Origin: Geothrix paludis
Lineage (GTDB): Bacteria; Acidobacteriota; Holophagae; Holophagales; Holophagaceae
Assembly (NCBI RefSeq): GCF_022808815.1
Contig: NZ_JAKZLC010000001.1
Location: 1-64,000, forward strand
Length of the DNA stretch: 64,000 nt
Direction of reading: 5' to 3'
Shown here: positions 1 to 64,000 of the stretch, in pieces
Numbering within the stretch: position 1 is the first letter of the stretch
Layout: every line of letters begins with the position of its first letter
Translations under genes and position numbers: made by a program
The notes under the pieces: generated by a model
Told to the model about the DNA's origin: nothing
The model's input: only the letters and a program-made list of their open reading frames with translations
Database searches by the model: none

Positions 1-2
1 CT

Positions 3-119
3 TCGTCGCGGCTTTTCCCCAGGGGTCACACCCGTTCCCATCCCGAACACGGCCGTTAAGACCTGGAGGGCCGATGATACTGCTCCCCACAGGAGTGGAA
101 AAGTAGGTCGCTGCGACGT
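3..119 (+). rRNA. rrf: 5S ribosomal RNA
   Basis: The conserved 5S core CCCGTTCCCATCCCGAACAC lies near position 33. The ends pair into helix I (CGTCGCGGC near base 4 with GCTGCGACG near base 110). The length of about 117 nt is normal. It is probably the last gene of an rRNA operon whose 16S and 23S lie outside the window. Ends are accurate to a few bases. Confidence 0.93.
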
Positions 120-127
120 TAAATCCC

Positions 128-158
128 AAACGGGTCACCCTCCAAGGTGACCCGTTTT
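128..158 (+). terminator. rRNA operon terminator
   Basis: A 12-bp perfect stem (AAACGGGTCACC with GGTGACCCGTTT) and a 6-nt loop is followed by a short T-rich run. It sits just after the 5S gene, as expected of an intrinsic terminator. Confidence 0.85.
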
Positions 159-234
159 CGCGTACCAAACCGCGTATCCCCGGGTGATTTGTCTGTCACG
201 GCGGATACACTGGAAGTTCCGCGTGGAGGATCTG

Positions 235-2949
235 ATGAACAAAGGTGTTTACACCTTCGGGGGAAACCGTAACGAAGGGGGCGCGGCCATGCGCAACCTT
301 CTCGGAGGCAAGGGCTGCAACCTGGCTGAGATGGCGGGGCTGGGCATTCCCGTGCCCCCGGGATTCACGCTCACCACGGAGCAGTGCAACGCCTACTACA
401 CCCATGGCCGCAAGCTCGCCGAGGACCTCAAGGCCGAGGTGATCGAAGCCCTGAAGTGGCTCGAAGGCGTGCGGGGCTGCGGCTTCGGATCCAACGAGAA
501 CCCGCTCCTGCTCTCCGTCCGCTCCGGCGCCCGCGTCTCCATGCCCGGCATGATGGACACGGTGCTCAACCTGGGGCTCAACGATCAGACCGTGCTGGCC
601 CTGGAGAAGGCCAGCGGCAATTCCCGCTTCGCTTGGGATTCCTACCGCCGCTTCATCACGATGTACAGCAACGTGGTCCTGGGCGTGGAACATGCGCTGT
701 TCGAGGCGGAGCTGGAGCGTGCGAAAGAGCGGCTCCACAAGCACCAGGACACGGAACTCAGCGCGGAAGACTGGAAGGCCCTCGTCGCCGCCTTCAAGGA
801 GATCGTGCGGGAGGAGACCGGACACGCTTTCCCGCAGGAGCCTATGGAGCAGCTCTGGGGCGCCATCCGCGCAGTCTTCGAGAGCTGGAACACGGCCCGC
901 GCCATCACCTACCGCCGCCTCCACCGCATCCCCGATGACTGGGGCACGGGCGTCAACGTGCAGAGCATGGTCTTCGGCAACATGGGCGACGACTGCGGCA
1001 CCGGCGTGGCCTTCACGCGCGACCCTGCCACGGGCGAGAAGCTGTTCTACGGCGAGTACCTCATCAACGCTCAGGGCGAGGACGTGGTGGCCGGCATCCG
1101 CACGCCCCAGCCCATCACCCGGGCGCAGGCCGACGGTACCGGCCTGAAGAGCCTCGAAGAGGCCATGCCCGCCGCATTCGCGGAGCTGGACGCCACCTGC
1201 AAGCGCCTCGAGACCCACTTCAAGGACATGCAGGACATCGAGTTCACCATCGAGCGCGGGAGGCTCTACCTGCTGCAGACGCGCAACGGCAAGCGCACCG
1301 CCATGGCCGGCATCCGCATCGCCATCGACCTGGTGGACGAAGGCCTCATCGACAGCCACACGGCCCTGAAGCGCATCGATGCCGACAGCCTGTCCCAGCT
1401 CCTGGCGCCCGTCTTCGATCCCAAGGAGAAGGATCGCCTGCGCAAGGAGGGCCACCTGCTCACCAAGGGCCTGAACGCTGGTCCAGGCGCGGCCACGGGG
1501 CGCATCGCCCTCACGGCCGAGCAGGCCGAGAAGATGGCCCAGGAGGGCCCCGTGGTGCTCGTGCGCGTGGAGACCAGCCCCGAGGATATCGCCGGCATGG
1601 TGGCCTCCCAGGGCATCCTCACCGCCCGTGGCGGCATGACCAGCCACGCGGCCGTGGTGGCGCGCGGCATGGGAAAGCCCTGTGTCTGCGGCGCCTCGGC
1701 CGTGCAAATCGACGTGGCCAAGGGTCTGGTGAAGGTAGGCGACCATCAGCTGAAGGCCGGCCACGACTGGATCTCCATGGACGGCTCCACGGGCGAAGTG
1801 TTCGCCGGCAAGCTGAGCGCCCATCCTTCCGAAGTGAACCAGGTGCTGGTGGACGGCCGCCTGAAGGCCGGGGACAGCGAGCTCTACCAGCGCTTCGCCA
1901 AGATCATGGCCTGGAGCCACGAGGCCAAGCGGATGAAGGTCCGCACCAACGCCGATACGCCCCACGACGCCGCCGTGGCACGGGCCTTCGGCGCCCAGGG
2001 CATCGGTCTCTGCCGCACGGAGCACATGTTCTTCGAGGGAGACCGCATCATCGCCGTGCGCGAGATGATCCTCGCCACGGACACCGAGGGCCGCAAGAAG
2101 GCCCTGGCCAAGCTCCTGCCCATCCAGCGCGAGGATTTCGAGGGCATCTTCAAGGCCATGGACGGCCTGCCCGTGAACATCCGCCTGCTGGATCCGCCCC
2201 TGCATGAGTTCCTGCCCCAGGACGAGGCGGGCCAGCGGGAGATGGCGGAAGTGCTGGACGTGGACCTCGGCACCGTGGAGCGCCGCGTGACGCAGCTCCA
2301 TGAGTTCAACCCCATGATGGGCCACCGCGGTTGCCGCCTGGGCATCACCTTCCCCGAGATCATCCGCATGCAGGTCCGGGCCATCGCCGAGGCCGCGCTG
2401 AACGTGGCCGCCGAAGGCGTGAAAGCCATCCCCGAGATCATGGTGCCGCTCATCGGGACCGTGCGAGAGCTGAGCTATACCAAGACCGAGATGCTGGATG
2501 AGATCGCCCAGGTGAACCAGGAGCGCGGCACCCAGTTCGCCTGCCCCATCGGCACCATGATCGAGATTCCCCGAGCCGCCATCACCTCCGACAAGATCGC
2601 CCAGGAGGCCGAGTTCTTCAGCTTCGGCACCAACGACCTCACCCAGATGGGCTTCGGTTTCAGCCGCGACGACGCGGGCACCTTCCTGCCCGAGTACGTG
2701 GGCAAGAAGCTGTTGGAGGACGATCCCTTCCAGAGCCTGGACCAGGAGGGCATCGGCGAGCTGGTGCGCATCTCCTGCGAGAAGGGCCGCTCGGCGCGCC
2801 CCGGCATCAAGCTGGGCGTCTGCGGCGAGCATGGAGGCGATCCCCGCAGCGTGAATTTCTTCCACCGCGTGGGGCTCGACTACGTGAGCTGCAGCCCCTA
2901 TCGCGTGCCCATCGCCACCCTGGCGGCCGCCCAGGCGGCCCTGGACTGA
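235..2949 (+). CDS. ppdK: pyruvate, phosphate dikinase
   Basis: Cytoplasmic enzyme interconverting pyruvate, ATP and phosphate with PEP, AMP and pyrophosphate; it links glycolysis and gluconeogenesis in many anaerobes. The protein is 904 residues, normal for the family. An N-terminal ATP-grasp domain precedes the phospho-histidine domain, whose motif GGMTSHAAVVARG carries the swivelling His at about residue 471. The C-terminal PEP/pyruvate TIM barrel has the catalytic motif VCGEHGGDP with Cys at about residue 863. I chose the ATG at 235 because GGAGG lies 5 nt upstream; an in-frame start at 184 would add 17 unconserved-looking residues. It stands alone after the rRNA terminator and faces a short minus-strand gene. 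No promoter is obvious. Confidence 0.96.
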   Translation: MNKGVYTFGGNRNEGGAAMRNLLGGKGCNLAEMAGLGIPVPPGFTLTTEQCNAYYTHGRKLAEDLKAEVIEALKWLEGVRGCGFGSNENPLLLSVRSGARVSMPGMMDTVLNLGLNDQTVLALEKASGNSRFAWDSYRRFITMYSNVVLGVEHALFEAELERAKERLHKHQDTELSAEDWKALVAAFKEIVREETGHAFPQEPMEQLWGAIRAVFESWNTARAITYRRLHRIPDDWGTGVNVQSMVFGNMGDDCGTGVAFTRDPATGEKLFYGEYLINAQGEDVVAGIRTPQPITRAQADGTGLKSLEEAMPAAFAELDATCKRLETHFKDMQDIEFTIERGRLYLLQTRNGKRTAMAGIRIAIDLVDEGLIDSHTALKRIDADSLSQLLAPVFDPKEKDRLRKEGHLLTKGLNAGPGAATGRIALTAEQAEKMAQEGPVVLVRVETSPEDIAGMVASQGILTARGGMTSHAAVVARGMGKPCVCGASAVQIDVAKGLVKVGDHQLKAGHDWISMDGSTGEVFAGKLSAHPSEVNQVLVDGRLKAGDSELYQRFAKIMAWSHEAKRMKVRTNADTPHDAAVARAFGAQGIGLCRTEHMFFEGDRIIAVREMILATDTEGRKKALAKLLPIQREDFEGIFKAMDGLPVNIRLLDPPLHEFLPQDEAGQREMAEVLDVDLGTVERRVTQLHEFNPMMGHRGCRLGITFPEIIRMQVRAIAEAALNVAAEGVKAIPEIMVPLIGTVRELSYTKTEMLDEIAQVNQERGTQFACPIGTMIEIPRAAITSDKIAQEAEFFSFGTNDLTQMGFGFSRDDAGTFLPEYVGKKLLEDDPFQSLDQEGIGELVRISCEKGRSARPGIKLGVCGEHGGDPRSVNFFHRVGLDYVSCSPYRVPIATLAAAQAALD

Positions 2950-2955
2950 CCAGCC

Positions 2956-3399
2956 CTAGACGAAAGCCACCGACTGAGTGGCGGACGTCACGATGTAGCA
3001 CCGTTCATTGTTTGAGCGCGGGTCGGCCGGGAGCAGGAAGAATCCCGGCCGACCCGGCTGGTACCCCTGCGTGGTGCCCACCAGCACCTCTCCGTCCTTG
3101 AAGGTGACCTTGACCTTCCGGCCCGGGGCCGGGGCGTTGGGCGGGAATTCGTTGGTCTTCTGGTGCTCCGGATCACCCTGGAGGCTGCGGACGAAGTACA
3201 GGGCCTTGAGGTCCGGCACCTTCACCTCCAGTGGCTTGGCATCGATGTTTCCGTTCGAGGAGATGTGGAAGAGATCCTTCGCCGGAAGAAAGTCGTTGGT
3301 CTGGCCCTTCAGGGTCGTCCCGTTCAGGAATCGCGCCACCACTTGGTTCATGGGAATCTCCAGGCCACCCGGGCCGGCAGGCGGTAGATTCGCCTGCAT
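2956..3399 (-). CDS. conserved hypothetical protein with two related beta-rich halves (DUF6982-like)
   Basis: 147-residue soluble protein without signal peptide or membrane segment. It contains two similar stretches: residues about 20-45 (ARFLNGTTLKGQTNDFLPA) and about 97-121 (VTFKDGEVLVGTTQGYQPG). Both follow the pattern V-x-F-x-(D/N)-G-x-x-(L/V)-x-G-x-T-x-x-(F/Y)-x-P, suggesting a duplicated small beta-barrel. The motif resembles domains labelled DUF6982 that sit beside PilZ or response-regulator domains in deltaproteobacteria and acidobacteria; that assignment is from memory. It is convergent with ppdK (6-bp gap) and divergent from ettA. Function unknown. Confidence 0.75.
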   Translation of the reverse strand: MQANLPPAGPGGLEIPMNQVVARFLNGTTLKGQTNDFLPAKDLFHISSNGNIDAKPLEVKVPDLKALYFVRSLQGDPEHQKTNEFPPNAPAPGRKVKVTFKDGEVLVGTTQGYQPGRPGFFLLPADPRSNNERCYIVTSATQSVAFV

Positions 3400-3555
3400 A
3401 TGCGGTTTGTTGACTTTAAATTACAAACCCGCGGCTTTCGATGCAAGCCCTTGCCACAGGAAAGCGCGAAACGTCCGGGCGGGTCCCACGGGGGATGGGA
3501 AACGGTGCCTAAGGCCCGAGGCCGGGCGCGATAGAATCGCCCTTTTGAGCGGATC

Positions 3556-5253
3556 ATGGCCAAGACCTCCACCAAGGCGATATCAGATCAGCCCGAGATC
3601 ATCTATTCGATGATGCGGGTCAGCAAGATCTACAACAACAAGCCCGTTATCAAGGACATATCGCTCAGCTACTTCTACGGCGCCAAGATCGGCGTCCTGG
3701 GGCTCAACGGCTCCGGCAAGAGCACGGTGCTGCGGATCATGGCCGGCGTGGACCACGACTTCAACGGCGAGGCCGTGCTCAGCAAGGGTTACACCACGGG
3801 CATCCTGGACCAGGAGCCCCAGCTCGACGAAGCCAAGACCGTCCGCGAGATCGTCGAGGAGGGCGCCGCCGAGAAGGTGAAGTGGCTGAAGGACTACAAC
3901 GCCATCAGCGACCAGTTCGCCGACCCCGATGTGGACATGGACGTGCTGCTGGCCAAGCAGGCCGAGCTGCAGGAGAAGATCGACGCCCACGACTGCTGGG
4001 ACCTGGATTCCCGACTGGAACAGGCCATGGACGCCCTGCGTTGCCCCGATCCCGATACGAAGATCGGCGTCTTATCCGGCGGCGAGCGGCGCCGCGTGGC
4101 CCTCTGCCGCCTGCTGCTCCAGGAGCCGGACATCCTTCTGCTGGATGAGCCCACGAACCACCTGGACGCCGAGACCGTGGCCTGGCTGGAGAAGCACCTG
4201 CAGGACTACAAGGGCACGGTCATCGCCGTCACCCACGACCGCTACTTCCTGGACCATGTGGCCGAGTGGATCCTCGAACTGGACCGTGGCGAGGGCATCC
4301 CCTGGAAGGGCAACTACTCCAGCTGGCTGGAGCAGAAGCAGGGCCGGCTGGCCAAGGAGGAGAAGTCCGACCAGAAGCGCCAGAAGACCCTCGAGCGCGA
4401 GCTGGAGTGGATCCGCATGTCGCCGAAGGGCCAGCACACCAAGAGCAAGGCCCGCATCGCCAACTACGAGCGGCTGGCGGGCGAGGAGGGCCGCCAGAAG
4501 GAGCAGGAGCTGGAGATCTACATCCCCAGCGGCCCCCGCCTGGGCGATCTGGTGGCGGAGCTGGAGGGCGTGTCCAAGGCCTACGGCGACCGAGTGCTCT
4601 TCGAGAATCTGAGCTTCGCCATCCCCCGCGGAGGCATCCTGGGCGTCATCGGTCCCAACGGCGCCGGCAAGTCCACCCTGCTGCGCCTGCTCACGGGCCA
4701 GGAACAGCCGGATTCCGGCACCATCCGCCTGGGCGAGACCGTGCGCATGGCCTACGTGGACCAGCTCCGCGCCGGCCTCAACCCTGACAAGAGCGTGTTC
4801 GAGGCCGTATCGGGTGGCTACGAGCAGATCGAGCTGGGCGGCAAGCTCATCAACGCCCGGGCCTGGCTGAGCCGCTTCGGGTTCTCCGGCGACTCCCAGC
4901 AGAAGAAGGTCTCCGAGCTGAGCGGCGGCCAGCAGAACCGCCTGAACTTGGCCCTCACGCTCAAGAGCGAATCGAACCTGCTCTTCTTCGACGAGCCCAC
5001 CAACGACCTGGACGTGAACACCATGCGGGCCCTCGAAGAGGCCATCGAGTCCTTCGCCGGCAGCGCCGTGGTGGTGAGCCACGACCGCTGGTTCCTGGAC
5101 CGCCTGGCCACGCACATCCTGGCCTTCGAGGGCGACTCCCAGGTGCAGTTCTTCGATGGGAACTACACGGAATACGAGCAGTACCGGAAGGATGTGCTGG
5201 GCCTCAAGCCCTTCGATCCCCACCGCATCAAGTACCGGAAGCTCACGCGATGA
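3556..5253 (+). CDS. ettA: energy-dependent translational throttle protein EttA (ABC-F ATPase)
   Basis: Ribosome-associated ABC-F ATPase that binds the ribosomal E site and gates early elongation according to the ATP/ADP ratio. At 565 residues it matches EttA (about 555). It has two ABC modules: Walker A GLNGSGKST (about residue 50) and GPNGAGKST (about 367), signatures LSGGERRR and LSGGQQNR, and Walker B LLLDEPTNHLD and LFFDEPTNDLD. The arm and charged inter-domain linker lie between about 95-150 and 245-320, and there is no transmembrane domain. The C-terminal FDPHRIKYRKLTR resembles the EttA tail, supporting EttA over Uup or YheS. Its stop overlaps the next start (ATGA), so the two are probably co-translated. 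Confidence 0.93.
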   Translation: MAKTSTKAISDQPEIIYSMMRVSKIYNNKPVIKDISLSYFYGAKIGVLGLNGSGKSTVLRIMAGVDHDFNGEAVLSKGYTTGILDQEPQLDEAKTVREIVEEGAAEKVKWLKDYNAISDQFADPDVDMDVLLAKQAELQEKIDAHDCWDLDSRLEQAMDALRCPDPDTKIGVLSGGERRRVALCRLLLQEPDILLLDEPTNHLDAETVAWLEKHLQDYKGTVIAVTHDRYFLDHVAEWILELDRGEGIPWKGNYSSWLEQKQGRLAKEEKSDQKRQKTLERELEWIRMSPKGQHTKSKARIANYERLAGEEGRQKEQELEIYIPSGPRLGDLVAELEGVSKAYGDRVLFENLSFAIPRGGILGVIGPNGAGKSTLLRLLTGQEQPDSGTIRLGETVRMAYVDQLRAGLNPDKSVFEAVSGGYEQIELGGKLINARAWLSRFGFSGDSQQKKVSELSGGQQNRLNLALTLKSESNLLFFDEPTNDLDVNTMRALEEAIESFAGSAVVVSHDRWFLDRLATHILAFEGDSQVQFFDGNYTEYEQYRKDVLGLKPFDPHRIKYRKLTR

Positions 5254-5867
5254 AGGCGGACGCCTCTGCGGCCCCTGCCTTCGCCGCTGCCGCGACGGGC
5301 CTGCTCCTGGGTGTGCCCGCCCTCTGGCTTGGCCTCGATCAAGGTGCCATCGCCCTCTGGACCTTCGGCGCCGCCGCGCTCCTGCTGGGCCTGCCCTCCC
5401 TGGTGGTGGGGCAGCGCGTCCGGGAGGGCTTCGGCAACCGGGGTCTGGAGCGGGAGCGCCTGACCCTCCGCGCCGCCAGCCACCTCCTGCGCCTCCTGGC
5501 CCTGGGCGCCATCCTGACCGCCGCGGCGGCCCTCATGGGCGACCGCAGGCCTCAGGCGGGTCCTGCCTCGCTCATCCTGGCGGGCGGAGCCCTGGCCCTC
5601 CTGGCGCCCCTCTGGTGGGCCAAGCGGGCCCGGGCGGAGATCCATCCCAGCCTGGCTTCGGACGCCGCTCGAACTCGCGCCCTGCTGGAACTTGGCGGCC
5701 TGCTCCTGATCGGGGCGCTGCTCGACCGCTGGTTCCCCTGGGCCGATGCTGCCGCCGCGGTGGCCATGGGTCTGCGCCTGTTCATCGAAGGGCAGGCGCT
5801 GGCCCGGGGCACCACCCTGGCCGCCGCGGCCTCCTGCGGCGGCTGCGGAAGCTGCGGCTGCAGCTAG
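5250..5867 (+). CDS. integral membrane protein, degenerate cation-diffusion-facilitator-like, with Cys-rich tail
   Basis: 205 residues with about five or six hydrophobic segments. The layout, especially residues about 130-190 (a polar LASDAARTRALLELG stretch followed by two helices), recalls the transmembrane half of CDF metal exporters. The His/Asp pair expected in the fifth helix (HxxxD) is replaced here, and there is no cytoplasmic C-terminal CDF domain. Instead it ends in CGGCGSCGCS, four Cys in ten residues, which could bind metal. It overlaps ettA by 4 bp (ATGA) and lies 4 bp before the Dnmt2-like gene. The CDF link is my inference; an unrelated small membrane protein is possible. Confidence 0.7.
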   Translation: MKADASAAPAFAAAATGLLLGVPALWLGLDQGAIALWTFGAAALLLGLPSLVVGQRVREGFGNRGLERERLTLRAASHLLRLLALGAILTAAAALMGDRRPQAGPASLILAGGALALLAPLWWAKRARAEIHPSLASDAARTRALLELGGLLLIGALLDRWFPWADAAAAVAMGLRLFIEGQALARGTTLAAAASCGGCGSCGCS

Positions 5868-5871
5868 GCCG

Positions 5872-6729
5872 ATGCGCGCCCTCGAGCTGTTCTCGGGCCT
5901 GGGAGGCTGGCGCCTGGCCCTCGGGACCAAGGGCAGCGTGGCGGCGGCCTACGATGTGAGCGAGGTGGCTAACGCCACCTACACCTTGAACCACGGCGAG
6001 GTCCCAAAGGCCCGCGAGCTGGCCACGATCCCCCTGGTGGACCTGGTCGCCGCCGGGGCCGACACCTGGTTCCTGAGCCCGCCCTGCCAGCCCTTCTGCC
6101 GCATGGGGAACCGGCATGGCCTGGAGGACCGCCGCTCCCGGGCCTTCCGCCACCTCATGGACCTGTTCGACCAGGCGCCGCCGGAGCGCCTGGTGCTGGA
6201 GAACGTGGTCGGCTTCCTGGGCTCGGACGCCCATGCCCTGCTGGCGGAGCGCCTGCGGGCGCACGGCCTGCACCGCCTGGACCTGGAGGCCTGCCCCAGC
6301 CGCTTCGGCCTGCCCAACCAGCGGCCTCGTGTCTTCGTCGTGGCCGCGCGAAAGCCGCTGGCGGCACGGCCGTTACCGGACCTGCCCCCGCGTCCCCTGG
6401 GAGACTTCCTGGATGCGGCGGAGGACGAGGGGCTGTATCTGCGGCCCGAGATCCTGGCCCGCCACCGCCATGGGATGGACTTCGTGACGCCGGCGGAGCG
6501 CCGCAGCACCTGCTTCATCGGCGGCTATGGCCAGCGCTTTGTGGGCAGCGGGTCCTTCCTGAGAACAGAGCGCGGCGTGCGCCGCTTCTCGCCCGCCGAA
6601 GTGGCACGGCTGCTGGGATTGCCGGAGAGCTTCCGCTTTCCCCCAGAGCTGTCGCTGGAGGCTCGCTACAAGCTGCTGGGCAACAGCCTCTCTATCCCCG
6701 TCGCCGCCTGGGCACTGGATCATCTGTAG
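5872..6729 (+). CDS. Dnmt2/TRDMT1-like cytosine-C5 methyltransferase (probable tRNA methyltransferase)
   Basis: 285-residue SAM-dependent C5-cytosine methyltransferase. Motif I is ELFSGLGGWRLAL (about 5-17), motif IV SPPCQPFC with the catalytic Cys at about 72, motif VI ENV at 110-112, motif VIII NQRPRVF, and motif X LLGNSLSIPVAAW. Two features point to Dnmt2 (tRNA-Asp C38 methyltransferase) rather than a restriction-modification enzyme: the segment CFIGGYGQRFVGSGSFL (214-230) matches the Dnmt2-specific CFT region, and the compact target-recognition domain lacks specificity inserts. No restriction endonuclease is nearby. Homologues are known in Geobacter. The ATG at 5872 places motif I at the N-terminus as expected. 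It is followed after 9 bp by a nucleosidase gene. Confidence 0.85.
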   Translation: MRALELFSGLGGWRLALGTKGSVAAAYDVSEVANATYTLNHGEVPKARELATIPLVDLVAAGADTWFLSPPCQPFCRMGNRHGLEDRRSRAFRHLMDLFDQAPPERLVLENVVGFLGSDAHALLAERLRAHGLHRLDLEACPSRFGLPNQRPRVFVVAARKPLAARPLPDLPPRPLGDFLDAAEDEGLYLRPEILARHRHGMDFVTPAERRSTCFIGGYGQRFVGSGSFLRTERGVRRFSPAEVARLLGLPESFRFPPELSLEARYKLLGNSLSIPVAAWALDHL

Positions 6730-6738
6730 AATCGGCCC

Positions 6739-7320
6739 ATGCGCCTCCTGCTGTCTGCCTTCGCTCCGGAACTCGGTCCCCTGGCCGGGGATCCGCCGCC
6801 CGGCTGGGAAACCGCCACGGTGGGCATCGGCGCGGTGACGGCGGCGGCGGCCACGGCGCGGCTGCTGGCGGAACGGCGGCCCGAGGCGGTGCTCTTCCTC
6901 GGCACCTGCGGTCGCTATGACGAGCGGCTGGCCCTGTTCGAGTGCCTGTGGGCCTCCGTGGCCATCGCCACGTCGCTGGAGGAAGTGCGCGGCGGCGCCT
7001 ACCGGCCAGGCCTCGAACGCATCCGCTGGGCCGCCACGCTTGCCGGGCCCCTGCCGCCGCACGCCGTGGCCGTGCCGCCCGCCATCACGAAGACCCGGGA
7101 AGGCGCGGCCCTGCTGGCCTCGGTGGCCCCGGCCGAGCACCTGGAGCTCACGGGCGTCTTCGCGGCCTGCCACGCCGCCGGCGTACCCTGCGGCGGAGCG
7201 CTGGTGGTCGTGAACGACGTGGGGCCCGAGGCGCCGACGCAGTGGAAGGCCAATCACCTCGAAGGCAGCCAGCGGCTGGTGGAGGCGCTCAGGGCCTCGG
7301 GCTTCTTCGAAGGGGCGTGA
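6739..7320 (+). CDS. nucleoside phosphorylase/nucleosidase family protein (MTA/SAH or futalosine hydrolase-like)
   Basis: 193-residue cytoplasmic protein of the PNP/UDP phosphorylase fold. Supporting features are the N-terminal VGIGAVTAAAATARLL, the glycine-rich FLGTCGRYDE, and the C-terminal ELTGVFAACHAAGVPCGGALVVVNDVG, which corresponds to the substrate-binding MEG.A......P....R.isD region of the family. It is shorter than typical MTA/SAH nucleosidases (about 230). A futalosine hydrolase role (menaquinone synthesis) or S-adenosylhomocysteine cleavage are both possible; the latter would suit the adjacent methyltransferase. Its 3' end overlaps convergent comEC by 32 bp. Confidence 0.75.
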   Translation: MRLLLSAFAPELGPLAGDPPPGWETATVGIGAVTAAAATARLLAERRPEAVLFLGTCGRYDERLALFECLWASVAIATSLEEVRGGAYRPGLERIRWAATLAGPLPPHAVAVPPAITKTREGAALLASVAPAEHLELTGVFAACHAAGVPCGGALVVVNDVGPEAPTQWKANHLEGSQRLVEALRASGFFEGA

Positions 7321-9640
7321 GCGAAAGGGCGCCGTCGCCGGCCTCGACGCGCCAGCCTGCCGGGACAGCGGACAGGCGCACGCCAGAGCAGGGCCCCGTG
7401 ATCCAGGCGGCCACGCCCGCCTGATGCAGCGTGGCCAGGGTTTCCGGATGTGGATGCTCGAAGCGGTTCCGCAGGCCCGCGGGGATCACGGCCACCTCGG
7501 GCTGCAGGGCCGAGATCCAGCCCAGATCCGAGGCGTTGCGGCTGCCGTGGTGCCCCACCTTCAGCAGGCGGTGTGGCCCGGCCTCGCGGAGGGCGCCGGG
7601 ATCGCCCAGGTCCAGCAGGTCCCGCTCCTGGATGGCCAGGGCGTCGCCCATGAGCCAGAGTTCGCGGTCGCGCCAGGTCACGCGCAGCACCGTGGACACC
7701 ATGTTGGCGTCCGGAAGGGCATAGGCCCGGGCGGGCCAGCGCACGCTGAAAGCGGCCTCGCCGCGGGCCCAGGCGTCACCGCGCAGCAGGCCTGAGGGAT
7801 TGGCGCCGGCGGGGCGGAAGACCTCCCAGGGGTCCCCGTCCTCCGACGTGACCGGAACGGAAGTCGAGGCCAGCGGCCAGATCCGCGCCAGGGTGGCCCA
7901 GCCACCCGCGTGGTCGCCGTGCGCGTGAGTGAGCACCAGGTGCACGGGCTCTCGCACCCCGCGCCGGCTCAGCACCCGCGCGAGCCTCCGGCCCGTCCAC
8001 GGCCCGGGTCCCGTGTCGATGAGGGTGGCGTCGCCCCCGGGGACGCGCAGGAGGAGCGCATCCCCCTGGCCCACGTCCACGGCCTCCAGCGTCAGGGTCC
8101 CCGGGGCCCGCCCGGTGCCGCGGAAGGCCAGCAGCCCCAGGGAAGCCGCGACGAGCCCCACGGTCAGCGCCCGTGTGCGCCGCAGTGTTCCCTGCAGGTG
8201 AGCCAGGGCCAGCCAGCCTAGGGTCAGCAGGAGCCAGGGCCACAGCCGACCCGTGGCCAGGGGTGCGATGCCCGTGAGCGCGGGCACCAGGCGGTCGCCC
8301 ATCCAGGTGAGCAGGGCCGCCGCGCCCCAGGTGAGGCCGGGCAGGGGAACCAGGATCAGCAGGAGGCAGAGGGGCGTGAGGAAGGCCACCAGGGGCAGCA
8401 CCAGCAGGTTGGCCAGGATGCCCCACCAGGGCGCACCGCCATGCAGCAGGGCCAGCAGCGGCATCGTGGACAGCCAGGGCGCCGCCAGTCGCGCGAAGGG
8501 CAGGGCGAGGCGGCCCAGCAGGGGCGACAGCAGGCCGGCCAGGGGCTCGGCGCCCCAGAGCAGGCCCAGCAGGGCCCACCAGGCGAGCAGGAAGCCCGGC
8601 TCCACGCCCGCCGCCGGGTGGCCCAGCAGCCAGAGCAGCAAGGCCACGTGCAGGCCCGCCACCGGCGGCAGCTTCCATCCGCTGCTGCGGCCGATGGCCC
8701 AGGCTACGCCCATGAAGAGCCCCCGCCACACAGGCGCCGAGAAGCCCACCAGGCCCGAGTAGAGCAGGCCCGCCGCAATGGCACCGGCGCCGGCTCCCCG
8801 GAGGCGCAGGCGTCGCAGCAAGGCCTCCACCGCCGCCATCACCAGCGTCACCTGGAGGCCGGACACCACCAGGATGTGGATGGTGCCGCTCTCCGCGAAG
8901 ACGCTGAAGTGGGCTTCGTCCGCGGGCGGAATGCCCAGGGCCAGGGCGCCCCAGAGGTCCTTCGCGGTGGGCCCCAGGGGCAGGGCTTCGAAGCGCCGGC
9001 GGGCGAAGGCCTGGAGGCGCAGCAGGAGGGAGGGCGCCGGCGGTCCGGTGGCCTCCATCAGCTGCGCCGAAGCCAAGTGGATGCGCCTGGGGGCCTCGTC
9101 GCTGCGGGCCCGCCAGAGGGGGCGCTCCGCCAGAAAGACGGGAGCGGCCTGCACGGGCCGCAACTCGGCGCGCAGGCGGATCGGCGTGCCCGGGAGGGGC
9201 GGCGCCTGCTCGCCGTCGGCGGGGATGGTGAGGGGCAGGGAGAGACCCCTCAGCGGCTCGGGGGCGGAGACCTCCAGGCGGCTCCGCAGCCGCTCGCCCT
9301 GGAGGGTCCAGGGGGCATCGATGCGGCCCTCCAGGGCCTGGAAGCCGATGGGGAGTGCGGTCTCCCACCGGGCCTTGCGGGCGAGCCCCAGGCAGGTGAT
9401 GCCTGCCAGCCCCAGGGCAAGTGGGACCACGGCCCATCGCTGAAGCCGGAACCGGAGTTGGAGCAGGGGCAGGGTCAGGAGCCAGGCCAGGGCGCCAAGG
9501 ACCAGCCACCGGGGGGCGAGTTGGCCGTCCCACCGCTCCGGAAGCAGCCAGGGCACCGCGCATGCGGCAGCCAGGGCCCAGGCCAGGGGCCAGAGCGAAG
9601 CCCCGGACAGGCGCTGCCACAGGCTGGATCTGGAGAGCAT
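7289..9640 (-). CDS. comEC: DNA internalization-related competence protein ComEC/Rec2
   Basis: 783-residue inner-membrane channel for single-stranded DNA uptake during transformation. The N-terminus has two or three membrane helices and an OB-fold-like region. The central competence domain (about 230-520) contains many helices; its family signature includes HILVVSGLQVTLV (about 255). The C-terminal metallo-beta-lactamase-like domain starts near residue 530 and carries HAHGDHAGG (about 577), with a second site KVGHHGSRNA. All three expected parts are present, so the gene looks intact. It is convergent with the nucleosidase gene and divergent from the response-regulator gene at 9706. Confidence 0.92.
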   Translation of the reverse strand: MLSRSSLWQRLSGASLWPLAWALAAACAVPWLLPERWDGQLAPRWLVLGALAWLLTLPLLQLRFRLQRWAVVPLALGLAGITCLGLARKARWETALPIGFQALEGRIDAPWTLQGERLRSRLEVSAPEPLRGLSLPLTIPADGEQAPPLPGTPIRLRAELRPVQAAPVFLAERPLWRARSDEAPRRIHLASAQLMEATGPPAPSLLLRLQAFARRRFEALPLGPTAKDLWGALALGIPPADEAHFSVFAESGTIHILVVSGLQVTLVMAAVEALLRRLRLRGAGAGAIAAGLLYSGLVGFSAPVWRGLFMGVAWAIGRSSGWKLPPVAGLHVALLLWLLGHPAAGVEPGFLLAWWALLGLLWGAEPLAGLLSPLLGRLALPFARLAAPWLSTMPLLALLHGGAPWWGILANLLVLPLVAFLTPLCLLLILVPLPGLTWGAAALLTWMGDRLVPALTGIAPLATGRLWPWLLLTLGWLALAHLQGTLRRTRALTVGLVAASLGLLAFRGTGRAPGTLTLEAVDVGQGDALLLRVPGGDATLIDTGPGPWTGRRLARVLSRRGVREPVHLVLTHAHGDHAGGWATLARIWPLASTSVPVTSEDGDPWEVFRPAGANPSGLLRGDAWARGEAAFSVRWPARAYALPDANMVSTVLRVTWRDRELWLMGDALAIQERDLLDLGDPGALREAGPHRLLKVGHHGSRNASDLGWISALQPEVAVIPAGLRNRFEHPHPETLATLHQAGVAAWITGPCSGVRLSAVPAGWRVEAGDGALSLTPLRRSPRP

Positions 9641-9705
9641 GGGGGCAGTCTACCTGGGCTGTCCAAACCTTGACAGGGGGCTCCGGGCCAGGGACCCTGA
9701 CAAAC

Positions 9706-11127
9706 ATGAATCCGGCCCGGGCCCTGCTGGTGGACGACGATCCCACCATCCTCGATGTGGTGGGCACGCTGCTGTCCCGGCACGGCCACGAGGTGGTGGG
9801 CACCGGATCCGGTCGCCGGGGGGCCCAGTTCCTGAGGAACGAGCGGTTCGACCTGGCGGTGGTGGATCTCATGCTGCCGGACCTGAACGGCCTCGACCTG
9901 GCCCGGGAGGCCGTGGCCAAGCCCGACACGGTGGTGGTGGTGCTGTCCGGTTCGACCTCGGTGGAGACGGCCCTCCAGGCCATGCGCATGGGGATCTACG
10001 ACTACGTGCCCAAGCCCTTCCGCACGGAGGAGCTGGAGCACACGCTGCTGCGGGCCATCGAGAAGGCGCAGCTGAACCAGGAGAACAAGCGGCTGCGGGA
10101 GCAGATCGAAGGTCAGGCCGAGGGCCCGTCCATGGTGGGCTGCTCCGACGCCTGGCAGAAGCTCCAGAGCCTGCTGCGGCGTGTGGCGCCATCGCCGTCC
10201 ACGGTGCTGATCACCGGGCCCTCGGGCACCGGCAAGGAGCTGGCGGCCCGGGCGATCCACCAGTGGAGCCCGCGCTCCCAGGGGCCCTTCGTGCCCATCC
10301 ACTGCGGCGCGATTCCGGAGACGCTGCTGGAGGACGAGCTCTTCGGCCACGTGCGGGGGGCGTACACGGACGCCCGCAGCGATCGGGCCGGGCGCTTCCA
10401 GCAGGCGGAAGGCGGCACCCTCTTCCTGGACGAGATCGGCACCATGCCTCCGAGCCTGCAGGTGAAGCTGCTGCGCGTGATCCAGGAGCGCGAGTTCACG
10501 CCGCTGGGATCCGCGCGCACGCTGAAGGCCGACTTCCGGCTGGTGGCCGCCACCAACGAGGATCTGGCCAGCCTCGTGGAGCAGAAGCGGTTCCGGGAGG
10601 ACCTGTTCTACCGGCTGAACGTGATCCCCGTGCAGATCCATCCCCTGCGCGAGCACCCCCAGGACATCCCCGTGCTCGTGGCCCACTTCCTCCGCAAGTT
10701 CGCGCGGGAGCTGAACCTGCCCCTCAAGCAGGTGGAGCCCGCCGCCCTGCAGGCCCTGGAGGCCTACCCCTGGCCGGGCAACGTGCGCGAACTGGAGAAC
10801 GCCGTGGAGCGGGCCATGGCCCTGGGCTCCGATCCCGAGCGGCTCCTCCACCAGGACCTTCCCGCGTCCGTGGCGGGGGTTCTGCCTTCCCCGGCCTTCC
10901 CGCACCTGCCGCAGAACCAGGGGCTGGGCCGCTTCCTGGAGGACCTGGAGCGCCACCTGATCGAGGAGGCCCTCCAGGCCACCGGCTGGAACAAGAGCGA
11001 ATCGGCCCGGCGCCTCGGCATGCGCCGCACCACCTTGCTGCACCGCCTCCGGGCCCTGGGCATCCCTCTGGATCGCCAGGATGGGAGGGTGGAACAGACC
11101 GTCCCCGTGGAGACCTCTGATGCCTGA
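9706..11127 (+). CDS. NtrC-family sigma54-dependent response regulator
   Basis: 473 residues. The receiver domain (1-120) has phospho-acceptor Asp54 in VVDLMLP and acidic pocket DDD at 10-12. The AAA+ domain (about 140-370) has Walker A GPSGTGKE, Walker B GGTLFLDEIG and a sigma54-contact loop reading GAYTDA instead of GAFTGA; GAFTDA variants occur in functional relatives. A Fis-type helix-turn-helix lies at about 425-465. The ATG at 9706 is preferred because the receiver starts there; upstream sequence in frame is antisense to comEC. No cognate sensor kinase is adjacent. The next gene overlaps it by 8 bp. Its targets cannot be read from this window, and no convincing -24/-12 promoter was found nearby. 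Confidence 0.93.
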   Translation: MNPARALLVDDDPTILDVVGTLLSRHGHEVVGTGSGRRGAQFLRNERFDLAVVDLMLPDLNGLDLAREAVAKPDTVVVVLSGSTSVETALQAMRMGIYDYVPKPFRTEELEHTLLRAIEKAQLNQENKRLREQIEGQAEGPSMVGCSDAWQKLQSLLRRVAPSPSTVLITGPSGTGKELAARAIHQWSPRSQGPFVPIHCGAIPETLLEDELFGHVRGAYTDARSDRAGRFQQAEGGTLFLDEIGTMPPSLQVKLLRVIQEREFTPLGSARTLKADFRLVAATNEDLASLVEQKRFREDLFYRLNVIPVQIHPLREHPQDIPVLVAHFLRKFARELNLPLKQVEPAALQALEAYPWPGNVRELENAVERAMALGSDPERLLHQDLPASVAGVLPSPAFPHLPQNQGLGRFLEDLERHLIEEALQATGWNKSESARRLGMRRTTLLHRLRALGIPLDRQDGRVEQTVPVETSDA

Positions 11128-11788
11128 ACCGAAAGGCGCCCTCCTGGCCCTGCTTTGGGCATGTCTGCCGCTGGGGGCCTGGTCACCCAAGGTCCACGAG
11201 GCCCAGACCGCCAAGGCCGTCCGCCTGCTGCCCAAGGGCATGGCCGCCCTGCTGAGGGCCCATCCCCGGGAACTGCTGGAGGGCGCCCGGGGCGTGGCCA
11301 ACGACCAGCCGCCCACCGTGGAGCAGGTGGAGGCCCAGTTCCGCACGGTCCTCCGCCTCAGCGACGAGAATCGCCGCCCCGAGGACATCGTCCGCGACCT
11401 GGGCGTGCTGGCCCACATGGTCCAGCTGCTGACGGATCCCTCCGTGACCGAAGGGCTGAGCCCGCTGCGGGAGAGCTTCGAGGCCTACGCCGATCAGAAC
11501 CTGGCGCACCTGCTGGTGACCCAGGAGCCCTACTGGGCGGCCACGGGCAGCCTGGACCCGGGGCCGCCCCTGCGCCGCCTCCTGGCGACCAAGCTCGAAC
11601 GGAACCGCCGCCTCCGGGACCACTTCGACGAGGAGACGGGCCGCCGCATCGGCCCCTGGGACGATCTGTCGGTGCCCTTCGCCCAGCTTCAGCTGGCTTT
11701 TTCCAACGGGGTGCACGCCACGGCGAACCTTTGGATCCTGGCCTGGCGGGCGGCCGGCGACCAGTGGGAGATCCCCGCTCAACCCTGA
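11120..11788 (+). CDS. secreted all-helical protein resembling zinc-dependent phospholipase C / S1-P1 nuclease
   Basis: 222 residues with a signal peptide ending in LPLGA. The predicted mature N-terminus begins WSPKVHEAQ: a Trp at position 1 and His at position 6, the spacing used for zinc binding at the N-terminus of S1/P1-type nucleases and bacterial phospholipase C. Further on, LGVLAHMVQLLTDP resembles the HxxxDxHxP region, but two expected ligands are replaced. GVHATANLW near the C-terminus resembles the last HxxxD, with Asn for Asp. I infer a member of this fold with an altered or partial metal site; substrate unknown. Its start overlaps the response-regulator stop by 8 bp, implying co-translation. 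Confidence 0.7.
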   Translation: MPEPKGALLALLWACLPLGAWSPKVHEAQTAKAVRLLPKGMAALLRAHPRELLEGARGVANDQPPTVEQVEAQFRTVLRLSDENRRPEDIVRDLGVLAHMVQLLTDPSVTEGLSPLRESFEAYADQNLAHLLVTQEPYWAATGSLDPGPPLRRLLATKLERNRRLRDHFDEETGRRIGPWDDLSVPFAQLQLAFSNGVHATANLWILAWRAAGDQWEIPAQP

Positions 11789-11907
11789 AGGCCAGACCTG
11801 AAGTCCGACGTGCATCGGGACGATGGATGGGGTAGATCCCACCCCGCGAGGGCTAGGCGAATCGCGACTTTCGGGCTATCGTTCCAACCATCCCCTCTGG
11901 AGCAGTC

Positions 11908-13728
11908 ATGGGCACTTACACCCGCCTCGGGTCCTATCTCCTGGCCTCTGAACTGGCCAACGATCCTTTCGGTTCGATCCATCGGGCGGTGGTCATTGCC
12001 GGGAGCAACTTCGATCGCCACATGCTGGTTCGGACCTTCTCGGAAGAGATGTTCCAGGCCGGCATGAACGCGCACCTGGCCGAGGCTGGCCGCGTGGTGT
12101 CCCTCCTGGGCGGCGCCCGCATCTACGGCATGGGCTATCGGCTGGAGACGACCAAGGCCCCCCATGTGGCCTGGGACTACGTGCCCGGCCGGAGCCTCGC
12201 CCAGCTCATCGAGAAGGCCAGGCAGGAGCAGATCCCCTTCGGCGTGGATCACGCCCTGACGGTCATCCAGGGCGTGGCCCAGGGCATCGTCCAGATGCAG
12301 GCCAAGGGCGTCAGCCACGGCGTGCTGAGCCCCTACAGCGTGTGGGTGAGCTTCGAGGGGGCCACGCAGCTCGTGGACGCGCCCTTCGCCGCCATCGCCA
12401 AGGGCATGCTGGCCAAGGCGCCCATGGCCAAGCGCAAGCTGGCCCCCTACCTCCAGGGGCCCGAGAACAACGCCCTCCAGACGGACCTCTTCGCGCTGGG
12501 CGCCGTGCTCTACGAGCTGTTGACCTTCGAGAAACTGCCCATCGGCGGCGACCTCCAGGCCACCCTGGATCAGGCCACCCTCAAGGCCGCCCAGGAAGAG
12601 GCCCCGCTGCCCGCGGAGATCCGCGCCTTCCTCGGCCGCCTGCTGCAGGGCCGCCAGCCGTTCGCCACCGTGGAGGACTTCAGCACCGAGCTCGAGCGCG
12701 TGCTCTATGACGGCGAGTACAGCCCCACCACGTTCAACATGGCCTTCTTCATGCACACGCTCTTCCGGGAGGAGAACGACCGGGATGCGGCGGCCATGAA
12801 GGCCGAGCAGGGCGACAACTTCCTCGGCTACACCGCCGCCGGCGAGAGCCTGCGCAGCGGCGCCACCCGCGCCGAGCACATCGATGGCCATGCGGACGAG
12901 CAGGTCAGCCAGAAGAACCGCACCGTCCTCATCGGCGGCGGCCTCGCCGCGGTGGTGATCCTGGGCCTGGGCTACATGTTCTTCGGGCGCCCCAAGGTGG
13001 ATCCCGCCGTCCAGGCGCAGCTGGCGGAGTTCCAGCGGATCAAGGCGGAGATCGAGCAGCAGAAGGCCGACCTCGACGCCAAGGCCCGGGCCGAAGCGGA
13101 CAAGACCGCCCAGCTCCAGAAGCAGCTCGGCGAGACCAAGTCCGCCGAGGAGAAGGCCAAGCTGCAGAAGCAGCTCGAAGAATCCCAGCAGCGCAAGCAG
13201 GAGGTCGAGCGGCAGCAGAAGGCCGCGGAGCAGCGGATGGCCGAGCAGAGGGCCGCCGAGCAGCGGCTGGCCGAGCAGAAGAAGGCCGCCGAGACCAAGC
13301 TCGCCGCCGCCCCGCCGGTGCCCGAGGCGCCCAAGCCGCAGCCCATGCAGGAAGCCGCCCGCCCGGTGGCCGTGCCCACACCCACCGGTGTGCCCACGCC
13401 CCAGGCCGCCGCGTCCAGGCAGGTGGCTGCCGTCAATGACCAGCCCGCCCGCGTGGTGAACCAGGTGGTGCCGATCTTCCCCCTCCGGGCCGTCCAGATG
13501 CGGTGGGAGACGAACCTGGATCACCTCGTGCGCCTGAAGGTGTTCGTGGGCGAGCAGGGTCAGCCGCTGAAGGTGTCCGTGATCGAAGGGGTGTCCGGGG
13601 CCTTCGGCTTCGACGAGGCGGCCATCGATGCGGCCAACAAGTCCTCCTTCGCCCCCGCCATCCGCGACGGCAAGCCCGTGCGCGGCTGGACGCCCGAGAT
13701 TGTCTACAAGTTCCCCAAGCGGAGGTAG
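11908..13728 (+). CDS. pseudokinase - transmembrane - coiled coil - TonB C-terminal domain fusion
   Basis: 606 residues. Residues 1-270 follow a Ser/Thr protein kinase fold, for example the hinge-like HVAWDYVPGRSLAQLIEKA, but the catalytic loop reads SHGVLSPYSVWV where active kinases have HRDLKPxN, and the DFG Asp region reads LVDAPFA. It therefore looks catalytically dead. One membrane helix follows at about 335-352 (VLIGGGLAAVVILGLGYMFF), then a long Gln/Lys/Glu coiled coil (about 365-455), a Pro-rich linker, and a C-terminal TonB-like energy-transfer domain (about 515-606) ending in EIVYKFPKRR. It could relay a cytoplasmic signal or scaffold to an outer-membrane partner. A terminator hairpin follows at 13747. 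Confidence 0.85.
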   Translation: MGTYTRLGSYLLASELANDPFGSIHRAVVIAGSNFDRHMLVRTFSEEMFQAGMNAHLAEAGRVVSLLGGARIYGMGYRLETTKAPHVAWDYVPGRSLAQLIEKARQEQIPFGVDHALTVIQGVAQGIVQMQAKGVSHGVLSPYSVWVSFEGATQLVDAPFAAIAKGMLAKAPMAKRKLAPYLQGPENNALQTDLFALGAVLYELLTFEKLPIGGDLQATLDQATLKAAQEEAPLPAEIRAFLGRLLQGRQPFATVEDFSTELERVLYDGEYSPTTFNMAFFMHTLFREENDRDAAAMKAEQGDNFLGYTAAGESLRSGATRAEHIDGHADEQVSQKNRTVLIGGGLAAVVILGLGYMFFGRPKVDPAVQAQLAEFQRIKAEIEQQKADLDAKARAEADKTAQLQKQLGETKSAEEKAKLQKQLEESQQRKQEVERQQKAAEQRMAEQRAAEQRLAEQKKAAETKLAAAPPVPEAPKPQPMQEAARPVAVPTPTGVPTPQAAASRQVAAVNDQPARVVNQVVPIFPLRAVQMRWETNLDHLVRLKVFVGEQGQPLKVSVIEGVSGAFGFDEAAIDAANKSSFAPAIRDGKPVRGWTPEIVYKFPKRR

Positions 13729-13746
13729 TCGACGTTCCACCTCGGG

Positions 13747-13770
13747 AAACGGGCCCTTCGGGGCCCGTTT
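13747..13770. terminator. bidirectional terminator between convergent genes
   Basis: Perfect stem AAACGGGCCC / GGGCCCGTTT around a TTCG tetraloop. It serves the pseudokinase-TonB gene on the plus strand and rnhA on the minus strand, since the flanking A/T runs work in both directions. Confidence 0.85.
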
Positions 13771-13771
13771 C

Positions 13772-14215
13772 TTATGCCACGGACTGGGCCGCCGCGTTGG
13801 CTAGGCGGTCCACCCGCTCGTTCTCCGGGTGGCCGGCGTGGCCCTTCACCCAGCGGGCCTCCACGTGGTGCCGCGCCAGCTGCGCGTCCAGGGCCTGCCA
13901 GAGGTCCGCGTTGAGCACGGGCTTGCCGTCGGCCTTCTTCCAGCCGCGCCGCTTCCAGTCCTTCAACCAGGTGGTGATGCCTTTCACCACGTACTGGCTG
14001 TCGCTCTGGAGCAGCACCTGGCAGGGCTTCGTGAGCGTCTCCAGGCCACGGATGGCGGCCGTCAGCTCCATGCGGTTGTTGGTGGTCTCCGCTTCGGGGC
14101 CCGAGTCTTCCTTCTCCTGGATGCCGCTGGCGAGGTGCACCCGCAGCAGGAACCCCCAGCCACCCGGACCGGGGTTTCCCAAGCACGCACCGTCGCAGTA
14201 GAGCTCGATCTTCAT
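13772..14215 (-). CDS. rnhA: ribonuclease HI
   Basis: 147-residue RNase HI (E. coli enzyme 155), which cuts the RNA strand of RNA:DNA hybrids. The catalytic carboxylates are visible: Asp in [16 protein letters not shown] (residue 8), Glu in [13 protein letters not shown] (about 51), Asp in [13 protein letters not shown] (about 73) and a C-terminal Asp in NERVDRLAN. The flexible-loop His is in [13 protein letters not shown]. The start was chosen at 14215, where ATGA overlaps the stop of the upstream aminotransferase gene, so the two form an operon. Confidence 0.95.
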
Positions 14216-15552
14216 CCCACCAGAGTAGGCGATGTCGCGGCGACTTCGGCCACGGCCTTGCGGAGCAGCTCCACGCCCAGGTCCAGGTCCTCCGGCCGGA
14301 GGTTCATGGCGGGGCGGAAGCGCAGGCCCTTGAAGCCCGTGGAGAGGATCATCATGCCCAGCTCGTGGCCCTTGGCCACCACGGCGTTGCGCAGCTCCGG
14401 CGTGGCGATGTCCAGGGCGCAGAAGAGGCCGCGGCCGCGGGGGTTCGAGGTGAGCTCGGGGAAGTCGCGGTGGATCTCCTGCAGGCCCTTGAGCAGGCGC
14501 GCGCCCTGCGTCACACCGTGCTCCAGCAGGTTCTCCTCGCGGATGACGTCGATGATGCGCGTGCCGCGCACCATGTCCACCAGGTTGCCGCCCCAGGTGC
14601 TGTTGATGCGGCTGGGCACCTTGAAGACGCTCTCCACCTCGTCCAGCCGGCGGCCCGCGGCGATGCCGCAGGTCTGGGCCTTCTTGCCGAAGGCGATGAT
14701 GTCGGGCTGAACGTCGAACCACTGGTGGGCCCACCACCTGCCCGTGGCGCCGAAGCCCGTTTGCACTTCGTCGAAGATCAGCAGGAAATCGTGACGATCC
14801 GCCAGGACTCGGAGCTTCTTCAGAAATTCGCCCCGGAAGTGGTTGTCGCCGCCCTCGCCCTGGATGGGCTCGACGATGAGGCAGGCGATGTCATCCGGGT
14901 TCTGGGCCACGGCGGCCTCGATGGCGGCGATGGATTCCGCCTCCGCCGCCTCGACCTTGGCGAGGTCCACGGGGAACTCCAGCTTGGGGTTCGGCACCCG
15001 GGGCCAGGGGAACTTGGGGAAATACTGATGTTTGCGGGGATCGGCGGTGTTCGTGAGGCTCAGGGTGTAGCCGCTGCGGCCGTGGAAGGCCTCGCGGAAG
15101 TGGATGACCTGCGACCCCTTCTCGCCTTTGCCCGCCGCCAGGTTCTTGCGCACCTTCCAGTCGAAGGCCGCCTTCAGGGCGTTCTCCACCGCCAGGGCGC
15201 CGCCATCGATCCAGAACAGGTGGGGCAGGTAGTCCGGCGCGGCATGGGTGCCGAAGGCCTCCACCCACTCCGCGAAAGCCGTGGTGTAGATGTCCGAGTT
15301 GGCCGGCTTGTTGACGGCGATCTCGCCCAGGTAATGGACGAATTCCGGCTCCCGCAGGCGGGGGTGGTTGTGGCCCAGGGGCGTCGTGGCGAAGAAGGTG
15401 TAGAAATCCAAGTACTTACGGCCGTCCCGGGCATCCACGATCCAGGAGCCGTGGGATTTCTCCAGGTCCATCACCAAGTGGAAGCCGTCCACCAGCATGT
15501 GGCGGCCCAGGGTGTCGAAGACGGTGTTCGGATCAAGGTGAGGAGTGGACAT
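14212..15552 (-). CDS. lat: L-lysine 6-transaminase (PLP-dependent, class III)
   Basis: 446 residues. Transfers the epsilon-amino group of lysine to 2-oxoglutarate, giving alpha-aminoadipate semialdehyde, the first step of one lysine catabolic route. Class III fold: [17 protein letters not shown] (about 125-141) is close to mycobacterial Lat, [12 protein letters not shown] follows, Asp of [10 protein letters not shown] contacts PLP nitrogen, and the Schiff-base Lys lies in [10 protein letters not shown], a motif characteristic of Lat rather than ornithine or GABA aminotransferases. It is divergent from moaE (about 60-bp shared upstream region) and overlaps rnhA. No semialdehyde dehydrogenase partner lies in the window. 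Confidence 0.9.
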
Positions 15553-15611
15553 GACGGACCTCTGGCTACGGGTTCAATGTATGGTTGGGTCTGGAGCGGA
15601 GAGAGGCACGC

Positions 15612-16046
15612 ATGATTCCCTGGATATCGGTTCAGGAAGCCCCGTTGGACGCCATGGCTTTACGAAATGTCATGGAGGACCCCCACGCCGGCGCCCTCGT
15701 CCTCTTCGAAGGCCGGGCGCGGGATCATCACGAAGGCCGCCCCGTGCTGGAGCTGGCCTACGAGGCCTACGTGCCCATGGCCGAGAAGGAGCTGGGCCTC
15801 CTGCGCGAGCGGGCCATCGAGCGCTACGGCCTCACCCGCTGCGCCGTCCACCACCGCATCGGCGTCGTGCCCCTCACCGAGGCCGCCGTCATCGTGGCCA
15901 CCAGCAGCGCCCACCGCGCCGAGAGCTTCCAGGCCGCCGCCTGGATCATGGACGAGATCAAGCAGCGCGTGCCCATCTGGAAGCGCGAGAAATATCGCGA
16001 CGGTTCCGAGAGCTGGGTGGAGTGCACGCACCGGTTCCAGATGTAG
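15612..16046 (+). CDS. moaE: molybdopterin synthase catalytic subunit MoaE
   Basis: 144 residues, usual for MoaE, the large subunit that adds two sulfurs (delivered on MoaD thiocarboxylate) to precursor Z. Recognisable are GALVLFEGRARDHHEGRPV, HRIGVVPLTEAAVIVATSSAHR and the active-site KREKYRDGSESWVE with the conserved Lys. Start at ATG 15612 is preferred; an in-frame ATG at 15585 would add nine residues. MoaD is not adjacent, so the partner is encoded elsewhere. Confidence 0.93.
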   Translation: MIPWISVQEAPLDAMALRNVMEDPHAGALVLFEGRARDHHEGRPVLELAYEAYVPMAEKELGLLRERAIERYGLTRCAVHHRIGVVPLTEAAVIVATSSAHRAESFQAAAWIMDEIKQRVPIWKREKYRDGSESWVECTHRFQM

Positions 16047-16049
16047 GCC

Positions 16050-16226
16050 AGTCCTCAGTCTTCAGTCCTCAGTCTTCAGTTCGTCTGGTGGCGGCCTTCG
16101 GCCGCGCCTTTTTTTGCCTTTGGGCCGCTCTGAGTTGGGGTGGCCGCACCATGCCCCGACCCGCTCCTGAGGACTGAGGACTGAGGACTGAGGACTGAGG
16201 ACTGAGGACCGAGGACTGAAGACCGA
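16050..16226. repeat. inverted arrays of a GGACTGA-type heptamer flanking a hairpin
   Basis: Positions 16050-16080 hold about four copies of TCCTCAG/TCTTCAG, and 16166-16226 about eight copies of the reverse-complement heptamer GGACTGA (with GGACCGA and AGACCGA variants). The two arrays could pair into a long hairpin across about 85 bp. It lies in the gap between moaE and imuB. No coding capacity is visible. Confidence 0.85.
16091..16115 (+). terminator. intrinsic terminator after moaE
   Basis: Stem GCGGCC-TTC-GGCCGC is followed within four bases by seven T. It lies 45 bp after the moaE stop and inside the heptamer-repeat palindrome. Confidence 0.75.
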
Positions 16227-16277
16227 TCTTGTTTTTCGCTAAAAATTCGCCATACTTGGATCCCCCAGGAGGTCCCG

Positions 16278-17420
16278 GTGTTGGCGATGTGGGTTCCCGA
16301 GCTGCCGTTCCAGCTGGCCTGCGGGCGGGACGGGGGCCTGCGGGACCGGCCCTTGGCCTTCCTGAGCCCCGAGAGCCCCCGCTCGCCGGTGCTCTGGTTC
16401 GTGAACCGCCTGGGCCGCGCCGAAGGGCTGGCCCCGGGCCTGCCCCTGGACCAGGCGCTGCGGCGGGCGCCGGGCCTGCGGGTGCTGGATCCCTCGCCCC
16501 AGGTCTGGTGGGAGGCCCAGGCCGACCTGGGGACCTTCCTCCAGCACTGGACGCCCCAGGGCCAGCTGGGCCGTCTGGGCGAGGCCCTGGTGGAGCTCCA
16601 GGGCACCCAGCGGCTCTTCGGGCCCCTGGCGGACACCGCCGAGCGCATGCGCCGGGAGCTGGCCGAGCGCCGCGGCTGGGCCAGCCATGGGGGCCTGTCC
16701 CTCAGCGCCACCGCCGCCCAGCTCGCCGCCCGGGCCGAGCATGAGCTGGAGCGGGTGGGGGAGGGGGCCGAGGCCGCCTTCCTGGCCCCCCAGCCCCTGC
16801 GCCGCCTGCCGGACCTGCCTCCACGCCTCCACGACCGCTTCCACCGCCTGGGCCTGCGGATCTTCGGGGACCTCCAGCCCGTGCCCCTGCCCGTGCTGGC
16901 CGAACTCACGAACCCCAAGGCCGCGCCGGACCTGCGGGCCCGGGTCCGCGGCGAGGACCGCCTGAAGCTGCCCCTGCTCACCGAGCGCCCCGGCCACGCC
17001 CGCCATGGCTGGCGCCTCCAGCCCCCCCGCTTGCCGGAGGAGGTGGGCCTGGCCGTCCGCTGCCTGGACTGGCTCTGGTCCGACCCCCGCCATCCCCGGA
17101 CGCTGGTGCTGCGCTGGTGGGACGTGGACGGCGAGCCCCACACCTGGCGGGCCGCCCCCGAAGACCTCACGGCGCCGCCCCTGGTCCTGGCCCGCCGCCT
17201 CCAGCAGGCCTTCCTGGCGGGCGCCACCCGCCGCCTCCTCGTGCGCGAGGTGGAGCTGCGCCTGGCCTGGGGCCTGGGCCGCGAGCGCGCCCTATTCGAG
17301 GACCCCCGGAACGCCAAGCTCGAGCGCCTCGAGCCCGCCCTCGCCCGTCTCCGCCGCCGCTTCCCCGACCGGGCCGTGCTGCCGGGGTGGATGGGGCAGA
17401 CTTGCCTTGAAATAGGCTGA
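16278..17420 (+). CDS. imuB: ImuB-like Y-family DNA polymerase homologue (catalytically inactive mutasome subunit)
   Basis: 380 residues. ImuB is a Y-family fold without polymerase activity that bridges the beta clamp and DnaE2 during SOS-induced translesion synthesis. The N-terminus MLAMWVPELPFQLACGR matches ImuB proteins, which begin with a (L/M)W(L/V)P motif in place of the D-x-D-AFFA metal site of active polymerases. The second acidic region reads ALVELQGTQRLFGP (ImuB pattern ..D..G...LFG). Thumb/finger helices follow at about 155-240 and the little-finger region at about 250-370. A GTG start is preceded by AGGAGGT (spacing 3). ImuA, usually upstream, is absent. I saw no convincing LexA site, though the operator in this phylum is not known to me. 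Confidence 0.85.
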   Translation: MLAMWVPELPFQLACGRDGGLRDRPLAFLSPESPRSPVLWFVNRLGRAEGLAPGLPLDQALRRAPGLRVLDPSPQVWWEAQADLGTFLQHWTPQGQLGRLGEALVELQGTQRLFGPLADTAERMRRELAERRGWASHGGLSLSATAAQLAARAEHELERVGEGAEAAFLAPQPLRRLPDLPPRLHDRFHRLGLRIFGDLQPVPLPVLAELTNPKAAPDLRARVRGEDRLKLPLLTERPGHARHGWRLQPPRLPEEVGLAVRCLDWLWSDPRHPRTLVLRWWDVDGEPHTWRAAPEDLTAPPLVLARRLQQAFLAGATRRLLVREVELRLAWGLGRERALFEDPRNAKLERLEPALARLRRRFPDRAVLPGWMGQTCLEIG

Positions 17421-17430
17421 TAAAAGCCTA
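17413..17430. promoter_or_regulatory. candidate operator of the DUF4160/DUF2442-HTH pair
   Basis: Inverted repeat TAGGCT-GATAAA-AGCCTA overlaps the imuB stop codon and ends 18 bp before the DUF4160 start. Toxin-antitoxin operons are often repressed by the HTH antitoxin at such a site, and the second gene here carries an XRE helix-turn-helix. Confidence 0.4.
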
Positions 17431-17447
17431 ATATCCATGAAGGCCCC

Positions 17448-17690
17448 GTGACCCCCACCATCCACCGGGAAGGGCCCTTCCGGTTCTTCTTCTACAGCCA
17501 TGAACCCCGCGAGCCGCCCCATGTCCACGTCGAGCGCGACGACGCCATCGCCAAGCTGTGGCTCCACGATGCGTCCATCGCGGATTCCGGCGGCTTTCCG
17601 CCCCGGGACCTCCAGCGGATCACGGCCATCGTGGCGGTCCGTCGCGAATCCTTCCTAGAGGCCTGGCATGAGCACTTTGGCGAATCCTGA
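17448..17690 (+). CDS. DUF4160 family small protein (toxin-antitoxin-like partner)
   Basis: 80-residue basic/acidic soluble protein. It starts TPTIHREGPFRFFFYSHEP and contains EPPHVHVERDDAIAKLWL, the hallmark of DUF4160, followed by a C-terminal helix (AVRRESFLEAWHEHFGE). DUF4160 genes are commonly paired with DUF2442 genes in putative toxin-antitoxin modules; biochemical function is unproven. The GTG start at 17448 has AAGG upstream and is the best available. It overlaps the next gene by 23 bp and separates imuB from dnaE2. Confidence 0.85.
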   Translation: MTPTIHREGPFRFFFYSHEPREPPHVHVERDDAIAKLWLHDASIADSGGFPPRDLQRITAIVAVRRESFLEAWHEHFGES

Positions 17691-18123
17691 CACGCCCCGA
17701 GCCACGCACCTCTGGTTCGAGCGGGGGCGCTTGGTCGTCCAGCTTCAGGATGGCCGGGAGCTGGCCTGCCCACTGACCTTCTTCCCTCGATTGGCGGCAG
17801 CTTCCGTCGAGGATCTGGCGGATTGGCGCCTCATCGGTCGCGGCACGGGCATCCACTGGCCCCGCCTGGACGAGGACCTCTCCGTCGAAGGGCTGCTGGA
17901 GGGTCGCCGCGCGCCCGAAGCAGATGCCCGGGCCAAGGCCCTGGCTCCGCGCCTGCGAGCCGCCCGCCGTCAGGCCGGCCTCACCCAGGCCCAGCTCGCA
18001 GAGCGCATGGGCCGCTCCCAGGCCCTCGTGAGCCTCGCCGAGCGGGGCGCCCTGCGCATCGGAACCCCCTACCTCCACGCCGTGCTCGACGCCTGCGGTC
18101 TGCCCCACGATTGGCAGCCCTGA
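17668..18123 (+). CDS. DUF2442 domain fused to XRE-family helix-turn-helix (putative antitoxin)
   Basis: 151 residues. Residues about 10-80 form a DUF2442 domain (LWFERGRLVVQLQDGRELACPL..FPRL). Residues about 92-148 form an XRE/Cro HTH: LRAARRQAGLTQAQLAERMGRSQALVSLAERG. The fusion fits the antitoxin and autorepressor of the preceding DUF4160 gene, with which it overlaps. A candidate palindromic operator lies upstream at 17413-17430. Role as antitoxin is inferred from context only. Confidence 0.85.
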   Translation: MSTLANPDTPRATHLWFERGRLVVQLQDGRELACPLTFFPRLAAASVEDLADWRLIGRGTGIHWPRLDEDLSVEGLLEGRRAPEADARAKALAPRLRAARRQAGLTQAQLAERMGRSQALVSLAERGALRIGTPYLHAVLDACGLPHDWQP

Positions 18124-18141
18124 TCTCATCTCCATTAAAAA

Positions 18142-18232
18142 AGATCTCCACTAAGGACACGAAGAAGAGCACGAAGGACACCAAGAGTGATTCGTGCCCT
18201 TGTTCTTTGCTTCGTGCCCTTCGTGGAGATCC
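18142..18232. repeat. imperfect long inverted repeat (GATCTCCAC...CACGAAG type)
   Basis: The left arm (18142-18184), built from repeated CACGAAG-like units, and the right arm (18190-18232) are imperfect reverse complements of about 40 nt with a loop of only a few bases, ending in GATCTCCA / TGGAGATC. Similar CACGAAG-rich palindromes recur in many GC-rich genomes. It lies between the HTH gene and dnaE2. Confidence 0.8.
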
Positions 18233-18252
18233 TTTCTCCTCTGGTCTGCCCC

Positions 18253-21192
18253 ATGTTCGCCCTCGGCATCTCCGATTTCTCCATTGGTGAAGGCGTCTAC
18301 CCGGCGAAGCAGCTGCTGGCGCTGGCGCGGCGCCTGGGCTACCGCGACCTGGTCTGCTGGGACCGGGGGGTGGCGGGCTACCCGAAGCTACGGGCGGAGC
18401 TGGAATGGATCCACGAGGCGCGGCGCCTGGAGGGCCTGCCGCCGGATCCGCGCTGGACGGGCTTCCGCCTGCACCTGGGCAGCCGCTTCACCTGGCGGGG
18501 GCACGGCTACGGGGCGCTGCCTTTCACGGATGCGGGCTACGCCGCCCTGAACCGCCTGCTCTCGGCCCAGGCCCATGATGCGGCGCCGGGGCCGGAGATC
18601 TCGGGCCTGGGCGCCCCCGAGCCGCCGCAGGGCTGTGTGCTGCTGGCCGATGACCTGGCAGGCCTGGATGCCCTGCTGCGCGAGGGCCTCTACGCCGCCC
18701 TGCTGGCCCATCCCCGCCGCGCCCAGGAGGCCCGGAAGGCCCTGGCGGCGGGCCTGGAGGTGGTGGCGCCCCAGGTGCTGCGCTTCCGCACCGCCGAGGG
18801 ACTGGAGATGCACCGCCTGAAGCGGGCCATCGAGACGCAGGCCACGCTCATCCGCACCGAGGCCCTGTGGGATCCCGCCGAGGCGGCCGTCCCCCGCGCC
18901 GACTGGGAGGCCCGCTTCCCCTTCGGCGAGCCCGCCGTGGAGAAGGCCACCGCCGCCCTGCTGGAGCGCATCTCAGGCTGGAACCTCCACTGGGGCGAAT
19001 GGGTGCTGGCAGAGCCCCTGGGCCAGGAAGGCCGGGACCTGGACGCCCTCCTGCGCGAGAAGGTGCGCGCGGGCGTGGCGGCGCGGTTCAAGAACCCGGG
19101 CGGCGAGGTGCTCGCCCGCATGGAGCGGGAACTGGACCTCATCTCCAGCATGAGGTTCGCCCGGTACTTCCTGCTGGTGCAGGACATCGTCCAGGCCGCC
19201 CAGGGCGCGACGCCCCGCATCTGCGGCCGGGGCAGTGGCGCGGCCTCCCTGGTGAGCTACGCTCTGGGCCTCAGCAACGTGGATCCCGTGGCCACGAACC
19301 TCATGTTCGAGCGCTTCCTCACGAAGGAGCGCAAGGATCCGCCGGACATGGACATCGACTTCGCCTGGGACGAGCGGGAGGACGTCATCCAGAAGGTGTT
19401 CGAGCGCTACGGCCGTGACCGCGTGGCCATGGTGGCCAACCACGCCTTCTTCAAGGCCAAGGGCGCGCTGCGGGCCGTGGCCCAGGCCCACGGGCGGCCC
19501 GACAGCGAGCTCAAGCAGCTGGCCCGCTACGTCCGCGGCTGGGAAGGGGGCCTCGTCCGCGCCGCCGAGAACCCCGCCTGGGAGGTGATCCTGCGCCAGG
19601 CCCTGGCGCTGAAGGGCCACTTCCACCAGTTCTCCGTGCATCCCGGCGGCACCGTCGTCACGCCCGGCCCCTTCTGGGAGCACGCCGCCTTCCAGCCCGC
19701 GCCCGCCAAGGACAAGGTGTCGACCACCAGCTGGGACAAGGACGGCGTGGAGAACTACGGCCTGGTGAAGATCGACCTGCTGGGAAATCGCAGCCTGGCC
19801 GTCATCCGCGACGCCTACGCGGTGCTTGGCGACGCCGTGCCCGCCGATCCCGGCGGCCACTCCCGCAACGACCCCGACACCCAGGCCCTGCTGGCCCGGG
19901 GCGACAGCATCGGCGTGTTCTATGTCGAAAGCCCCGCCACCCGCCAGCTCCAGCAGCGGGTGAAGAAGGGCGACTTCGAGACGCTGGTGATCCACTCCAG
20001 CCTCATCCGCCCCGCCGCCTACCGCTGGGTGGACCGCTACGTGAAGCGCAGCCGCGGCGAGGAGGCCTGGGAGCCCAGCGATCCCGTGTTCAACGAGCTG
20101 CTGTCCGAGAGCTTTGGCGTGCTGGTCTACCAGGAGGACGTCATCAAGGTCTGCGTGGCGCTGGCGGGCTGGAGCCACTTCGAGGCCGACCAGCTCCGCA
20201 AGCTCCTGGGCAAGCCCGACTGCGAGGCGAAGCTGCCCTACTTCGAGGCGCGCTTCCGGCGCGGATGCGCAGAACGGGGCGCGCGCCCCGCCACCGTGGA
20301 CGAGGCCTGGGACATGATCCGCACCTTCCAGGGCTACTCCTTCTGCAAGCCGCACTCCGCCAGCTACGCCCAGGTGAGCTTCGAGAGCGCCTGGATCAAG
20401 GCCCACCATCCCGCCGAGTTCTTTGCCTCCGTCGTCACCAACCAGGGCGGCTACTACCCCGCCATCGCCTACCTGGGCGACGCCCGGCGCCACCGCCTGG
20501 TGGTGCGCGGGCCCGACGCCAACGCCTCCGCCTGGGCCTTCACCGCCGAGGGCGAGCAGGCCCTGCGCGTGGGCCTCATGCAGGTGCAGGGCGCCTTGGC
20601 GAAGGAGGTGGAGGCCCTGCTGGAGAACCGGGAGCAGCAGGGCCCCTTCGCGAACCTGGACGACCTGCTGGGCCGGGTGAAACCCTCCGTCACCACCGCC
20701 GAGGCCCTCTGCGCCGCCGGGGCCTTCGACCGCTGGGCGCCCGACGGCGACCGCACGCGTCTCATGTGGGCCCGCCTGGGCGGCGTGCCCCCCGGCGTGC
20801 GCCCGCGCCCCACGGACGCCTTCGATCGCGCGGACCTGGAGATGGCGACCATGGCCCTCACCCTGGAGATCCACCCCGCCGCCCTCGCCCGCGTGCGGAA
20901 GGGCGGCGGCCCCGACCGTGCCGCCGACGTGGCCAAGGTCCTGGCCGGGGAGAAGCCGGGGCGCCATCTCCGCTTCTGGGCCTTGGTGGTGGCCGACAAG
21001 GAAGTGGCCACCGAAAAGGGCGAGCGCATGCAGTTCGTCACCTTCGAGGACGAGACCGGCCTCTGCGAAGCCGTGGCCTTCCCCCCCGTCCTCCGCCGCC
21101 GCCAGCGCCCCTTCCGCGTGGGCGAGGTCGTCTCCATCCGCGGGAGGACGACCCTGCAGGACGGGCTGCTCCCCGTGCTGGAGGTGGGCTGA
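18253..21192 (+). CDS. dnaE2: error-prone DNA polymerase III alpha subunit DnaE2
   Basis: 979 residues. C-family polymerase acting with ImuB in damage-induced mutagenesis. The palm contains the catalytic aspartates in PDMDIDFAWDERE (about residue 360-372) and GRGSGAASLVSYALGL (about 325-340); finger and beta-binding regions follow, and a C-terminal OB domain (RHLRFWALVVADKEVATEKGERMQFVTFEDETG, quoted in parts) ends the protein. The N-terminal PHP domain starts MFALGISDFSIGEGVYP, where proofreading-type PHP domains have an HxH metal motif; that motif is lost here. I chose ATG 18253 because sequence upstream of it belongs to a palindromic repeat. Length is slightly below typical DnaE2 (about 1050). 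Confidence 0.9.
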   Translation: MFALGISDFSIGEGVYPAKQLLALARRLGYRDLVCWDRGVAGYPKLRAELEWIHEARRLEGLPPDPRWTGFRLHLGSRFTWRGHGYGALPFTDAGYAALNRLLSAQAHDAAPGPEISGLGAPEPPQGCVLLADDLAGLDALLREGLYAALLAHPRRAQEARKALAAGLEVVAPQVLRFRTAEGLEMHRLKRAIETQATLIRTEALWDPAEAAVPRADWEARFPFGEPAVEKATAALLERISGWNLHWGEWVLAEPLGQEGRDLDALLREKVRAGVAARFKNPGGEVLARMERELDLISSMRFARYFLLVQDIVQAAQGATPRICGRGSGAASLVSYALGLSNVDPVATNLMFERFLTKERKDPPDMDIDFAWDEREDVIQKVFERYGRDRVAMVANHAFFKAKGALRAVAQAHGRPDSELKQLARYVRGWEGGLVRAAENPAWEVILRQALALKGHFHQFSVHPGGTVVTPGPFWEHAAFQPAPAKDKVSTTSWDKDGVENYGLVKIDLLGNRSLAVIRDAYAVLGDAVPADPGGHSRNDPDTQALLARGDSIGVFYVESPATRQLQQRVKKGDFETLVIHSSLIRPAAYRWVDRYVKRSRGEEAWEPSDPVFNELLSESFGVLVYQEDVIKVCVALAGWSHFEADQLRKLLGKPDCEAKLPYFEARFRRGCAERGARPATVDEAWDMIRTFQGYSFCKPHSASYAQVSFESAWIKAHHPAEFFASVVTNQGGYYPAIAYLGDARRHRLVVRGPDANASAWAFTAEGEQALRVGLMQVQGALAKEVEALLENREQQGPFANLDDLLGRVKPSVTTAEALCAAGAFDRWAPDGDRTRLMWARLGGVPPGVRPRPTDAFDRADLEMATMALTLEIHPAALARVRKGGGPDRAADVAKVLAGEKPGRHLRFWALVVADKEVATEKGERMQFVTFEDETGLCEAVAFPPVLRRRQRPFRVGEVVSIRGRTTLQDGLLPVLEVG

Positions 21193-21275
21193 ACCAGGAG
21201 GCGCCCGCGAGCCTCCTGCCACCAGGTTGTCAGGAGGGGGGGCGCAGACTCCTCGTTCACCCTGAGGAGGCTGTC

Positions 21276-21797
21276 ATGTTCAACCGCCTGGACGACTTCA
21301 GAACCACATGGCAGGAGGAGGTCGAGGACACCCTGAAGGTCCTGAGGGCCATCCCCGACCAGGCGCTGGACCAGGCCGTGGCCCCGGGCCACCGGGACCT
21401 GCGCCGCCTCGGCTGGCACCTCGTGGGCAGCATCGGCTCCCTCACCAGCCAGATGGGGCTCCGCGTGGACGGCCCGGCCCAGGATGAGCGGGGCTTCCCC
21501 GTGGCGCCGCCGCCCACCCGCGCGCCCGCGATCGTGGATGCCTACGCCCGCTCGGCCGAATCGCTGCTGGAGGCCCTCGCCGACTGGGACGACGCGGAAC
21601 TTGAGAAGGTGGATCTGATCTTCGGACACTTGCACTGGAAGCGGAGCCAGACCCTCCTCGCCCTGCTGGTCCACCAGGTCCACCACCGGGGCCAGATGAC
21701 GGTGCTCATGCGCCAGGCCGGCATCCTCGTCCCCGAGTTCTACGGCCCCACACGGGAAGGCTGGGCGGCCATGGGCATGCCCGCACCCGCCGTCTGA
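21276..21797 (+). CDS. DinB family protein
   Basis: 173 residues with a DinB/YfiT-like four-helix bundle. Start at 21276 follows TGAGGAGG (spacing 5). The metal-site-like histidines are GWHLVGSIG (about residue 47) and LVHQVHHRGQMTVLMRQAG (about 130-148), the latter being the family signature HxxHHxGQ. DinB proteins include thiol S-transferases and damage-induced proteins of unknown function. The location after dnaE2 may reflect shared stress regulation but there is an 80-bp gap with a GC-rich hairpin (21196-21217). Confidence 0.85.
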   Translation: MFNRLDDFRTTWQEEVEDTLKVLRAIPDQALDQAVAPGHRDLRRLGWHLVGSIGSLTSQMGLRVDGPAQDERGFPVAPPPTRAPAIVDAYARSAESLLEALADWDDAELEKVDLIFGHLHWKRSQTLLALLVHQVHHRGQMTVLMRQAGILVPEFYGPTREGWAAMGMPAPAV

Positions 21798-21866
21798 CAG
21801 GCTCCACGTCCACCGGTTCCCCACTTGGCAGGGCCGGCCCTGCCCCACCTCGACAAGGAGTAGCCC

Positions 21867-22277
21867 ATGAACCCCGCATCCCTCGCCCCGGCCGACATCG
21901 AGATCCTGGGACCCGCCGACCGCGCCTCGCTGGCCACGAAGGAGACCATCCGCAGGTTCCACCAGGCCTTCGACGACCACGACCCCCAGGCCATGGAGGC
22001 GCTCGTGGCGGACGACTGCGTCATCGAGAACACCCAGCCCGCCCCGGAGGGTTCTCGGCACGTCGGGAAGGCCGCGTGCCTGGCGGTCTGGCAGGGCCTC
22101 GCGAGCGCCGCCGGCACCTGGTTCGAGCGGGAAGAGGTGCTGGTCGCGGGCGAGCGCGTCGTCATCCGGTGGCGGTACCGGTGGGGCGGCGACGCCGCCC
22201 AAGCCGTCCGCGGTCTCAACCTGATGCGGGTCCGGGAGGGACGCATCGTCGAGGCCATGGGTTACGTCAAGGCGTGA
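21867..22277 (+). CDS. SnoaL-like / NTF2-fold protein
   Basis: 136-residue protein of the NTF2-like superfamily. Typical elements are the N-terminal helix TIRRFHQAFDDHDPQAMEALVADDCVIENT, quoted in part as FHQAFDDHDPQAMEALV, and the beta strands around VVIRWRYRWGGDAAQAVRGLNLMRVREGRI, quoted in part as RWRYRWGG. Such folds act as small hydrolases, isomerases or ligand binders; nothing identifies a substrate. It lies between two DinB-family genes in the same direction. Confidence 0.8.
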   Translation: MNPASLAPADIEILGPADRASLATKETIRRFHQAFDDHDPQAMEALVADDCVIENTQPAPEGSRHVGKAACLAVWQGLASAAGTWFEREEVLVAGERVVIRWRYRWGGDAAQAVRGLNLMRVREGRIVEAMGYVKA

Positions 22278-22316
22278 CCGAAATTCTCGCCGCCACCGCT
22301 TGATGGGGAGTCATCC

Positions 22317-22847
22317 ATGCTCGACGTGATCAAGACCAGCTACGCCTACGATACCTGGGCCACCGTCCGGGTGCTCGACGCCCTCGAAGGGCTCAGCGAC
22401 GAGGAATACAGCGCTCCCGAGTGCAGCGGGAACGGGTCGATCCGGGACACCCTGGCCCATCTGCTCTCGTGCCAGTGGGGGTGGCTCTCCTGGCTCGACG
22501 GTTCCCAGAGCCTGGAGGAGGCCTACGGTCTGACCCTTCCCGGGGAGGCCATCCCCACGGTGGCCCAGGCCCGGGCCCGCTGGACCGCCATCGACCGGCA
22601 GACCCATGCCTTCGTCGACGCGCTGACCGACGCGGATCTGGCGGCATCCTGCACCTGGACGGGTCTGGATGGCTTTTCCGATGCCGCCCCGCTCTGGAAA
22701 CTGCTGCTCCACGTCGCGAACCACGGCACCCACACCCGCGCCCAGATCGTCGCTGGCATCCGCCGGGTGGGGGCGGATCCTGGGGACATCGACCTTCTCT
22801 GCTGGGAACTGAACCACATGGGGCGCCGGTACCATGCCACGGCCTAG
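22317..22847 (+). CDS. DinB family protein (second copy)
   Basis: 176-residue DinB-fold protein: Asn-rich core helices and histidines in TLAHLLSCQWGWLSWL (about residue 44-59) and LLLHVANHGTHTRAQIVAG (about 127-145), matching the three-His metal centre of DinB/YfiT enzymes. It is only distantly similar to the DinB gene at 21276. Its 3' end overlaps the Cdd1-like gene start by 14 bp, implying co-expression. Confidence 0.87.
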   Translation: MLDVIKTSYAYDTWATVRVLDALEGLSDEEYSAPECSGNGSIRDTLAHLLSCQWGWLSWLDGSQSLEEAYGLTLPGEAIPTVAQARARWTAIDRQTHAFVDALTDADLAASCTWTGLDGFSDAAPLWKLLLHVANHGTHTRAQIVAGIRRVGADPGDIDLLCWELNHMGRRYHATA

Positions 22848-23133
22848 ACGCGATCAACCCACTCAACTGGAAGACTTGCCGAACATCGGCAAGTCCATCG
22901 CCGCCGACCTCCGCGGGATCGGCATCCTCGAGCCCGGCCAGCTTGCCGAGCGCGAGCCGCTGGTCGTGTTCCAGGAGCTGGCGGGAGCCATGGGCCCCCG
23001 CCACGACCCCTGCGTGCTCTACACGCTGCTCGCGGCCCAGCACTTCCTCCAGTGCGGCGAAGCCCAGCCGTGGCGGGCCTTCGCCACCGAAGGCAAGCGC
23101 CTGCTGGAAGGTAACCGACCCCGCCGGTCATGA
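22834..23133 (+). CDS. Cdd1/helix-hairpin-helix family protein
   Basis: 99 residues with a helix-hairpin-helix: LEDLPNIGKSIAADLRGIGI (about 12-31), then a conserved RHDPCVLYTLLAAQHFLQCGE. This is the pattern of the 'pathogenicity locus' Cdd1 family, once described as mitomycin-resistance-like; molecular role unknown, nucleic-acid binding likely from the HhH. The last eight or so codons and the stop lie inside the terminal attC site of the integron array (23109-23219), so the original C-terminus may have been altered by cassette insertion. Confidence 0.8.
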   Translation: MPRPRRDQPTQLEDLPNIGKSIAADLRGIGILEPGQLAEREPLVVFQELAGAMGPRHDPCVLYTLLAAQHFLQCGEAQPWRAFATEGKRLLEGNRPRRS

Positions 23134-23219
23134 GGCGCTGAACGGAGTTCAGAATGCGAGGCGTTGAGAGAGACCGGGAGGCCATGCAGACGGGGTCGGT
23201 GCTGAGCGGAAGGTAAGGC
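23109..23219 (-). other. attC site 4 (distal end of array)
   Basis: On the minus strand R'' is GCCTTAC (degenerate) and R' is GTTACCT; the arms CGACCCCGCC / ACGGGGTCGG pair. It closes the array and overlaps the 3' end of the plus-strand Cdd1-like gene. At 111 bp it is the most diverged of the four. Confidence 0.65.
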
Positions 23220-23240
23220 TGACGAGCGAATCGCTCCGCA

Positions 23241-23351
23241 TTATCTGCCCCCAAATAGTGGGGAAGCTGTTGGGTTCAGTAGATGGTAGGCAGACATAAC
23301 GAAAAGACCGACCCAAAAAAGGAGCAACATGAATGAAAATAGAGTGAGCAT
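23241..23351 (-). CDS. possible 36-residue hydrophobic peptide in a cassette
   Basis: A minus-strand frame encodes a 36-residue peptide starting MLTLFSFMLLLFWVGLFVMS and ending ASPLFGGR, which would be one membrane helix. There is no clear ribosome binding site, and an alternative frame is also open across this region. It occupies the 3' part of the last cassette, between the 59-residue gene and attC 4. Treat as speculative. Confidence 0.3.
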   Translation of the reverse strand: MLTLFSFMLLLFWVGLFVMSAYHLLNPTASPLFGGR

Positions 23352-23419
23352 AAAACAAATGCTTTTATTAAAATGGGACGATTGTTTTCAATATTATTGC
23401 TTATAACAAAAGCACGGCA

Positions 23420-23599
23420 CTAACCAGCACCCGCTGCAAAAAGAATTAATGGGAAAGACCATTTTTGGAGTGTGAGATTTTGGTGCGTTTTACCGAAAAT
23501 TAAAGCCATTAGAATAAAGAAGATGATTGGTCCAAAGGTCCAGCCGACCATCTTCAGGACGGAGGAATGAGGCGCTTGTTGATTGGGTGCACTGGTCAT
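23420..23599 (-). CDS. small hydrophobic cassette protein (59 residues)
   Basis: Starts at the ATG seven bases after the R' core of attC 3, the usual position of a cassette gene. The protein starts MTSAPNQQAPHSSVLKMVG and has two hydrophobic stretches (WTFGPIIFFILMALIFG and WSFPLILFAAGAG), so it is probably membrane-embedded. No homologue is recognised. A longer in-frame version would read through attC and is less likely. Codon use is AT-richer than the chromosome. Confidence 0.55.
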   Translation of the reverse strand: MTSAPNQQAPHSSVLKMVGWTFGPIIFFILMALIFGKTHQNLTLQKWSFPLILFAAGAG

Positions 23600-23605
23600 C
23601 TGGCG

Positions 23606-23727
23606 TCCTGACGAAGGAGACCAACCGGCCCCGCCTGCACTGAGGCGAGGAGCGGAGCCGAGGAAGCGAGCAATTGAGAGAGAGGAAGACAAGGCAGGCG
23701 GAGCCTGGGATGAGCGCAGGGTCAGGG
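23606..23727 (-). other. attC site 3
   Basis: Minus-strand R'' CCCTGAC and R' GTCAGGA both carry the same T-to-C change within the core relative to sites 1 and 2. The arms CCCCGCCTGC / GGCAGGCGGAG and GAGCGGAGCCGAGGAAGC match the other sites. The TGA stop of the 105-residue gene lies inside R''. Confidence 0.75.
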
Positions 23728-24039
23728 CCAGGTTGGCCTTGACTGAGGTGGTGGAATATTTTTAGAAGAGCCCTGGTCCGTATTGCGGAAGTAATAGATG
23801 CAGAAGACAGCAATGACGAGTAAGGCCCAAAACACGAGGCTCGATTTGCGGGGCCCTTGGTTTGCGGCCGCCTTCGACGGCTGGCCTGCCATTGGCCCAT
23901 ACAGAAGGTTATGGAAGGAATTCCCAGCAATTGAAGGCGGCAAGTCAACCCTATCGGCTTTGATCTCGATGAGTTTTATCTCTTCGGCAGAAGGGGGCCG
24001 TGGGTGTTGATTTTTGCTTGGAATTTTAGGGCGGTTCAT
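23722..24039 (-). CDS. cassette protein with C-terminal membrane helix
   Basis: 105 residues: a hydrophilic N-terminus (MNRPKIPSKNQHPRPPSAEE) with no known domain, then one membrane helix at about 71-85 (LVFWALLVIAVFCIYYF) and a short Pro/Ser-rich tail. The gene starts 19 bp after the R' core of attC 2 and its TGA is embedded in the R'' core of attC 3, exactly as in typical integron cassettes. Function unknown. Confidence 0.7.
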   Translation of the reverse strand: MNRPKIPSKNQHPRPPSAEEIKLIEIKADRVDLPPSIAGNSFHNLLYGPMAGQPSKAAANQGPRKSSLVFWALLVIAVFCIYYFRNTDQGSSKNIPPPQSRPTWP

Positions 24040-24057
24040 TGATTTGCTCCGAGCGGG

Positions 24058-24181
24058 CCCTAACGAATGGAACTAAGCGGCCTCGCCTGTACCGAGGCGC
24101 TGAGCGGAGCCGAGAAAGCAGGAAGATGAGACAGAACGGAATGCAATGCAGGCGGGGCCGGAGTTGAGCGGAGGGTTAGCC
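24058..24181 (-). other. attC site 2
   Basis: 124-bp palindrome with minus-strand R'' GGCTAAC and R' GTTAGGG. Internal arms GGCCTCGCCTG / CAGGCGGGGCC pair; GAGCGGAGCCGAGAAAGCAGG is shared with the other sites. It contains the TAA stop of the 303-residue gene. Confidence 0.85.
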
Positions 24182-25087
24182 CTTTCTGGCTGCGAGTGTG
24201 GTGGTGAGACCTCTGTACCATCCTTTGTTATGAATCAGTCGCTTGTGCTGCAGGGACCCCTTTAGGATTTCCTTTTTCGTCAGTTGCGAAAGTTCTTTCC
24301 AGTTAGAGGAGAGGACATAGGTGGCATTGTCTAAGTGCGGACTTTCTAAAACAAATAAATTTTTGTTTGAAAAACCGAGTACGAAATAACCATCGAATCC
24401 ACCTTGCCCGATTGCCAAAAAATCTGGTGTATGTTTGGCAATGTGCTTAAGCCTATGCTCTATGACCTCACGATCTCCATCTTTTAGGCGCAAAGTCACC
24501 TTCTCGATGTGCTCCTTAGCATTAGCCCACGGATATTCGCCCTTCGGAAGGACATGCCAGTTGAGCCGATTGACCTTTATGATTGGCCCTTTTTTCTCAT
24601 CGAGAAGATGACATTCACCAAAACATTCAAGAAATAAATTAATCACATGGAGTATTTGCTCATCAGAATCCCTACCTGAACATAATTCTCGTGAAGCAGT
24701 GAAGATTCCTTCTGTATTTTGGACGACAGTGAAATTCTCTTCTGGAGGATCCACAAGGTCCCGTTGACGAACATTGAAAGTCCGATGCTGGAAACCCGAA
24801 TGCGGATAACCATGCCAGTCATTCCAGGTCGAATAAACCATGCGTGACTCTGGTACTAGCGGCAAGTCCATTCGAATGATCTCTCTTCCGTTTGCATTGA
24901 AATCTGTGTGTCTTCCTAATACGGCCGGAAGTATCGATTGACCCTCTTGAACCTTCTTCGGGAACCCAATTTCAATCAACCGACTTTCATTGCCTGAAAC
25001 TGGAAGGCCGACATAGAAACATCTCCCATCGCCAATCATGGGGAGAACTTTAGTTAAACTCCGAATACTTTTACCTTTGATTCGCAT
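24176..25087 (-). CDS. integron cassette protein of unknown function (303 residues)
   Basis: A soluble protein without signal peptide or membrane helix; no family recognised. It starts MRIKGKSIRSLTKVLPMIGD and has mixed alpha/beta composition with several Trp/His-rich stretches such as STWNDWHGYPHSGFQHRTF (about 86-104) and FDGYFVLGFSNKNLFVLESP near the C-terminus. The start is 22 bp after the R' core of attC 1, with GAGGAG 7 nt upstream. The TAA stop falls inside attC 2. Low G+C (about 45 percent by eye) compared with the chromosome indicates transfer. Neighbouring a TIR gene, a defence role is conceivable but not supported by any motif. Confidence 0.85.
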   Translation of the reverse strand: MRIKGKSIRSLTKVLPMIGDGRCFYVGLPVSGNESRLIEIGFPKKVQEGQSILPAVLGRHTDFNANGREIIRMDLPLVPESRMVYSTWNDWHGYPHSGFQHRTFNVRQRDLVDPPEENFTVVQNTEGIFTASRELCSGRDSDEQILHVINLFLECFGECHLLDEKKGPIIKVNRLNWHVLPKGEYPWANAKEHIEKVTLRLKDGDREVIEHRLKHIAKHTPDFLAIGQGGFDGYFVLGFSNKNLFVLESPHLDNATYVLSSNWKELSQLTKKEILKGSLQHKRLIHNKGWYRGLTTTLAARKG

Positions 25088-25108
25088 AATCGCACTCCTC
25101 TGTGAAAG

Positions 25109-25232
25109 GGCTAACGAAGGAAACTAAGCGGCCCCACCTGCACCGAGGTGACGAACGGAGCCGAGGAAGCAGGGATTTGAGAGAGAGCGGAAGGCAATGC
25201 AGGCGGGGTCCGAGTTGAGCGGAGGGTTAGGA
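25109..25232 (-). other. attC site 1
   Basis: 124-bp palindrome with minus-strand R'' TCCTAAC and R' GTTAGCC; arms GCCCCACCTGC / GCAGGCGGGGTC pair imperfectly. It separates the TIR gene (stop 22 bp before) from the 303-residue gene (start 22 bp after) and is about 85 percent identical by eye to site 2. Confidence 0.85.
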
Positions 25233-25254
25233 GTTGTGAACGCGCCCCTAATAA

Positions 25255-26034
25255 TCAATCTAGATTATTTTCTTTTTTTGATTTTTCGATAGCATCACGT
25301 AATTTTTGGATTTCTTCTGTAGAGAGTCTTGCTATTGGAGATAATTTAAGGTTTTGGCTTCTCTTTAAAGCATTGACTCCAGCAATTAATGTCTTATTAA
25401 AATCGATCTCAGTTATGGTTTGATGAAGTGATTTGCTCTCTTCTACCTTGGATTCAAGTGCTCGCACTCTGTGTGTTAAATACCTTGTATTTTCTAGAAT
25501 TTCAGAAAGAAGATTTTTCTCTGACCTCGGCTCAGCTTTTTCTGGTGATGCAGATGTTTTTATGATTTCCCTAAAACTTGACTCAAATTGAGGCCAGTAG
25601 GTCGTAAAAATTTGATCAAGAATACGACTGTCTAATGAGGAGTCGCCAAGGCAGTTGTTGATTGTCTTAACCAATTCATGAAGTCCATCCTGAGATGGAA
25701 GGGTGTGATTGAATTGAGCAAGGGGATCTTCAATATCACTTGTTTTCAAGTCGATTAAAAAGGTGCAGACGCGATTTGATGACAACCCTTTGGCCAATGC
25801 GCCAGCTTCGAAGAGAATCCAAGGTTTGTTTTTATTTTCAGCCGTGAGACATATGATTCCAACTCGGGTTTCTTTCAGCTGGTCTGAAATCTCGTTGAAC
25901 CACAGTGCCCCGCGATCAATATCTCGAGTCGAAATCCATGGACGAGTTGCTTGGATTACACATTTGATCCAATCGTTGAGTAATTCAGCGACGAGCTTGC
26001 TTCTTAGTCCTGACCAACTGATAAACACTTTCAT
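25255..26034 (-). CDS. TIR-domain protein in an integron cassette
   Basis: 259 residues. The N-terminal domain (1-150) is a TIR fold: it opens KVFISWSGLRSKLVAELL, has a BB-loop-like RPWISTRDIDRGALWFNEI (31-49), and carries the putative catalytic Glu76 in KPWILFEAGALAKGL, as in NAD-cleaving bacterial TIR effectors. The C-terminal part (about 165-259) is Lys/Glu-rich and probably coiled coil. Stand-alone TIR proteins act as cell-suicide effectors in antiphage systems such as Thoeris or TIR-STING; no partner sensor is present in this array. Low G+C with a preceding core-like site at 26043-26049 supports transfer as the first cassette. NADase activity is inferred. Confidence 0.8.
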   Translation of the reverse strand: MKVFISWSGLRSKLVAELLNDWIKCVIQATRPWISTRDIDRGALWFNEISDQLKETRVGIICLTAENKNKPWILFEAGALAKGLSSNRVCTFLIDLKTSDIEDPLAQFNHTLPSQDGLHELVKTINNCLGDSSLDSRILDQIFTTYWPQFESSFREIIKTSASPEKAEPRSEKNLLSEILENTRYLTHRVRALESKVEESKSLHQTITEIDFNKTLIAGVNALKRSQNLKLSPIARLSTEEIQKLRDAIEKSKKENNLD

Positions 26035-26041
26035 GGTAGAA

Positions 26042-26060
26042 CTCCTAATTTTGTATTAGG
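26042..26060 (-). other. proximal boundary of the array: core-like palindrome
   Basis: Minus strand reads GCCTAAT-ACAAA-ATTAGGA just before the TIR start codon. TTAGGA equals the expected first bases of the TIR cassette (complementary to its own R'' TCCTAAC). The G of the consensus G|TTRRRY is A here and the inner attC arms are missing. It could be a decayed attI, a collapsed attC, or an insertion scar. Confidence 0.5.
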
Positions 26061-26634
26061 CGAACTGAATGGCAGAAGCCAATGAACGCCTTTTGGGTGG
26101 AAGTCGAGGCTGGGCTATTTCGCGATCATGTTCCCACTTGGCCGGTTTGATCCTCATCACAACCGGCTGAACGGTGCGAAATGGCCGCTGAACGGTCAGG
26201 AGGGTCTGGCCGGGGGTCTGGATGGCGCGTGAGGGGCGATGAACCCTTCCGCTCGGGGCTCTGCTGGGGAAACTTTTTCAGCCGGTGATGAACGGTGATG
26301 GACGGTGATAAAGCCGGATTGGTCCCCGCATGGACCCGCCTTCGGCGGCTTCCGGCGGGGCTGGAAGTCATCCGGAGGCGCCCATGCTGTGTGAGGCCGG
26401 GGCCCCATCCGTGAAATCACTGAAATCACCGGAATCAGTGGCTGATTTGCCTTTGGCTTTTCATCTCCGTCCATCCCCGTTCATCACCGGCTAATGGCTT
26501 TTGCTTTTCAATCCGTGTCCATCCGTGGCTCAAGCCATCCTTCCCATCCCGGTCACCCCCGGAATCCCACCGCTCGCCCCAGCCCACTTCCTGTTCTTCG
26601 GGCTTCGGTCCAGGATGCTTCGCGGAGGTGTCCC
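26061..26634. other. 574-bp intergenic region
   Basis: High-G+C non-coding spacer between the cassette array and the DUF2911 gene. It holds the long inverted repeat at 26279-26494, a short hairpin CCGCCTTCGGCGG near 26338 and, near 26510-26530, a TCCGTGTCCATCCGTGGC stretch similar in sequence to the repeat arms. I see no convincing gene, tRNA or integrase remnant. Confidence 0.6.
26279..26494. repeat. long inverted repeat of GATGAACGGTGATGGACGG type
   Basis: The left arm (26279-26315) and right arm (26455-26494) are reverse complements over about 36 nt with few mismatches, each built of GATGGACGG-like short units, and are separated by about 140 bp containing further hairpins. Its construction is like the elements at 16050 and 18142 though the unit sequence differs. 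Confidence 0.8.
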
Positions 26635-27663
26635 ATGCGTCGGTTCGCTGTTGCCTTGCTCTCGGTTGCGTCCGTGCTCGTCGCCCAGGCGCCGCCCCTC
26701 ACGCTGCCCGAGGCCAGTCCCCGGGCCACGGTCAGCCAGACGGTGGGGCTGACGGACATCGACGTGAGCTACCACCGGCCGGCGGTGAACGGCCGAAAGA
26801 TCTGGGGCGGGCTGGTGCCCTACGGCCAGGTCTGGCGGGCCGGAGCCAACGAGAACACCGTGGTGACCTTCTCCAACCCCGTCCGCGTGGGCGGGACGCC
26901 GCTGCCGGCGGGGCGCTACGGTCTCCACATGCTGCCCACGGCCACGGCCTGGACCGTGATCTTCAGCAGCCAGTCCCACGGCTGGGGCAGCTACAGCTAC
27001 GACGCCAAGGAGGATGTGGCCCGGGTGCCGGTGACGCCCGTGCCGGCGGAGCCGACCGAGCGCCTCGCCTACACCTTCGACGATCCCAGCGATAAAGGCG
27101 TCACCCTGTCGCTGCGCTGGGAGAAGCTGCGGGTGCCCATCCCCATCGCGGTGGACTCCAAGGCGGTGGTGGTGCAGAGCCTGCGGGAGCAGCTGCGTGG
27201 CCTCCACCAGTTCTACCCGGAGGCCTGGAGCGGTGCCGCGGGCTGGTGCGTCCGCAACGACGTGAACCTGGACGAGGCCATGACCTGGGTGGACCGCTCC
27301 CTCGCCATGCGGGAGTCCTTCACGGCCCTGCGCACCAAGGCCGCGCTGCTGGACAAGAAGGGCGATGCCGCGGGCGCCGAGGCCCTGCGGGCGAAGGCCC
27401 TGGCGAAGGCCACCGAGGTGGAGGTCAACCAGCTGGGTTACACGCTGCTGGGCCAGAAGAAGGTGGACGAGGCCATCACCCTCTTCCAGCGGAACGTGAA
27501 GGACCACCCCGACTCCTGGAACGCCTACGACAGCCTCGCCGAGGCCTACGCCCTCAAGGGCGACAAGACCCAGGCCGCCGCGAACTACCGCAAGGCCCTC
27601 GACAAGGTGAAGCAGGAGGACCAGCGCACCCGCATCCAGCGAGAGCTCGACAAGCTCAAGTAG
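26635..27663 (+). CDS. secreted DUF2911 protein with TPR repeats
   Basis: 342 residues. A signal peptide (MRRFAVALLSVASVLVAQA) is followed by a DUF2911 domain (about 25-180) with the characteristic SYHRPAVNGRKIWGGLVPYG and WRAGANENTVVTFSNPVRV. A C-terminal region (about 215-342) contains two or three TPR-like helical pairs, for example NAYDSLAEAYALKGDKTQAAANYRKAL quoted in part as EAYALKGDKTQAAANYRKAL. The start is supported by GGAGGTG 5 nt upstream. DUF2911 proteins are abundant in acidobacteria and Bacteroidota; function unknown, periplasmic location expected. Confidence 0.88.
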   Translation: MRRFAVALLSVASVLVAQAPPLTLPEASPRATVSQTVGLTDIDVSYHRPAVNGRKIWGGLVPYGQVWRAGANENTVVTFSNPVRVGGTPLPAGRYGLHMLPTATAWTVIFSSQSHGWGSYSYDAKEDVARVPVTPVPAEPTERLAYTFDDPSDKGVTLSLRWEKLRVPIPIAVDSKAVVVQSLREQLRGLHQFYPEAWSGAAGWCVRNDVNLDEAMTWVDRSLAMRESFTALRTKAALLDKKGDAAGAEALRAKALAKATEVEVNQLGYTLLGQKKVDEAITLFQRNVKDHPDSWNAYDSLAEAYALKGDKTQAAANYRKALDKVKQEDQRTRIQRELDKLK

Positions 27664-27710
27664 CCCGGTCGGGCGATTTCACATCCTGAAACAGGCGTCT
27701 CGGACCGGCC

Positions 27711-27971
27711 TTACTCGCCGGGCTTGCAGTCCTCGCAGGGCTTCATGCCGGCCTTCTTGGCCTCGGCCACGGACTTGAAGTCCACGCGGGTGTGGGCCTT
27801 GTCGATCTCCTTCACCCACTTGCAGTTGGCGCGGTGGTACAGCTTCGTCTCCTTGCAGCCCACGATGACCTGGGCCTTGGTTTCGGGCTCCGCCTTCGGC
27901 GCGTCGTTCCGGCGGGCGGACAGGGGTGCGGCCATGAGGCAGGCCAGCACGACGAACGAGAGCTTCCGCAT
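27711..27971 (-). CDS. small exported protein with Ada-like Cys-rich domain
   Basis: 86 residues with a signal peptide (MRKLSFVVLACLMAAPLSA) and a compact domain with four Cys-type positions: VGCKETKLYHRANCKWV and GMKPCEDCKPGE. The YHxxxC...G..PCxxC pattern is that of the small Ada-type zinc-binding or 'metal-binding' domain found in many short secreted or nuclease-associated proteins. It may bind zinc outside the cytoplasm. It is convergent with the DUF2911 gene. Confidence 0.75.
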   Translation of the reverse strand: MRKLSFVVLACLMAAPLSARRNDAPKAEPETKAQVIVGCKETKLYHRANCKWVKEIDKAHTRVDFKSVAEAKKAGMKPCEDCKPGE

Positions 27972-28057
27972 CGGGCACCTCCCCGGGATGGGAATGCAGA
28001 GACTCAGTTTCGGTTCCCGGGGTGTCCGCGCCAGGGGCCGTGCCGGTCCAGCTGGCC

Positions 28058-28636
28058 TCACCGCAGCGTGGCCACGACCTCACCGCGGGAGCCGACCCCC
28101 AGCTTCTTCATGATGTTCTTGATGTGGTCCTTCACCGTGTGCTCGGAGATGTAGAGCAGCTCGGCGATCTTCTTGTTGGTGAAGCCCAGGCCCAGCAGGT
28201 TCAGCACCTCCGCTTCCCGCTTGGAAAGCTGGAAGGTGGCGCGGGCCTTCTCCAGGTCGATCTGATGCTTCTCCACGACCCGCTCCATGAGGACCATGGT
28301 GTGGGTCGAGGGGCCCTTCTCCCCCGGGGCGCCCAGGGGCAGGGCCCGCAGTGCGCAGGGAGGCAGCACCCCATCCAGAGGATTCGGACCGGGGCTCCGC
28401 AGGGTCAGGGTGGCCTCTCCGCCCGCCTGCACCTTCCTGCACAGGTCGAGGACCGCCCCGGGGACGGCTCCGGTGGGACTGTCCGGCGGCACGAGGGTGG
28501 CGAGCAGTTCCAGGGCCTGCTCGTTGGCGAACGCCAAGCGACCCTCGAGGTCGAATACGAGGACTCCCGGCGCAGAGCGCTGACGTACGATTCCGGAAAT
28601 GGTGGTCAACGGGGAGGAGCATAACCTACATGACAT
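28058..28636 (-). CDS. LuxR/FixJ-type transcriptional regulator with PAS-like sensor
   Basis: 192 residues. Residues about 15-100 look like a PAS domain (PGVLVFDLEGRLAFANEQAL is the typical PAS start). Residues about 130-192 form a GerE/LuxR helix-turn-helix: LSKREAEVLNLLGLGFTNKKIAELL and SEHTVKDHIKNIMKKLGV, quoted in parts. There is no receiver domain, so input would be a small molecule or redox state sensed by the PAS fold. It is divergent from the PilZ gene; the 75-bp gap between may hold both promoters. The start lacks a clear Shine-Dalgarno. Confidence 0.85.
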   Translation of the reverse strand: MSCRLCSSPLTTISGIVRQRSAPGVLVFDLEGRLAFANEQALELLATLVPPDSPTGAVPGAVLDLCRKVQAGGEATLTLRSPGPNPLDGVLPPCALRALPLGAPGEKGPSTHTMVLMERVVEKHQIDLEKARATFQLSKREAEVLNLLGLGFTNKKIAELLYISEHTVKDHIKNIMKKLGVGSRGEVVATLR

Positions 28637-28711
28637 AAGGGTGGTGATAAGAAAAAACCACTCTTTCGGGGGAATTGGCCGCCGGGCGGGGGACCCCTAA
28701 CCTTCCGAGGC

Positions 28712-29011
28712 ATGAACCTTTCATCGGAAAAGCGATCCTGTCCCCGGACGGCCCTGCACCAGGTCGTCCGGTTTGAGCGCACGGCCACGGCCGCGGGTCT
28801 GCCCGGGGGCGAACTGACCCAGGGGGTCGGGCGCGACATCAGCCAAGAAGGGGCGAGTTTCCTCACGGACTGCTCCCTTCAGCCAGGCGAGGTCCTGCGG
28901 CTCCATGTCCCCCTGGAGGCGGAACACGCCAGCGTGCCCGTCCTCTCGGAGGTGCGGTGGACCGAGCGGACGCGGAACGGCTTCCGCGTGGGCTTGCAGT
29001 TCCTCGCCTGA
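28712..29011 (+). CDS. PilZ domain protein (c-di-GMP binding)
   Basis: 99-residue single-domain PilZ protein. The c-di-GMP motif RxxxR is KRSCPR near residue 7-12, and the second motif (D/N)xSxxG is DISQEG (about 44-49), followed by VRWTERTRNGFRVGLQFL at the C-terminus. With both motifs intact it should bind cyclic di-GMP, linking surface behaviour or exopolysaccharide to the second messenger. The neighbouring LuxR-type regulator is divergent. Confidence 0.85.
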   Translation: MNLSSEKRSCPRTALHQVVRFERTATAAGLPGGELTQGVGRDISQEGASFLTDCSLQPGEVLRLHVPLEAEHASVPVLSEVRWTERTRNGFRVGLQFLA

Positions 29012-29113
29012 GCTCCCCTTTCCGGCCTCCTCGGCGCGTCCGGGGGGCCGGCCTTCTGCGGTTTGTCTTGACGATTCATTTACAGGACTTCCACGAGATC
29101 AAGGAGGCACACC

Positions 29114-29656
29114 ATGCGCCAGGTCATCACCCCCCGCCGGAGAAGGGCGGTCTTTGCGCTGATCGCGGTCGCGGCCGCGGGCGTGTGCGGTCTGGCCCGG
29201 CCCCGGCTGGCGGCCGCCGCGTTGGATGACGGCACCATCCCGGGCGCGGTCTGGATCGACTTCGGCGCCAATGATGTGGCCCTGCGGTCCCAGCTGGCGC
29301 GCAGCTCCAAGGGCGGGTTCCTGGGCATGGCGGAGGTCCGGGCCAACGGCGTGGGCCGGTGGGCCCAGGTGACCCAGCAGCTGAGCATCCCGGAGGCTCC
29401 GGCGGAGGATGGCCTCCTCCACGCCACCGGCAGCCATGTCTTCCTCTTCGCCGACGGCAGTTCCCTCACCACCCTGGATGAGGTGCTGCTGACCCCGACG
29501 GACACGGAAGGGGTCTACGTCCTGGACGGAGCCCTCGTGATCACCGGCGGTACCGGCGTCCTGGTCTCGGCGACCGGTAACCTCTCCCTCGTCGGGAACC
29601 TCGACCTGCTCCACGGCCAGATCGGCGTGGATACGCGCGGGAGGATCCAGAAATGA
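29114..29656 (+). CDS. secreted protein of unknown function upstream of an MBG-repeat protein
   Basis: 180 residues. It starts after AAGGAGG with a signal peptide (hydrophobic VFALIAVAAAGVCGLA). The mature part is glycine/leucine-rich with beta-type strands and no recognised domain. Its stop overlaps the next start (ATGA at 29653), so both are translated together; it may be a chaperone, anchor or partner for the large repeat protein. Confidence 0.75.
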   Translation: MRQVITPRRRRAVFALIAVAAAGVCGLARPRLAAAALDDGTIPGAVWIDFGANDVALRSQLARSSKGGFLGMAEVRANGVGRWAQVTQQLSIPEAPAEDGLLHATGSHVFLFADGSSLTTLDEVLLTPTDTEGVYVLDGALVITGGTGVLVSATGNLSLVGNLDLLHGQIGVDTRGRIQK

Positions 29657-32217
29657 GACACCTCACTTTGCCTCGCCTCCTCCGCCGGCTCGCCGGGGCG
29701 GCCAGCGCCCTGGTGCTCCTCGTGGCCCCCTCCCTGTTCGGGGCCCAACCCGCCAATGTCGCGGCTGTGGCCATCAGCCCTGGCTCGGTGGATGTCAGCG
29801 CCTCCGCCCAGACCGTGGTGGTCACGGTGACAGATACGTCTGCCTCCGCGATGAGCGCCTCGTTGACCCTGGCCGGGGCCGGCAGTCCGACCAGCAGCCA
29901 GACCACCGGCTATGTCGCGGGCACCACGCTCTCGCCTGGCCACTTCCAGATCAGCCTGACCATCCCCCACCAGGGGGCCGCCGGCACCTGGCAGCTGTCC
30001 CTTCAGGCGACCGAGGGCAGCGGGCCCCTGGTGCAGTATCCCTGGGGCCGTCTCAAGCAGGACTTTCCACCGGCCACCGTTGAGGTGGCCAGCAGCACGG
30101 CGGATACCGCGGCCCCTCTGCTGGCTTCCTTCAGTCTGAGCCCGGCCACCATTGACACCACCAGCGCCGGCCAGGCCATCAATGCCAGCTTCTCGGTGAC
30201 GGACAACCCCTCGGGCACCAGCTCGGTGAGCTTCTGGTTCACGGGGCCGGATGGGGCCTTGTATCCCGGAGCCACCGCCCTGACCCTGGGCACGGCCCTG
30301 AGCGGCACCTGGGGCGGCGCGGTGACCATCCCCGCGGGCTCCGTGCCGGGCCTCTATCAGCTCAGCAAGGTGACCACCCTGGACACCCTCAACAACAGCC
30401 GCACCTACCTGGCGGCGGACCTGGCCAGCCTGGGCTCCCCCAGCGTCCAGAACATCGGCAAGCTGGGGCAGACCATCACGTTCGGCGCGATCCCCGACCA
30501 CACCTACGGCGACGCGCCCTTCGGCCTGATCGCCTCGGCCTCCTCGGGCCTGCCGGTCACCCTATCCATCGCTTCGGGACCGGCCACCCTCTCCGGGAAC
30601 CTGCTCACCATCACGGGTGCGGGCTATGTGACGGTGCGTGCCTCCCAGGGCGGGAACAGCACCTACACCGCCGCGACTGACGTGGAACGGACGTTCCAGG
30701 TGCTCAAGGCGGACGCCACGATCGTGGTGACGCCCTACGACGTCGCCTACGACGGCAACGCCCACACGGCCACCGGCAAGGCCACCGGCCTCAATGACCT
30801 GGACCTGGGCAGCCTGCTGACCCTGAGCGCCACGACCCACACCGACGCCGGCACCTACGCAACCGATGCCTGGACCTTCGCCGGCGACGACAACTACAAC
30901 GCCGCCAGCGGTACGGTCTCGGACCGGATCGCCAAGGTGAACGCGGTCATCACGGTGACCCCCTACAGCGTGACCTACGATGGCGCCAGTCACACGGCTA
31001 CGGCCACCGCCAAGGGCGTGGAGAGCGTTCCGGCGGACCTGGCCAGCCTGCTGACCCTCAGCGGCACCACCCACACCGATGCCGGCGACTACCCGGCGGA
31101 CGCCTGGAGCTTCGCGGGCAACACCAACTACAACCCCGCCAGCGGCACGGTGCACGATGTGATCGCCAAGGCCAACGCGGTCATCACCGTCACGCCGTAT
31201 AGCGTGACCTACGATGGCGCCGCCCACACGGCCACCGCCACGGCCAAGGGCGTGGAGGCGGTCCCCGCGGACCTGGCCAGCCTGCTGACCCTGAGCGGCA
31301 CGACGCACACCAATGCCGGCGACTACCCGGCGGACGCCTGGAGCTTCGCGGGCAACACCAACTACAACGCCGCCAGCGGCACCGTGCATGACGCCATCGC
31401 CAAGGCCAACGCGGTCATCACCGTCACGCCCTACAGCGTGACCTACGATGGCGCCGCCCACACGGCCACGGCCACGGCCAAGGGCGTGGAGGCGGTCCCC
31501 GCGGACCTGGCCAGCCTGCTGACCCTGAGCGGCACGACGCACACCAACGCCGGCGACTACCCGGCGGACGCCTGGAGCTTCGCGGGCAACACCAACTACA
31601 ACGCCGCCAGCGGCACGGTGCATGACGTCATCGCGAAGGCCAACGCGGTCATCACCGTCACGCCCTACAGCGCGATCTACGATGGCAACCCGCACACGGC
31701 CACGGCCACGGCCAAGGGCGTGGAGGCGGTCCCCGCGGACCTGGCCAGCCTGCTGACCCTGAGCGGCACGACGCACACCGACCCCGGGGACTACCCGGCG
31801 GATGGCTGGAGCTTCGCGGGCAACATCAACTACAACCCCGCCAGCGGGACGGTCCATGACGCCATCACCTACGGCTTCAACGGCCTCCTGTCTCCGTGGA
31901 ATCCCTCCAAGTCCTACAAGATCAAGAGCGCGATCCCGCTCAAGTGGCAGTACACCAATGCCTCGGGCGCGCCTGTTCCCAGCGGGTCCGCCAGCCCGAT
32001 CATCAGCATCGTGATGGTGTCGGCGGGAGACACCGGGAACGCGGACATCGCGCTGGAGGATGCTGGGAGCAGCGGGTACCAGTACGACTCGACCACCGCC
32101 ACGTGGCAGTTCAACTGGAAGACCACAGGGCTCGCCCCGGGGACCTACCTCATCTCCATCAAGTCCGGGTTGACGGGCCAGGTGAACGGGACCTTCGCGG
32201 TCATCCTGGCGCGATAG
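29653..32217 (+). CDS. secreted MBG-repeat surface protein
   Basis: 854 residues with a signal peptide (LAGAASALVLLVAPSLFGA). After an N-terminal beta region (about 35-350) come five MBG-type repeats of about 78 residues (about 352-738), each opening TPYSVTYDGxxHTATATAKG and ending with FAGNTNYN-ASGTV. The last four are nearly identical. The C-terminal domain (about 740-854), with KSAIPLKWQYTNASG and FNWKTTGLAPGTYLISIKSG, resembles the PxKF-type cell-surface domain. Such proteins are typically extracellular adhesins or matrix proteins. It is translationally coupled to the preceding secreted protein. Confidence 0.85.
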   Translation: MRHLTLPRLLRRLAGAASALVLLVAPSLFGAQPANVAAVAISPGSVDVSASAQTVVVTVTDTSASAMSASLTLAGAGSPTSSQTTGYVAGTTLSPGHFQISLTIPHQGAAGTWQLSLQATEGSGPLVQYPWGRLKQDFPPATVEVASSTADTAAPLLASFSLSPATIDTTSAGQAINASFSVTDNPSGTSSVSFWFTGPDGALYPGATALTLGTALSGTWGGAVTIPAGSVPGLYQLSKVTTLDTLNNSRTYLAADLASLGSPSVQNIGKLGQTITFGAIPDHTYGDAPFGLIASASSGLPVTLSIASGPATLSGNLLTITGAGYVTVRASQGGNSTYTAATDVERTFQVLKADATIVVTPYDVAYDGNAHTATGKATGLNDLDLGSLLTLSATTHTDAGTYATDAWTFAGDDNYNAASGTVSDRIAKVNAVITVTPYSVTYDGASHTATATAKGVESVPADLASLLTLSGTTHTDAGDYPADAWSFAGNTNYNPASGTVHDVIAKANAVITVTPYSVTYDGAAHTATATAKGVEAVPADLASLLTLSGTTHTNAGDYPADAWSFAGNTNYNAASGTVHDAIAKANAVITVTPYSVTYDGAAHTATATAKGVEAVPADLASLLTLSGTTHTNAGDYPADAWSFAGNTNYNAASGTVHDVIAKANAVITVTPYSAIYDGNPHTATATAKGVEAVPADLASLLTLSGTTHTDPGDYPADGWSFAGNINYNPASGTVHDAITYGFNGLLSPWNPSKSYKIKSAIPLKWQYTNASGAPVPSGSASPIISIVMVSAGDTGNADIALEDAGSSGYQYDSTTATWQFNWKTTGLAPGTYLISIKSGLTGQVNGTFAVILAR
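30931..31866 (+). repeat. four tandem 234-bp repeats within the MBG gene
   Basis: Repeat starts are at 30931, 31165, 31399 and 31633, exactly 234 bp (78 codons) apart. Long stretches are identical at nucleotide level between copies 2-4. A diverged copy precedes at about 30706. Recent unequal recombination or gene conversion is likely, and copy number may vary between strains. Confidence 0.9.
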
Positions 32218-32343
32218 ACGGCGGTCTTTCGCCGGGACGTACCAGAAGGCGGGGCTGCGGCCCCGCCTTCCGGCGTGCCGCAGTCCGTGGGACCCCCCGA
32301 CCCGCTCCTGCTAGGATCCCTCCAGACCTTCACGTGGAGTCCC

Positions 32344-33144
32344 ATGCGGCGCCTCTGGCACAGGGCTGGACGGGCGGCGGTGCCGGTGGCGCTGCTGGTG
32401 CTCGCCGCCTGCACGCGGGCCCCGCACCGGTACGTGGAACGGCCCCCCGCCAGTCCGGCGGCGGCACCTGCGGCGACCCGGGCCATCCCCCGTCTGGGCT
32501 ACACCCTGCAGGCCGGGGCCTTCGCGAAGGTGGAGAACGCGGCGCGCTTCGCCCAGGCGCTACAGGCACAGGGGCTGGAGGCGGCCTATTACGGCTCGGA
32601 AGACGGCCTCTACCGGGTGCGCTTCGGGGACTTCGCCACCAAGGAGAAGGCCCGGGCCCGCGGCGAGGCTCTGAAAGCCGCCGGGGTGATCGAGGCGTTC
32701 TGGGTGGTGGCCCCGGACGGATCGGCCCCGGGGGCATCCGGCCGCCCCCGGATCCATCCCGAGGACGAGCGGGGCCTGCGGGTCGGCCTGGTGGATGCCG
32801 CCAGGGGCTACCTGGGCGTGCCCTACCTGTTCGGGGGCACCACGGAGAAGGGCTTCGACTGCAGCGGCCTCACCGGGGCCGTGTACCGGCTGAACGGGTT
32901 GAAGCTGCCGCGTTCCTCCCAGGCCCAGTTCGAGGCGGGTCGTCCCGTGGACCTGGACCGAGCCCGGGCGGGGGACCTGCTCTTCTTCGCCACGAACGGG
33001 GGCGGCCGGGTGAGCCACGTGGCGCTGTACCTGGGAGACGGGGCCTTCATCCACGCGCCGCGGCCGGGGCAGGGTATCCGCCAGGACCGGCTCTCGGACC
33101 GCTACTTCCAGCGCGCCTTCGTGGGGGCCCGGAGCTACCTCTAA
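32344..33144 (+). CDS. SPOR + NlpC/P60 lipoprotein (peptidoglycan endopeptidase)
   Basis: 266 residues. A lipobox LVLAAC (Cys at about 22) predicts a lipoprotein. A SPOR-like domain (about 55-125, YTLQAGAFAKVENAARFAQAL) would bind denuded septal glycan. An NlpC/P60 domain (about 145-266) has the catalytic Cys in FDCSGLTGAVYRLNG, His in VSHVALYLGDGAFIHAP, and a third polar residue after it. Predicted role: cleaving D-Glu-Dap bonds in the cell wall at the division site. Start chosen at the ATG with GGAG 8 nt upstream. Confidence 0.88.
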   Translation: MRRLWHRAGRAAVPVALLVLAACTRAPHRYVERPPASPAAAPAATRAIPRLGYTLQAGAFAKVENAARFAQALQAQGLEAAYYGSEDGLYRVRFGDFATKEKARARGEALKAAGVIEAFWVVAPDGSAPGASGRPRIHPEDERGLRVGLVDAARGYLGVPYLFGGTTEKGFDCSGLTGAVYRLNGLKLPRSSQAQFEAGRPVDLDRARAGDLLFFATNGGGRVSHVALYLGDGAFIHAPRPGQGIRQDRLSDRYFQRAFVGARSYL

Positions 33145-33326
33145 GGGGTTTTGTTCCGACCCCTAAGACTCTTTCGCAAATAAATTCGTCGATTTTTTGA
33201 AAATTGGATGCGGAATGGCCTTAGACTGGAAATCGCCCGCCGGTCGTGCGGGTATCAAAAAGCGTTGCTGCCTCGCCTGGAAGGAACAATGCATCTACAT
33301 CCAGGACGAAGAAAGCAGGTAGTTAC

Positions 33327-33530
33327 ATGGCTCAGGGAACCGTGAAGTGGTTCAACGCCGAAAAGGGTTTCGGATTCATCACCCCCGATGACGGTGGTGC
33401 GGATCTGTTCGTTCATCACTCCGCCATCGAGACCACGGGTTTCCGCACCCTGGACGAGAATCAGCGCGTGAGCTTCAACGTGGGTCAGGGCCAGAAGGGC
33501 CCCCAGGCCACCAACGTCACCAAGATCTAA
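33327..33530 (+). CDS. csp: cold-shock protein, CspA family
   Basis: 67-residue single cold-shock domain: [18 protein letters not shown] contains RNP1 (KGFGFI) and RNP2 is DLFVHHSAI. It binds single-stranded RNA/DNA and melts structures. A long leader (about 180 bp from the previous gene) is typical of cold-shock mRNAs. A strong terminator follows at 33549. Confidence 0.95.
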
Positions 33531-33548
33531 CCGTACCGTTCACACTGG

Positions 33549-33580
33549 ATCGGCCTCCTTCGGGGGGCCGATTCCTTTTT
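33549..33580 (+). terminator. intrinsic terminator after csp
   Basis: Stem ATCGGCC / GGCCGAT is followed by a short T-rich stretch ending in five T, 19 bp after the csp stop. Confidence 0.85.
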
Positions 33581-33671
33581 CGGGGCCCGCCGCGGCTGGT
33601 CCCGATCAGCTTATTTCCTTGGCCCGAAAGGCCTCCGACCGTATTCTGGTCCCTTGCGCAAGGAGGAGCCC

Positions 33672-34019
33672 ATGGCTCACGAAGGTCACGAACACGGACC
33701 GGACTGCAACCACGATCACGACGATTCCTTTGAAATCGAAGTCGTTGAACTTGAAGACGAGAATGGCGAGAAGGAAGAGTTCGCGATTCTGGAAGAGCTC
33801 GAGTTCGAGGGCCGCGACTTCGCCATCCTGGCCCCCCTGGCTGAGCTGCAGGCCCAGGAGGACGGCACCGCGGACCCCGAAGAGGGCCTGAGCCTGGAGA
33901 TCTTCGAGGTGAAGGACGACATGTTCACCCCCCTCGAGGACGAGGAGCTGGCCGAGCGCCTCATGAAGCACCTCGACGAGCAGGAAGCCAAGCTCAAGGC
34001 CGAGGAAGAGAAGGACTGA
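33672..34019 (+). CDS. DUF1292 family acidic protein
   Basis: 115 residues, very acidic, with a His-rich start (MAHEGHEHGPDCNHDHDD) that could bind metal. The core FEIEVVELEDENGEKEEFAILEELEF, quoted in part as ENGEKEEFAILEELEF, matches the DUF1292 family known mostly from Firmicutes (YrzB-like). Function unknown. AGGAGGAG precedes the ATG at 33672. A perfect palindromic terminator follows. Confidence 0.8.
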   Translation: MAHEGHEHGPDCNHDHDDSFEIEVVELEDENGEKEEFAILEELEFEGRDFAILAPLAELQAQEDGTADPEEGLSLEIFEVKDDMFTPLEDEELAERLMKHLDEQEAKLKAEEEKD

Positions 34020-34027
34020 CGCGCTTT

Positions 34028-34076
34028 CCCTTTCCAAGAAGAGGCCCCCGCTCCGGGGGCCTCTTCTTGGAAAGGG
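34028..34076. terminator. perfect bidirectional terminator
   Basis: Arms of 22 bp, CCCTTTCCAAGAAGAGGCCC and its complement, form one of the strongest hairpins in the window. It separates the convergent DUF1292 and VOC genes. Confidence 0.9.
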
Positions 34077-34083
34077 CGAGGTT

Positions 34084-34875
34084 TCAGAGCTTGCCCTGGA
34101 AGAGGGCGAAGACGGCGCCCTGTGGATCCGCGACCACCGCGAAGCGCCCCACCTTCGGGATGTCGCGGGGGGGCACGTGGACGGCGGCGCCGAGGGCCTG
34201 GGCCCGGGCCGTCCGCTCGTCCACGTCCTTGACCATGAAATACACCATCCAGTGGGAGGGGATCTCCCTCCAGGCCGGCCCCCAGTGCTCGCTGATCTCC
34301 ATCATGCCGCCGAAGTGGGACCCATCCAGCGCCCACTCGAAGTAGGGCATGGCGGGATCGGACGGGGCCTTGGCCGTCCAGCCGAAGAGGCGCGTGTAGA
34401 AGGCTTCGGCCGCCTTGGCGTCCTTGGTGGCGAGCTTGGTCCAGCAGAGGGCGCCGGGTTCCAGGTAGGCCGAGATGCCCTTGTGGTTCCGGGCCTGCCA
34501 GATCGCGAAGATCGCGCCCGCAGGATCCTGGACGACGGCCATGCGGCCCTCCTCCATCACGTCGAAGGGACCGTGGAGGACCTGGGCGCCCAGTTCCTTC
34601 GCCTTCGCCGCGGTGGCGTCGGCATCAGATACGGACACGTACGAAAGCCAGCTTGGGGGGACGCCCTGCTGGCGCTGTTCCTTGCCCTGGGCGCAAAGTC
34701 CCGCGACTTGGCGGCCGCCGGCGGAGAAGATCGCGTAGTTGCCTCCGGAGGTGGCGATCTCCTTGGGCTGCCAGCCGAACAGCTCTCCGTAGAAGGACTT
34801 GGCGGCCTGGAGGTCGCGGGTGGCCAGCTCGGGCCAGCAGAAGGTTCCAATCGCGGGAAGGACGGCTTGGGCCAT
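34084..34875 (-). CDS. VOC superfamily protein with two glyoxalase-like domains
   Basis: 263 residues made of two related halves (about 8-130 and 138-260), each with the VOC pattern: TFCWPELATRDLQAAKSFYG in the first and LCWTKLATKDAKAAEAFYTR in the second, ending AVVQDPAGAIFAIWQ and AVVADPQGAVFALFQ. Such two-domain proteins form the barrel of dioxygenase- or lyase-like enzymes and antibiotic-binding proteins; no metal-ligand set is obvious, so substrate is unknown. The start lies at 34875 with GGAGG upstream on the minus strand. Confidence 0.88.
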   Translation of the reverse strand: MAQAVLPAIGTFCWPELATRDLQAAKSFYGELFGWQPKEIATSGGNYAIFSAGGRQVAGLCAQGKEQRQQGVPPSWLSYVSVSDADATAAKAKELGAQVLHGPFDVMEEGRMAVVQDPAGAIFAIWQARNHKGISAYLEPGALCWTKLATKDAKAAEAFYTRLFGWTAKAPSDPAMPYFEWALDGSHFGGMMEISEHWGPAWREIPSHWMVYFMVKDVDERTARAQALGAAVHVPPRDIPKVGRFAVVADPQGAVFALFQGKL

Positions 34876-35007
34876 GGCGACCTCCGGAAGGAGCAAAAAC
34901 ATAGGCCGTTCTGAGGCCGGATCAACCTTGAAAATCCAGGCATGACGCAGGCCGGCAGGCCCCGTGGACGACCCGGATCCTCCCGACACCTGGCGTAAGC
35001 TGAACGG

Positions 35008-36954
35008 ATGGTGTCTGACCTGATCCATTTCACGGGCCGCATTCTTTTTCTGACGGAAGATCCGGAGCGGATCCGTCGCCAGCTCGCCGGCGAGGACCTG
35101 GAGCCGGCCGAAGCGCTTCCCCTGCGGGACCAGATCAGCACGGATGAGATCACGCCGGCCTTCATCTGCTACCACTACGACGAGAAGCTGGGCGACTTCC
35201 CCTACCTGGGCCTGAAGTGCGGCGAGGCCTTCCCGGTGAAGGCGGGCTCCGTGCGGGCGGGCGGCTTCGCGGTGAGCGTGGCCGGCAAGCGCCGGGGCAA
35301 GGGCAGCAGCCGCGAGGCCAGCCCCTACGCCGAGTGGTGCGCGGGCATCCGCCTGGTGATCGCCGAGAGCTTCGAGCGCATTTACCGCCAGAACTGCCAG
35401 AACCTGGGCCTGCTCACCAGCACGGACGTCGGCCTCATCCCGCGGATCCGCCGGGGCGAGGCCATTCCTCTCGCGGAGTTCACGGCGGGCCTGGATCCCG
35501 TCACCGCGGAGATCGTGCGCCGGGGCGGGCTCTTCGCCTACAACGCCGCCCGCATGAAGGGCGAGGTGGCGCCGCCGCTGCCCGCCCACGCCCCGCGCCC
35601 CATGACCTACGCCGAGAAGCTGCTGGCCCGCCATGCGGTGGTGGATGCGGCGGCGGGGCAGGTGGGGCTTCCCGCCGTGAGGCCCGGCGACGGCCTCTTC
35701 GTGCAGGCGGACTGGCGCTTCAGCCACGAGTACGTGACACCCATGGCCGCCAGCTTCCTGGAGAAGTCCCTGGGACCGGAGGCCAGGCTGCGCGATCCAG
35801 CCTCCATCCTGGCCTTCCGGGATCACCTCACCTTCCTGCACCACAGCATGAAGGCCGAGCATCGCGCCATGGGCCTGCTGGCGGTGGCCGAGGGCCTGAA
35901 GCCCGCTCAGGAGGCCTTCTGCGGCAAGCACGGCATCCGGCTCCACGGCGAGCTGCCGGATGGATCGGGCAGCGAGGGCATCTGCCACGCGCTCATGGCC
36001 GAGCGCTATGTTCTTCCCGGCCAGGTGGTCGTGGGCACGGACTCGCACACGCCCCACGCGGGGGCGCTGGGCTGCCTGGCCTTCGGCGTCGGCACCACGG
36101 ACATCGCCAACGCCTGGGTGACGGGCGACGTGCGCGTCACCGTGCCGCCCACGCTGCGCGTGCGCCTGAATGGGCGCCTGCGCCCTGGCGTCTCCGCCAA
36201 GGACCTGGTGCTGCACCTCCTGGCCCAGCCCCTCATCCGCGAAGGCGGCGCCATCGGTCACGTCGTCGAGTACCAGGGCGAGGCCCTGCGCGACCTGGAC
36301 ACGGACGAGCGGGCCACCCTCACCAACATGGCGGCGGAGATCGGCGGCTTCACGGGCCTCATCGCGCCGGACGCCGAGACCATGCGCTTCGTGAAGGAAC
36401 GGAGGGGCGCGGAGATCACGCTGGAGCCCTGGATGCGCGGCGACGAGGGCGCCGAGTACGCCCACACCCTGGAGGTGGACTGCGCGGCGCTGGGCCCCAT
36501 GCTGGCCCGCCCCGGCGACCCCGGGAACGGCGTGGCCCTGGCGGACCTGGACGGAAGCGTGCCCATCCACATCGCCTACCTGGGCAGCTGCACCGGCGGT
36601 AAGCGCGAGGACCTGCGGAGGGCCTACGAGGTGGTGAAGGCCGCGGCGGCGGAAGGGCGACGAGTGCCCGAGGGCGTGCGGTTCTTCGTGCAGTGCGGCA
36701 GCGAGGACGTGCGGCGCCACGCCGAGGAGCAGGGCTGGATCGCGGCCTTCGAGGCCGTGGGGGCCGTGGTGCTGGGCAGCTCCTGCGGCGCCTGCATCAA
36801 TGCGGGGCCAGGCGTCTCCACGCGGCCCGACGAGGTGACCATCAGTGCGATCAACCGGAATTTCCCCGGCCGCAGCGGACCAGGCCAGATGTGGCTGGCC
36901 AGCCCCGCCACCGTGGCCGCCAGCGCCCTGGCCGGGCGCATCGCGAAGGCCTGA
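35008..36954 (+). CDS. aconitase-superfamily hydratase with swivel domain first
   Basis: 648 residues. The N-terminal part (about 1-160) is the LeuD/AcnB-type swivel domain with GKRRGKGSSREASPYAEW (substrate-phosphate loop) and DQISTDEITPA. The larger C-terminal part (about 200-648) is the catalytic three-domain unit with GTDSHTPHAGALGCLAFGVG, first cluster Cys in YLGSCTGGKREDL, and Cys pair in GSSCGACINAGPG, so a [4Fe-4S] cluster is likely. The order swivel-catalytic is that of AcnB without its HEAT-like domain, and opposite to AcnA. Candidate substrates are citrate/isocitrate, homocitrate or 2-methylcitrate-type acids. Its stop overlaps a MITE-like insertion. Confidence 0.85.
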   Translation: MVSDLIHFTGRILFLTEDPERIRRQLAGEDLEPAEALPLRDQISTDEITPAFICYHYDEKLGDFPYLGLKCGEAFPVKAGSVRAGGFAVSVAGKRRGKGSSREASPYAEWCAGIRLVIAESFERIYRQNCQNLGLLTSTDVGLIPRIRRGEAIPLAEFTAGLDPVTAEIVRRGGLFAYNAARMKGEVAPPLPAHAPRPMTYAEKLLARHAVVDAAAGQVGLPAVRPGDGLFVQADWRFSHEYVTPMAASFLEKSLGPEARLRDPASILAFRDHLTFLHHSMKAEHRAMGLLAVAEGLKPAQEAFCGKHGIRLHGELPDGSGSEGICHALMAERYVLPGQVVVGTDSHTPHAGALGCLAFGVGTTDIANAWVTGDVRVTVPPTLRVRLNGRLRPGVSAKDLVLHLLAQPLIREGGAIGHVVEYQGEALRDLDTDERATLTNMAAEIGGFTGLIAPDAETMRFVKERRGAEITLEPWMRGDEGAEYAHTLEVDCAALGPMLARPGDPGNGVALADLDGSVPIHIAYLGSCTGGKREDLRRAYEVVKAAAAEGRRVPEGVRFFVQCGSEDVRRHAEEQGWIAAFEAVGAVVLGSSCGACINAGPGVSTRPDEVTISAINRNFPGRSGPGQMWLASPATVAASALAGRIAKA

Positions 36955-37322
36955 GAGTGTGTTTTAGAATTCCCGCGAGCCGCGACGGTGGCCAGCCGCG
37001 TGATCCAGCAGATATCAGTTTGTCTTGCGTATCGCCACAGGCGATACCAAGAAGGAAGCGCGCGCAGGGCGATGCGGGACATCGTCCAAGCGCGGTGACG
37101 CCGATGGGCGCGCGGCTGGACACCGTCCCTCCGGACTGGGGCGGCGGGGAGGCTCCCTCTCCGCGAGCTTGCGAGCGGGAGCCACGCGCCGCGTGGCGCC
37201 AGATGGAGGGCCTGGCGTCGTCCAGGGCCCTCGACATGGAACCACCATGCCCGCGGGCCCTGTCCTAGCCATGCTCGCCCGGCGCTCCCAGCGCGGCCCG
37301 TGCGAATTCTAAAACACACTCT
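36954..37322. mobile_element. MITE-like element with perfect 19-bp terminal inverted repeats
   Basis: AGAGTGTGTTTTAGAATTC at 36954-36972 and its exact reverse complement at 37304-37322 bound a 369-bp GC-rich segment without an open frame resembling a transposase. It starts at the last base of the aconitase stop codon. No clear target duplication is visible in the flanks. This is consistent with a non-autonomous derivative of an insertion sequence. Confidence 0.75.
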
Positions 37323-37412
37323 TGGAAAGGCGTTCCACCCGGACCCCGGGGCTCGCTAAGGTGGCTTGAGTGGGCTCCGATCGGTCGCGGGTCCTCACCC
37401 GGAGACCCGCCC

Positions 37413-38294
37413 ATGACGTTCGTCCGCCTCGGCTCCCTGCTGCTGTCCTCCGTGTACCTGTGGGCGGGACAGCCTCAACCGGAGGAGCGGCCCGCGAATC
37501 CGGTCCAGGCCCAGGTGGCGCCGGAAGCCACTCCGATGGGGGGGCCTTCTGATCCGGATCGCTTCTGGAATCTGCCGCGGCTGCTGCTGGATGACACGGC
37601 CCACGTGGTCACCGCCCCGGCGCGCTGGGAGCGCCCGGACTGGACCACCGCCGGCCTGAGCGCAGCCGCCGTCCTGGGCGCGGGCCTGCTGCTGGACCAT
37701 GCGGGGGACCGGTTCATGGTGAACCACGCCAACGCCTCCTGGGACCGCGGCGCCAAGGCGGTGCAGGAGCTGGGCGACGTGCCCAGCGTCCTCATCGCCG
37801 GGGGGACTTACCTCGCGGGAGTCGCCTTCAAGGAGCCCGAGGTGCGCGCCACAGGGGTCGATGCGATGGTCACGATGGGGATCGCCCAGCTCCTGCTGAC
37901 CCTGCCGCTGAAGACCCTGGCTAGCCGCTCCCGGCCCGAGGCCGGCCAGGGCGACCATGACTTCCATCCGCTGCATGGCGGGGCGTCCTTCCCATCCGGG
38001 CATGCCACCCAGGCGTTCGCCCTGGCCTCGGTCATTTCCGAGCACGCGGACCGTCCCTGGGTGACGGGCCTTTCCTACGGGTTGGCGGGCCTCGTGGGGG
38101 TGGCGCGCGTGGAGCAGCGCAAGCACTTCGTGTCCGACGTGGTGGCGGGCGGCCTCATCGGAACCTTCGTCGGGAAGTCCGTCGTCTCCTACAACCAGTC
38201 GCTCCGGTCCAGGGCCCACAGCAAGGTGGCCCTGTCCTTCGCACCCACCGTCCAGCCGGGCGGCTACGGATTCAGTGTGGCGATGGTGTTCTGA
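37413..38294 (+). CDS. PAP2-family phosphatase, exported
   Basis: 293 residues with a signal-like N-terminus and several membrane helices. The three PAP2 motifs are present: KTLASRSRP (about 168-176), PSGHATQAFALAS (about 197-209) and RVEQRKHFVSDVVAGGLIG (about 232-250), with catalytic His in PSGH and the last motif. It probably dephosphorylates undecaprenyl diphosphate or phosphatidic-acid-type lipids. It overlaps convergent dgkA by 23 bp. Confidence 0.9.
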   Translation: MTFVRLGSLLLSSVYLWAGQPQPEERPANPVQAQVAPEATPMGGPSDPDRFWNLPRLLLDDTAHVVTAPARWERPDWTTAGLSAAAVLGAGLLLDHAGDRFMVNHANASWDRGAKAVQELGDVPSVLIAGGTYLAGVAFKEPEVRATGVDAMVTMGIAQLLLTLPLKTLASRSRPEAGQGDHDFHPLHGGASFPSGHATQAFALASVISEHADRPWVTGLSYGLAGLVGVARVEQRKHFVSDVVAGGLIGTFVGKSVVSYNQSLRSRAHSKVALSFAPTVQPGGYGFSVAMVF

Positions 38295-38643
38295 CCACTG
38301 CGGACCAGAGGAACGCGAGGAAGGTCGCCACGGAACTCAGGCTGAAGATGAGCACCGCCCCGGCGGCGCAGTCCTTGGACACCTTGATCGCCGGGTGGAT
38401 CTCGGGATGCAGGTGGTCGAGGGCGTGCTCCAGGGCCGTGTTGATGAGCTCGGCGGCGAGAACCAGGCCGCAGTTCAGCAGCAGCAGCGCCCACCAGATT
38501 GCCGCGGGCCGAAGGGTGATCAGCAACGCCACCACTGCCAACGCCATCAGGCTCTGGAAGCGGAAGCTGGCCTCCTGCTGCCAGGCGACGCGGATCCCCT
38601 GGAGGCTGTAGGAAAGGCGCTGGGGGAAGGGCTGGTTCTTCAT
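38272..38643 (-). CDS. dgkA: diacylglycerol (or undecaprenol) kinase DgkA
   Basis: 123 residues with three membrane helices, same size as E. coli DgkA. The catalytic signature is ELINTALEHALDHLHPEIHP (about 66-85), with Glu and Asn of the ELINTAxE motif. It phosphorylates diacylglycerol or undecaprenol at the membrane. Start at 38643 gives the conserved N-terminal MKNQPFPQRLSYSLQGIRVA. Confidence 0.92.
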   Translation of the reverse strand: MKNQPFPQRLSYSLQGIRVAWQQEASFRFQSLMALAVVALLITLRPAAIWWALLLLNCGLVLAAELINTALEHALDHLHPEIHPAIKVSKDCAAGAVLIFSLSSVATFLAFLWSAVVRTPSPH

Positions 38644-38769
38644 GCGGGCTCGGATGGGCGACAGCCCATTGTGGCACCGGGGCCGCCTGGATCGGCCGTG
38701 CTCCTTCATCCGGAATCCATGTGAAGCTGGGTGGTCCGCTGGTTGCTTTGTGTGCTTGAGAGTCCTGAG

Positions 38770-40701
38770 ATGACTGATCCCGTCCATTCCGCCCGCTACC
38801 GCGCCCTCCTCCTGGCTGGGCTCGGACGCGCGGGCGCGCCGGCCCTGGATGGCCGGTCCAAGGTCCTGATCGTGGACGTGGCCCGCCAGCGCCTGGGTCT
38901 GCTGGAAGGGGGGCGCCTGGCCTTCGAGGCCGTCATCTCCACGGCGAAGAACGGCCTGGGCTGCGAGGAGAACTCGTACCGCACGCCTACGGGTTGGCAC
39001 CGCATCCACGCGCGCATCGGCGCGGGAGCCGAACCGGGCACGGTGTTCCGCAGCCGCGTGACCACGGGCGAGATCTGGCGCGGAGAGCCCCGGGACGAAG
39101 ACCTGATCCTCACCCGCGTGCTCACCCTGGACGGCCTGGAGGAGGGCTGGAACCGCGGGCCGGGGCGGGATTCTCTTGCCCGCTTCATCTACCTGCACGG
39201 TACCAACCAGGAGTCCCAGCTGGGGCAGGCCGTGTCCCACGGCTGCGTGCGCCTCTCGAACGCGGACGTGGTGGACCTCTTCGACCGCGTGGCCGAGGGA
39301 GATCTCCTGCTCATCGCCGAGGACCTTCCGAATGATGGGCTGGGCCTGGGACGCCTGCACTTCGCCGGCGTGGCGGGCAGCGGCATGAGCGCCCTGGCTC
39401 AGTTCGCGGCCATGAAAGGCGGCCGGGCCAGCGGCAGCGACCGCAGCTTCGACCGGGGCCAGCGGCCCGGAGCCCGGGCGCAGCTGGAGGCCCTGGGCGT
39501 GGCCATCCACCCCCAGGACGGCTCGGGCCTCGAAGGCGACTGCGCGGCCCTGGTGGTATCCACGGCCGTGGAGGACGAGGTGCCGGACGTGGCGGCGGCC
39601 CGGCGCCTGGGCGTGCCCGTGCTGCACCGCTCGGAGTTGCTGGCGTACCTCGTGGCCCGGTATCGCACCGTGGCGGTGACGGGCACCAGCGGCAAGTCCA
39701 CCACCACGGCCATGGTCTTCGAGATCCTGCGGGGCGCGGGGCGCGATCCCTCCGTCATCACCGGCGGCGAGCTGGTGGCCCTCCAGCGGGAGGGGTGCTG
39801 GGGCAACGCCTGGGCCAGCACCTCGGACCTGCTGGTGATCGAGGCCGACGAGAGCGACGGCTCCGTGGTGCGCTACCACGCGGCCGTGGGCGTGATCCTC
39901 AACCTCCAGAAGGACCACAAAGAGATGGATGCCGTCGCGGAGATGTTCCGCGCCTTCCGGGCCCAGGTGCGCGAGGCCGCCGTGGTGGGCGAGGCGGAGA
40001 ACCTGCGGGAGTTCGCGGCGGGGGCGACCACCTTCGGGTTCGGGGAGGGGGTCGGCTTGCGAGCCGAAGGGCTGTCGCTCGGCGCGGAAAGCTCGGCTTT
40101 CCGCGTAGGGGGAAAAGACTTTGTCCTTCCTGTGCCTGGGGTTCACAACGTGGAGAATGCCCTGGCGGCCCTCGCGGCTTGTCGGGTGTTGGACGTTCCG
40201 CTGGAGGACATGGTCGCGCCCCTGGCGGGCTTCCAGGGCGTGGCGCGGCGTTTCCAGGTGCTTGGCACCAAGCGCGGCGTGACGGTGGTGGACGACTTTG
40301 GCCACAACCCCGCCAAGGTGGCGGCCTCGATCCGCGCGGCCCATCTGCGGACAGCCGCTGGCGGCCGGGTGCTGGCGGTGTTCCAGCCCCACGGCTTCGG
40401 GCCCCTGAAGTTCCTGCGTGCGGAGTTCGTGGATGCCTTCGCCGCGGAGCTGGCGCGCCGGGACCGCCTCTGGTTCCTGGACGTGTTCTACGCCGGCGGC
40501 ACGGCCGCGCGGGACATCACCAGCGCTGACGTGGTGGCCGAGATCGCCGCGAAAGGCGTCGCCGCCGAGGCCGCGCCCTCACGGGAATGGCTCGTGGATC
40601 GTTTGGCCGCCGAAGCGGAGGCGGGTGACCTCATCCTCGTGATGGGGGCGCGGGATCCGTCGCTGACGGACCTGGCGAAGGCCATCCTCGCCGCCCTCTG
40701 A
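38770..40701 (+). CDS. fusion of a YkuD-family L,D-transpeptidase/carboxypeptidase to a MurC/Mpl-like Mur ligase
   Basis: 643 residues without signal peptide. The YkuD domain (about 30-185) has the complete active site: His143 in YLHGTNQESQLG and SHGCVRLSN with His157 and Cys159. It joins directly to a Mur ligase (about 193-643) with the MurC/Mpl N-terminal loop LHFAGVAGSGMSAL, P-loop VTGTSGKSTTTAM, EADESDGSVV, HNVENALAALAAC, GVARRFQVLG and VVDDFGHNPAKVAASI. A cytoplasmic YkuD enzyme would act as an L,D-carboxypeptidase on recycled tetrapeptides (as in Acinetobacter ElsL), and Mpl would attach tripeptide to UDP-MurNAc. I infer a one-protein peptidoglycan recycling unit. The start is the ATG at 38770; a GTG at 38731 is possible. 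Confidence 0.88.
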   Translation: MTDPVHSARYRALLLAGLGRAGAPALDGRSKVLIVDVARQRLGLLEGGRLAFEAVISTAKNGLGCEENSYRTPTGWHRIHARIGAGAEPGTVFRSRVTTGEIWRGEPRDEDLILTRVLTLDGLEEGWNRGPGRDSLARFIYLHGTNQESQLGQAVSHGCVRLSNADVVDLFDRVAEGDLLLIAEDLPNDGLGLGRLHFAGVAGSGMSALAQFAAMKGGRASGSDRSFDRGQRPGARAQLEALGVAIHPQDGSGLEGDCAALVVSTAVEDEVPDVAAARRLGVPVLHRSELLAYLVARYRTVAVTGTSGKSTTTAMVFEILRGAGRDPSVITGGELVALQREGCWGNAWASTSDLLVIEADESDGSVVRYHAAVGVILNLQKDHKEMDAVAEMFRAFRAQVREAAVVGEAENLREFAAGATTFGFGEGVGLRAEGLSLGAESSAFRVGGKDFVLPVPGVHNVENALAALAACRVLDVPLEDMVAPLAGFQGVARRFQVLGTKRGVTVVDDFGHNPAKVAASIRAAHLRTAAGGRVLAVFQPHGFGPLKFLRAEFVDAFAAELARRDRLWFLDVFYAGGTAARDITSADVVAEIAAKGVAAEAAPSREWLVDRLAAEAEAGDLILVMGARDPSLTDLAKAILAAL

Positions 40702-40727
40702 ACCAGGCGCTCCGGGTACCCTGGGGT

Positions 40728-41516
40728 ATGGAACCGACCACCCTCCGCGCTGTCATGGCCGCGCTCCGCAAGCCGGAGACGGGCTGCCCCTGGGACCTGA
40801 AGCAGACCCACGCCTCGCTGGCCCGCTACCTGCGCGAAGAGGCGGCGGAGGTGCTGGACGCCCTGGCGGCCCATGCGCCCGGCGATCCGACCACCGAGGC
40901 GCACCTCTGCGAGGAGCTGGGCGACCTCTGGCTGCAGATCGCCTTCCACGCCCAGCTGGCGGCGGACCGGGGGGCCTGGGACCTCCACGATGTGGAGCGC
41001 ACCATCGTGGAGAAGCTGGTGCGACGTCATCCGCACGTGTTCGCGGAGGTCGAGGTGGATAGCGCGGACGAGGTGCTCACCAACTGGGCCGCCATCAAGC
41101 GCGAGGAGAAGGGGCTCCACGGCGAGCAGCCGCGCCTGCTGGAGGGCATTCCCGCCTCGCTGTCGCCCATGGAGGAGGCCCTGGAGATCGGCCGCCGCTG
41201 CGCGAAGGTGGGCTTCGAGTGGCCCGACCTGGAGGGCGTGCTGGACAAGGTGAAGGAGGAGGTGGCCGAACTCCAGGCCGAGTCCGAGCCGGGCCGCGTA
41301 GAGGAGGAGTTCGGCGACGTGCTGTTCAGCCTCATGCAGTGGGCCCGCAAGAAGGGCGTGGACCCGGACCGGGCCCTGCGGCGCCAGATGACGCGCTTCA
41401 AGGGCCGCTTTGCGTCCGTGGAGGACGATGCCCGTGCCGCCGGCGGATGGGACCAGCGCACCCTCGACGAGATGGAAGCCGCCTGGCAGGCCGCGAAGCG
41501 GAGGCAGAAGCCATGA
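40728..41516 (+). CDS. mazG: nucleoside triphosphate pyrophosphohydrolase MazG
   Basis: 262 residues. Two all-alpha MazG domains: the first with CPWDLKQTHASLARYLREEA (about 19-38) and EELGDLWLQIAFHAQLA, the second with EEALEIGRRCAKVGFEWPD and EEFGDVLFSLMQWARKKG. Glu residues in the E-x-x-E-x(n)-E-x-x-D pattern bind Mg. It hydrolyses NTPs and dNTPs to monophosphates, cleaning nucleotide pools. Its stop overlaps the next start (ATGA). Confidence 0.94.
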   Translation: MEPTTLRAVMAALRKPETGCPWDLKQTHASLARYLREEAAEVLDALAAHAPGDPTTEAHLCEELGDLWLQIAFHAQLAADRGAWDLHDVERTIVEKLVRRHPHVFAEVEVDSADEVLTNWAAIKREEKGLHGEQPRLLEGIPASLSPMEEALEIGRRCAKVGFEWPDLEGVLDKVKEEVAELQAESEPGRVEEEFGDVLFSLMQWARKKGVDPDRALRRQMTRFKGRFASVEDDARAAGGWDQRTLDEMEAAWQAAKRRQKP

Positions 41517-42040
41517 TGGTCCTCGCGCTGCTCGCCCCACGCGGCGGATCCCCGCCCCCGCCCGTCGTCCTGCTGCTGATCCCGGTGATCTTCCTGCTGG
41601 CCTCCTGGCTGACCAACCGGCTCATGGGCATTCCCGCGCTGTACGCAGCGTTCCCGGCGGATCCCACCGACCCCATCGAAAAGAACCTCGGCTGGCTGCA
41701 GGTGGAATTCGGCGCCCTGCGCGGCCACTCGCCCATGTCCCTGAAAGCCGGGCGGCGCTGTCTGCACCTGAAGCAGCCCTTCCCGTTCCAGCCCGCCTGG
41801 TGGCAGGGGCCGGCCAGCATCCCCTGGAACCAGATCCGGATCGAGAAGGAGGCCAGCGAATCGTCCTGGGCCTTCATGAGCGCCGCCGAGTTCCGCCTGG
41901 GCGCGGAGGGTCGGATGATCCGCCTGCGCGGCAAGGCCGCCCGGACCCTCCAGGCGCTGGTGCTCGAGAAACAGGGCGCCGGAGGCCAAATCTTCGCCAC
42001 AGGCCTGCCGCCAGGGCAGGGGGCGATCCGGCCCAGGTGA
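41513..42040 (+). CDS. membrane-anchored protein of unknown function
   Basis: 175 residues with one hydrophobic segment near the N-terminus (VVLLLIPVIFLLASWL) followed by a beta-rich domain, including LGWLQVEFGALRGHSPMSLK and RIEKEASESSWAFMSAAEFR. No known family is recognised. The start overlaps the mazG stop, so expression depends on mazG. Confidence 0.75.
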   Translation: MMVLALLAPRGGSPPPPVVLLLIPVIFLLASWLTNRLMGIPALYAAFPADPTDPIEKNLGWLQVEFGALRGHSPMSLKAGRRCLHLKQPFPFQPAWWQGPASIPWNQIRIEKEASESSWAFMSAAEFRLGAEGRMIRLRGKAARTLQALVLEKQGAGGQIFATGLPPGQGAIRPR

Positions 42041-42066
42041 ACCCCAGGTGAACGACGGGCTGGCGG

Positions 42067-42816
42067 CTATTTTCCGGTCAGCTTGGCATCCTCGATGATC
42101 ACCGCGTAGGTGTAGCCGGCGCCGAAGTCCTTGTCGGTCTGGACCACGCCGCGGATGGTCACGGTATCGCCCACGGCCACCTCAGCCTGGCTGGTGGCGG
42201 TGACGTCGTTCGTGCCTTTCTTCGGATCGCCGCTGCCGTCCTGGAGGTGCAGCCAATTCTTGCCCATGATGCCCTTGGTGAATTTCACCACCTTGGCGCG
42301 CAGCGTGACGCCCTTCCCCTTCAGGTTCTGTTTCTGGGCCCAGATCTCGGCCACGGTGCGGGCCTCCGCGCCGGCGGCTTTGGCCACCTTCCCGACCTTC
42401 ACGGGCTTGGCGGGGCGCCCGGCCTGGCCGTGGGGATTGGCGCCAGCCGCCGGAGCCGCGCCCGGGGTGGCCAGGGTGCCGAAGTAGACCTCGGCGAAGG
42501 TCCGCTTCAGGGTCTTGGATTCGAAGTTCGTCATCAGCACGGCGTTGGCGACCGTGACGTCGGAGCCCTTGTCGGCCTTGGCCTCGGGGACGGCGGTCCA
42601 CAGCTCGCCCTTGGCTGTCTTCAGGCGGAGGTAGCAGTAGGGCGAGGCGTCGAGACGTTCGAGCACCTTGCCCGTCAGATCCTCACCCTTGGGGATCTGG
42701 GCTCCCGTGGGATGGGGCGCGGGCGACGAGGCCTGGGGCGGGGTGGCCGCCGCGGCGTCCGAGCTGAAACCCGCCATCACCGAAGCGGCGAGAAGAAGGG
42801 AGAGGGCGCTGGACAT
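42067..42816 (-). CDS. exported OB-fold (NrfJ-related) protein
   Basis: 249 residues. A signal peptide (SALSLLLAASVMAGFSSDAAA) is followed by two OB-like halves. The first half (about 45-110: GKVLERLDASPYCYLRLKT and NFESKTLKRTFAEVYFGTL) resembles NrfJ-related proteins that accompany cytochromes. The second (about 160-249) reads as a nucleic-acid-binding-type OB fold (LKGKGVTLRAKVVKFTKGI and VAVGDTVTIRGVVQTDKD). A His/Gly-Lys linker separates them. A periplasmic role near haem proteins is plausible from context only. Confidence 0.75.
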   Translation of the reverse strand: MSSALSLLLAASVMAGFSSDAAAATPPQASSPAPHPTGAQIPKGEDLTGKVLERLDASPYCYLRLKTAKGELWTAVPEAKADKGSDVTVANAVLMTNFESKTLKRTFAEVYFGTLATPGAAPAAGANPHGQAGRPAKPVKVGKVAKAAGAEARTVAEIWAQKQNLKGKGVTLRAKVVKFTKGIMGKNWLHLQDGSGDPKKGTNDVTATSQAEVAVGDTVTIRGVVQTDKDFGAGYTYAVIIEDAKLTGK

Positions 42817-42897
42817 GGGGAGTTCCTTTTGTGGATGAAATGTAAGGACCGGCTGCGCCAGCGCGGAATGATTCCGGTTGGTCGTGGGGCCCGCTGA

Positions 42898-44358
42898 TCA
42901 GGCGGCCGGATGGGGGTGCATCTTCGGCATCTTTGCCCCCAGGTGGCCGAAGTGCTTGCCGTAGGCGGCCATCATCTCCTTGCATGCGCTCAGGAGGTAG
43001 CGGCGCTTGAAACCGTCGGGAAGGGCCCGGATCTGGGGGATCTTCTGGGCGTAGAAGGTCATGTAGCAGCGCCCCAGGGCGATGGCGACCTCCTCGAGCG
43101 TCATGTCGTAGGGCTCGATGATCGGGGTGGACAGGTTGTATTTGGAGTAGTCGTGGACGCGCACGCGGTCCTGCATCTGGTCGTAGAGGGGCGTGAAGGG
43201 CATGGGCGTCAGGACGGGGAACACCGCGATGTCGGGGTTCATCCGGATGGCGACCTCGATGGTGCGGTCGATGGAGGCCTGCGTCTCCGTGGGGTGGCCG
43301 ATCATGAAGGAGGCTTCAGTGACGATGTCGTGCTCGCGGGCCAGGCGGATGGCCTGGGCGATGGCGTTCACATCGTTCCCCTTGTTGAGGGAGGCCAGCA
43401 GCTCGTCCGTGCCGGCCTCGGCCCCGATGTAGAGGTGCACCACGCCCGCTTCCCGGTACTTGGGCAGCAGGTCCGCGTCGCGCACCACGTCCTCGGCGCG
43501 GGTCTCCATCAGCAACCTGATGCCCAGCTTGGCCTCGATGATGAGGTCGAGAAGCCGCTCCCAGCGTCCGCGGTCATGAGTGGGGTATGGGTCGATCATC
43601 GTGATGGATTCGACGGCGTAGCGGTCCACGAGCAGGCGGATCTCCTCGATGACGTCCTCCGGCGTCCGGGCGCGCCAGTCGCCCCGCCAGAAGGCCCGGT
43701 GGCTGCAGAACGAGCAGCCCATCATGCACCCGCGGGAGGTGAGGATGGAGGCCATGCGACCCGGCGGATCGATGCGGTAGCGGTAGGCGTCCCAGTCCAG
43801 CAGGTGCCAGGCGGGCTTGACTGCGTCAAGGTCCGTGATGTGCGGGCGGGTCTCGGTGACGATGACCTCGTCGTCGCGCAGGAAGGCGAGGCCGCGGACG
43901 CCATCCAGCACGCCACCCGGAAGGGCCGCCAGCAGCTCGGGGAAGGTGGCTTCCGCCTCGCCGCGCAGGACGATGTCCACGGCCCGGGAGGGATCCCGCA
44001 GAAGCTCGGAATATTTGAAGGTGGGGAAGGGGCCGCCGATGAGCGTGGTGATGGCGGGGTCCACCGTCTTGGCCAGGCCCAGGGCCTTCATGGCGGCGGG
44101 CACCACCGCCGTGCTGATGGCGCCGGTGACGGGCAGGTAGTCGTAGGCCACGACGACATCCGGGCGGTACTGTTCCACCTCCGCGCGGATGGTTTCGAAG
44201 CTGGCGCCATCCCGGTTCATGGCGTCGTAGATGCGGGCCTCGTGCCCCACCCCTTCGACGGCTCCGGCCAGGTAGGCGATCTGGAGCGGCGGCCAGGTGC
44301 CGATGACCTCCACCCCCCAGCTGGAGTAGGGCGGCACCACGAAAAGGACCTTGCTCAC
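42898..44358 (-). CDS. B12-binding-domain radical SAM protein
   Basis: 486 residues. An N-terminal cobalamin-binding Rossmann-like domain (about 1-150, VLFVVPPYSSWGVEVIGTWP and IAYLAGAVEGVGHEARIYDA) precedes a radical SAM domain (about 195-420) with cluster motif CMMGCSFC (CxxxCxxC), which ligates a [4Fe-4S] cluster binding SAM. Later helices and a C-terminal region to 486 are variable. Family members include BchE, HpnR-type methylases and enzymes making membrane-spanning lipids. Which reaction applies here is unclear. It follows the ccsA gene, convergent with nothing obvious, so co-transcription with the cytochrome operon is possible. Confidence 0.85.
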   Translation of the reverse strand: MSKVLFVVPPYSSWGVEVIGTWPPLQIAYLAGAVEGVGHEARIYDAMNRDGASFETIRAEVEQYRPDVVVAYDYLPVTGAISTAVVPAAMKALGLAKTVDPAITTLIGGPFPTFKYSELLRDPSRAVDIVLRGEAEATFPELLAALPGGVLDGVRGLAFLRDDEVIVTETRPHITDLDAVKPAWHLLDWDAYRYRIDPPGRMASILTSRGCMMGCSFCSHRAFWRGDWRARTPEDVIEEIRLLVDRYAVESITMIDPYPTHDRGRWERLLDLIIEAKLGIRLLMETRAEDVVRDADLLPKYREAGVVHLYIGAEAGTDELLASLNKGNDVNAIAQAIRLAREHDIVTEASFMIGHPTETQASIDRTIEVAIRMNPDIAVFPVLTPMPFTPLYDQMQDRVRVHDYSKYNLSTPIIEPYDMTLEEVAIALGRCYMTFYAQKIPQIRALPDGFKRRYLLSACKEMMAAYGKHFGHLGAKMPKMHPHPAA

Positions 44359-44429
44359 GACGTCACCCTCATTGCCTTTCGCAACATCATTCTGGGGTCA
44401 AAGGTGGCGGAAATAGTCACAATCCCCGG

Positions 44430-45257
44430 TCACTGGAAGTAGGCGGCGTGAAGCGAGGGCACCAGGAAGGGAAAGATGAAGGCCGTGAGGATGGAGACCC
44501 CGAAACAGCCGATGGTGAGCCAGGCCGTGGACCGCGAGCCCAGGCGATAGAACAGCCGAAGGTGCAGCAAGGTGCCGAAGCAGAGCCAGGTCACGAGCGA
44601 CCAGGTCTCGATGGGATCCCAGCCCCAGTAGCGGCCCCAGGACTGATGGGCCCAGATGGCGCCCGCGATGATGGTGGTGGACCAGAACACGAAGCCGAAG
44701 CCCACGAAGCGGATCATGGAGGCATCCAGGACCTCCGCAGCGGGGAACCGCTCCAGGAAGCGGCTGGTGGCGCCCTTGAGCTTCCTCAGGAGGAGGACCG
44801 CCGCAGAGAAGGCCAGCAGGAAGGCGCCCACCGCCAGCTTGGTGAAGAAGATGTGGAAGATCAGCCAGGTGGAGCGCAGCGTGGGTGGGAGGTCGCGGGC
44901 CTCGGGGCTAGTGAGCAGGCCCAGGCCCACCATGAGGATCGCGACGGGGAGGACCACCAGGGCCAGCCCGGCCCAGCTGGGTCGCCGCCACAGCACGATG
45001 AGCAGCATGAGGATGGCGATCCAGGCGTTGGAGGACAGCACTTCGTACTTCAGCATGTAGGGGCCGTGGCCCACCTCGATCCAGCGGATGACGAGGGCCG
45101 CCCCGTGGGGCAGGAGGCCCAGGGCCGCGACCCCGCGAGCCCAGCGGACCCGCGCGGGGTGGTCCCAAAGCAGGGCGTGGGTGAAGAGGATGGCGGCCAG
45201 GGCGTAGACGCCCACGGCCGTCCAGTGGAGGAGGGTCTCCTGGAGGAAGGGGTTCAT
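44430..45257 (-). CDS. ccsA: System II cytochrome c biogenesis protein CcsA (ResC)
   Basis: 275 residues, about eight membrane helices. It contains the haem-handling tryptophan motif in AIWAHQSWGRYWGWDPIETWS (quoted in part: SWGRYWGWDPIETWS), between helices, plus flanking conserved His that ligate haem. With ResB it forms the haem export and attachment complex for c-type cytochromes. It overlaps the preceding lipoprotein gene by 4 bp (ATGA), in one operon with resB. Confidence 0.93.
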   Translation of the reverse strand: MNPFLQETLLHWTAVGVYALAAILFTHALLWDHPARVRWARGVAALGLLPHGAALVIRWIEVGHGPYMLKYEVLSSNAWIAILMLLIVLWRRPSWAGLALVVLPVAILMVGLGLLTSPEARDLPPTLRSTWLIFHIFFTKLAVGAFLLAFSAAVLLLRKLKGATSRFLERFPAAEVLDASMIRFVGFGFVFWSTTIIAGAIWAHQSWGRYWGWDPIETWSLVTWLCFGTLLHLRLFYRLGSRSTAWLTIGCFGVSILTAFIFPFLVPSLHAAYFQ

Positions 45258-45799
45258 GGCTTCGCCCCCTGCGGCGCGGGTGGGGTGATCATGCCGTGGG
45301 CATCCTTGGCGTCGATGGTCCAGGGAACTTCCTTCCGGCCCACTTTGGGCGGGGTGGTGAACCTGGTCTCCTCCACCAGCCAGGTGCCCTTGTGGTAGCT
45401 GAAGCGGTAGAGTATCTCGTAGTGGTCCACCGAGGCTTCACCTACCTGCCGGCCTGTGGCGGTCTGCACGTCCCGGTATCGCCACTGCTCCCGCGTGTAG
45501 ACCTGGAGGTCATCCCCGGCCTGCTCGACCTTCGTCACCTCCAGTTCTTCCAGGCGGGCATCCAGGGTGAGGCCCATGTCCATGCGCACGCCGATGAGGC
45601 CGAGGAGGCGCTTGCCATCCGGCGCGTCCGGTCCCACCACCTCGTCGATGAGACGGACATCGTTCTTCCGATAGGCCTCGCTCACCACCTGGTTGTAGCG
45701 GGTCACCAGCATCCTGGCCTCGCCGGAGGACACCCGCGAGCACCCGAGGGCCAGGGGAAGGGCCAGGACCGCCAAGGCAAGGAACATCCGCATGATCAC
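45254..45799 (-). CDS. small lipoprotein of the cytochrome maturation operon
   Basis: 181 residues. Lipobox ALPLALGC predicts lipid attachment. The mature part has a beta-rich fold resembling NTF2/Tim44-like domains (VTRYNQVVSEAYRKNDVRLI, YEILYRFSYHKGTWLVEETR). It sits between resB and ccsA with overlaps of 4 bp on both sides (GTGA and ATGA), so it is translationally coupled and probably a ResB/CcsA accessory. No known family is certain. GTG start at 45799 or ATG at 45793. Confidence 0.75.
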   Translation of the reverse strand: MIMRMFLALAVLALPLALGCSRVSSGEARMLVTRYNQVVSEAYRKNDVRLIDEVVGPDAPDGKRLLGLIGVRMDMGLTLDARLEELEVTKVEQAGDDLQVYTREQWRYRDVQTATGRQVGEASVDHYEILYRFSYHKGTWLVEETRFTTPPKVGRKEVPWTIDAKDAHGMITPPAPQGAKP

Positions 45800-47079
45800 A
45801 CCTCACCTCCATGGTCGCGCACTAGGCGCTCGAACCGCTCCCGGAACAGGGGGGCGAAGCGGTGGGGCCGCAGGGCCACCACCACCCTCTCGAACTCGCC
45901 TTCAGGCGTGACGGCCACCAGCTCGTCCACCCGCGTCACGCCGTAGGTGAGGGCCGCCCCCAGCAGGGCCAGGGCGAAGCCCAGGTAGGCCAGCCCGATG
46001 GCGGGGTCGTGGTTGCCGTGGAGCCGGGCCCAGTAGGGGAGGCCGTGCAGCTTCAGCGCGCCGCCCCCGGGCAGGGGCAGGCTCTCGCCGGGCCGCAGGG
46101 GGCCCTCCGCCAGGGTGGCGGGGCCGTCGAGGACGCGCACCTCCGCTAGGCCGGGGCGGCTGCCATCCCCGGGCATGGGCACCCGGATGCGGGCGCGCAG
46201 GTGACCCGGGCCCTGAGAGTAGGCTCCGAAGGCGACGGCCTCCTTCTTCTCCAGCAGGACGGCGGTCCGCTGGGGCGGCTCGGCGGGGAGACTCCATTCC
46301 ACCAGGGCCGCCGGGCCGTGCTGGTTGTCCGCGTAGAGGCGGCCCCGCGGCACGGGCAGGTCCTGGTTGATGCCCATCTCGCGCATCTGGTCCCCGTTCG
46401 ACGCCACCTCCGCCAGCTGCAGGCGGAGGGTCCGCAGATCGCCACCGCCGTAGCGCGTGCTCTCCACGGACACCAGGCGCAGGGGGGTGTCCAGGTGGAA
46501 GGGCGAGCCCAGGGGCCCGGGCCACTGGGCCCCCCAGGCCTCCACAGTGGGCGGGAGCACCTCCCCCTCGTAGAGGTCCACCACGGAGCTCACGCCGAAC
46601 ACGGCCTGGAGAGCGCCGGCGAGGATCACGCAGAGCAGGCCCAGGTGGAACAGGGGCGAGCCCGCCAGGCCCAGGCGGCCGCGGGTCCGCAGCGTCGTGG
46701 CAGCCCCCGAGGAGGGCCGCGTGAATTCCGCGCGGAAGGGGGCGCCGCGGAAGGCACCCTCCGTGGGGGTGAGTTTCCACTGGGCGGCCAGGCGGCGGAT
46801 CTGCTCGACCACCACGATGGACAGGGACACAGTGGCGAAGCCCAGCGCGACCAGGAAGAGCGGGCTGGTGAATACGTGGTCCAGGGCTAGGTGGTCGACT
46901 AGGGCGTTGACGAAGGCACCGTGGATCCGTAGATGCGCGGCCTTATCCGCGGGAGCCACGCCCGCCTGAGGCAGGGTCGCTCCCAGGCCGCCCAGCAGCG
47001 TGATGCAAAGCAACTCCCCGACGATGGTCGCCGGGGAGCGGAAGACGCGGCGCAACGTGTGTGTCCAGCTTTGGGTCAT
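45796..47079 (-). CDS. resB: System II cytochrome c biogenesis protein ResB
   Basis: About 427 residues. Four membrane helices (three near residues 20-40, 75-100 and 155-175 and one near 375-395) with a large periplasmic loop, characteristic of ResB/Ccs1; the second helix region reads LFLVALGFATVSLSIVVV. It brings apocytochrome and haem together with CcsA. The start is uncertain: ATG at 47079, or a GTG at 47115 overlapping the previous stop (GTGA). It is directly downstream of the 13-heme cytochrome gene. Confidence 0.85.
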   Translation of the reverse strand: MTQSWTHTLRRVFRSPATIVGELLCITLLGGLGATLPQAGVAPADKAAHLRIHGAFVNALVDHLALDHVFTSPLFLVALGFATVSLSIVVVEQIRRLAAQWKLTPTEGAFRGAPFRAEFTRPSSGAATTLRTRGRLGLAGSPLFHLGLLCVILAGALQAVFGVSSVVDLYEGEVLPPTVEAWGAQWPGPLGSPFHLDTPLRLVSVESTRYGGGDLRTLRLQLAEVASNGDQMREMGINQDLPVPRGRLYADNQHGPAALVEWSLPAEPPQRTAVLLEKKEAVAFGAYSQGPGHLRARIRVPMPGDGSRPGLAEVRVLDGPATLAEGPLRPGESLPLPGGGALKLHGLPYWARLHGNHDPAIGLAYLGFALALLGAALTYGVTRVDELVAVTPEGEFERVVVALRPHRFAPLFRERFERLVRDHGGEV

Positions 47080-47111
47080 GACAATCAAGCCGCCATGGTC
47101 GGTGGGTCGAG

Positions 47112-50100
47112 TCACCAAGGCTCGTTGGCCGCGGGTACGGCACTGTGTTGGCTATCGCAGGCCGCCTGGCAGTATTTATCTGTATAACTCGACATGGAGG
47201 AGGCCTTCTGGAATCCCTGGATCTGCATATTGTTCAGGTTGTTCTGATAGGCGTATCGGGTGGGCATATTGGTGCGATCGCCAATGAGCCGCGAGCGCAA
47301 GCTGCCGTGGGGGATGACCACATGGCAGTCATAGCAAGGGTAAGAGAGGTGGTGGCCCCCGTGGGGGTCGTTGGAGAAGGTGGTGTGGCAATTGGCACAC
47401 CAGCTGGTGGAGAAATTCTGGAGGGTCACATTCGGCCAGTTGGCGGAGTTGGCGCCTTTGAGCATGAACTGGTTGGCAGATCCGTGGGGGCCCTGGGCTG
47501 CGGCGCCATCCGTGTTGTGGCAATCCGAGCACATCATGGTCTGATTGCCCACGTTGGTGACCCAGGGCGAGCCTGAAAGCATCTGGGCCTGGACCAGGGC
47601 CTTGGGGGCGTAGCTCCCGGTGTAATTGTTCAGGCTGGCCACGACGGGATGACCGGAACGGTTATTGGGGTTGAACTCGCGGGCCACATCCGTCTCCTGG
47701 AAGAGGACGGGTGAGGCGAGGTTGAACCGGGCGATTGTGCTGGTCTGTCCGAAATTGGCGCTCAGGGTCAGGTGGGTGGCGTCGGTCACGGAAGAAATGG
47801 TGTAGGCCGTCCCGCCCACGGCCTGGATCTGCCCGCCCACAAGGGCGGATGTCCAGTTGGTGCCGTAGCCGACGACCGCGGTTTTGCCGTTGGAGAAGCT
47901 GGCGCCGGGGTGGATATAGAAGTCCTGGGGTGTCGTGGAGGTGGTGGCGGTGGTGATGGTGAGGCTGGTGGCCGATGAGGCCGTGATCTGGTAGGAATTG
48001 GTGTTGCCGGAGGTCATGGCGAAGAACTGGCCGACCAATCCAGTTCCAGGGGTGCTCCCCACCGGCCAAGTGGTGCCGTAGCCTGTGACGGTGGTTGTGC
48101 CCGTGATGGCAGCGGCGTCGCGGGTCTCGTAGGCCACGTAGGCCGTGGTGGTCTGGCCGTAGATGGCGGAAATGGTCAGGGACGTGGTGGTGGAGGCGGT
48201 GACTCGGTAGGTGTTCACGGTGCCGCCCACGGGGCGGACGTACTGGCCCGCCATGTTGGTCGTGGTCCAGTTCGTGCTGGTGCCGTTGACCGTCTGGCTG
48301 TTGTTGTTGAACTTCGCCGTGCCCACGCCCGCCACCCAGGGCTGGGTGCTGCCGCTGACCAGAGTCAGGGTGCTGGTGCCGCCGGAAGTGATGCCGTTCG
48401 GCGGTGTGCTGCCGAAGGAGTAGGCGGTGTGGCACTTGAAACACACCTCGTACTCGTAGGTGGCGGTCGGGGTGGCGGTGAAGTTGGAGGCGGTGGGGGA
48501 AACCCAGAGCGCCGGGTAGGGGCTGTACCGCACACCGTCGACGCCCATCAGCGGCCCGCTTTGGACCGTGGTGCCGTTCATGATCTGGTTGCGCGTGAGG
48601 GTAGCGGTGGTGGTGTAGGTGTGCGAGCCTGCCACGGCTTTGTGGGGATTGTGGCAGTCGGCGCACATGACGGTGCGTCCGCTGGTGCGCTCCACGGGGT
48701 GGTGGATGGGCTTGATAATCTCCTGCTGGATGTTGGGCACGACCTGGTTTCCGCCCGTGGTGTTGATCTGCCCATTGGCGTCGTGGCAGGCCAGGCAGAG
48801 GTCCGAAGGGTCGTCCACCAGCAGCTTGGCGTATTTGGCCGATGTGGTCCGGGCGTCTGGCCAGCCGTGGGGATCGTGGCAGTTCACGCAGGTGGCGCGC
48901 TTGGCCGCATCCGTTGAGTAGTTGAACGCGGGATAGGTGCTCAGGCTGGAGGCAGGGGTGGACGTGGAGGGCGTGACCCACTGGCCGCCGGGCCACAGCA
49001 CCCCCTTGGTGGGGTCGAAGTGGACGCCCTTGTTGGTGGCGACCTTGGCGTAGGTGTGGCAATCGTCGCAGAGGGGGTTGGTGCCGGCGGCGGCGCCCGT
49101 GGCCTCGGCCCGCAGCAGGTTCCCGTTAGCCACCGGGGCGCCATGAATGTCGTGGCAGGACTGGCATTCCACATTGGAGGTGACGCTGAGCTTGGTGATC
49201 CCGGTGATCGGGGATGTGGCCTTGTTGTAATCGGACGTGGCGGGCAGGGGAAGCGTGATCGGATGGCTGGTACCGCCCTTGGCCGTGACATTGCGGGGGG
49301 CGTGGCAGTCCACGCACATCTGATCTGAGGTGTTGGGCAGGCGCTGGAAGTGCCGGCCGGCGCTGCCGGGGCTGATTCCCGCGGCAGCGGGATCGAAGGG
49401 CGCGTTCGCCTGCAGGTGCTGGTCATGGCAGGTGGAGCACATGAGCTGGCCGTTCTGCATCCGGGTGCTCAGCGCCGTGTTTACCGGTCCCTGAAGGTCG
49501 GGCCGCGCGTAGATCAGGTAGAGGTCGCCGGCGATGAAGGAGGGGTTCGCGGAGCCGTTGACGAATGCCACGGAAATGCCAGTGCTGCCAAGAGCGACAG
49601 GGGCAGTCGAGGTGAAGGTGCCGGTGGTGGCGGTGCCCCAGGCGCTGGTCCCGTTGACCGTCATCTGCCAGTCGAATGTGGCGGCTCCGGCTTGGCCCGC
49701 GGCGTTGATCTTGATCTGGACGGTGGTCGGGTAGGCTCCCGTGTAGTCGCCGGACAGGACGAGGCTACCCGTGGACGTATTGGGGGAGCCCTTGATCACG
49801 CGGCCAGCGGCGCCGGAATCCCAGCGGTGGGACGTTCCGGTGGGCGCGGTCCCGGTCGGGAGGCCTCGCGGAGGCAGAGCCTGGTCAGTGGGGGCGAAGG
49901 TGTGAGTGGTGGCCACCCGGCCGCCGGTGACATGGCAGCTCAGGCACAGGTTCGCGTTGCCGGCCGTGTAGGTAAGCGTCCCGCCCAGAGCCCCATGGGT
50001 CATATGGCAAGGGGTGCAGTAGTTGAGCGCACCGTAGCTGTTCGCCATCGAGATGTTGTGTGGCGGGTCGATCGCCAGCAGGGCCACGCCGGTGATGGCC

Positions 50101-50147
50101 AGCAGGCTGAGCACAAGCGCGAGACGGGTAGCGCGGAGGCGGATCAC
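47112..50147 (-). CDS. 13-heme c-type cytochrome with beta-repeat insertion
   Basis: 1011 residues with a signal peptide (TRLALVLSLLAITGVALLAI). I count 13 CxxCH haem motifs: two near residues 44-75, seven more before residue 530, one near 570 (EVCFKCH) and three after 865 (MMCSDCH, WCANCH, PCYDCH). Residues about 580-865 contain no haem but carry at least three Thr/Gly-rich repeats of about 65 residues with GYGTxW and TSLTIT-type strands, a beta-helix or fibre-like region. The C-terminus CQAACDSQH is not a standard site. Probably an outer-membrane or extracellular electron carrier. The start overlaps the NHL gene (ATGA). Confidence 0.93.
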   Translation of the reverse strand: MIRLRATRLALVLSLLAITGVALLAIDPPHNISMANSYGALNYCTPCHMTHGALGGTLTYTAGNANLCLSCHVTGGRVATTHTFAPTDQALPPRGLPTGTAPTGTSHRWDSGAAGRVIKGSPNTSTGSLVLSGDYTGAYPTTVQIKINAAGQAGAATFDWQMTVNGTSAWGTATTGTFTSTAPVALGSTGISVAFVNGSANPSFIAGDLYLIYARPDLQGPVNTALSTRMQNGQLMCSTCHDQHLQANAPFDPAAAGISPGSAGRHFQRLPNTSDQMCVDCHAPRNVTAKGGTSHPITLPLPATSDYNKATSPITGITKLSVTSNVECQSCHDIHGAPVANGNLLRAEATGAAAGTNPLCDDCHTYAKVATNKGVHFDPTKGVLWPGGQWVTPSTSTPASSLSTYPAFNYSTDAAKRATCVNCHDPHGWPDARTTSAKYAKLLVDDPSDLCLACHDANGQINTTGGNQVVPNIQQEIIKPIHHPVERTSGRTVMCADCHNPHKAVAGSHTYTTTATLTRNQIMNGTTVQSGPLMGVDGVRYSPYPALWVSPTASNFTATPTATYEYEVCFKCHTAYSFGSTPPNGITSGGTSTLTLVSGSTQPWVAGVGTAKFNNNSQTVNGTSTNWTTTNMAGQYVRPVGGTVNTYRVTASTTTSLTISAIYGQTTTAYVAYETRDAAAITGTTTVTGYGTTWPVGSTPGTGLVGQFFAMTSGNTNSYQITASSATSLTITTATTSTTPQDFYIHPGASFSNGKTAVVGYGTNWTSALVGGQIQAVGGTAYTISSVTDATHLTLSANFGQTSTIARFNLASPVLFQETDVAREFNPNNRSGHPVVASLNNYTGSYAPKALVQAQMLSGSPWVTNVGNQTMMCSDCHNTDGAAAQGPHGSANQFMLKGANSANWPNVTLQNFSTSWCANCHTTFSNDPHGGHHLSYPCYDCHVVIPHGSLRSRLIGDRTNMPTRYAYQNNLNNMQIQGFQKASSMSSYTDKYCQAACDSQHSAVPAANEPW

Positions 50148-51505
50148 TGGACACTCCCTGTCAGGTTCACGATCGTCACATCGGCAATGTTTTCGAAGGT
50201 GCGGCCATCCGTCAGGCGGCCCGACAGCACCAGGAAGGCACTTCCGTCGGGCAAGGTGGCCAGCAGGCGGCGCTCGTCGAACCAGGCCCGGTATTCCAGG
50301 AATCCGTCGTGGTCGAAGTCCCCGATGAAGGCACCAGGGACGCGCGTGGCGGCCACCCCGTTGGCGGTGAGGGTGCCGCCTTGGATGGTGGAGGGATCCA
50401 CGCCGGGGATCTTGATGAGGACGGAGATCAGGGAGGGGCGCAGGGGACTGCCGGTGATCCCATCGCCCCGCTCCCGCCAGATTTCGGGGTTCCGGGCCAT
50501 GCCTCTGCGCGTGCGGGCCCGGTCCTCGGGGGCCTCGCGAACCAGCTGGGTGGGGTTCACGGTCAGAATGGCGGCAAGGATGTGAGGATCGGTGTAGGTG
50601 TCCAGTCCGTAGACTTCCACCCGCGTATTGCCTGGCGTGGCCACGAAGAGGCGGTTGTTGCGGTCGATTGCCAGGCTGGCGGGGCCCACGAGCTGGCCGG
50701 GATCCGAGCCGAAGCTCCCCAGGTTCCCCAGCTTCACCCCGGTGGCATCCACCACCACCACCACACCGCGGAAGGAATCCGCCAGGTAGATGCGGCCCTG
50801 ACCATCGGCCAGCAGGCCCTGCACACGGCCGAAGGTGCTGTTGGATCCAACCATGCCGACCAGACCGCCGAATTTGCGAAGGAAGATACCCTGGGCATCA
50901 AAAACCTGGATGCGGCCGTTGCCCTGGTCGGAGACGAAGATTTCACCGGAAGGCGCGATGGCGATGCCGGTGGGGAAGTTGAACTGGCCCGCCTGGATGC
51001 CGGGGGTGCCGAACTGACGCACCAGCTGGTTGCCGGGGCCGTAGACCTTCACCTGGTTGGCCTGGCTGTCCACCACGTAGACCAGGCCGTTCGGCGTGAT
51101 CTGGATGTGGTTGGGCATCTGGAACTCGCCGTCACCCTGGCCAAGGTACCCCGCGGGCACCCAGCCCGGCGTGAAGATGGAAACCCGCCCCTTGCCCGCC
51201 TCGCAGACAAAGATGCGGCCCGAGGGATCCACGGCGATGCCGAGAGGCTGGGCGAAGCCCCACTTGGCCCCGAGGAACCGGCCCGCCTCGTCGCGGACCG
51301 TGATCACTCCCAGACGGGGATCCGCCACGAAGAGCCGTCCGACTGAATCTGTGGTTAGACGCACGGGTTCGCGGAATCCTTTGTCATAGGAACGCAACGG
51401 GGTGGCGACGGGAAGCGTGGCCTGGGCCGCCAAGCCGAGGGCGGACAGGAAGGCGAGGGCCATGGACAGGGCCCAGCGTCGGCGAAGGATGAACCGGCCG
51501 GTCAT
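50144..51505 (-). CDS. exported NHL-repeat beta-propeller protein
   Basis: 453 residues. Signal peptide (WALSMALAFLSALGLAAQA). Residues about 35-320 contain about six NHL-type repeats, for example FNFPTGIAIAPSGEIFVSDQ and GNGRIQVFDAQGIFLRKFGG and PNHIQITPNGLVYVVDSQAN. The C-terminal 130 residues form a separate beta domain (about 325-453). NHL propellers are protein-interaction scaffolds and often sit in multihaem cytochrome clusters. It leads the leftward operon, with a 10-nt C-tract in its leader, and overlaps the 13-heme gene. Confidence 0.9.
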   Translation of the reverse strand: MTGRFILRRRWALSMALAFLSALGLAAQATLPVATPLRSYDKGFREPVRLTTDSVGRLFVADPRLGVITVRDEAGRFLGAKWGFAQPLGIAVDPSGRIFVCEAGKGRVSIFTPGWVPAGYLGQGDGEFQMPNHIQITPNGLVYVVDSQANQVKVYGPGNQLVRQFGTPGIQAGQFNFPTGIAIAPSGEIFVSDQGNGRIQVFDAQGIFLRKFGGLVGMVGSNSTFGRVQGLLADGQGRIYLADSFRGVVVVVDATGVKLGNLGSFGSDPGQLVGPASLAIDRNNRLFVATPGNTRVEVYGLDTYTDPHILAAILTVNPTQLVREAPEDRARTRRGMARNPEIWRERGDGITGSPLRPSLISVLIKIPGVDPSTIQGGTLTANGVAATRVPGAFIGDFDHDGFLEYRAWFDERRLLATLPDGSAFLVLSGRLTDGRTFENIADVTIVNLTGSVQ

Positions 51506-51536
51506 GGGATGACCTCCAGGGGACGGGCTGCATAGA

Positions 51537-51546
51537 GGGGGGGGGG
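51537..51546 (-). repeat. C10 tract in the leader of the leftward NHL gene
   Basis: Ten consecutive G on the plus strand (C10 in the sense strand), ending 32 nt before the NHL start codon. Homopolymers of this length are prone to slippage. Similar tracts precede the tetraheme and 42-heme genes. Confidence 0.85.
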
Positions 51547-51631
51547 AGTCCTCGGGAGAAGGCCCGGGACACCAGGAGCATAGGGCGGAATGAGGTTTAA
51601 GGATGAGCAGATGATCTATGCTGTGTAACAC

Positions 51632-51652
51632 GCAACAGTTGCGAGCTGCAAC
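51632..51652. promoter_or_regulatory. candidate operator with three GCAAC/GTTGC half-sites
   Basis: GCAAC-A-GTTGC-GAGCT-GCAAC contains two overlapping palindromes (1-bp and 5-bp spacers). It is central in the divergent control region, so it could bind a dimeric regulator of both operons. Confidence 0.4.
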
Positions 51653-51814
51653 AAATCAGTCGTTTCTTGAAGGCCCCTAAGAAAAAAAAACCAGATGATC
51701 AAAATCACAAAAATAGATGACCCGTAGTTCGCTTATGGGCCCTATGGTTCGAGGGTCGGCTGACAGGTTCCTGTGACGTTGTCCGATGCAAGACATCCAC
51801 GAGGCCGAACCGCC

Positions 51815-52882
51815 ATGTCCAATCGTTCCATCCTGCTGTCCGTTGCCCTCGCATGTGCCGCGACCGCGACGGCGCCTCTGTCCGCGCAGAAGCCCGCCGC
51901 GCCTCCCGTGGCGCAGGACGAGGTGCTGGCCTGGCCCCCGCCGCCTGCTCCCGCCCGCATCAAGTGGGTGGCTGAGTACCGCAACGCCTTCGATGTGGGC
52001 GCCAAGAAGAAGCGCAGCTTCATCGACCGCCTGGCGGGCAAGTCCGAAGAGGTGATCTGGATCCAGCGCCCTCTCAGCGTGGCGGTGGATGGCCAGGGCG
52101 TGATCTTCGTGGGCGACTACAACCTGGGCGTCGTGGCCATGGATCCGGCGAACAAGAAGGTCTGGGCCTTCTCCGCCGTCAGTGGTGCGGTGCTGACCAC
52201 CCCCACGGGGCTGGCCGTGGATTCCAAGCTGGTCTACGCGGCCAGCGCCAACACGAGCCAAGTGGTGGTCTTCGACAAGGACGGGCGCCAGCTCGGCGTC
52301 CTGGGCAAGGCCGATGGCATCAAGCGCCCCGTCGGGCTGGCGGTGGATGAGTCCCGGAACCTGCTCGTGGTGGTGAACGGAGACGAGCATGCCGTGCGCC
52401 TCTACTCGCGATCGCTGAACCTGATCAAGACCATCGGCGGCCGGGGCAGCGAGGAGGGCCAGTTCAACTTCCCCACCTACGTGTGCATGGTGCCCGGCGT
52501 GGGATTCGCGGTGGTGGATTCGGGCAACTTCCGTGTCCAGCTCTTCGACTTCAACGGGAGGTTCCTCCGGGCTTTCGGCAAGGTGGGCGACATGGCAGGC
52601 CAGTTCGCGCGGCCCAAGGGCATCGCGGTGGATCCCGAGGGCCACCTTTACGTGGCGGACGCAGCTTTCAACAACTTCCAGATCTTCGATCAGGAGGGCC
52701 GCGTCCTCACCTTCGTGGGCCAAGGTGGTGCGCGCAAGGGCCAGTTCCAGGTTCCCACTGGCCTCTCCATCGACGCCAACGGCGGCATCTACGTGGCCGA
52801 TCAAATCAACGGACGCATCCAGAAATTCCAATATTTGCGGGAGGAAAAGGAGGCACCTGCCCCCGGACCGACCCCGCAATAA
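51815..52882 (+). CDS. exported NHL-repeat beta-propeller protein (second)
   Basis: 355 residues with signal peptide (LLSVALACAATATAPLSA). A six-bladed NHL propeller spans about 75-345, e.g. ARPKGIAVDPEGHLYVADAA, FNFPTYVCMVPGVGFAVVDS and QVPTGLSIDANGGIYVADQI. The C-terminus is a short Glu/Pro tail. It heads the rightward operon (NHL, tetraheme cytochrome, barrel, octaheme cytochrome, parvulin). Probably a periplasmic or surface scaffold for the cytochromes. A homologue heads the divergent operon. Confidence 0.9.
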   Translation: MSNRSILLSVALACAATATAPLSAQKPAAPPVAQDEVLAWPPPPAPARIKWVAEYRNAFDVGAKKKRSFIDRLAGKSEEVIWIQRPLSVAVDGQGVIFVGDYNLGVVAMDPANKKVWAFSAVSGAVLTTPTGLAVDSKLVYAASANTSQVVVFDKDGRQLGVLGKADGIKRPVGLAVDESRNLLVVVNGDEHAVRLYSRSLNLIKTIGGRGSEEGQFNFPTYVCMVPGVGFAVVDSGNFRVQLFDFNGRFLRAFGKVGDMAGQFARPKGIAVDPEGHLYVADAAFNNFQIFDQEGRVLTFVGQGGARKGQFQVPTGLSIDANGGIYVADQINGRIQKFQYLREEKEAPAPGPTPQ

Positions 52883-52910
52883 GCAGCACCTTGCTGTTTC
52901 TCCCCACCCA

Positions 52911-52920
52911 CCCCCCCCCC
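52911..52920 (+). repeat. C10 tract in the leader of the tetraheme cytochrome gene
   Basis: Ten C, within a longer C-rich run, ending 20 nt before the tetraheme start codon and just upstream of the GAGGTGA ribosome site. Confidence 0.85.
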
Positions 52921-52939
52921 ACCACCCACGAGGTGAACC

Positions 52940-53593
52940 ATGAAATCCCTTCTCGTCGTCCTGCTGGCCGCCGGCTCCCTGAGCCTGTCCGCCGCGGGCA
53001 TCACCGGCACCAAGCATGACCTGAGCACCAACGCCCTTGCCGGCCAGGCGCACACGAACACCACCCAGGTCTGCGTGTTCTGCCACGCCCCCCACAATGC
53101 CGCTTCGAGCACGGCCCAGCTCGTGCCTCTGTGGAACCGGAAGTTCCAGGGCGCCACCCCGTCCTTCACCCTCTACAGCAGCGCGACCCTGACCTCCACG
53201 CCCACCCAGCCCACCGGAGCCAGCCTGGCCTGCTTCACCTGCCATGACGGCACGACCTCCGTGGGCAACCTCATCAACATCCCCTCTGACGTCGCTTCCA
53301 TCTCCTACACGGCCGGTGGCAATGTCAATGCGAGCGGCGTGCTGGGCGGGGCCGCGGCTCTCGGCACGGACCTGAGCAACGACCACCCCGTGTCCATGAC
53401 CTACCCGACCAAGACCGGCCTGGTGGTCCCCACCGTGGCGGGCTCGACCTCTAATGTCGGCGGCCTTCCCCTCTTCAGCAGCAAGGTCGAGTGCGCCAGC
53501 TGCCACGACGTGCACAGCAATGCGGTCGCCGCGCCCTTCCTGCGCGCGTCCATGACCAATTCCGCGCTCTGCACCACCTGCCACATCAAGTAG
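52940..53593 (+). CDS. tetraheme c-type cytochrome, OmcE-like (candidate nanowire subunit)
   Basis: 217 residues. Signal peptide (KSLLVVLLAAGSLSLSAAG). Four CxxCH sites at residues about 45-49 (CVFCH), 98-102 (CFTCH), 185-189 (CASCH) and 211-215 (CTTCH). Extra histidines suitable as distal ligands are TKHDL (26), APHN (52), NDHP (149) and DVHS (192), giving bis-His coordination. The size, heme count and motifs (VCVFCHAPHN, SLACFTCHDG, NDHPVS) resemble OmcE of Geobacter sulfurreducens, which polymerises into extracellular cytochrome filaments. Filament formation here is inferred. It follows the NHL gene and precedes the outer-membrane barrel. Confidence 0.9.
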   Translation: MKSLLVVLLAAGSLSLSAAGITGTKHDLSTNALAGQAHTNTTQVCVFCHAPHNAASSTAQLVPLWNRKFQGATPSFTLYSSATLTSTPTQPTGASLACFTCHDGTTSVGNLINIPSDVASISYTAGGNVNASGVLGGAAALGTDLSNDHPVSMTYPTKTGLVVPTVAGSTSNVGGLPLFSSKVECASCHDVHSNAVAAPFLRASMTNSALCTTCHIK

Positions 53594-53677
53594 TCCAGGC
53601 ACTGCGACACGCATGATGCGCGGGGGGTGGTTCCACCCGCCCCCCGCTTTTTCGACCTCCTTTTCCGAAGGTCTGCC

Positions 53678-55456
53678 GTGAGGCTTGGAACATTCACGCT
53701 GCTTCTCGCGGGCGCGGCCATCGCCGGGCGGGCGGAGGACTGCCCTCTGGTGCTGAACCAGCGGTTCCAGCTCCGCTACAACCAATGGCAATCCAGCCAG
53801 ATGTCCAGCACTTCCACCACCCAGGCCATCTACGAGGTGGATGCGGGCATCCCCATCTTCACGTATCGCCTGGGCGCCCTGGCTCTGAACGGGGCGGTGG
53901 AATACAACCGCCTGGCCTACAGCAATGAGTCGGGAGCCGATCTGGGACTGAACCGGTACGGGGCCCGCGTCAGCCTGTTCCCCTATCGTCCGTTCCGCCT
54001 CTATCTGGACTACCAGCACACCCAGTCCCCGGATCTGCTGGGCTCTGGATCGCTGAAGGGCGAAACCTGGGGCGGGGGGATTCGTTACGCCAACCGATTC
54101 CTCGGCGATACCTTCCTCACTTATCGCCATGGCGACGCCAGGCTGGAGGGAGGAGCCACGCCGGGGGCCTATCGGGATGAATGGGCCCAGTGGAAACTGG
54201 AGACCCACCACCGCCTTCAACAGACTCAGATCGATTTCGAGGCTCTCCGCCAGGACTACCGACCGCTCGACACGCCGGCCTGGAGATTCATCACCCTGCA
54301 TCTGGACACGGACACTCTTCTTGCCCGGGACTGGAAGCTTCGCACCCGATCCCAGGCACAGGATTCCGGACTCAGCCGCTGGTCCGATTTCAACGCTTCG
54401 TTCTACGGCCCCATCAGTGGCGCCTGGCACTCCTTGACCAGCGCGTCCATCGGGTCTTCGACCCAGGACAAGGTCCACACGACCACCAGCTTCACGTCGG
54501 AATCCCTGGTGTACGAAGTCCGAAAATGGCATGCCCACCTTACGGGAAGCTACAGCGGGAACGACACGCCGGCCGAATTCCGGAGTGAACGCACGAGCGC
54601 GCTTCTCGTGGGCGGGTCCTACGCCGTGAGTCCCGAATGGAGGCTCCATGGAGACGCGGGACTGTCGTACTTCCAGCAGTCCCTCGTAACCGACGACAAT
54701 GCCAAGCGTTTCACGTCCCTGAACCTGGGTGTCGCCCGAGGGGGAGATGTGCCGGAGCTGATCCGCCACAGCCTCTTTTTCCTCAGCGATTGGCGCTTCG
54801 ATCAGAGGGTGCGCGAGGAATATCCGCCGGATTTCGTGCCGACTGAGTTGGCTCAGGAGATGCTCAGGCGGCGGATGCGCCAGACCGGGTCCTTCGCATT
54901 CACTGCGGACGTGTGGCGCATGAGCGACAGTGGAACAGGCGGGACGTTGGATTGGGCCAGGATCACGGGGCAGGTGCTAACCAGGAGTGACCTGTCCGTG
55001 TACCTGATGGGGGATTTCAAGCACGACAAGGGTCTCGCCCGACCCGGCTTGGAGCTTCGCAACAGCGATTTCCTGGTGAACGGCTCGTATCGGCTGGGAC
55101 TCACCACATTGACCGCATCCATGGGATACAGCGATGACCGCGAGAGCCAGGCCGTGGCCTCGACGTGGAGTCCGGCGCCTGCCCTGGGGAATCAGAGCGG
55201 CCTTAGCCGGCGCTACACCGCGGGCGCCACGACCCGGCTCTGGAAGGTTCCGGTCGGCGTGCTGATCCTTCGGTACGATGCCTCCATGGTTCCCGCCACA
55301 ACCACCGTGTCCACATGGGCCGACTTGAGCTTCCGCCAGGTCTCCCTGCGTGTCCGGTACCAGACTTCACGCACGGATGGCGGCCTCCGCAACGACAGCA
55401 TCAATGTGGATCTGCTGCGTTGGTTCGACGCGATCTGCATAAGGAACTGGCGATGA
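53678..55456 (+). CDS. outer-membrane beta-barrel of a porin-cytochrome system
   Basis: 592 residues. The GTG at 53678 gives a clean signal peptide (LGTFTLLLAGAAIAGRA); an earlier start is unlikely. The mature protein is rich in alternating strands with aromatic girdles, for example YRLGALALNGAVEYNRLAY and RPFRLYLDYQHTQSP, and ends in a short strand-like WFDAICIRNWR. It is the size of MtrB/OmbB-type barrels that hold periplasmic and extracellular cytochromes together, but no N-terminal CxxC is visible. Its stop overlaps the octaheme start (ATGA at 55453), so a stoichiometric partner is likely. Confidence 0.85.
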   Translation: MRLGTFTLLLAGAAIAGRAEDCPLVLNQRFQLRYNQWQSSQMSSTSTTQAIYEVDAGIPIFTYRLGALALNGAVEYNRLAYSNESGADLGLNRYGARVSLFPYRPFRLYLDYQHTQSPDLLGSGSLKGETWGGGIRYANRFLGDTFLTYRHGDARLEGGATPGAYRDEWAQWKLETHHRLQQTQIDFEALRQDYRPLDTPAWRFITLHLDTDTLLARDWKLRTRSQAQDSGLSRWSDFNASFYGPISGAWHSLTSASIGSSTQDKVHTTTSFTSESLVYEVRKWHAHLTGSYSGNDTPAEFRSERTSALLVGGSYAVSPEWRLHGDAGLSYFQQSLVTDDNAKRFTSLNLGVARGGDVPELIRHSLFFLSDWRFDQRVREEYPPDFVPTELAQEMLRRRMRQTGSFAFTADVWRMSDSGTGGTLDWARITGQVLTRSDLSVYLMGDFKHDKGLARPGLELRNSDFLVNGSYRLGLTTLTASMGYSDDRESQAVASTWSPAPALGNQSGLSRRYTAGATTRLWKVPVGVLILRYDASMVPATTTVSTWADLSFRQVSLRVRYQTSRTDGGLRNDSINVDLLRWFDAICIRNWR

Positions 55457-56679
55457 GACATCGGCCGTCGTTCAGACTGTTCCGAGGCCTTGCCGTCGGT
55501 TTGGCGATGGGTCTGGCGATGAATCCGGGGTTCGCCCAGGTCGGGTCCACAGGTGTCGCTTCGGCCAAGGCGCCAACCCGGAGTGGGATCTCGTTGGTTC
55601 ATGGGGCCTGCCTGACCTGCCACAAAAATCATCGCGGGAGCGGGCGCACCAGCCAGAAGCCGGCTCGCGAGGCGACAGACCAGCTGTGCCTGTCCTGCCA
55701 TGAGGGGACGAACACCGCTCCCAGCGAGGGATTCGCCCCCAAGCTCTCGAGCTGGAGCGGCCAGGGCTCCGGTCACACGAAGGAACGGTTCAGTTCCCGC
55801 CGGCCCGGTACCTACGTCCGTTCGGTCCAGGTCAATCCATCCAGGCAGATTCGCCTGACTCAGGATTGCTCCGGTTGCCACGATCCCCATGGGAAGGAAC
55901 GCGGCAAACTCCGCAACACAGCCTTCGATGACCGTGGCCGATTGCTGGACCGTCATCCTCAGTCCACGGCCGACATCTGCTTCGGATGTCATGCCGGTCC
56001 GGAGGCGGCACCCCTCACATCCGGCAACGCCGACATCGGTCAGCTGTTTGGAAAGGGTGCTCCTTCCTCCCACGGCATTGGAGCCACCGCCGCGAGCCAT
56101 CCGGAACTGCCCAGTTTGCGCGCATCAGCCTTCCAGGGGCGGCTGGACTGCACCTCCTGCCATGACAATCCCGATCCGACGGGTGCCCGGGGGCCGCACT
56201 TTTCGATCAATGCCGCCCTCCTGAAGGCTTCCTTTGGCCATGAGAAGGACATGGGGCGCCTGGGAGAACGCGCCAACGACCTCTGCCATCTCTGCCATGA
56301 CCGGCAGTCCATCCTCGCCAACCAATCTTTCCCCTTCCACGCCCAGCACCTGAGTGGGTTCACCAACAGCGGCTCAATGGCCGCTCAGCGACAGGTGCCG
56401 ACTCTCTCCGAGGCGGCGGCGGTGCTGGGGCTGCGCTCACCGAAGGACCTCCGTCCCGGGCGGAGCGGCGCCTTCCAGCCGGGCTACGGCGAGCCGACCG
56501 CCTGCGCCACCTGCCATGCCTCCCATGGTTCCCTGCGGCAGGCAGCCCTCATCGAGTTCGACCGCTCTGTGGTGACTGCTTCTTCGGTCGGCGGGCCGTC
56601 CTTCCAGCGGTCGGGCCTCGGCCACGGCACCTGCACCCTGAGCTGCCACGGCTACGACCACGTGCAGACGCGCTATTGA
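55453..56679 (+). CDS. octaheme c-type cytochrome, probable partner of the barrel
   Basis: 408 residues. Signal peptide (LAVGLAMGLAMNPGFAQ). Seven standard haem sites: CLTCH, CLSCH, CSGCH, CFGCH, CTSCH, CHLCH and CATCH, plus one CX3CH site near the C-terminus (CTLSCHGYDH), giving eight haems if the latter is used. The overlap with the barrel gene suggests a periplasmic cytochrome inserted in or docked to it, by analogy with OmaB/MtrA. It precedes the parvulin gene. Confidence 0.9.
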   Translation: MRHRPSFRLFRGLAVGLAMGLAMNPGFAQVGSTGVASAKAPTRSGISLVHGACLTCHKNHRGSGRTSQKPAREATDQLCLSCHEGTNTAPSEGFAPKLSSWSGQGSGHTKERFSSRRPGTYVRSVQVNPSRQIRLTQDCSGCHDPHGKERGKLRNTAFDDRGRLLDRHPQSTADICFGCHAGPEAAPLTSGNADIGQLFGKGAPSSHGIGATAASHPELPSLRASAFQGRLDCTSCHDNPDPTGARGPHFSINAALLKASFGHEKDMGRLGERANDLCHLCHDRQSILANQSFPFHAQHLSGFTNSGSMAAQRQVPTLSEAAAVLGLRSPKDLRPGRSGAFQPGYGEPTACATCHASHGSLRQAALIEFDRSVVTASSVGGPSFQRSGLGHGTCTLSCHGYDHVQTRY

Positions 56680-56715
56680 TCGCGGGTCATTCAGGCGTTC
56701 TTCCAGGAGCTTTCC

Positions 56716-58272
56716 ATGCATGACGCCCCCTCGTTGCAGAATGGCTTCACCCGGATCCAGATGGCGATCCTGGTGGGCGCGCTCGGGCTGGGTCCTGCCG
56801 TGACGGCGGCGCCCGCCCTGCGTTCGATCCGCACAGTCGATGCCGAGGCGGAACACCTGAAGGCGATCCGGGCGGCGGAGCCGGGCCTATCCGCCGAGGC
56901 CGCGAGAGCCAGGCTCGCCCGGCTGGAGAAGGCCTGGGCGCTGGCTGGGACCAGAGGGCTCCTGAAGGCGCCAGAGTGGCAGGAACGCCGTCAGGAGGGT
57001 CGCCTTGCCGTGCTGGGGAGGGCCTTCCTCGACTCCCGGCCGGGTCATGCCGGCATGACCGAGGCGCAGGTCAAGGCCGCCTTCCTGGCCCAGGGGGAAG
57101 AACGTCACGTGTCGCACCTCCTGTGCAAGACCCGGGAGGAGGCCGAGGCGGCCCTGAAGCGCATCCAGGCAGGAGAGCCCTTCGAGAAGGTGGCCGCCGA
57201 GGTTTCCGTGGATCCCAGCGCGGCCCAGAACAAGGGCGACCTGGGCTGGATCCGGCAGAAGCAGCTGGTGCCTGCCTTCGGCAGTCCCGTGTTCGCTGCT
57301 CCCGTGGGCGCGCCGGTGGGCCCCATTCAAAGCGAGTTCGGCTGGCATGTCGCCAAGGCCTGGGAAGCCCGGCGTGAGACGGAGGTGGACTTCGCCGCGC
57401 AGCGGGAAACCCTGCTGAAGGAGGCGGCGGCCGCCCAGACGAAGATGAAGCGGCAGGCGGCCCTGGACGCGCTGCGTCCCCGGTATCCACTGGTTCCCGA
57501 CCTGGCCGTGCTGGGCGCGGACCGCACCACGGAGATCCTGCCGGGCGATGAGCGCAAGGTGGCGGGCCGGGTGGCCGGGACGACCATCAGCCTGCGGCGG
57601 CTCAAGCGGCATCTGGTCGAGGTGCTCAGGACCATGGGCCAGAGTCATTCGCTGGGTGCCGCCACGAAGGCTGAGTTCATGGAGGGCGTGGCGGACCAGA
57701 TCCGTCTCGCCGCCGCGGCCAGGAAGCAGGGGCTCGACCGGAAGCCCGGGGTTCAGGCCGCCCTCTGGCTGGACGAGCGGGAGCGCGCGTACTCCCGCTA
57801 CGCCGAATCCTACCTCGCCGAAGCCCAGGTGCCCGAGGTCAACCTGGCGGAGCACCACGAGGCTTTCCCGGACCGCTTCCGGCAGGTGGGCGCCTTGCGC
57901 CTGCAGGTGCTGGTGGCCGATTCCAAGGACGAAGCGGACGCGGCCCTGAATGAGGTGCGGACGGGTCTGCCCTGGCGAGAGGCCGTGGCGCGGCACGCCG
58001 ACGCGGAGGCCACGGGCAACCCCGAACCCGGCTGGGTGGAGGTGGCCTCACTCCAAACGCTGGTGCCCCCCACGCTCATGCAGGCTCTCCTGGCAGGACC
58101 CCTGGGCCAACCGGTGGGCCCCATGCTGGGCCCGGATGGCTTCATGATCTTCAATGCCCTGGAGCGGCGTTCCGGTCCCGTGATGCCGCTGGACGAATGC
58201 CGCGAGGCCGTGCGGGCGGACTACCTCAAGGCGCACGGCCCCGACCTGGTGGAGCGCAGCCTGGGCGACTAA
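56716..58272 (+). CDS. double-parvulin peptidyl-prolyl isomerase (foldase)
   Basis: 518 residues. A hydrophobic N-terminus (QMAILVGALGLGPAVTA) suggests export. Two parvulin (PpiC) domains: one at about 125-225 (RHVSHLLCKTREEAEAALKR, GDLGWIRQKQLVPAFGSPVF) and one near 390-490 (LRLQVLVADSKDEADAALNE, EPGWVEVASLQTLVPPTLMQ), with a helical chaperone-like part between. PpiC-type isomerases are encoded beside cytochromes in Geobacter cytochrome clusters and may fold the haem proteins or filament subunits. It is the last gene before a terminator. Confidence 0.88.
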   Translation: MHDAPSLQNGFTRIQMAILVGALGLGPAVTAAPALRSIRTVDAEAEHLKAIRAAEPGLSAEAARARLARLEKAWALAGTRGLLKAPEWQERRQEGRLAVLGRAFLDSRPGHAGMTEAQVKAAFLAQGEERHVSHLLCKTREEAEAALKRIQAGEPFEKVAAEVSVDPSAAQNKGDLGWIRQKQLVPAFGSPVFAAPVGAPVGPIQSEFGWHVAKAWEARRETEVDFAAQRETLLKEAAAAQTKMKRQAALDALRPRYPLVPDLAVLGADRTTEILPGDERKVAGRVAGTTISLRRLKRHLVEVLRTMGQSHSLGAATKAEFMEGVADQIRLAAAARKQGLDRKPGVQAALWLDERERAYSRYAESYLAEAQVPEVNLAEHHEAFPDRFRQVGALRLQVLVADSKDEADAALNEVRTGLPWREAVARHADAEATGNPEPGWVEVASLQTLVPPTLMQALLAGPLGQPVGPMLGPDGFMIFNALERRSGPVMPLDECREAVRADYLKAHGPDLVERSLGD

Positions 58273-58288
58273 GACCCGCCTTGAAGGC

Positions 58289-58320
58289 GCCAAGCCCCCG
58301 GGTGACCGGGGGGCTTTGGC
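58289..58320. terminator. bidirectional terminator between convergent EET genes
   Basis: Arms GCCAAGCCCCC and GGGGGGCTTTGGC pair around a short loop. It separates the parvulin gene from the 42-heme cytochrome gene. No long T-run follows. Confidence 0.7.
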
Positions 58321-58353
58321 ATGGGGGCGGACAGTTCCCCCGGGAACGCGACC

Positions 58354-61300
58354 CTAGGTGTGGCAGGCGTCGCAGCCGGAGACGGCCAGCAGCTTCGGGC
58401 TCTTGGAGAAGTGGGGCTGGTGGCAGGAGAGGCAGGTGAGGGGCTTGCCGGTGGCCTTGACAGTGCGGCCTGAGGTCGGATGGTTGGCCACCGGGTGGCC
58501 AGCCTTCTTGTCCTTGTGGCAGTTCAGGCAGAGGGTCTGGACCTCGCCGCGGGGGAAGCCCTTGGCGTCGCCGCCGTGGGCTGTGTGGCAGGTGGCGCAG
58601 AGGCCGTCCATTACGGGCTTGTGCTTCGAGACCGCCTTGTTGGCTTCGTCCCGCAGGCCGTCGTGGCACTGGAGGCAAAGGTCCTTGGGGTTGCCGGCCA
58701 GGAGGGAGGGCCGGGTGGAGGCGTGGGGCGTATGGCAGGCGGTGCACTCGCCGTTGGCCACCGGGGGATGGGGGAAGGCCTTCTTGGCGGCCGTGGCCAC
58801 GCCGTCATGGCAGTTGAAGCAGAGGCCAGGCATGGCTTCGTTGGTCGCGAAGGGCTTGGGCGCGGCGCTGTCCGCATGGCAGGTGCTGCAGTCGCCCGCG
58901 GCCACCGGCGGGTGGGCGGTGGCCTTGAGCATGCCGTCGTTGTTCGAGCCGTGAGGGTCGTGGCAGGTGGCGCAGTCCTTGGCGGACACGGGGTAGCCCT
59001 TGTGGGCCTTCTTCAGGTCCCCGGCGTCGTGGCAGCTGACGCACAGCTCCTCCATGGGCTGGAGGAGGCCCTTGGCCAGCTTGCCCGTGTGGACGGCGTG
59101 GCAGCTGAGGCACTCGCCGGAGGCGGCGGGCTGGTGGGCGTGCTTCGACTTCACCGCCGCGGCGATGGAGGTGTGGCATCCCAGGCACAGGTCCAGGGGC
59201 TTCTGGCGAAGCAGGTGCTGGGCCTCGGTCTGGTGGGGCGCGTGGCAGTCTCGACAGCTGCTGTCCAGATAGGGCTTGTGCCCCCAGCCGCCCTTGGGCG
59301 CCTCGGCCTTCTCGTGGCAGGTGAGGCAGACCTGGCTGCCGGGCTTCTCCAGCAGGGCTTCGGTCTTGGAGGCGTGGGGACGGTGGCAGGACAGGCACTC
59401 GCCGCCCTTGAAGGGCTGGTGCTGGGTGGCGCCGGCCTTGGGCTCCAGGTCCGCGTGGCAGGTGCGGCAGAGCTGGGGCACGGGCTGGTCCAGGCGGGGC
59501 GTGCCCGCCGGGAGCTTGGCGCCGGGGGCCGGGGAGGCATGGCAGTTGGCGCAGTTCTCCAGGAAGGGCGGGTGGGCGCCCTTGAGGATCAGGCCCTTCT
59601 TCGTCGAAGTGTGAGGCTCGTGGCAGCCCAGGCAGTCCACCTTCGCCAGCGAGCTGGTGAGGTGCTTGCGGCCCAGGGCTTCGTCCGCAAGGTCATGGCA
59701 GGTCGCGCAGGTCTCCTGGATCCGGGGGGAGGCTAGCAGGGCCAGCCCGTCGCCGGAGTGGGGGCTGTGGCAGCTGCTGCACTGGCCGTCGTTCACGGGG
59801 GAGTGCACGACCTGGAACTTGTCCTTGCGGGTGTGGCAGGTGTAGCAGCCTTCGGGCTGGTCCCGCTTCAGGAACTTGGCCTGATCGCCGCCGTGTGGAT
59901 CGTGGCAGGCGAGGCAGCCGCGCTTTCCGGTGGCGGGCTGGTGTTTCACATCGCCCTTCATCAGGCCGGCATGGCAGGCGGTGCAGAGCTTGTCGGTGTC
60001 GTCCTTCACGAGCTTCGCGAGCGCGCCGCCGTGGGGTGTGTGGCAGGCGCTGCACTGGCCGTTCTTCACAGGAGCGTGGAGCACCTTGCGCTTCACGATC
60101 TTCTCGTGGCAGGCGCCGCATGCGGCCAGCTCGCCGCCTTTGATGAGCTTGGCGGAAGCTGAGGCGTGGGGCGTGTGGCAGGCGAGGCACTGGCCCTTCT
60201 TCGCCGGGGCATGGAGGACCTCACCCTTCGCCACGCCGGTGTGGCAGGTGGCGCAGAGCGTCTCGCCGGCCTGCTTGAGAACCGGGGGGGTGGCGGTGGC
60301 GTGGGCCCCGTGGCAGACGAGGCAGTCACCCTGGGCGGCCGGCGCGTGCTGGCTCTTGCCCTTGACGAGGTCCTCGTGGCAGGTGAGGCACAGCTGCTTC
60401 GCGGGCGCGGTGAGGAGGGCCTTTTCCTTCGAGTCGTGGGGCCGGTGGCAGTCCATGCAGGCGCCATCCCGGAAGGGTGGATGCAGGGACTTCCCCTTGG
60501 CGAGGTCCGTGTGGCAGCCGGCGCACAGCTCTTGGGGCGGGGCCGTGAGGAGGCCCTTGGCGTCCCCGGCATGGGGCCGGTGGCAGGTGAGACACTTCCC
60601 ATCCTTCGCCGGCTGGTGCTGCACGCCGGGGCCGGGCAGGGGGCCGTGGCAGTCGAGGCACAGCTCTGTTACGGGCTTCGCCAGCTTCACGGCACCGCCG
60701 GCGGCGGGCGCATGGCAGTCGGCGCAGGAACCCGGCGCGAAAGGGGCGTGCTGACGGTCGCGCAGGAGGCCCTTGGCCGCGCCGCCGTGGGGGTTGTGGC
60801 AGGTGGCGCAGGCCTCCGCCTTCAGTGGGAAGCCACCGTGGGTCTTCGAGAGGCCGGCCACGTCGTGGCAGGTATCGCACTGACCCGGGACGCCCGCCTT
60901 GAGGAGGCTGCGCGTGGCCGAGGGATGGGGCTGGTGGCAGGCCAGGCAGTCGTCCGTGGCCGGATGGGGATGGGCCGACGTGGTGCGGGTCTTGATGTCG
61001 GCGTGGCAGGAGAGGCACAGTTCCTGGGTGTCCTTCCGGAGCAGGCGCTTCCGTCCCGTGTCGTGGGCGCCGTGGCAGGCGCCGCACTCGCCCTTGGATT
61101 CGAAGCGGTGCGCTGGGCGCTCATTGGCGGTCTGCTTGAACCCCTTGTGGCAGATGGCACAGAGCGCCCGGCCCCCGCCCTCGTGGAGGAGGTTGACGTT
61201 CGCCGCGCCGTGGGGCTTGTGGCACCACTGGCACTTCCCGTCGAGCAGGGGCTTGTGGGCCGTGGTGGGAGAGGCGGCCTGACGGACCTTGGGATGGCAA

Positions 61301-61398
61301 TCCTGGCAGGTTCGGGGCGTGTCCGCGGCCCGGCAGGGTACGAGGCCTGCCAGCAGGGCGAGCAGAAGGAAAGCGAGGGTCCGGCGTGGAGGGGTCAT
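58354..61398 (-). CDS. 42-heme c-type cytochrome
   Basis: 1014 residues, exported (RTLAFLLLALLAGLVPCRA). I count 42 CxxCH haem sites, one per 24 residues, evenly spread from CQDCH near residue 32 to the last CDACH close to the C-terminus. About every second site is followed by a PH or AH (CxxCHxPH, as in CQWCHKPH, CLTCHRPH, CSACHTPH), so nearly each haem has a nearby His partner. The core of the protein is built from a repeating pair of sites spaced by charged, Lys-rich linkers, indicating tandem duplication of a two-haem unit. No other domain is visible. Start at 61398, since the signal peptide begins there; the frame is open farther upstream. Probably periplasmic or surface, a long electron conduit. 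Confidence 0.95.
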   Translation of the reverse strand: MTPPRRTLAFLLLALLAGLVPCRAADTPRTCQDCHPKVRQAASPTTAHKPLLDGKCQWCHKPHGAANVNLLHEGGGRALCAICHKGFKQTANERPAHRFESKGECGACHGAHDTGRKRLLRKDTQELCLSCHADIKTRTTSAHPHPATDDCLACHQPHPSATRSLLKAGVPGQCDTCHDVAGLSKTHGGFPLKAEACATCHNPHGGAAKGLLRDRQHAPFAPGSCADCHAPAAGGAVKLAKPVTELCLDCHGPLPGPGVQHQPAKDGKCLTCHRPHAGDAKGLLTAPPQELCAGCHTDLAKGKSLHPPFRDGACMDCHRPHDSKEKALLTAPAKQLCLTCHEDLVKGKSQHAPAAQGDCLVCHGAHATATPPVLKQAGETLCATCHTGVAKGEVLHAPAKKGQCLACHTPHASASAKLIKGGELAACGACHEKIVKRKVLHAPVKNGQCSACHTPHGGALAKLVKDDTDKLCTACHAGLMKGDVKHQPATGKRGCLACHDPHGGDQAKFLKRDQPEGCYTCHTRKDKFQVVHSPVNDGQCSSCHSPHSGDGLALLASPRIQETCATCHDLADEALGRKHLTSSLAKVDCLGCHEPHTSTKKGLILKGAHPPFLENCANCHASPAPGAKLPAGTPRLDQPVPQLCRTCHADLEPKAGATQHQPFKGGECLSCHRPHASKTEALLEKPGSQVCLTCHEKAEAPKGGWGHKPYLDSSCRDCHAPHQTEAQHLLRQKPLDLCLGCHTSIAAAVKSKHAHQPAASGECLSCHAVHTGKLAKGLLQPMEELCVSCHDAGDLKKAHKGYPVSAKDCATCHDPHGSNNDGMLKATAHPPVAAGDCSTCHADSAAPKPFATNEAMPGLCFNCHDGVATAAKKAFPHPPVANGECTACHTPHASTRPSLLAGNPKDLCLQCHDGLRDEANKAVSKHKPVMDGLCATCHTAHGGDAKGFPRGEVQTLCLNCHKDKKAGHPVANHPTSGRTVKATGKPLTCLSCHQPHFSKSPKLLAVSGCDACHT

Positions 61399-61429
61399 GG
61401 CGTCGGCGGTCTCAGATGAGGAGCCCAGT

Positions 61430-61437
61430 GGGGGGGG
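61430..61437 (-). repeat. C8 tract in the leader of the 42-heme gene
   Basis: Eight G on the plus strand (C8 sense), 32 nt before the start codon, the same spacing as in the leftward NHL gene. Confidence 0.8.
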
Positions 61438-61450
61438 ATGGGCATACCTC

Positions 61451-61478
61451 ATCTTAGAGTCATCTTTGTGCTGTCCAA
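61451..61478 (-). promoter_or_regulatory. possible promoter of the 42-heme gene
   Basis: On the minus strand TTGGAC, 16 bp and TAAGAT resemble -35 and -10 elements. A start about 45 nt before the codon would place the C8 tract in the leader. Weak match. Confidence 0.3.
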
Positions 61479-61849
61479 GATCTCCTGATGGCCTTCCGCA
61501 GAGGTATCGCGCATGAAAAGGCGTCTGGATTAGGTTATTTCCGGCGTGATCGGCGGAGGGACGGTCAAGATCTGCTGGAGGATCGGCTTGGATCGATCAT
61601 GAGTTGGTCACGGGATTGTCCGAGCCCAGATCTCGATGCATCAGGTTTCCGTAGACAACATTCCCACAGACCTCTCCCGGCGTCGGCGCGGCGCGGTCTA
61701 CTCCTGCGGTCTGGCCCGGTGCCCCACGTTCCACACCGGGTGATGCGTGTCACGAATCGCCCAGGCTCCTCGTTGGGACACGGCGCCCCCCGAGCGCCCA
61801 GGCTCCGTGTTCCTGTGGTGAGGCTTTCATCATGGAACGCGAATCGGCG
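61479..61849. other. 371-bp intergenic region without recognised gene
   Basis: Lies between the 42-heme gene and the dehydrogenase gene. Contains a 12-bp direct repeat CGCCCAGGCTCC (61758 and 61795) and no convincing coding frame, tRNA or riboswitch. It may hold a long leader or small RNA. Confidence 0.4.
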
Positions 61850-62905
61850 TCACACCGCGTCGGCGATGGCCTTGCCCATGTCGGAGGTGCTGGCCTTGCC
61901 GCCCATGTCGGGGGTACGGGGGCCTGTGGCCAGGACCTTTTCGATGGCGGCCACAACGGAGGCGGCGGCTTCGGGGCAGCCGAGGTGGTCCAGCATCATG
62001 GCCCCGGCCCAGATCTGGCCCACGGGGTTGGCGATGCCCTTGCCGTAGATGTCCGGAGCGGAGCCGTGGACGGGCTCGAACATGGAGGGGAATTCCCGCT
62101 CGGGATTGAGGTTCGCGCTGGGAGCGATGGCGATGGTGCCCGTGCAGCCGGGGCCGAGGTCCGAGAGGATGTCGCCGAAGAGGTTGGAGCCCACCACCAC
62201 GTCGAACCAGTGCGGGTTGCGCACGAAGTGGGCGCAGAGGATGTCGATGTGGAACTGGTCCACCTTCACCTCGGGGTACTTCGCGCCCATGGCCTTCACT
62301 CGCTCGTCCCAGTAGGGCATGGTGATGGCGATGCCGTTGGATTTCGTGGCCGAGGTGAGGTGCTTCTTCGGGCGCTTCTGGGCCAGGTCGAAGGCGTACT
62401 TCAGGATGCGGTCCACGCCCTGGCGGGTGAAGACGGTCTGCTGGACGGCCATCTCCTGGTCGGTTCCTTCGTAGAGCCGGCCGCCGATGCTGGAGTACTC
62501 GCCCTCGTTGTTCTCCCTGACCACGATGAAGTCGATGTCACCTTCCTTGCGGCCCGCGAGGGGGCAGGGCACGCCGGGCATGAGCTTCACGGGGCGCACG
62601 TTGGCGTACTGCTTGAAGGCGCGCCGGATGGGGATGAGCAGGCCCCAGAGTGAGACGTGGTCGGGCACGCCGGGGAAGCCCACGGCGCCGAGGAAGATGG
62701 CGTCGTGGTGCCGGATCTGGTCGAGCCCGTTCTCGGGCATCATGCGGCCGGTCTGGAGGAAATACTCGCAGCTCCAGGGGAACTGATCCCATTGGAAGCG
62801 AAGGCCATGTTTCGCCGCGGCGGCCTCCAGCACCCGGATGCCTTCGGGCACCACTTCCTTGCCGATGCCATCACCAGGAATGACCGCGATCCTCAAGTCG
62901 CGCAT
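61850..62905 (-). CDS. tartrate / D-malate dehydrogenase (TtuC/DmlA family)
   Basis: 351 residues, member of the isopropylmalate/isocitrate dehydrogenase family. RIAVIPGDGIGKEVVPEGIR is the N-terminal dinucleotide motif; RPVKLMPGVPCPLAGRKEG, VVRENNEGEYSSIGGR and the metal site SNLFGDILSDLG with LTSATKSNGIAITMPYWDE (catalytic Lys and Tyr) match tartrate dehydrogenases rather than LeuB. NAD is the likely cofactor. The start has AGGAGC upstream. It is divergent from a DASS dicarboxylate transporter, suggesting uptake and oxidation of tartrate or malate. Confidence 0.88.
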   Translation of the reverse strand: MRDLRIAVIPGDGIGKEVVPEGIRVLEAAAAKHGLRFQWDQFPWSCEYFLQTGRMMPENGLDQIRHHDAIFLGAVGFPGVPDHVSLWGLLIPIRRAFKQYANVRPVKLMPGVPCPLAGRKEGDIDFIVVRENNEGEYSSIGGRLYEGTDQEMAVQQTVFTRQGVDRILKYAFDLAQKRPKKHLTSATKSNGIAITMPYWDERVKAMGAKYPEVKVDQFHIDILCAHFVRNPHWFDVVVGSNLFGDILSDLGPGCTGTIAIAPSANLNPEREFPSMFEPVHGSAPDIYGKGIANPVGQIWAGAMMLDHLGCPEAAASVVAAIEKVLATGPRTPDMGGKASTSDMGKAIADAV

Positions 62906-63052
62906 GGGGCGCTCCTGTGAAAAAGCTGCAAATGTATCTAATTGATGATGGTATGGGGCCGAAAGGCCGTGCAGATACCTCTTCACACTATGCGACTCAG
63001 GGGTAGACTACGCACCGAAATTCGACCCCCTTCCCACACATGGAGGCTCCTC

Positions 63053-64000
63053 ATGAGCCACGAACCCGTTTCAGGAACGGCCCCGGGCGGAGGCCTGTCT
63101 GGTTGGCAGGGTGCCAGGCCCATTCCGGCTTTGGCCACCCTGGCCCTCGGCCTGGTCTTGTACTTCGGGCTGCCTCAGATGGTGTCGGTGCCGGACGCCA
63201 AGCTCTTCACCGGCCAGCCCGCGGCTCCCAAGCCGGCCGCGGCGGCGCCCGCGAAACCTGCGGCCAAGCCCACAGCGCCCGTGACGGCGCCGGTCACCGC
63301 GCCGGCTCCCGCTCCGGCCAAGCCCTTGACCAAGGCCCAGCAGGAAGCCAAGGCGAAGGCGGAGGCGGAAGCCAAGGCCAAGGTCGAGGCTGAGGCCAAG
63401 GCCAAGGCGGAAGCTGAGGCGAAGGTGAAGGCCGAGGCGGATGCCAAGATCAAGGCCGACGCCGAGGCCAAGCGGAAGGCTGACTGGGTGAAGGGACTGC
63501 ACCTCTTCGCCATCTTCGTGAGCACCATCGTGGGGATCATCGTCAAGGCGCTGCCCATGGGCGCGGTGGCCATGGTCGGCATCGCGATCACGGCCCTGTC
63601 GGGCACCCTCGGCATCGCGGATTCCATCAGCGGGTTCTCCGATGTGACGATCTGGCTCATCGTCCTGGCCTTCTTCATCTCCCGGGGCTTCATCAAGACG
63701 GGGCTGGGCGCCCGCATCGCCTACAACTTCATGGCGCTGCTCGGCAAGCGCACGCTGGGCCTCAGCTACGGGCTGGCGGCCACGGACCTGGTGCTGGCCC
63801 CTGCCATCCCCAGCAACACGGCCCGCGGCGGCGGCATCGTCATGCCGGTCATGGCCTCGCTGGCCCGCGCCTATGGAAGCAACCCCGGTGATGGGAGCGC
63901 CCGCAGGATGGGCTCGTTCCTCACGCTCACGGCCTACCAGGTGAACTGCATCACCAGCGCCATGTTCCTCACGGCCATGGCGGCCAACCCCCTGGCGCAG
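63053..64000 (+). CDS. DASS-family anion/dicarboxylate transporter (partial, 3' end outside window)
   Basis: The first 316 codons are present and the frame is still open at the window edge. Residues about 24-45 form one helix; residues about 52-145 form a Pro/Ala linker and a long Lys/Ala/Glu coiled coil (repeats such as [17 protein letters not shown]) not typical for the family. Then come membrane helices with family motifs [60 protein letters not shown] and [17 protein letters not shown]. These match CitT/SodiT1-type 2-oxoglutarate/malate or citrate/succinate exchangers. GGAGGC lies upstream of the ATG at 63053. Confidence 0.85.

Follow-up and report, generated by a model that had tools for sequence, protein, structure and literature searches.

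A unit of about 19.8 kb in the window, the 64,000-nucleotide stretch of Geothrix DNA analysed here, probably encodes a cytochrome nanowire of the OmcE/Uet type together with an outer-membrane socket and its own helpers for cytochrome maturation (Table 1). In the mechanism that we infer, inner-membrane carriers not encoded in the locus would pass electrons to a periplasmic wire of 42 haems, and this wire would hand them to an octahaem cytochrome held in an MtrB-like barrel. Serving as the docking base for the filament, the octahaem would supply both this filament, built of OmcE-type tetrahaem subunits, and a surface 13-haem cytochrome, and from these the electrons would reach Fe(III) minerals, electrodes or partner cells. 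Folding and export would fall to the NHL propellers and the parvulin, whilst ResB and CcsA would attach haem in a pathway alongside the BchE-like radical SAM protein.

Checking of open reading frames and domains found every gene named in the initial annotation, with the haem counts it gave: the 13- and 42-haem cytochromes, an octahaem whose eight sites comprise seven CXXCH and one CX3CH, a barrel gene overlapping the octahaem gene (by 4 nt), two NHL propellers and a double parvulin (both by family matches), and the radical SAM protein, ResB and CcsA. Its 'NrfJ-related OB protein' stands as a two-part OB-type open reading frame; the kinship to NrfJ finds no backing in a family model, the protein having no Pfam or NCBIfam match. 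A minus-strand open reading frame at 51677-54769 (1030 aa) was rejected as a GC-rich shadow opposite NHL2, the tetrahaem and the barrel.

Table 1. Features of the unit (positions in the window).
Feature	Position	Strand	Basis or remark
Whole presence/absence unit	42041..61849	.	~19.8 kb; limits from empty-site homology
Left flank of unit			short ORF after MazG
Right flank of unit			isocitrate/isopropylmalate dehydrogenase-family gene
Secreted OB-type accessory protein	42067..42816	-	two OB-like halves, by eye
BchE-like (not BchE proper), B12-binding radical SAM protein	42898..44358	-	TIGR02026 match
CcsA-type haem lyase subunit, System II	44430..45257	-	PF01578 E 2.7e-33; WWD motif
Small lipoprotein-like/NTF2-like protein, between ResB and CcsA	45254..45793	-	weak TcaA NTF2-like match, E 0.0013
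ResB, cluster-specific second copy	45796..47079	-	PF05140 E 5e-16
13-haem cytochrome	47112..50147	-	13 CXXCH; 304 residues between two haem sites
NHL1, secreted NHL beta-propeller	50144..51505	-	PF01436 E 3.9e-25
Divergent control region (putative)	51506..51814	.	CRP/FNR-like palindrome TGTGA-N6-TCAY at 51694-51709
NHL2, secreted NHL beta-propeller	51815..52882	+	PF01436 E 7.8e-27
OmcE-type tetrahaem, predicted filament subunit (UetA-like)	52940..53593	+	4 CXXCH; PDB match
28-stranded outer-membrane beta-barrel	53627..55456	+	AlphaFold2 model
Octahaem cytochrome, predicted conduit/anchor for filament	55453..56679	+	7 CXXCH + 1 terminal CX3CH
PpiC/SurA-type peptidyl-prolyl isomerase, UetB/OscH-like role	56716..58272	+	two parvulin-like regions
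42-haem doubled-CXXCH cytochrome	58354..61398	-	42 CXXCH, spacing 20-32 residues
CRP/FNR-like palindrome (putative), upstream of 42-haem gene	61740..61753	.	GTGA-N6-TCAC

The tetrahaem protein as a candidate filament subunit

As far as sequence can tell, reading the tetrahaem protein as a filament subunit is well founded. A PDB search aligned it over its full length with OmcE (7tfs_A, E 2.6e-36) and also retrieved 9yuq_N (E 1.8e-27). Its four CXXCH motifs and four distal histidines are invariant and follow the order of OmcE, so that all eight haem-ligand histidines of an OmcE-type filament cytochrome are kept, in support of the filament proposed in the initial annotation. OmcE as solved in 7tfs is a known filament (PMC12954529), and entry 9yuq, which holds 16 copies of its chain, may be another; what cytochrome filaments do physiologically is under dispute, according to the abstract of PMC11077965.

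Homology to OmcE is no proof of polymerisation, which an OmcE-like sequence alone could never provide, and the tetrahaem protein might sit at the surface as a monomer in a porin-cytochrome conduit through which barrel, octahaem and 13-haem cytochrome export electrons. Barrel, octahaem and surface cytochrome do form the known layout of Mtr and PCC systems, and the barrel matches MtrB. We nevertheless regard such a filament-free conduit as unlikely: the best solved relatives of the tetrahaem are the OmcE filament and the 16-copy 9yuq, and the retained ligands necessarily include the inter-subunit one.

The barrel and the octahaem as a candidate socket

The AlphaFold2 model of the barrel (pLDDT 79) has 28 strands and a helical insert at model residues 377-418, and its best solved match is MtrB (6r2q_B, Z 17.8 over 450 residues). 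A PDB profile search with the barrel sequence returned nothing credible; a weak profile match (hhalign 81–94%) joins it to proteins of ~650 residues in generic Uet-type clusters. This fold and the translational overlap with the octahaem gene support the outer-membrane conduit that had been suggested. An apparent fusion of barrel and octahaem genes in L063 proved to be a wrong-frame read-through (a 972-aa open reading frame); the genes there overlap yet are separate.

In UetJ-type undecahaem proteins the C-terminal half is orthologous to this octahaem, UetJ being equated with fusion proteins by haem number, neighbours and domain make-up rather than by a reference UetJ sequence. In 39 such fusions a complete OmcE domain makes up the N-terminal half, with all ligands kept in 38-39 of the 39, and the octahaem the C-terminal half; its unusual terminal CX3CH recurs in the 38 complete fusions. 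Scores with an octahaem profile run from 60 to 134 bits for the fusions and six further 11-haem proteins, against 36.5 bits at most for other multihaem proteins, three exceptions apart: L070 and L100, both octahaems standing alone directly downstream of an OmcE gene, and L071, which has the same CX3CH end. Since other phyla have this octahaem covalently joined to a single OmcE domain, the Geothrix protein is, judging by sequence, probably the piece of the conduit where the filament docks, here split off as a gene of its own. The structure prediction for the octahaem (pLDDT 42) is unusable for fitting it into the barrel. The anchoring and wiring of nanowires to the outer membrane has been termed speculative (PMC12307469), and a filament domain which in many phyla forms one protein with a barrel-linked octahaem, the two being separate genes in Geothrix, offers a specific candidate for the socket.

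The large cytochromes

The 13-haem gene is the most variable of the locus; all 13 CXXCH are kept in relatives at 40-56% identity, and the product is probably extracellular. A search of this protein for an unusual haem motif, a possible reason for a dedicated lyase, found none: the conserved C-terminus has Cys and His, yet no CXnCH.

The 42-haem protein, with 88 histidines, 24 residues per haem and a net positive charge, is predicted to be a periplasm-spanning wire or an electron store. Its nearest solved sequence is 6r2q_A of the Mtr complex (E 5.4e-15), and precedents for such size include 26 haems in the osc operon (PMC13194489, PMC12977616) and 21-27 in the periplasmic cytochromes of PCC3. 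An upstream ATG at 61452 is an unlikely start, the stretch being indel-ridden in relatives. Nine of the 47 Geothrix genomes have the gene, and each of these has an OmcE-type cluster; that it is cluster-bound and conserved is new here. One might suppose that the large cytochromes serve mainly as a capacitor, with filament and barrel secondary, and the haem density, histidine content and charge of the 42-haem protein would suit that role, which PMC10734462 suggests for the PCC3 cytochromes. The strict linkage of the gene to genomes with the barrel and filament cluster speaks against it, and we give this explanation hardly any credence.

Maturation, folding and accessory genes

ResB and a CcsA with the WWD motif, the pair of cytochrome c maturation System II, lie together in the locus. 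CcsA scores 155 bits against TIGR03144, under the cut-off of that model, and a second PF01578 gene lies elsewhere in the same genome. A housekeeping ResB is found in 45 of the 47 Geothrix genomes, whereas the second type is confined to nine, all with the cluster, and the radical SAM gene is present in exactly those nine. This restriction, also new here, supports the dedicated haem-loading supply claimed in the initial annotation. Its description of System II as unusual in this setting fails, as all 14 Desulfuromonadia OmcE loci examined have CcsA. The small lipoprotein-like gene (45254-45793), missing from that annotation's list, encodes a protein kept as far as Verrucomicrobia (L123, 54%).

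The radical SAM protein matches TIGR02026 (BchE) over its full length with 361.5 bits, and its cluster relatives (two Geothrix, one Verrucomicrobia) with 371-424 bits; the curated NCBIfam cut-off is 481.35, and a tree likewise places the protein outside BchE proper, which we rejected as an assignment. That it edits a tetrapyrrole and the ResB/CcsA pair loads the modified haem into the cytochromes of the locus is a very improbable conjecture; if true, these nanowires would be tuned by a non-standard haem.

The NHL2-type protein is the commonest neighbour of OmcE across phyla (73 of 79 OmcE loci). The PpiC-type protein matches PF13145 (E 1e-19), with two stretches passing Rotamase_2, and PF00639 (E 5e-18). 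OB-type accessory proteins recur in the OmcE/Uet loci of other phyla: an OB profile is labelled in 13 of the 79 and lies immediately upstream in Thiodiazotropha.

Putative control regions

The palindrome in the divergent region, of a kind that can easily occur once per window by chance, is kept in the window and in genomes G006, G018, G339, G008 and G009; the one upstream of the 42-haem gene is kept in the window, G006, G018, G339 and G008, amid otherwise diverged DNA. Of the single regulon proposed in the initial annotation, these conserved palindromes are the only sign. No sigma-70-like promoter was found in the divergent region.

Distribution of the unit

Species by species in Geothrix, the unit is either present or cleanly absent between the same two genes. 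Homology to the empty site ends at about 42040 and starts again at about 61849, and the two flanks adjoin directly in G007 and G015. The interior has been swapped among Geothrix species, the ends have not; both the presence/absence at one site and the exchange within fixed ends are new here. Nanowire systems can thus appear, disappear and be exchanged in whole blocks, a point of importance for predicting metal respiration from genomes.

The gene-order comparison called for in the initial annotation found the order kept, fully or partly, in several other Geothrix genomes, and the cluster is therefore more than a chance assembly. In G015 and G017 barrel and octahaem sit in a second cluster, apart from the main tetrahaem gene, and on a Verrucomicrobia contig the block of 13-haem, ResB, lipoprotein, CcsA, radical SAM and NHL genes also adjoins a Uet-type cluster. 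A plasmid search found no tetrahaem gene. The second ResB and the radical SAM gene are missing from 38 of the 47 Geothrix genomes; if those species also respire extracellularly, the genus must have some other route besides the cluster.

The same cluster is carried by the cultured species G. terrae and G. fermentans, the second being a known Fe(III) reducer. Its presence in G. fermentans weighs against the proposal that the locus works inward, taking electrons up, and direction is in any case unreadable from sequence. The parts are reversible in principle and the gene content partly matches Uet, for which inward transfer has been proposed in iron-oxidising Gallionellaceae and cathode-grown Tenderiales (PMC10734462); we consider uptake quite improbable, and export through the proposed nanowire remains our preferred reading.

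Comparison with known systems

Geobacter conduits, named in the initial annotation, give way to the Uet (undecahaem electron transfer) cluster as the nearest described system. As PMC10734462 describes Uet in Tenderiales and Gallionella, both it and the Geothrix locus combine tetrahaem UetA, parvulin UetB, NHL proteins UetHI and the octahaem half of UetJ, and the Geothrix barrel may correspond to the beta-barrel UetC. Uet has undecahaem UetJ in one polypeptide, whereas the Geothrix octahaem is a separate gene without an OmcE domain; Uet also has trihaem UetDEG, and a check of the unit's genes turned up no trihaem open reading frame. Beyond Uet, Geothrix has the 13- and 42-haem cytochromes, ResB/CcsA, the BchE-like radical SAM protein and the OB protein.

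In Geobacter and other Desulfuromonadia, 14 omcE loci have an OmcE-type tetrahaem, NHL and CcsA/ResB side by side, as here. They differ in having an 8-haem protein, a protein of ~710-806 residues and, mostly, a trihaem and a 7-10-haem protein, and within the ~16-20 kb covered no two-domain parvulin, octahaem of this family or 42-haem gene is labelled. G. sulfurreducens itself was absent from the set searched, in which no near-identical OmcE match was found. Its osc (omcS companion) operon, as given in PMC13194489 and PMC12977616, likewise joins a filament cytochrome to proteins for folding and secretion and to the very large OscI (GSU2495), a periplasmic cytochrome with 26 haems. The osc filament is the hexahaem OmcS, which has no sequence relationship to OmcE and is without a counterpart in the tetrahaem OmcE-type Geothrix locus, and those papers describe neither System II nor radical SAM genes as belonging to osc; a parvulin-based search for osc-type operons in Desulfuromonadia found only PpiC genes without such multihaem neighbours. 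With PCC3 and Mtr/PCC the locus shares a large outer-membrane barrel of MtrB-like fold beside multihaem genes and a long multihaem cytochrome expected on the periplasmic side; those complexes lack an OmcE-type filament, and the Geothrix barrel has 28 strands in the model and no detectable sequence similarity to MtrB. The Geothrix locus is thus a variant of a known cluster type, and one that suggests, in a form open to test, how these wires may be plugged into the envelope.

Gene content and cluster type

Checks of open reading frames (ORFs) and domains in the window show that the gene set proposed in the initial annotation is real, down to an octahaem cytochrome with eight haem sites (seven CXXCH and one CX3CH), its list missing just a small lipoprotein-like protein between CcsA and ResB. 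The two arms of the unit diverge from a gap of ~310 bases, and the end of the barrel gene overlaps the octahaem gene by 4 nt, as it likewise does in several relatives. The cultured strains G. fermentans DSM 14018 and G. terrae SG184 also carry the cluster in the same gene order, which argues against misassembly. The cluster is a variant of a known nanowire/conduit type.

Features of the window, from left to right
Feature	Position	Strand	Remark
G+C-poor stretch	24001-26034		45% vs ~69% G+C in most of the window; possible defence island
TIR-domain protein	25255-26034		PF13676 at its cut-off; inside the G+C-poor stretch
854-aa ORF	29653-32217		strong strand skew; without clear Pfam family
Unit	about 42041-61849		
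OB-type protein	42067-42816	minus	
B12-binding radical SAM protein	42898-44358	minus	
CcsA	44430-45257	minus	
Lipoprotein-like protein	45254-45793	minus	
ResB	45796-47079	minus	
Stretch of probable interior exchange	45796-56679		seen against G018 (L050) and G008 (L043); ends follow the chromosome
13-haem cytochrome	47112-50147	minus	
NHL propeller	50144-51505	minus	
NHL propeller	51815-52882	plus	
Tetrahaem cytochrome	52940-53593	plus	
Barrel	53627-55456	plus	
Octahaem cytochrome	55453-56679	plus	
Parvulin	56716-58272	plus	two rotamase-like regions
42-haem cytochrome	58354-61398	minus	last gene

Predicted filament, candidate anchor and barrel

Searched against the PDB with phmmer, the tetrahaem protein matches OmcE (7tfs, E 2.6e-36) and the multihaem entry 9yuq (E 1.8e-27), with no significant match beyond these two. 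Four CXXCH motifs and four further histidines are invariant across the proteins compared from Geothrix, another Acidobacteriota class and Geobacter (OmcE), the histidine count expected for four bis-His haems; in OmcE, one haem ligand comes from across subunits (PMC12954529). An OmcE profile scan over genomes of 84,980 species listed at least 500 relatives, the true number being higher, and 79 loci in many phyla were kept. An NHL gene is present in 73, and a common layout runs tetrahaem, NHL, 5-haem, a ~650-aa haem-free protein, NHL and 11-haem; most of the ~650-aa proteins start with what resembles a signal sequence and have, like barrels, an aromatic or basic C-terminus. This layout agrees with the Uet (undecahaem electron transfer) system, for which the published account gives UetA as tetrahaem, UetB as PPIase, UetC as barrel, UetHI as NHL and UetJ as undecahaem (PMC10734462); judging by their number of haems, neighbouring genes and domain composition, the 11-haem proteins would correspond to UetJ.

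In 39 of these 11-haem proteins (one with 10 haems) a complete OmcE domain, scoring 138-229 profile bits with all ligands kept, precedes a second domain that is an orthologue of the Geothrix octahaem. Judged by score, the octahaem profile match is specific: 60-134 bits for the 39 fusions and six further 11-haem proteins, against at most 36.5 bits for other multihaem proteins bar three. Of these, L070 and L100 are octahaems encoded on their own with an OmcE gene directly upstream, and thus split versions, and the third (L071) is a 13-haem ORF with the same terminal CX3CH motif. This unusual haem site is terminal in all 38 complete fusions and in the Geothrix octahaem. From the domain comparison, the octahaem would be the conduit end at which an OmcE-type filament starts, with the OmcE and octahaem halves divided between separate genes in Geothrix. 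The contigs from Thermoanaerobaculia and Nitrospirae (L070, L100), with a separate octahaem gene directly 3' of the OmcE gene, are intermediate between fused and scattered.

The AlphaFold2 model of the barrel, built on ten homologues (mean pLDDT 79, pTM 0.59), predicts 28 strands plus an inserted helical segment. The solved structure that ranks first, and aligns over the greatest length, is MtrB of the Mtr complex (Z 17.8, 450 residues, rmsd 7.2; the next reaches Z 15.7 over 338); Foldseek alone places pilus ushers slightly above MtrB, as is expectable with large barrels. A resemblance in sequence to generic Uet-type barrels is only suggestive.

Maturation genes

Whilst ResB occurs in 45 of 47 Geothrix genomes, nearly always as the ~400-aa housekeeping form, the cluster-type ResB is confined to nine, within the cluster, and the radical SAM gene has exactly this distribution, its slot holding a 38%-identical relative in G009 and G011. 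The enzyme is BchE-like (361-424 bits); an assignment as BchE itself was rejected, the scores lying below the cut-off of 481 and a small, long-branched tree placing the proteins apart from BchE. Two BchE-related clades share the one slot (window; L123, L049, L054) in nanowire clusters of Acidobacteriota and Verrucomicrobia, and on the Verrucomicrobia contig L123 a homologous 13-haem/ResB/lipoprotein/CcsA/radical SAM/NHL block adjoins a Uet-type cluster. System II (ResB/CcsA) beside OmcE genes, initially thought unusual, is commonplace in Desulfuromonadia: CcsA is present in all 14 OmcE loci read from that group, ResB was recognised in 11, and the other three carry an ORF of suitable length at that position.

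Large cytochromes and regulation

The 42-haem protein has 42 sites at a spacing of 20-32 residues (24 residues per haem) and 88 histidines; full copies read have 42 sites, or 43 in one. Nine of the 47 Geothrix genomes carry its gene: eight of the nine with the second ResB plus G005, where a tetrahaem gene adjoins it and neither a second ResB nor a radical SAM match was found; G011, whose cluster lies on a short contig, is without it. Among the four closest cluster genomes its identity is 86-93%, whereas the 13-haem (40-56%), tetrahaem (55-87%) and barrel (58-80%) proteins are less conserved. Because the fastest-mutating cytochromes of Geobacter are those at the surface (PMC12977616), this gap suggests a periplasmic 42-haem protein and a surface location for the other three. 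Taking ~8 A for each haem, a value derived from the rises of OmcE and OmcS (PMC12954529), the protein stretched out as a chain would measure an estimated ~30 nm, sufficient to cross a periplasm. The 13-haem protein comes in a longer type (about 992-1011 aa) and a shorter one (about 833-864 aa); G008 and G018 carry both in tandem, and other genomes have a single type, either the longer or the shorter.

CRP/FNR-type palindromes are kept upstream of the second NHL gene in six genomes and of the 42-haem gene in five. With 0.3-0.7 chance matches expected per window they are not rare in one sequence; their conservation supports them as candidate sites, and the unit may plausibly form one regulon.

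Presence, absence and probable exchange

The flanking genes MazG (left) and Iso_dh (right) lie 6-2845 bases apart in some twenty Geothrix genomes; in the window, G006, G018 and G339 the cluster separates them by 20-26 kb. The site is empty and the cluster elsewhere in G008, G015 and G017. Clean empty sites (G007, G025, G015, G008; L174-L177) show presence or absence of the whole cluster among Geothrix species; the limits of the unit, about 42041-61849, come from the join against G007 and G015, which is exact to a few bases. The unit showed neither an integrase nor a tandem repeat, and its base composition is about that of the rest of the window.

At its ends the G018 unit matches the window (radical SAM 97%, 42-haem 92%, flanking Iso_dh 98%) and G. 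fermentans at only 85-86%, whereas its interior matches the window at only 55-58% (tetrahaem, barrel and 13-haem genes) and G. fermentans at 97, 92 and 86%, respectively. Since ends and interior thus fit different genomes, the interior has most likely been exchanged between species. Of most value here are the candidate octahaem anchor, encoded apart from its OmcE half, the BchE-like enzyme tied to this cluster together with a dedicated System II, and a unit that appears exchangeable much as capsule loci are, the interior being swapped while the ends track the chromosome.

Follow-up and report, generated by a model that had tools for sequence, protein, structure and literature searches.

Among solved structures, the closest relative of the protein considered here is OmcE of Geobacter sulfurreducens, a tetraheme c-type cytochrome known as a filament (PDB 7TFS), in which one heme receives its His ligand from the adjacent subunit, according to two papers (PMC9473688, PMC12307469). 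The second of these, a 2025 review, describes OmcE homologues across bacteria and archaea and states nanowire anchoring and the electron entry point as open (PMC12307469), and another paper treats the physiological role of cytochrome filaments as disputed (PMC11077965). In Geoalkalibacter, two NHL proteins are reported next to a homologue of OmcE (PMC12016550). The OmcS and OmcZ filaments work by a stacked heme chain in a homopolymer, a principle that the protein described below would share. A second solved relative, PDB 9yuq, is a putative multiheme cytochrome c with 16 chains of one sequence; no papers on 9YUQ were found in the literature searched. Also relevant are the porin-cytochrome conduits of the MtrCAB, OmbB, ExtABCD, and OetABI types, in which a barrel gene is followed directly by a multiheme cytochrome gene.

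The locus that we compare with these systems lies in a window of 64,000 nucleotides, the whole stretch of DNA analyzed, from the 3.4 Mb genome of Geothrix paludis (Acidobacteriota, Holophagaceae). Five genes follow one another on its forward strand with gaps of 57, 33, −4, and 36 bases. The first (51818–52882) encodes an NHL-repeat beta-propeller protein (Pfam NHL, 7.8e-27), the second (52940–53593) an OmcE-family tetraheme c-type cytochrome recognized by translation, homology, and predicted fold, the third (53627–55456) a 609-aa outer-membrane beta-barrel candidate (family alignment A5), the fourth (55453–56679) an octaheme c-type cytochrome with seven CxxCH and one CxxxCH (CTLSCH), and the fifth (56716–58272) a 518-aa PpiC/parvulin-type peptidyl-prolyl isomerase (Pfam Rotamase, 5e-18). 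The octaheme gene overlaps the stop of the barrel gene by 4 bases, the two adjoining as in the known conduits. Unlike in those conduits, the extracellular partner here would be an OmcE-type wire subunit, and neither protein matches a solved conduit by sequence: searches of the PDB returned nothing useful for the octaheme or the barrel (best E for the barrel 0.61), NCBIfam gave no match to the barrel, and Porin_4 matched it only below the curated cut-off (E 2e-4). For the barrel candidate, an alternative GTG start at 53678 suits a signal peptide better, as judged by eye. An earlier note on this DNA had named NHL, barrel, and parvulin genes as neighbours; all three exist, the barrel as a candidate, and the octaheme gene between barrel and PpiC was absent from that note.

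Several further genes for multiheme cytochromes and their assembly lie on the reverse strand. Divergent from the five genes are a second NHL-repeat protein (50144–51496; Pfam NHL, 2e-25; taken as 450 aa, the longest ORF reaching 51631) and a 1011-aa cytochrome with 13 CxxCH (47112–50147), a pair that is kept across Geothrix loci. Beyond them are a ResB-like cytochrome c biogenesis protein (45796–47118; Pfam ResB, 5e-16) and a CcsA-like cytochrome c assembly protein (44430–45257; Pfam Cytochrom_C_asm, 2.7e-33). On the other side, and convergent with the PpiC gene, is a 1032-aa cytochrome with 42 CxxCH (58354–61452).

Translation of 52940–53593 gives a precursor of 217 residues followed by a stop, and it bears out the reading frame, the four CxxCH (residues 45, 98, 185, and 211), and the motifs VCVFCHAPHN and NDHPVS that had been read there. 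All eight Cys (8/8) belong to these four motifs, and a chance origin of the CxxCH set is rejected since two or more CxxCH were reached in only 9 of 200,000 shuffles of the residues. By eye, the N-terminus resembles a Sec-type signal peptide, so the protein is putatively secreted. An antisense open frame (51677–54769, reverse strand) runs across the same region; long antisense frames commonly arise where coding DNA is rich in G+C, and the cytochrome reading is preferred because homologues back it. The earlier note had counted four extra His. There are five outside the CxxCH motifs (residues 26, 38, 52, 149, and 192), and four of them, all except H38, are conserved. In one alignment of OmcE-like proteins (A1, 39 rows), every row keeps all four CxxCH together with H26, H52, H149, and H192 (39/39); in a larger one (A2, 92 rows), H26, H149, H192, and hemes 1–3 are present in 92/92, H52 in 85/92, and heme 4 in 91/92, with one gap. 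OmcE (7tfs) carries His at the same four positions in the phmmer alignment. Since four hemes need four distal His and four are conserved, the protein fits bis-His ligation, and one of these ligands may, as in OmcE, come from across a subunit interface.

The likeness to OmcE that the earlier note had proposed is upheld both by sequence and by predicted fold. A phmmer search of PDB sequences returned 7tfs_A (OmcE; E 2.6e-36) and 9yuq_N (E 1.8e-27, full length and with the same ligand pattern), the next match having an E of 0.71. The profile search against OmcE that had been suggested as a check gave 2.6e-58 for 7tfs and 6.9e-50 for 9yuq with the A1 profile; the same profile matched OmcS (6.4e-6) and 6r2q (7.7e-6) over approximately one paired-CxxCH stretch only, and OmcZ was not among the matches. 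Hits in Pfam and NCBIfam were either below cut-off or to generic families with doubled CxxCH. An AlphaFold model from 39 sequences was poor (pLDDT 49); the AlphaFold2 model built from the 92-row A2 has a mean pLDDT of 84.4 and a pTM of 0.77. Foldseek matched this model to one PDB entry, 7tfs (E 2.2e-10, TM 0.67/0.72), where the absence of other folds is itself no evidence, and VIA-align gave a Z of 14.7 with an rmsd of 2.9 over 179 residues; the OmcE fold is thus a match of a predicted model. Structural alignments with 7tfs show 39–41% identity.

Despite sharing with OmcE four hemes, the positions of the distal His, the predicted fold, and a C-terminal CHxK, the window protein belongs to a separate clade. 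In a tree of 90 rows built from four-heme domains, with the five-heme rows of A2 excluded, it falls within a set of 25 rows from Holophagaceae and Aminicenantes (SH-aLRT 99), and G. sulfurreducens OmcE within one of 20 rows from Desulfuromonadia (SH-aLRT 100); it does not group with the Geobacter OmcE clade, and the intervening forks are mostly weak. 9yuq is placed elsewhere in the tree, also with weak support. As judged from sequence, the protein belongs to the OmcE family without being an orthologue of OmcE, and a recent transfer of its gene from Geobacter is not apparent.

The C-terminus, CTTCHIK, extends two residues beyond the last heme His. Exactly this tail length is found in 143 of 145 distinct single-domain relatives, 134 of those 143 ending in Lys, compared with 5/35 other multiheme ORFs from the same loci. 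The relatives are not independent, so the numbers are a sign of constraint on the C-terminus rather than a statistic; such constraint is what one would expect if the C-terminus were placed in a filament interface. It speaks against the alternative that the protein is an electron carrier, secreted or periplasmic, that stays monomeric and merely shares the OmcE fold, as do its co-inheritance with the barrel, described below, and the sequence searches: the earlier note had regarded a better alignment to monomeric tetraheme cytochromes as damaging to its proposal, and neither phmmer nor the A1 profile found a solved monomeric tetraheme family in the PDB that aligned better than OmcE. The polymeric state would nevertheless be carried over from relatives, and the family is not uniform, 30 of the 145 single-domain relatives having a fifth CxxCH. 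On balance we regard a monomeric carrier as distinctly improbable and a polymerizing subunit as the better description.

OmcE-like relatives are widespread, occurring in 65 loci of GTDB genomes from many phyla; of the genomes searched, 54/396 sampled from the phylum and 17/93 from the class carry one. Of those 93 genomes, 77 belong to the window's family, and 13 of these 77 were positive with the OmcE profile, as were 10/47 of its genus. The earlier suggestion that this gene would extend the OmcE type into the lineage is accordingly weaker than stated, the more so as the review mentioned above (PMC12307469) already describes a broad distribution. No report of OmcE in Geothrix was found in the literature searched; an earlier description may exist. 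The closest named relative is from Geothrix fuzhouensis SG12 (87%), followed by Geothrix sp. SG200 and G. fermentans DSM 14018. Tandem or duplicated OmcE genes are seen in L040:9310-10666, L035:19245-19958, L037:15564-16577, and L038:18824-19537, and a second paralogue clade of Holophagaceae is present in several genomes and absent from that of the window. Where a fifth CxxCH occurs, as in L044, L046, L049, L057, L063, and other loci, it sits between hemes 2 and 3; these relatives could be either wire subunits with an extra heme or a branch of the family.

Within the family the barrel and OmcE travel together. The barrel was found in 12 of 13 OmcE-bearing genomes and in none of the 64 others (Fisher p 3.5e-13, kinship ignored), and the one OmcE-bearing genome lacking it is 72% complete. 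The 42-heme protein is distributed in nearly the same way, in 13 of 93 genomes of the class (all 13 among the 77 of the family), comprising 12 with the OmcE cassette and one that is 76% complete. The OmcE locus is gained or lost as a block and behaves as an accessory island in the family. Linkage to NHL genes reaches further: an NHL ORF lies on the same strand at a distance of up to 1.2 kb for 51/67 OmcE-like ORFs (those flanked on either side by 2.6 kb or more) vs. 80/480 other ORFs of at least 250 aa in the same loci. An NHL gene adjoins OmcE in all eight Geobacter-type loci (L201–L208), in one of which (L201) genes for a triheme c7, ResB, CcsA, and ten- and eight-CxxCH proteins precede the NHL-OmcE pair; we take this to be, in G. 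sulfurreducens, the ppcA-omcE region (GSU0612-0618). Among 277 genomes searched, none with an identical OmcE was found. By BLAST, no homologue of the window barrel or PpiC protein was found in these eight loci, so that the earlier claim that NHL, barrel, and parvulin genes tend to accompany nanowire genes stands for NHL and not for the other two. The barrel, octaheme, and PpiC genes behind the window's OmcE-type gene set it apart from the Geobacter-type arrangement.

Gene order NHL-OmcE-barrel-octaheme-PpiC is conserved in five Geothrix loci (L035–L039), in L040 with two tandem OmcE genes, in L211, in L209, which probably is the same genome as L040 and has the identical arrangement, and in L058 from Aminicenantes. 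In L210 the order is likewise kept, with an extra OmcE gene on the opposite strand between octaheme and PpiC. Two loci (L041 and L212) keep OmcE and PpiC with no barrel or octaheme at that spot, a barrel copy being found elsewhere in their genomes.

A terminator-like hairpin (53620–53647, forward strand) begins 26 bases past the OmcE stop codon, with an 11-bp, G+C-rich stem followed by T5; the alternative barrel start would fall behind it. Our initial terminator scan found three sites vs. 3.1 expected, and because this count gives no excess, it is the strength and conservation of the hairpin that speak for it. A scripted rule (seven or more pairs, T in 5/8) was met 3′ of OmcE in 8/13 stretches vs. 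1/26 stretches that follow an NHL, barrel, or octaheme gene. The rule missed L039, L040 (both stretches), L211, and L212; folding shows a hairpin in all of these except the gap between the two OmcE copies of L040, the thirteenth stretch. Read by eye from folding, 12/12 cassette-type loci have a strong hairpin of approximately 10–19 bp behind their last OmcE gene, and seven Holophagaceae loci share a nearly identical stem. The hairpin could act by terminating the majority of transcripts or by protecting them, and in both cases OmcE would exceed conduit, or it may simply separate two operons. The latter would suit a reading in which NHL-OmcE and barrel-octaheme-PpiC are two independent transcription units that share one accessory electron-transfer block; L041 and L212, where the first set stands with neither barrel nor octaheme at that place, and the similar distribution of the 42-heme gene point the same way. 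We nonetheless consider this reading highly improbable, given the gene order conserved in L035–L040, L210, L211, and the Aminicenantes locus L058, and given natural proteins in which the two sets are physically joined, to which we now turn in support of a single wire-and-conduit system.

These proteins are fusions of approximately 550–706 aa, with an N-terminal OmcE-like tetraheme domain and an octaheme domain; the whole protein contains 10–11 CxxCH, mostly together with a CxxxCH. Across all loci, 22 distinct ORFs pass the domain rule; they occur in L016, L050, L051, L055, L060, L062, L069, and others, covering six named phyla. We compared an alignment of window-type octahemes (A3, 10 rows) with one of the fusion C-terminal domain (A4, 8 rows; 14 of the 22 fusions were not used to build it). 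hhalign gave a probability of 100 and an E of 1e-41 over 301 columns, which take in the terminal CxxxCH and the last Tyr, vs. 6.8e-9 to 2.3e-15 for control alignments of 13-, 10-, 8-, and 42-heme proteins against A3. A4 itself matches the 13-heme alignment better (4e-31, 155 columns) and so has wider kin. From these alignments, the window octaheme and the C-terminal half of the OmcE::octaheme fusions are homologues. In L048, L050, L051, L060, and L069, an ORF of 644–694 aa is located 5′ of the NHL-fusion pair; the window barrel is not clearly homologous to such ORFs near the fusions (640–694 aa; hhalign probability 77, 15% identity). No report of an OmcE-octaheme fusion was found in the literature searched; an earlier description may exist.

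The natural fusions are, in our view, an argument for contact between the octaheme and the OmcE domain. The fusions could also be taken to mean that the OmcE-type protein does not polymerize and forms, one per complex, the outer face of a porin-cytochrome complex on an octaheme in its barrel: a 1:1 ratio is fixed in the 22 fused proteins, and OmcE is tightly linked to barrel and octaheme. However, a separate OmcE-like ORF is present in 10/10 fusion loci long enough to judge (the other 12 being short stretches), L040 has two tandem OmcE copies, the hairpin behind the last OmcE gene points to unequal expression, and of the two solved relatives one (7tfs) is a filament and the other (9yuq) an entry with 16 chains. 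A single outer subunit therefore seems to us unlikely.

The reading that we favour, and consider reasonably probable, is an exported OmcE-type subunit that polymerizes and is fed by a barrel-octaheme conduit. The tetraheme protein would leave the cell and polymerize end to end, forming an insulated extracellular wire of hemes; the outer-membrane conduit of beta-barrel and octaheme would pass electrons to this wire, which would start where the outer end of the octaheme meets the end of an OmcE subunit. The NHL and PpiC proteins might help surface attachment or folding, and CcsA and ResB would attach hemes. Because the OmcE genes are separate and followed by the hairpin, many subunits per base would be expected, the hairpin letting subunits outnumber bases. 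The solved relatives favour a wire. Several observations count against it: the position of the protein outside the Geobacter OmcE clade, the two loci without a conduit at that spot, the weakly supported assignment of the barrel as a porin, the Geobacter-type OmcE loci without a homologue of this barrel, the poor AlphaFold model from 39 sequences, the dispute over what cytochrome filaments do physiologically (PMC11077965), and the description of G. fermentans as a user of soluble electron shuttles (PMC4923279). The proposed structure is of a known kind, an OmcE-type wire, from which it differs in clade and in the conduit cassette.

More tentatively, locus and fusions together might show how such wires are anchored, a proposal that we would sooner doubt than assert. 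The octaheme in the barrel would be the base; in many phyla a fused first subunit (4 + 8 hemes), its C-terminal end blocked, could only start wires, and in Holophagaceae and Aminicenantes separate genes would serve, with their ratio set by the hairpin.

What is new here is the locus itself, with NHL, OmcE, outer-membrane-barrel candidate, octaheme, and PpiC genes in succession. If the fusions and the split Geothrix cassette do correspond to the wire base, the anchoring question becomes testable in a cultured organism, as G. fermentans DSM 14018 carries the cassette (L037), and also by structure prediction of one polypeptide. Furthermore, if the wire reading is true, Geothrix, described as dependent on shuttles, would gain a direct wire route.

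Follow-up and report, generated by a model that had tools for sequence, protein, structure and literature searches.

The window analysed here, a 64,000-nucleotide stretch of a Geothrix genome (Acidobacteriota), carries a c-type cytochrome gene with 42 haem-binding motifs beside a group of smaller cytochrome, barrel, isomerase and NHL-repeat genes:

47112..50147, minus strand: 13-haem cytochrome, 1011 aa, haems widely spaced
50144..51508, minus strand: second NHL-repeat protein
51773..52882, plus strand: NHL-repeat beta-propeller protein
52940..53593, plus strand: 4-haem cytochrome
53627..55456, plus strand: probable outer-membrane beta-barrel (weak Porin_4 match, below cut-off)
55453..56679, plus strand: 7-haem cytochrome, phase BABAAAB (haem types defined below)
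56716..58272, plus strand: PpiC/SurA-type prolyl isomerase (PPIase; Rotamase match), convergent with the 42-haem gene
58354..61398, minus strand: 42-haem c-type cytochrome gene, 1014 aa, stop included; 42 CxxCH, Paired_CXXCH_1, orthologues
61324..61398, minus strand: predicted Sec signal peptide of ~25 residues, its cleavage site placed by eye

The frame of the 42-haem gene is open throughout from the ATG at 61398 to the stop at 58354-58356, and direct counting in the 1014-aa product bears out both the 42 CxxCH motifs and the one haem per 24 residues (1014/42 = 24.1) reported by the first-pass annotation; CX3CH and CX4CH do not occur. Nearly all cysteines (84 of 85) lie within CxxCH motifs, the remaining one being in the signal peptide, and 200 shuffles of the protein returned a mean of 0.65 CxxCH and a maximum of 4. 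The Paired_CXXCH model (PF09699, Paired_CXXCH_1) matches over 22 stretches with 660.2 bits against a Pfam cut-off of 20.6. All 11 orthologues share the start Met in the alignment, and because the lone Cys 22 of the signal peptide varies among them, the protein is not a conserved lipoprotein. The protein would be exported and loaded with all 42 haems, the calculated mass of the mature apoprotein being 103.7 kDa, or about 130 kDa with 42 haems.

Calling a haem type B when a His stands at +7 of its motif (CxxCHxxH), and every other haem type A, the string reads ABABABABA ABABABABABABABABA ABABABABA ABABABA, with four blocks of 9, 17, 9 and 7 haems. It comprises 19 CxxCH/CxxCHxxH pairs, three single haems (9, 26 and 35) in which the His preceding the motif is present and the following one absent, and the terminal haem 42. 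The regular pairing described earlier hence holds for the 19 pairs and for a two-haem basic unit, but not for the three unpaired haems or the last one. The segments of this string used in the comparisons below are, all on the minus strand:

60619..61332: haems 1-10, block 1 (haems 1-9, single haem 9) plus the first haem of block 2; best PDB match the chain we read as MtrA (E 4.7e-18)
59428..60144: haems 18-27, the end of block 2 (haems 10-26, single haem 26) plus haem 27; best PDB match the same presumed MtrA chain (E 2.9e-17)
59470..59553: junction of haems 26 and 27, the split point between the 26- and 16-haem proteins of relatives; haem 26 is the sole non-invariant haem in Geothrix
58780..59493: haems 27-36, block 3 (haems 27-35, single haem 35) plus haem 36; the module modelled with AlphaFold2

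TRF detected no tandem DNA array inside the gene, and nucleotide identity between two-haem units has a median of 50% and a maximum of 66%, so that the repeat duplications must be old. Growth by tandem duplication, as first proposed, is thus tenable as an ancient event only, and the copy-number variation of the repeat that had been suggested as a check was not found among 11 Geothrix copies, save one with 43 motifs. A build-up from three homologous nine-haem modules was weakened, as only some block comparisons stand out when units are permuted within type with the single haems set aside (8 of 11 sequences, omitting those three in which the haem 26 motif is displaced or accompanied by a second one). 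Haems 10-17 and 27-34 stand out (0/5000 permutations), haems 1-8 and 27-34 are marginal (186/5000, uncorrected for nine comparisons), and neither haems 1-8 against 18-25 nor 18-25 against 27-34 show excess likeness by this test.

Full-length orthologues in the same frame were found in 7 of 36 other Geothrix genomes, which places the gene in 8 of 37 genomes with its own included, two of the eight carrying two copies; since the other 29 (some of them incomplete assemblies) gave no full-length match, we regard it as accessory in this genus. Among named relatives the closest are Geothrix sp. SG200 (93%), G. terrae SG184 (92%), G. fuzhouensis SG12 (87%) and G. fermentans DSM 14018 (86%), the one-chain version thus being present in G. 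fermentans, a cultured isolate, and dN/dS against the four nearest relatives is 0.14-0.21. Across the 11 Geothrix copies, whose lowest mutual identity is 51%, spacings are nearly identical, with exactly 42 haems in ten and 43 in one, and 41 of 42 CxxCH as well as 44 of 46 non-motif His are invariant. That many His are enough for bis-His ligation of all 42 haems, which we infer on this basis. In two copies haem 26 is displaced by 10 residues towards the C-terminus, and a further copy carries a motif at each of the two positions and so totals 43; these three form one clade, and it looks as though the site moved via a 43-haem intermediate. No match was found on plasmids, and other phyla were covered by a single short-pattern scan, a method weak for distant relatives.

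A profile of the 11 copies (A1) was searched against 199 and later 396 Acidobacteriota genomes (overlapping samples); at a strict E limit it undercounts two-chain loci. Besides the 11 Geothrix copies, full one-chain 42-haem proteins occur in genomes G332 and G199 (both of one family), G146, G091 and G310, and G127 has the one-chain layout from haem 3 onward at a contig edge. Ten genomes with eight family codes (G180, G164, G102, G118, G128, G202, G288, G267, G296 and G327) carry instead a pair of neighbouring genes in the same orientation, one with 26 motifs and one with 16; their strings are positions 1-26 and 27-42 of the one-chain string except at haem 40 of G118. The cut falls exactly after single haem 26, the same haem that is the only non-invariant one in Geothrix. 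Ahead of the first haem, the leader stretch of nine of the ten 16-haem genes includes a Met and in most looks hydrophobic by eye; in that of G118 no Met was found.

Conservation was scored on 27 complete or nearly complete loci, 17 one-chain and 10 two-chain. Omitted were G147, G341, G359 and G367, which are interrupted by a contig end or a gap in the assembly and in which the 26-haem part or its start is visible; matches of other architecture (21-, 38- and 20-haem, 16-haem of the AAAB type, and 13-haem) were set aside, and the matches in G045, G248 and G298 were not taken at full length. In this set 39 of the 42 haems are kept in every locus, haems 1-2 in 26 (one row is clipped by a contig edge) and haem 26 in 25, and 41 non-motif His are kept in at least 25 of 27. 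The haem string is identical in 22 loci; the five deviating ones are one with 43 haems, one that is truncated and agrees over the rest, and three whose sole difference is haem 40, which is of type B in one-chain G091 and G310 and two-chain G118. Identity to the window protein outside the ligands meanwhile falls to 20% (20-23% for two-chain forms). The preservation of one layout, as a single protein or as 26- and 16-haem neighbours, suggests an electron wire of fixed length. Spacing from haem 26 to haem 27 in one-chain forms is mostly the normal 23-28 residues, so that the haem row continues in register, and the split proteins would then dock head to tail.

A tree of the loci built without the junction columns unites 15 one-chain rows (100/100) and places one-chain G091 and G310 among two-chain rows, the best tree having 2 changes between the forms. 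This placement, together with the type B haem 40 that the two share with G118, points to two switches, although the AU test does not reject all one-chain forms as a single clade (p 0.28).

To characterize the fold, the ten-haem module of haems 27-36 was modelled by AlphaFold2 from 33 aligned module copies (pLDDT 85.7, pTM 0.75). Foldseek returned a sole significant PDB match, 6r2q_A (E 2.4e-5, TM 0.52), with which VIA-align superposes 171 residues at 3.7 Å (Z 9.6). This chain, labelled 'Cystathionine beta-synthase' in the sequence table, we take to be MtrA because it is part of the Mtr structure. It is likewise the top PDB match in profile searches with each part, at 9.8e-29 for the 26-haem and 2.2e-26 for the 16-haem one, and with the three ten-haem modules. 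An MtrA-type fold is accordingly predicted for haems 27-36 only; in sequence every part matches MtrA, and an earlier candidate reading in which only the 16-haem half is MtrA-like was rejected. Being spread over all parts, the likeness does not point to which part, if any, enters a barrel. A full-length AlphaFold2 model from the 11 orthologues (pLDDT 35, pTM 0.22) was set aside and lends no support to one straight wire. The MtrA/DmsE decahaem model TIGR03508 scores 404.6 bits against a cut-off of 192.2, a score summed over nine stretches of a protein with 42 CxxCH rather than ten, and automatic 'decahaem' naming on such a score may hide the 42-haem protein.

The gene order of the window (13-haem and NHL on the minus strand; NHL, 4-haem, barrel, 7-haem and PPIase on the plus strand; 42-haem on the minus strand) recurs at other Geothrix loci, and the barrel gene and a close PPIase homologue each track the 42-haem gene, being found in just those 8 of 37 Geothrix genomes that carry it. 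Near the two-chain loci we find a barrel, a ~190-aa protein, a PPIase, NHL genes and often a 6-haem cytochrome, at low similarity and with not every piece at every locus. The window barrel has no NCBIfam match and no curated MtrB-type match, its Porin_4 match being weak, and the cluster genes examined included no recognisable inner-membrane quinol oxidase. The 13-haem cytochrome is a possible outer-surface partner of the 42-haem protein. The first-pass annotation was silent on this barrel, isomerase and NHL neighbourhood, as it was on the block structure, the fixed number and the two-gene form.

Among known systems, MtrA/DmsE (6r2q chain A; TIGR03508) shares with the protein the best sequence match of every part, the best fold match of the ten-haem module, paired CxxCH with bis-His ligation and a barrel gene nearby; it differs in having 10 haems against 42, and the present locus has no recognised MtrB-type barrel and has additional NHL and PPIase genes. 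The score against NF041028 (GSU2203 family decahaem) is 321.7 for a cut-off of 325, and the barrel beside one two-chain locus (L120:657-2744, G296) weakly matches the GSU2204 model, yet the GSU2203 family at the G. sulfurreducens GSU2203 (OmcK)/GSU2204 locus has ten haems. That locus presumably also includes GSU2210, with about 27 haems. The OmcS, OmcE and OmcZ nanowires offer a stacked bis-His haem chain for long-distance transfer as well, but they are polymers of short subunits, whereas here 42 haems lie in one chain or two; OmcS (6ef8) and 7tfs, which we take to be OmcE, are weak PDB profile matches of the 42-haem parts. The trihaem-c7 'nanowire' model TIGR04257 is absent among the matches of the protein at E 0.01, and no description of the gene neighbourhood of known nanowires was found in two papers examined for it. 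PMC7096707 gives OmcS as a hexahaem.

Closer parallels in size exist. The PCC3 clusters of Fe(II)-oxidising Proteobacteria (He et al. 2017, PMC5566968) combine a barrel with very long, dense multihaem cytochromes, proposed as molecular wires able to span the envelope. PCC3 pairs its barrel with two such cytochromes; the present locus has a barrel, the 42-haem protein and further cytochromes of 13, 7 and 4 haems. PCC3 haem numbers vary widely between species and the number here is fixed, and the five-helix inner-membrane protein of PCC3 was not found in the window, where a scan of ORFs above 150 aa for its WX3HX13H motifs gave a single motif, in a frame on the minus strand overlapping the 42-haem gene. 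The 24- and 49-haem cytochromes of Burkholderiales (PMC7399161) are giant paired-CxxCH proteins beside an OmbB-like barrel with about 23 residues per haem; unlike here, their haem number varies between relatives 80-89% identical. With 22.4 and 23.4 residues per haem they are also packed more tightly than the present protein, which is dense, but the supposition that it is near the densest is not borne out. Nor is its count extreme against a supposed Geobacter maximum of about 30: PMC7399161 reports one protein of 45 motifs from a Geobacter genome, another of 49 from a Burkholderiales, and 38 proteins in the range of 30-53 motifs, PMC7096707 cites 86, 69 and 58 haems, and PMC7082337 describes 113 motifs in archaea. 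The kind is therefore already known, longer cytochromes beside barrels having been published (PMC5566968, PMC7399161); a fixed 42-haem layout across a phylum in one- and two-gene forms was not found in the open-licence PMC literature searched.

Taken together, we consider it probable that the protein is an exported, bis-His, MtrA-type wire of fixed 42 haems and serves as the long conductor of a porin-cytochrome conduit in Acidobacteriota. At the level of sequence, this reading is supported by the 42 motifs, the near-complete set of conserved non-motif His, the fixed haem order, the 26+16 two-gene form, the MtrA-like sequence and the conserved neighbourhood, and the predicted fold of the ten-haem module is MtrA-like as well; placement in the periplasm and at the outer membrane, and a role in metal or electrode respiration, would be in keeping with it. 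In this scheme periplasmic donors would feed electrons into the haem row, where they would hop from each haem to the next until they reach the outer-membrane barrel and the partner cytochromes encoded nearby, the wire extending from the periplasm to, or through, the barrel. The dedicated prolyl isomerase might help to fold the proline-rich 42-haem chain and the NHL propellers might act as its scaffold. By a linear rule of about 27 haems per ~200 Å periplasm, with 86 haems making 630 Å (PMC7096707), 42 haems would measure ~310 Å, 26 haems ~193 Å and 16 haems ~118 Å. The 26-haem part so estimated is near the ~200 Å quoted there for the periplasm.

More tentatively, there may be one standard Acidobacteriota wire of 42 haems, the number and the places of the single haems having been selected because the length fits the envelope; two-gene species would then dock their 26- and 16-haem proteins head to tail with haems 26 and 27 touching, and the one-gene form would be the covalent version, the switch having occurred at least once and probably twice. 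A somewhat less likely explanation of the constancy is inertia, in which the protein is ancient, its ligands cannot be changed singly and total length is unselected; the haem order of the 21-haem family in the same sample is indeed also constant (5 genomes), but 42 is kept even where the gene is split in two, and the gain and loss of haem domains between the 80-89% identical relatives described in PMC7399161 indicates that change is easy.

The main rival to placement in a conduit is a location outside the outer membrane, the protein being secreted or surface-attached and extending to minerals or to partner cells in the manner of the extracellular PCC3 component. We think this unlikely, as the orthologues lack a conserved lipobox or surface anchor, the ten-haem module is nearer to MtrA, which sits in the barrel facing the periplasm, than to MtrC/OmcA, and the 13-haem cytochrome at 47112-50147 would make the better surface candidate. 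The appeal of an outside location lies in the median of 34 motifs in PCC3 extracellular cytochromes (PMC5566968), in the 30-53-haem proteins of PMC7399161, all predicted there to be extracellular or of unknown location and none periplasmic, and in the ~310 Å estimate, which exceeds the ~200 Å periplasm quoted in PMC7096707. An electron store that holds charge when acceptors are scarce, an idea raised for similar proteins in PMC7399161 and compatible with the high haem density, is distinctly improbable because a capacitor needs no fixed haem number or order, yet 42 haems and the single-haem positions are kept at ~20% identity. Finally, the assembly or frame error that the first-pass annotation named as its refuter, to which long repetitive genes are prone, can be dismissed, as nothing here supports it and 11 Geothrix copies from separate genome records, isolates included, have open frames with the same spacings and dN/dS of 0.14-0.21.

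For most metal-respiring bacteria it is still a question whether electrons cross the ~200 Å periplasm by shuttling or along a continuous wire. A wire fixed at 42 haems, with naturally fused and naturally split 26+16 forms, makes this question testable, since the split form predicts a haem-to-haem contact between proteins and the length can be altered pair by pair.

Besides the 42-haem gene, the window contains the following features:

47112-50147: 13-haem cytochrome of 1011 aa, with inter-haem gaps of up to 304 residues.
30801-31866: a 234-bp unit repeated in tandem, with 4.6 copies at a 91% match.

Two consecutive genes of the 13-haem type occur in G. terrae and G. fermentans, and the tandem array falls within an 854-aa ORF (29653-32217). 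Matches to the probable outer-membrane beta-barrel gene carry one in-frame TGA each at G006:C3:476456-478285 and at G009:C8:136898-138697 (genome, contig, positions), reflecting in either case an error or a real disruption.

Other multihaem layouts also occur. A separate 21-haem family keeps the string AAABABAABABABAABABABA (B, CxxCHxxH; A, otherwise) constant in 5 Acidobacteriota genomes (loci L110, L109, L124, L119 and L126), in some of which 4-haem and 7-haem cytochromes lie near the gene. A 55-haem protein in a Bacteroidetes MAG (locus L036:9932-14056) follows a strict three-haem period with spacings of 33, 16 and 25 and is a giant but unrelated layout. Caution is needed with PDB 6r2q chain A, which the sequence table names cystathionine beta-synthase, a name error, although it is a multihaem chain of the Mtr complex.

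Within Geothrix, the copy from MAG C12 bin.44 has 43 haems: at the junction that follows haem 25 it carries one motif at the old haem 26 site and another at the new one, whereas two relatives from the same clade keep the new site alone (loci L005/L034 versus L006 and L007). Judging from these sequences, the haem 26 site has apparently been caught in the course of moving, the 43-haem copy carrying both sites.
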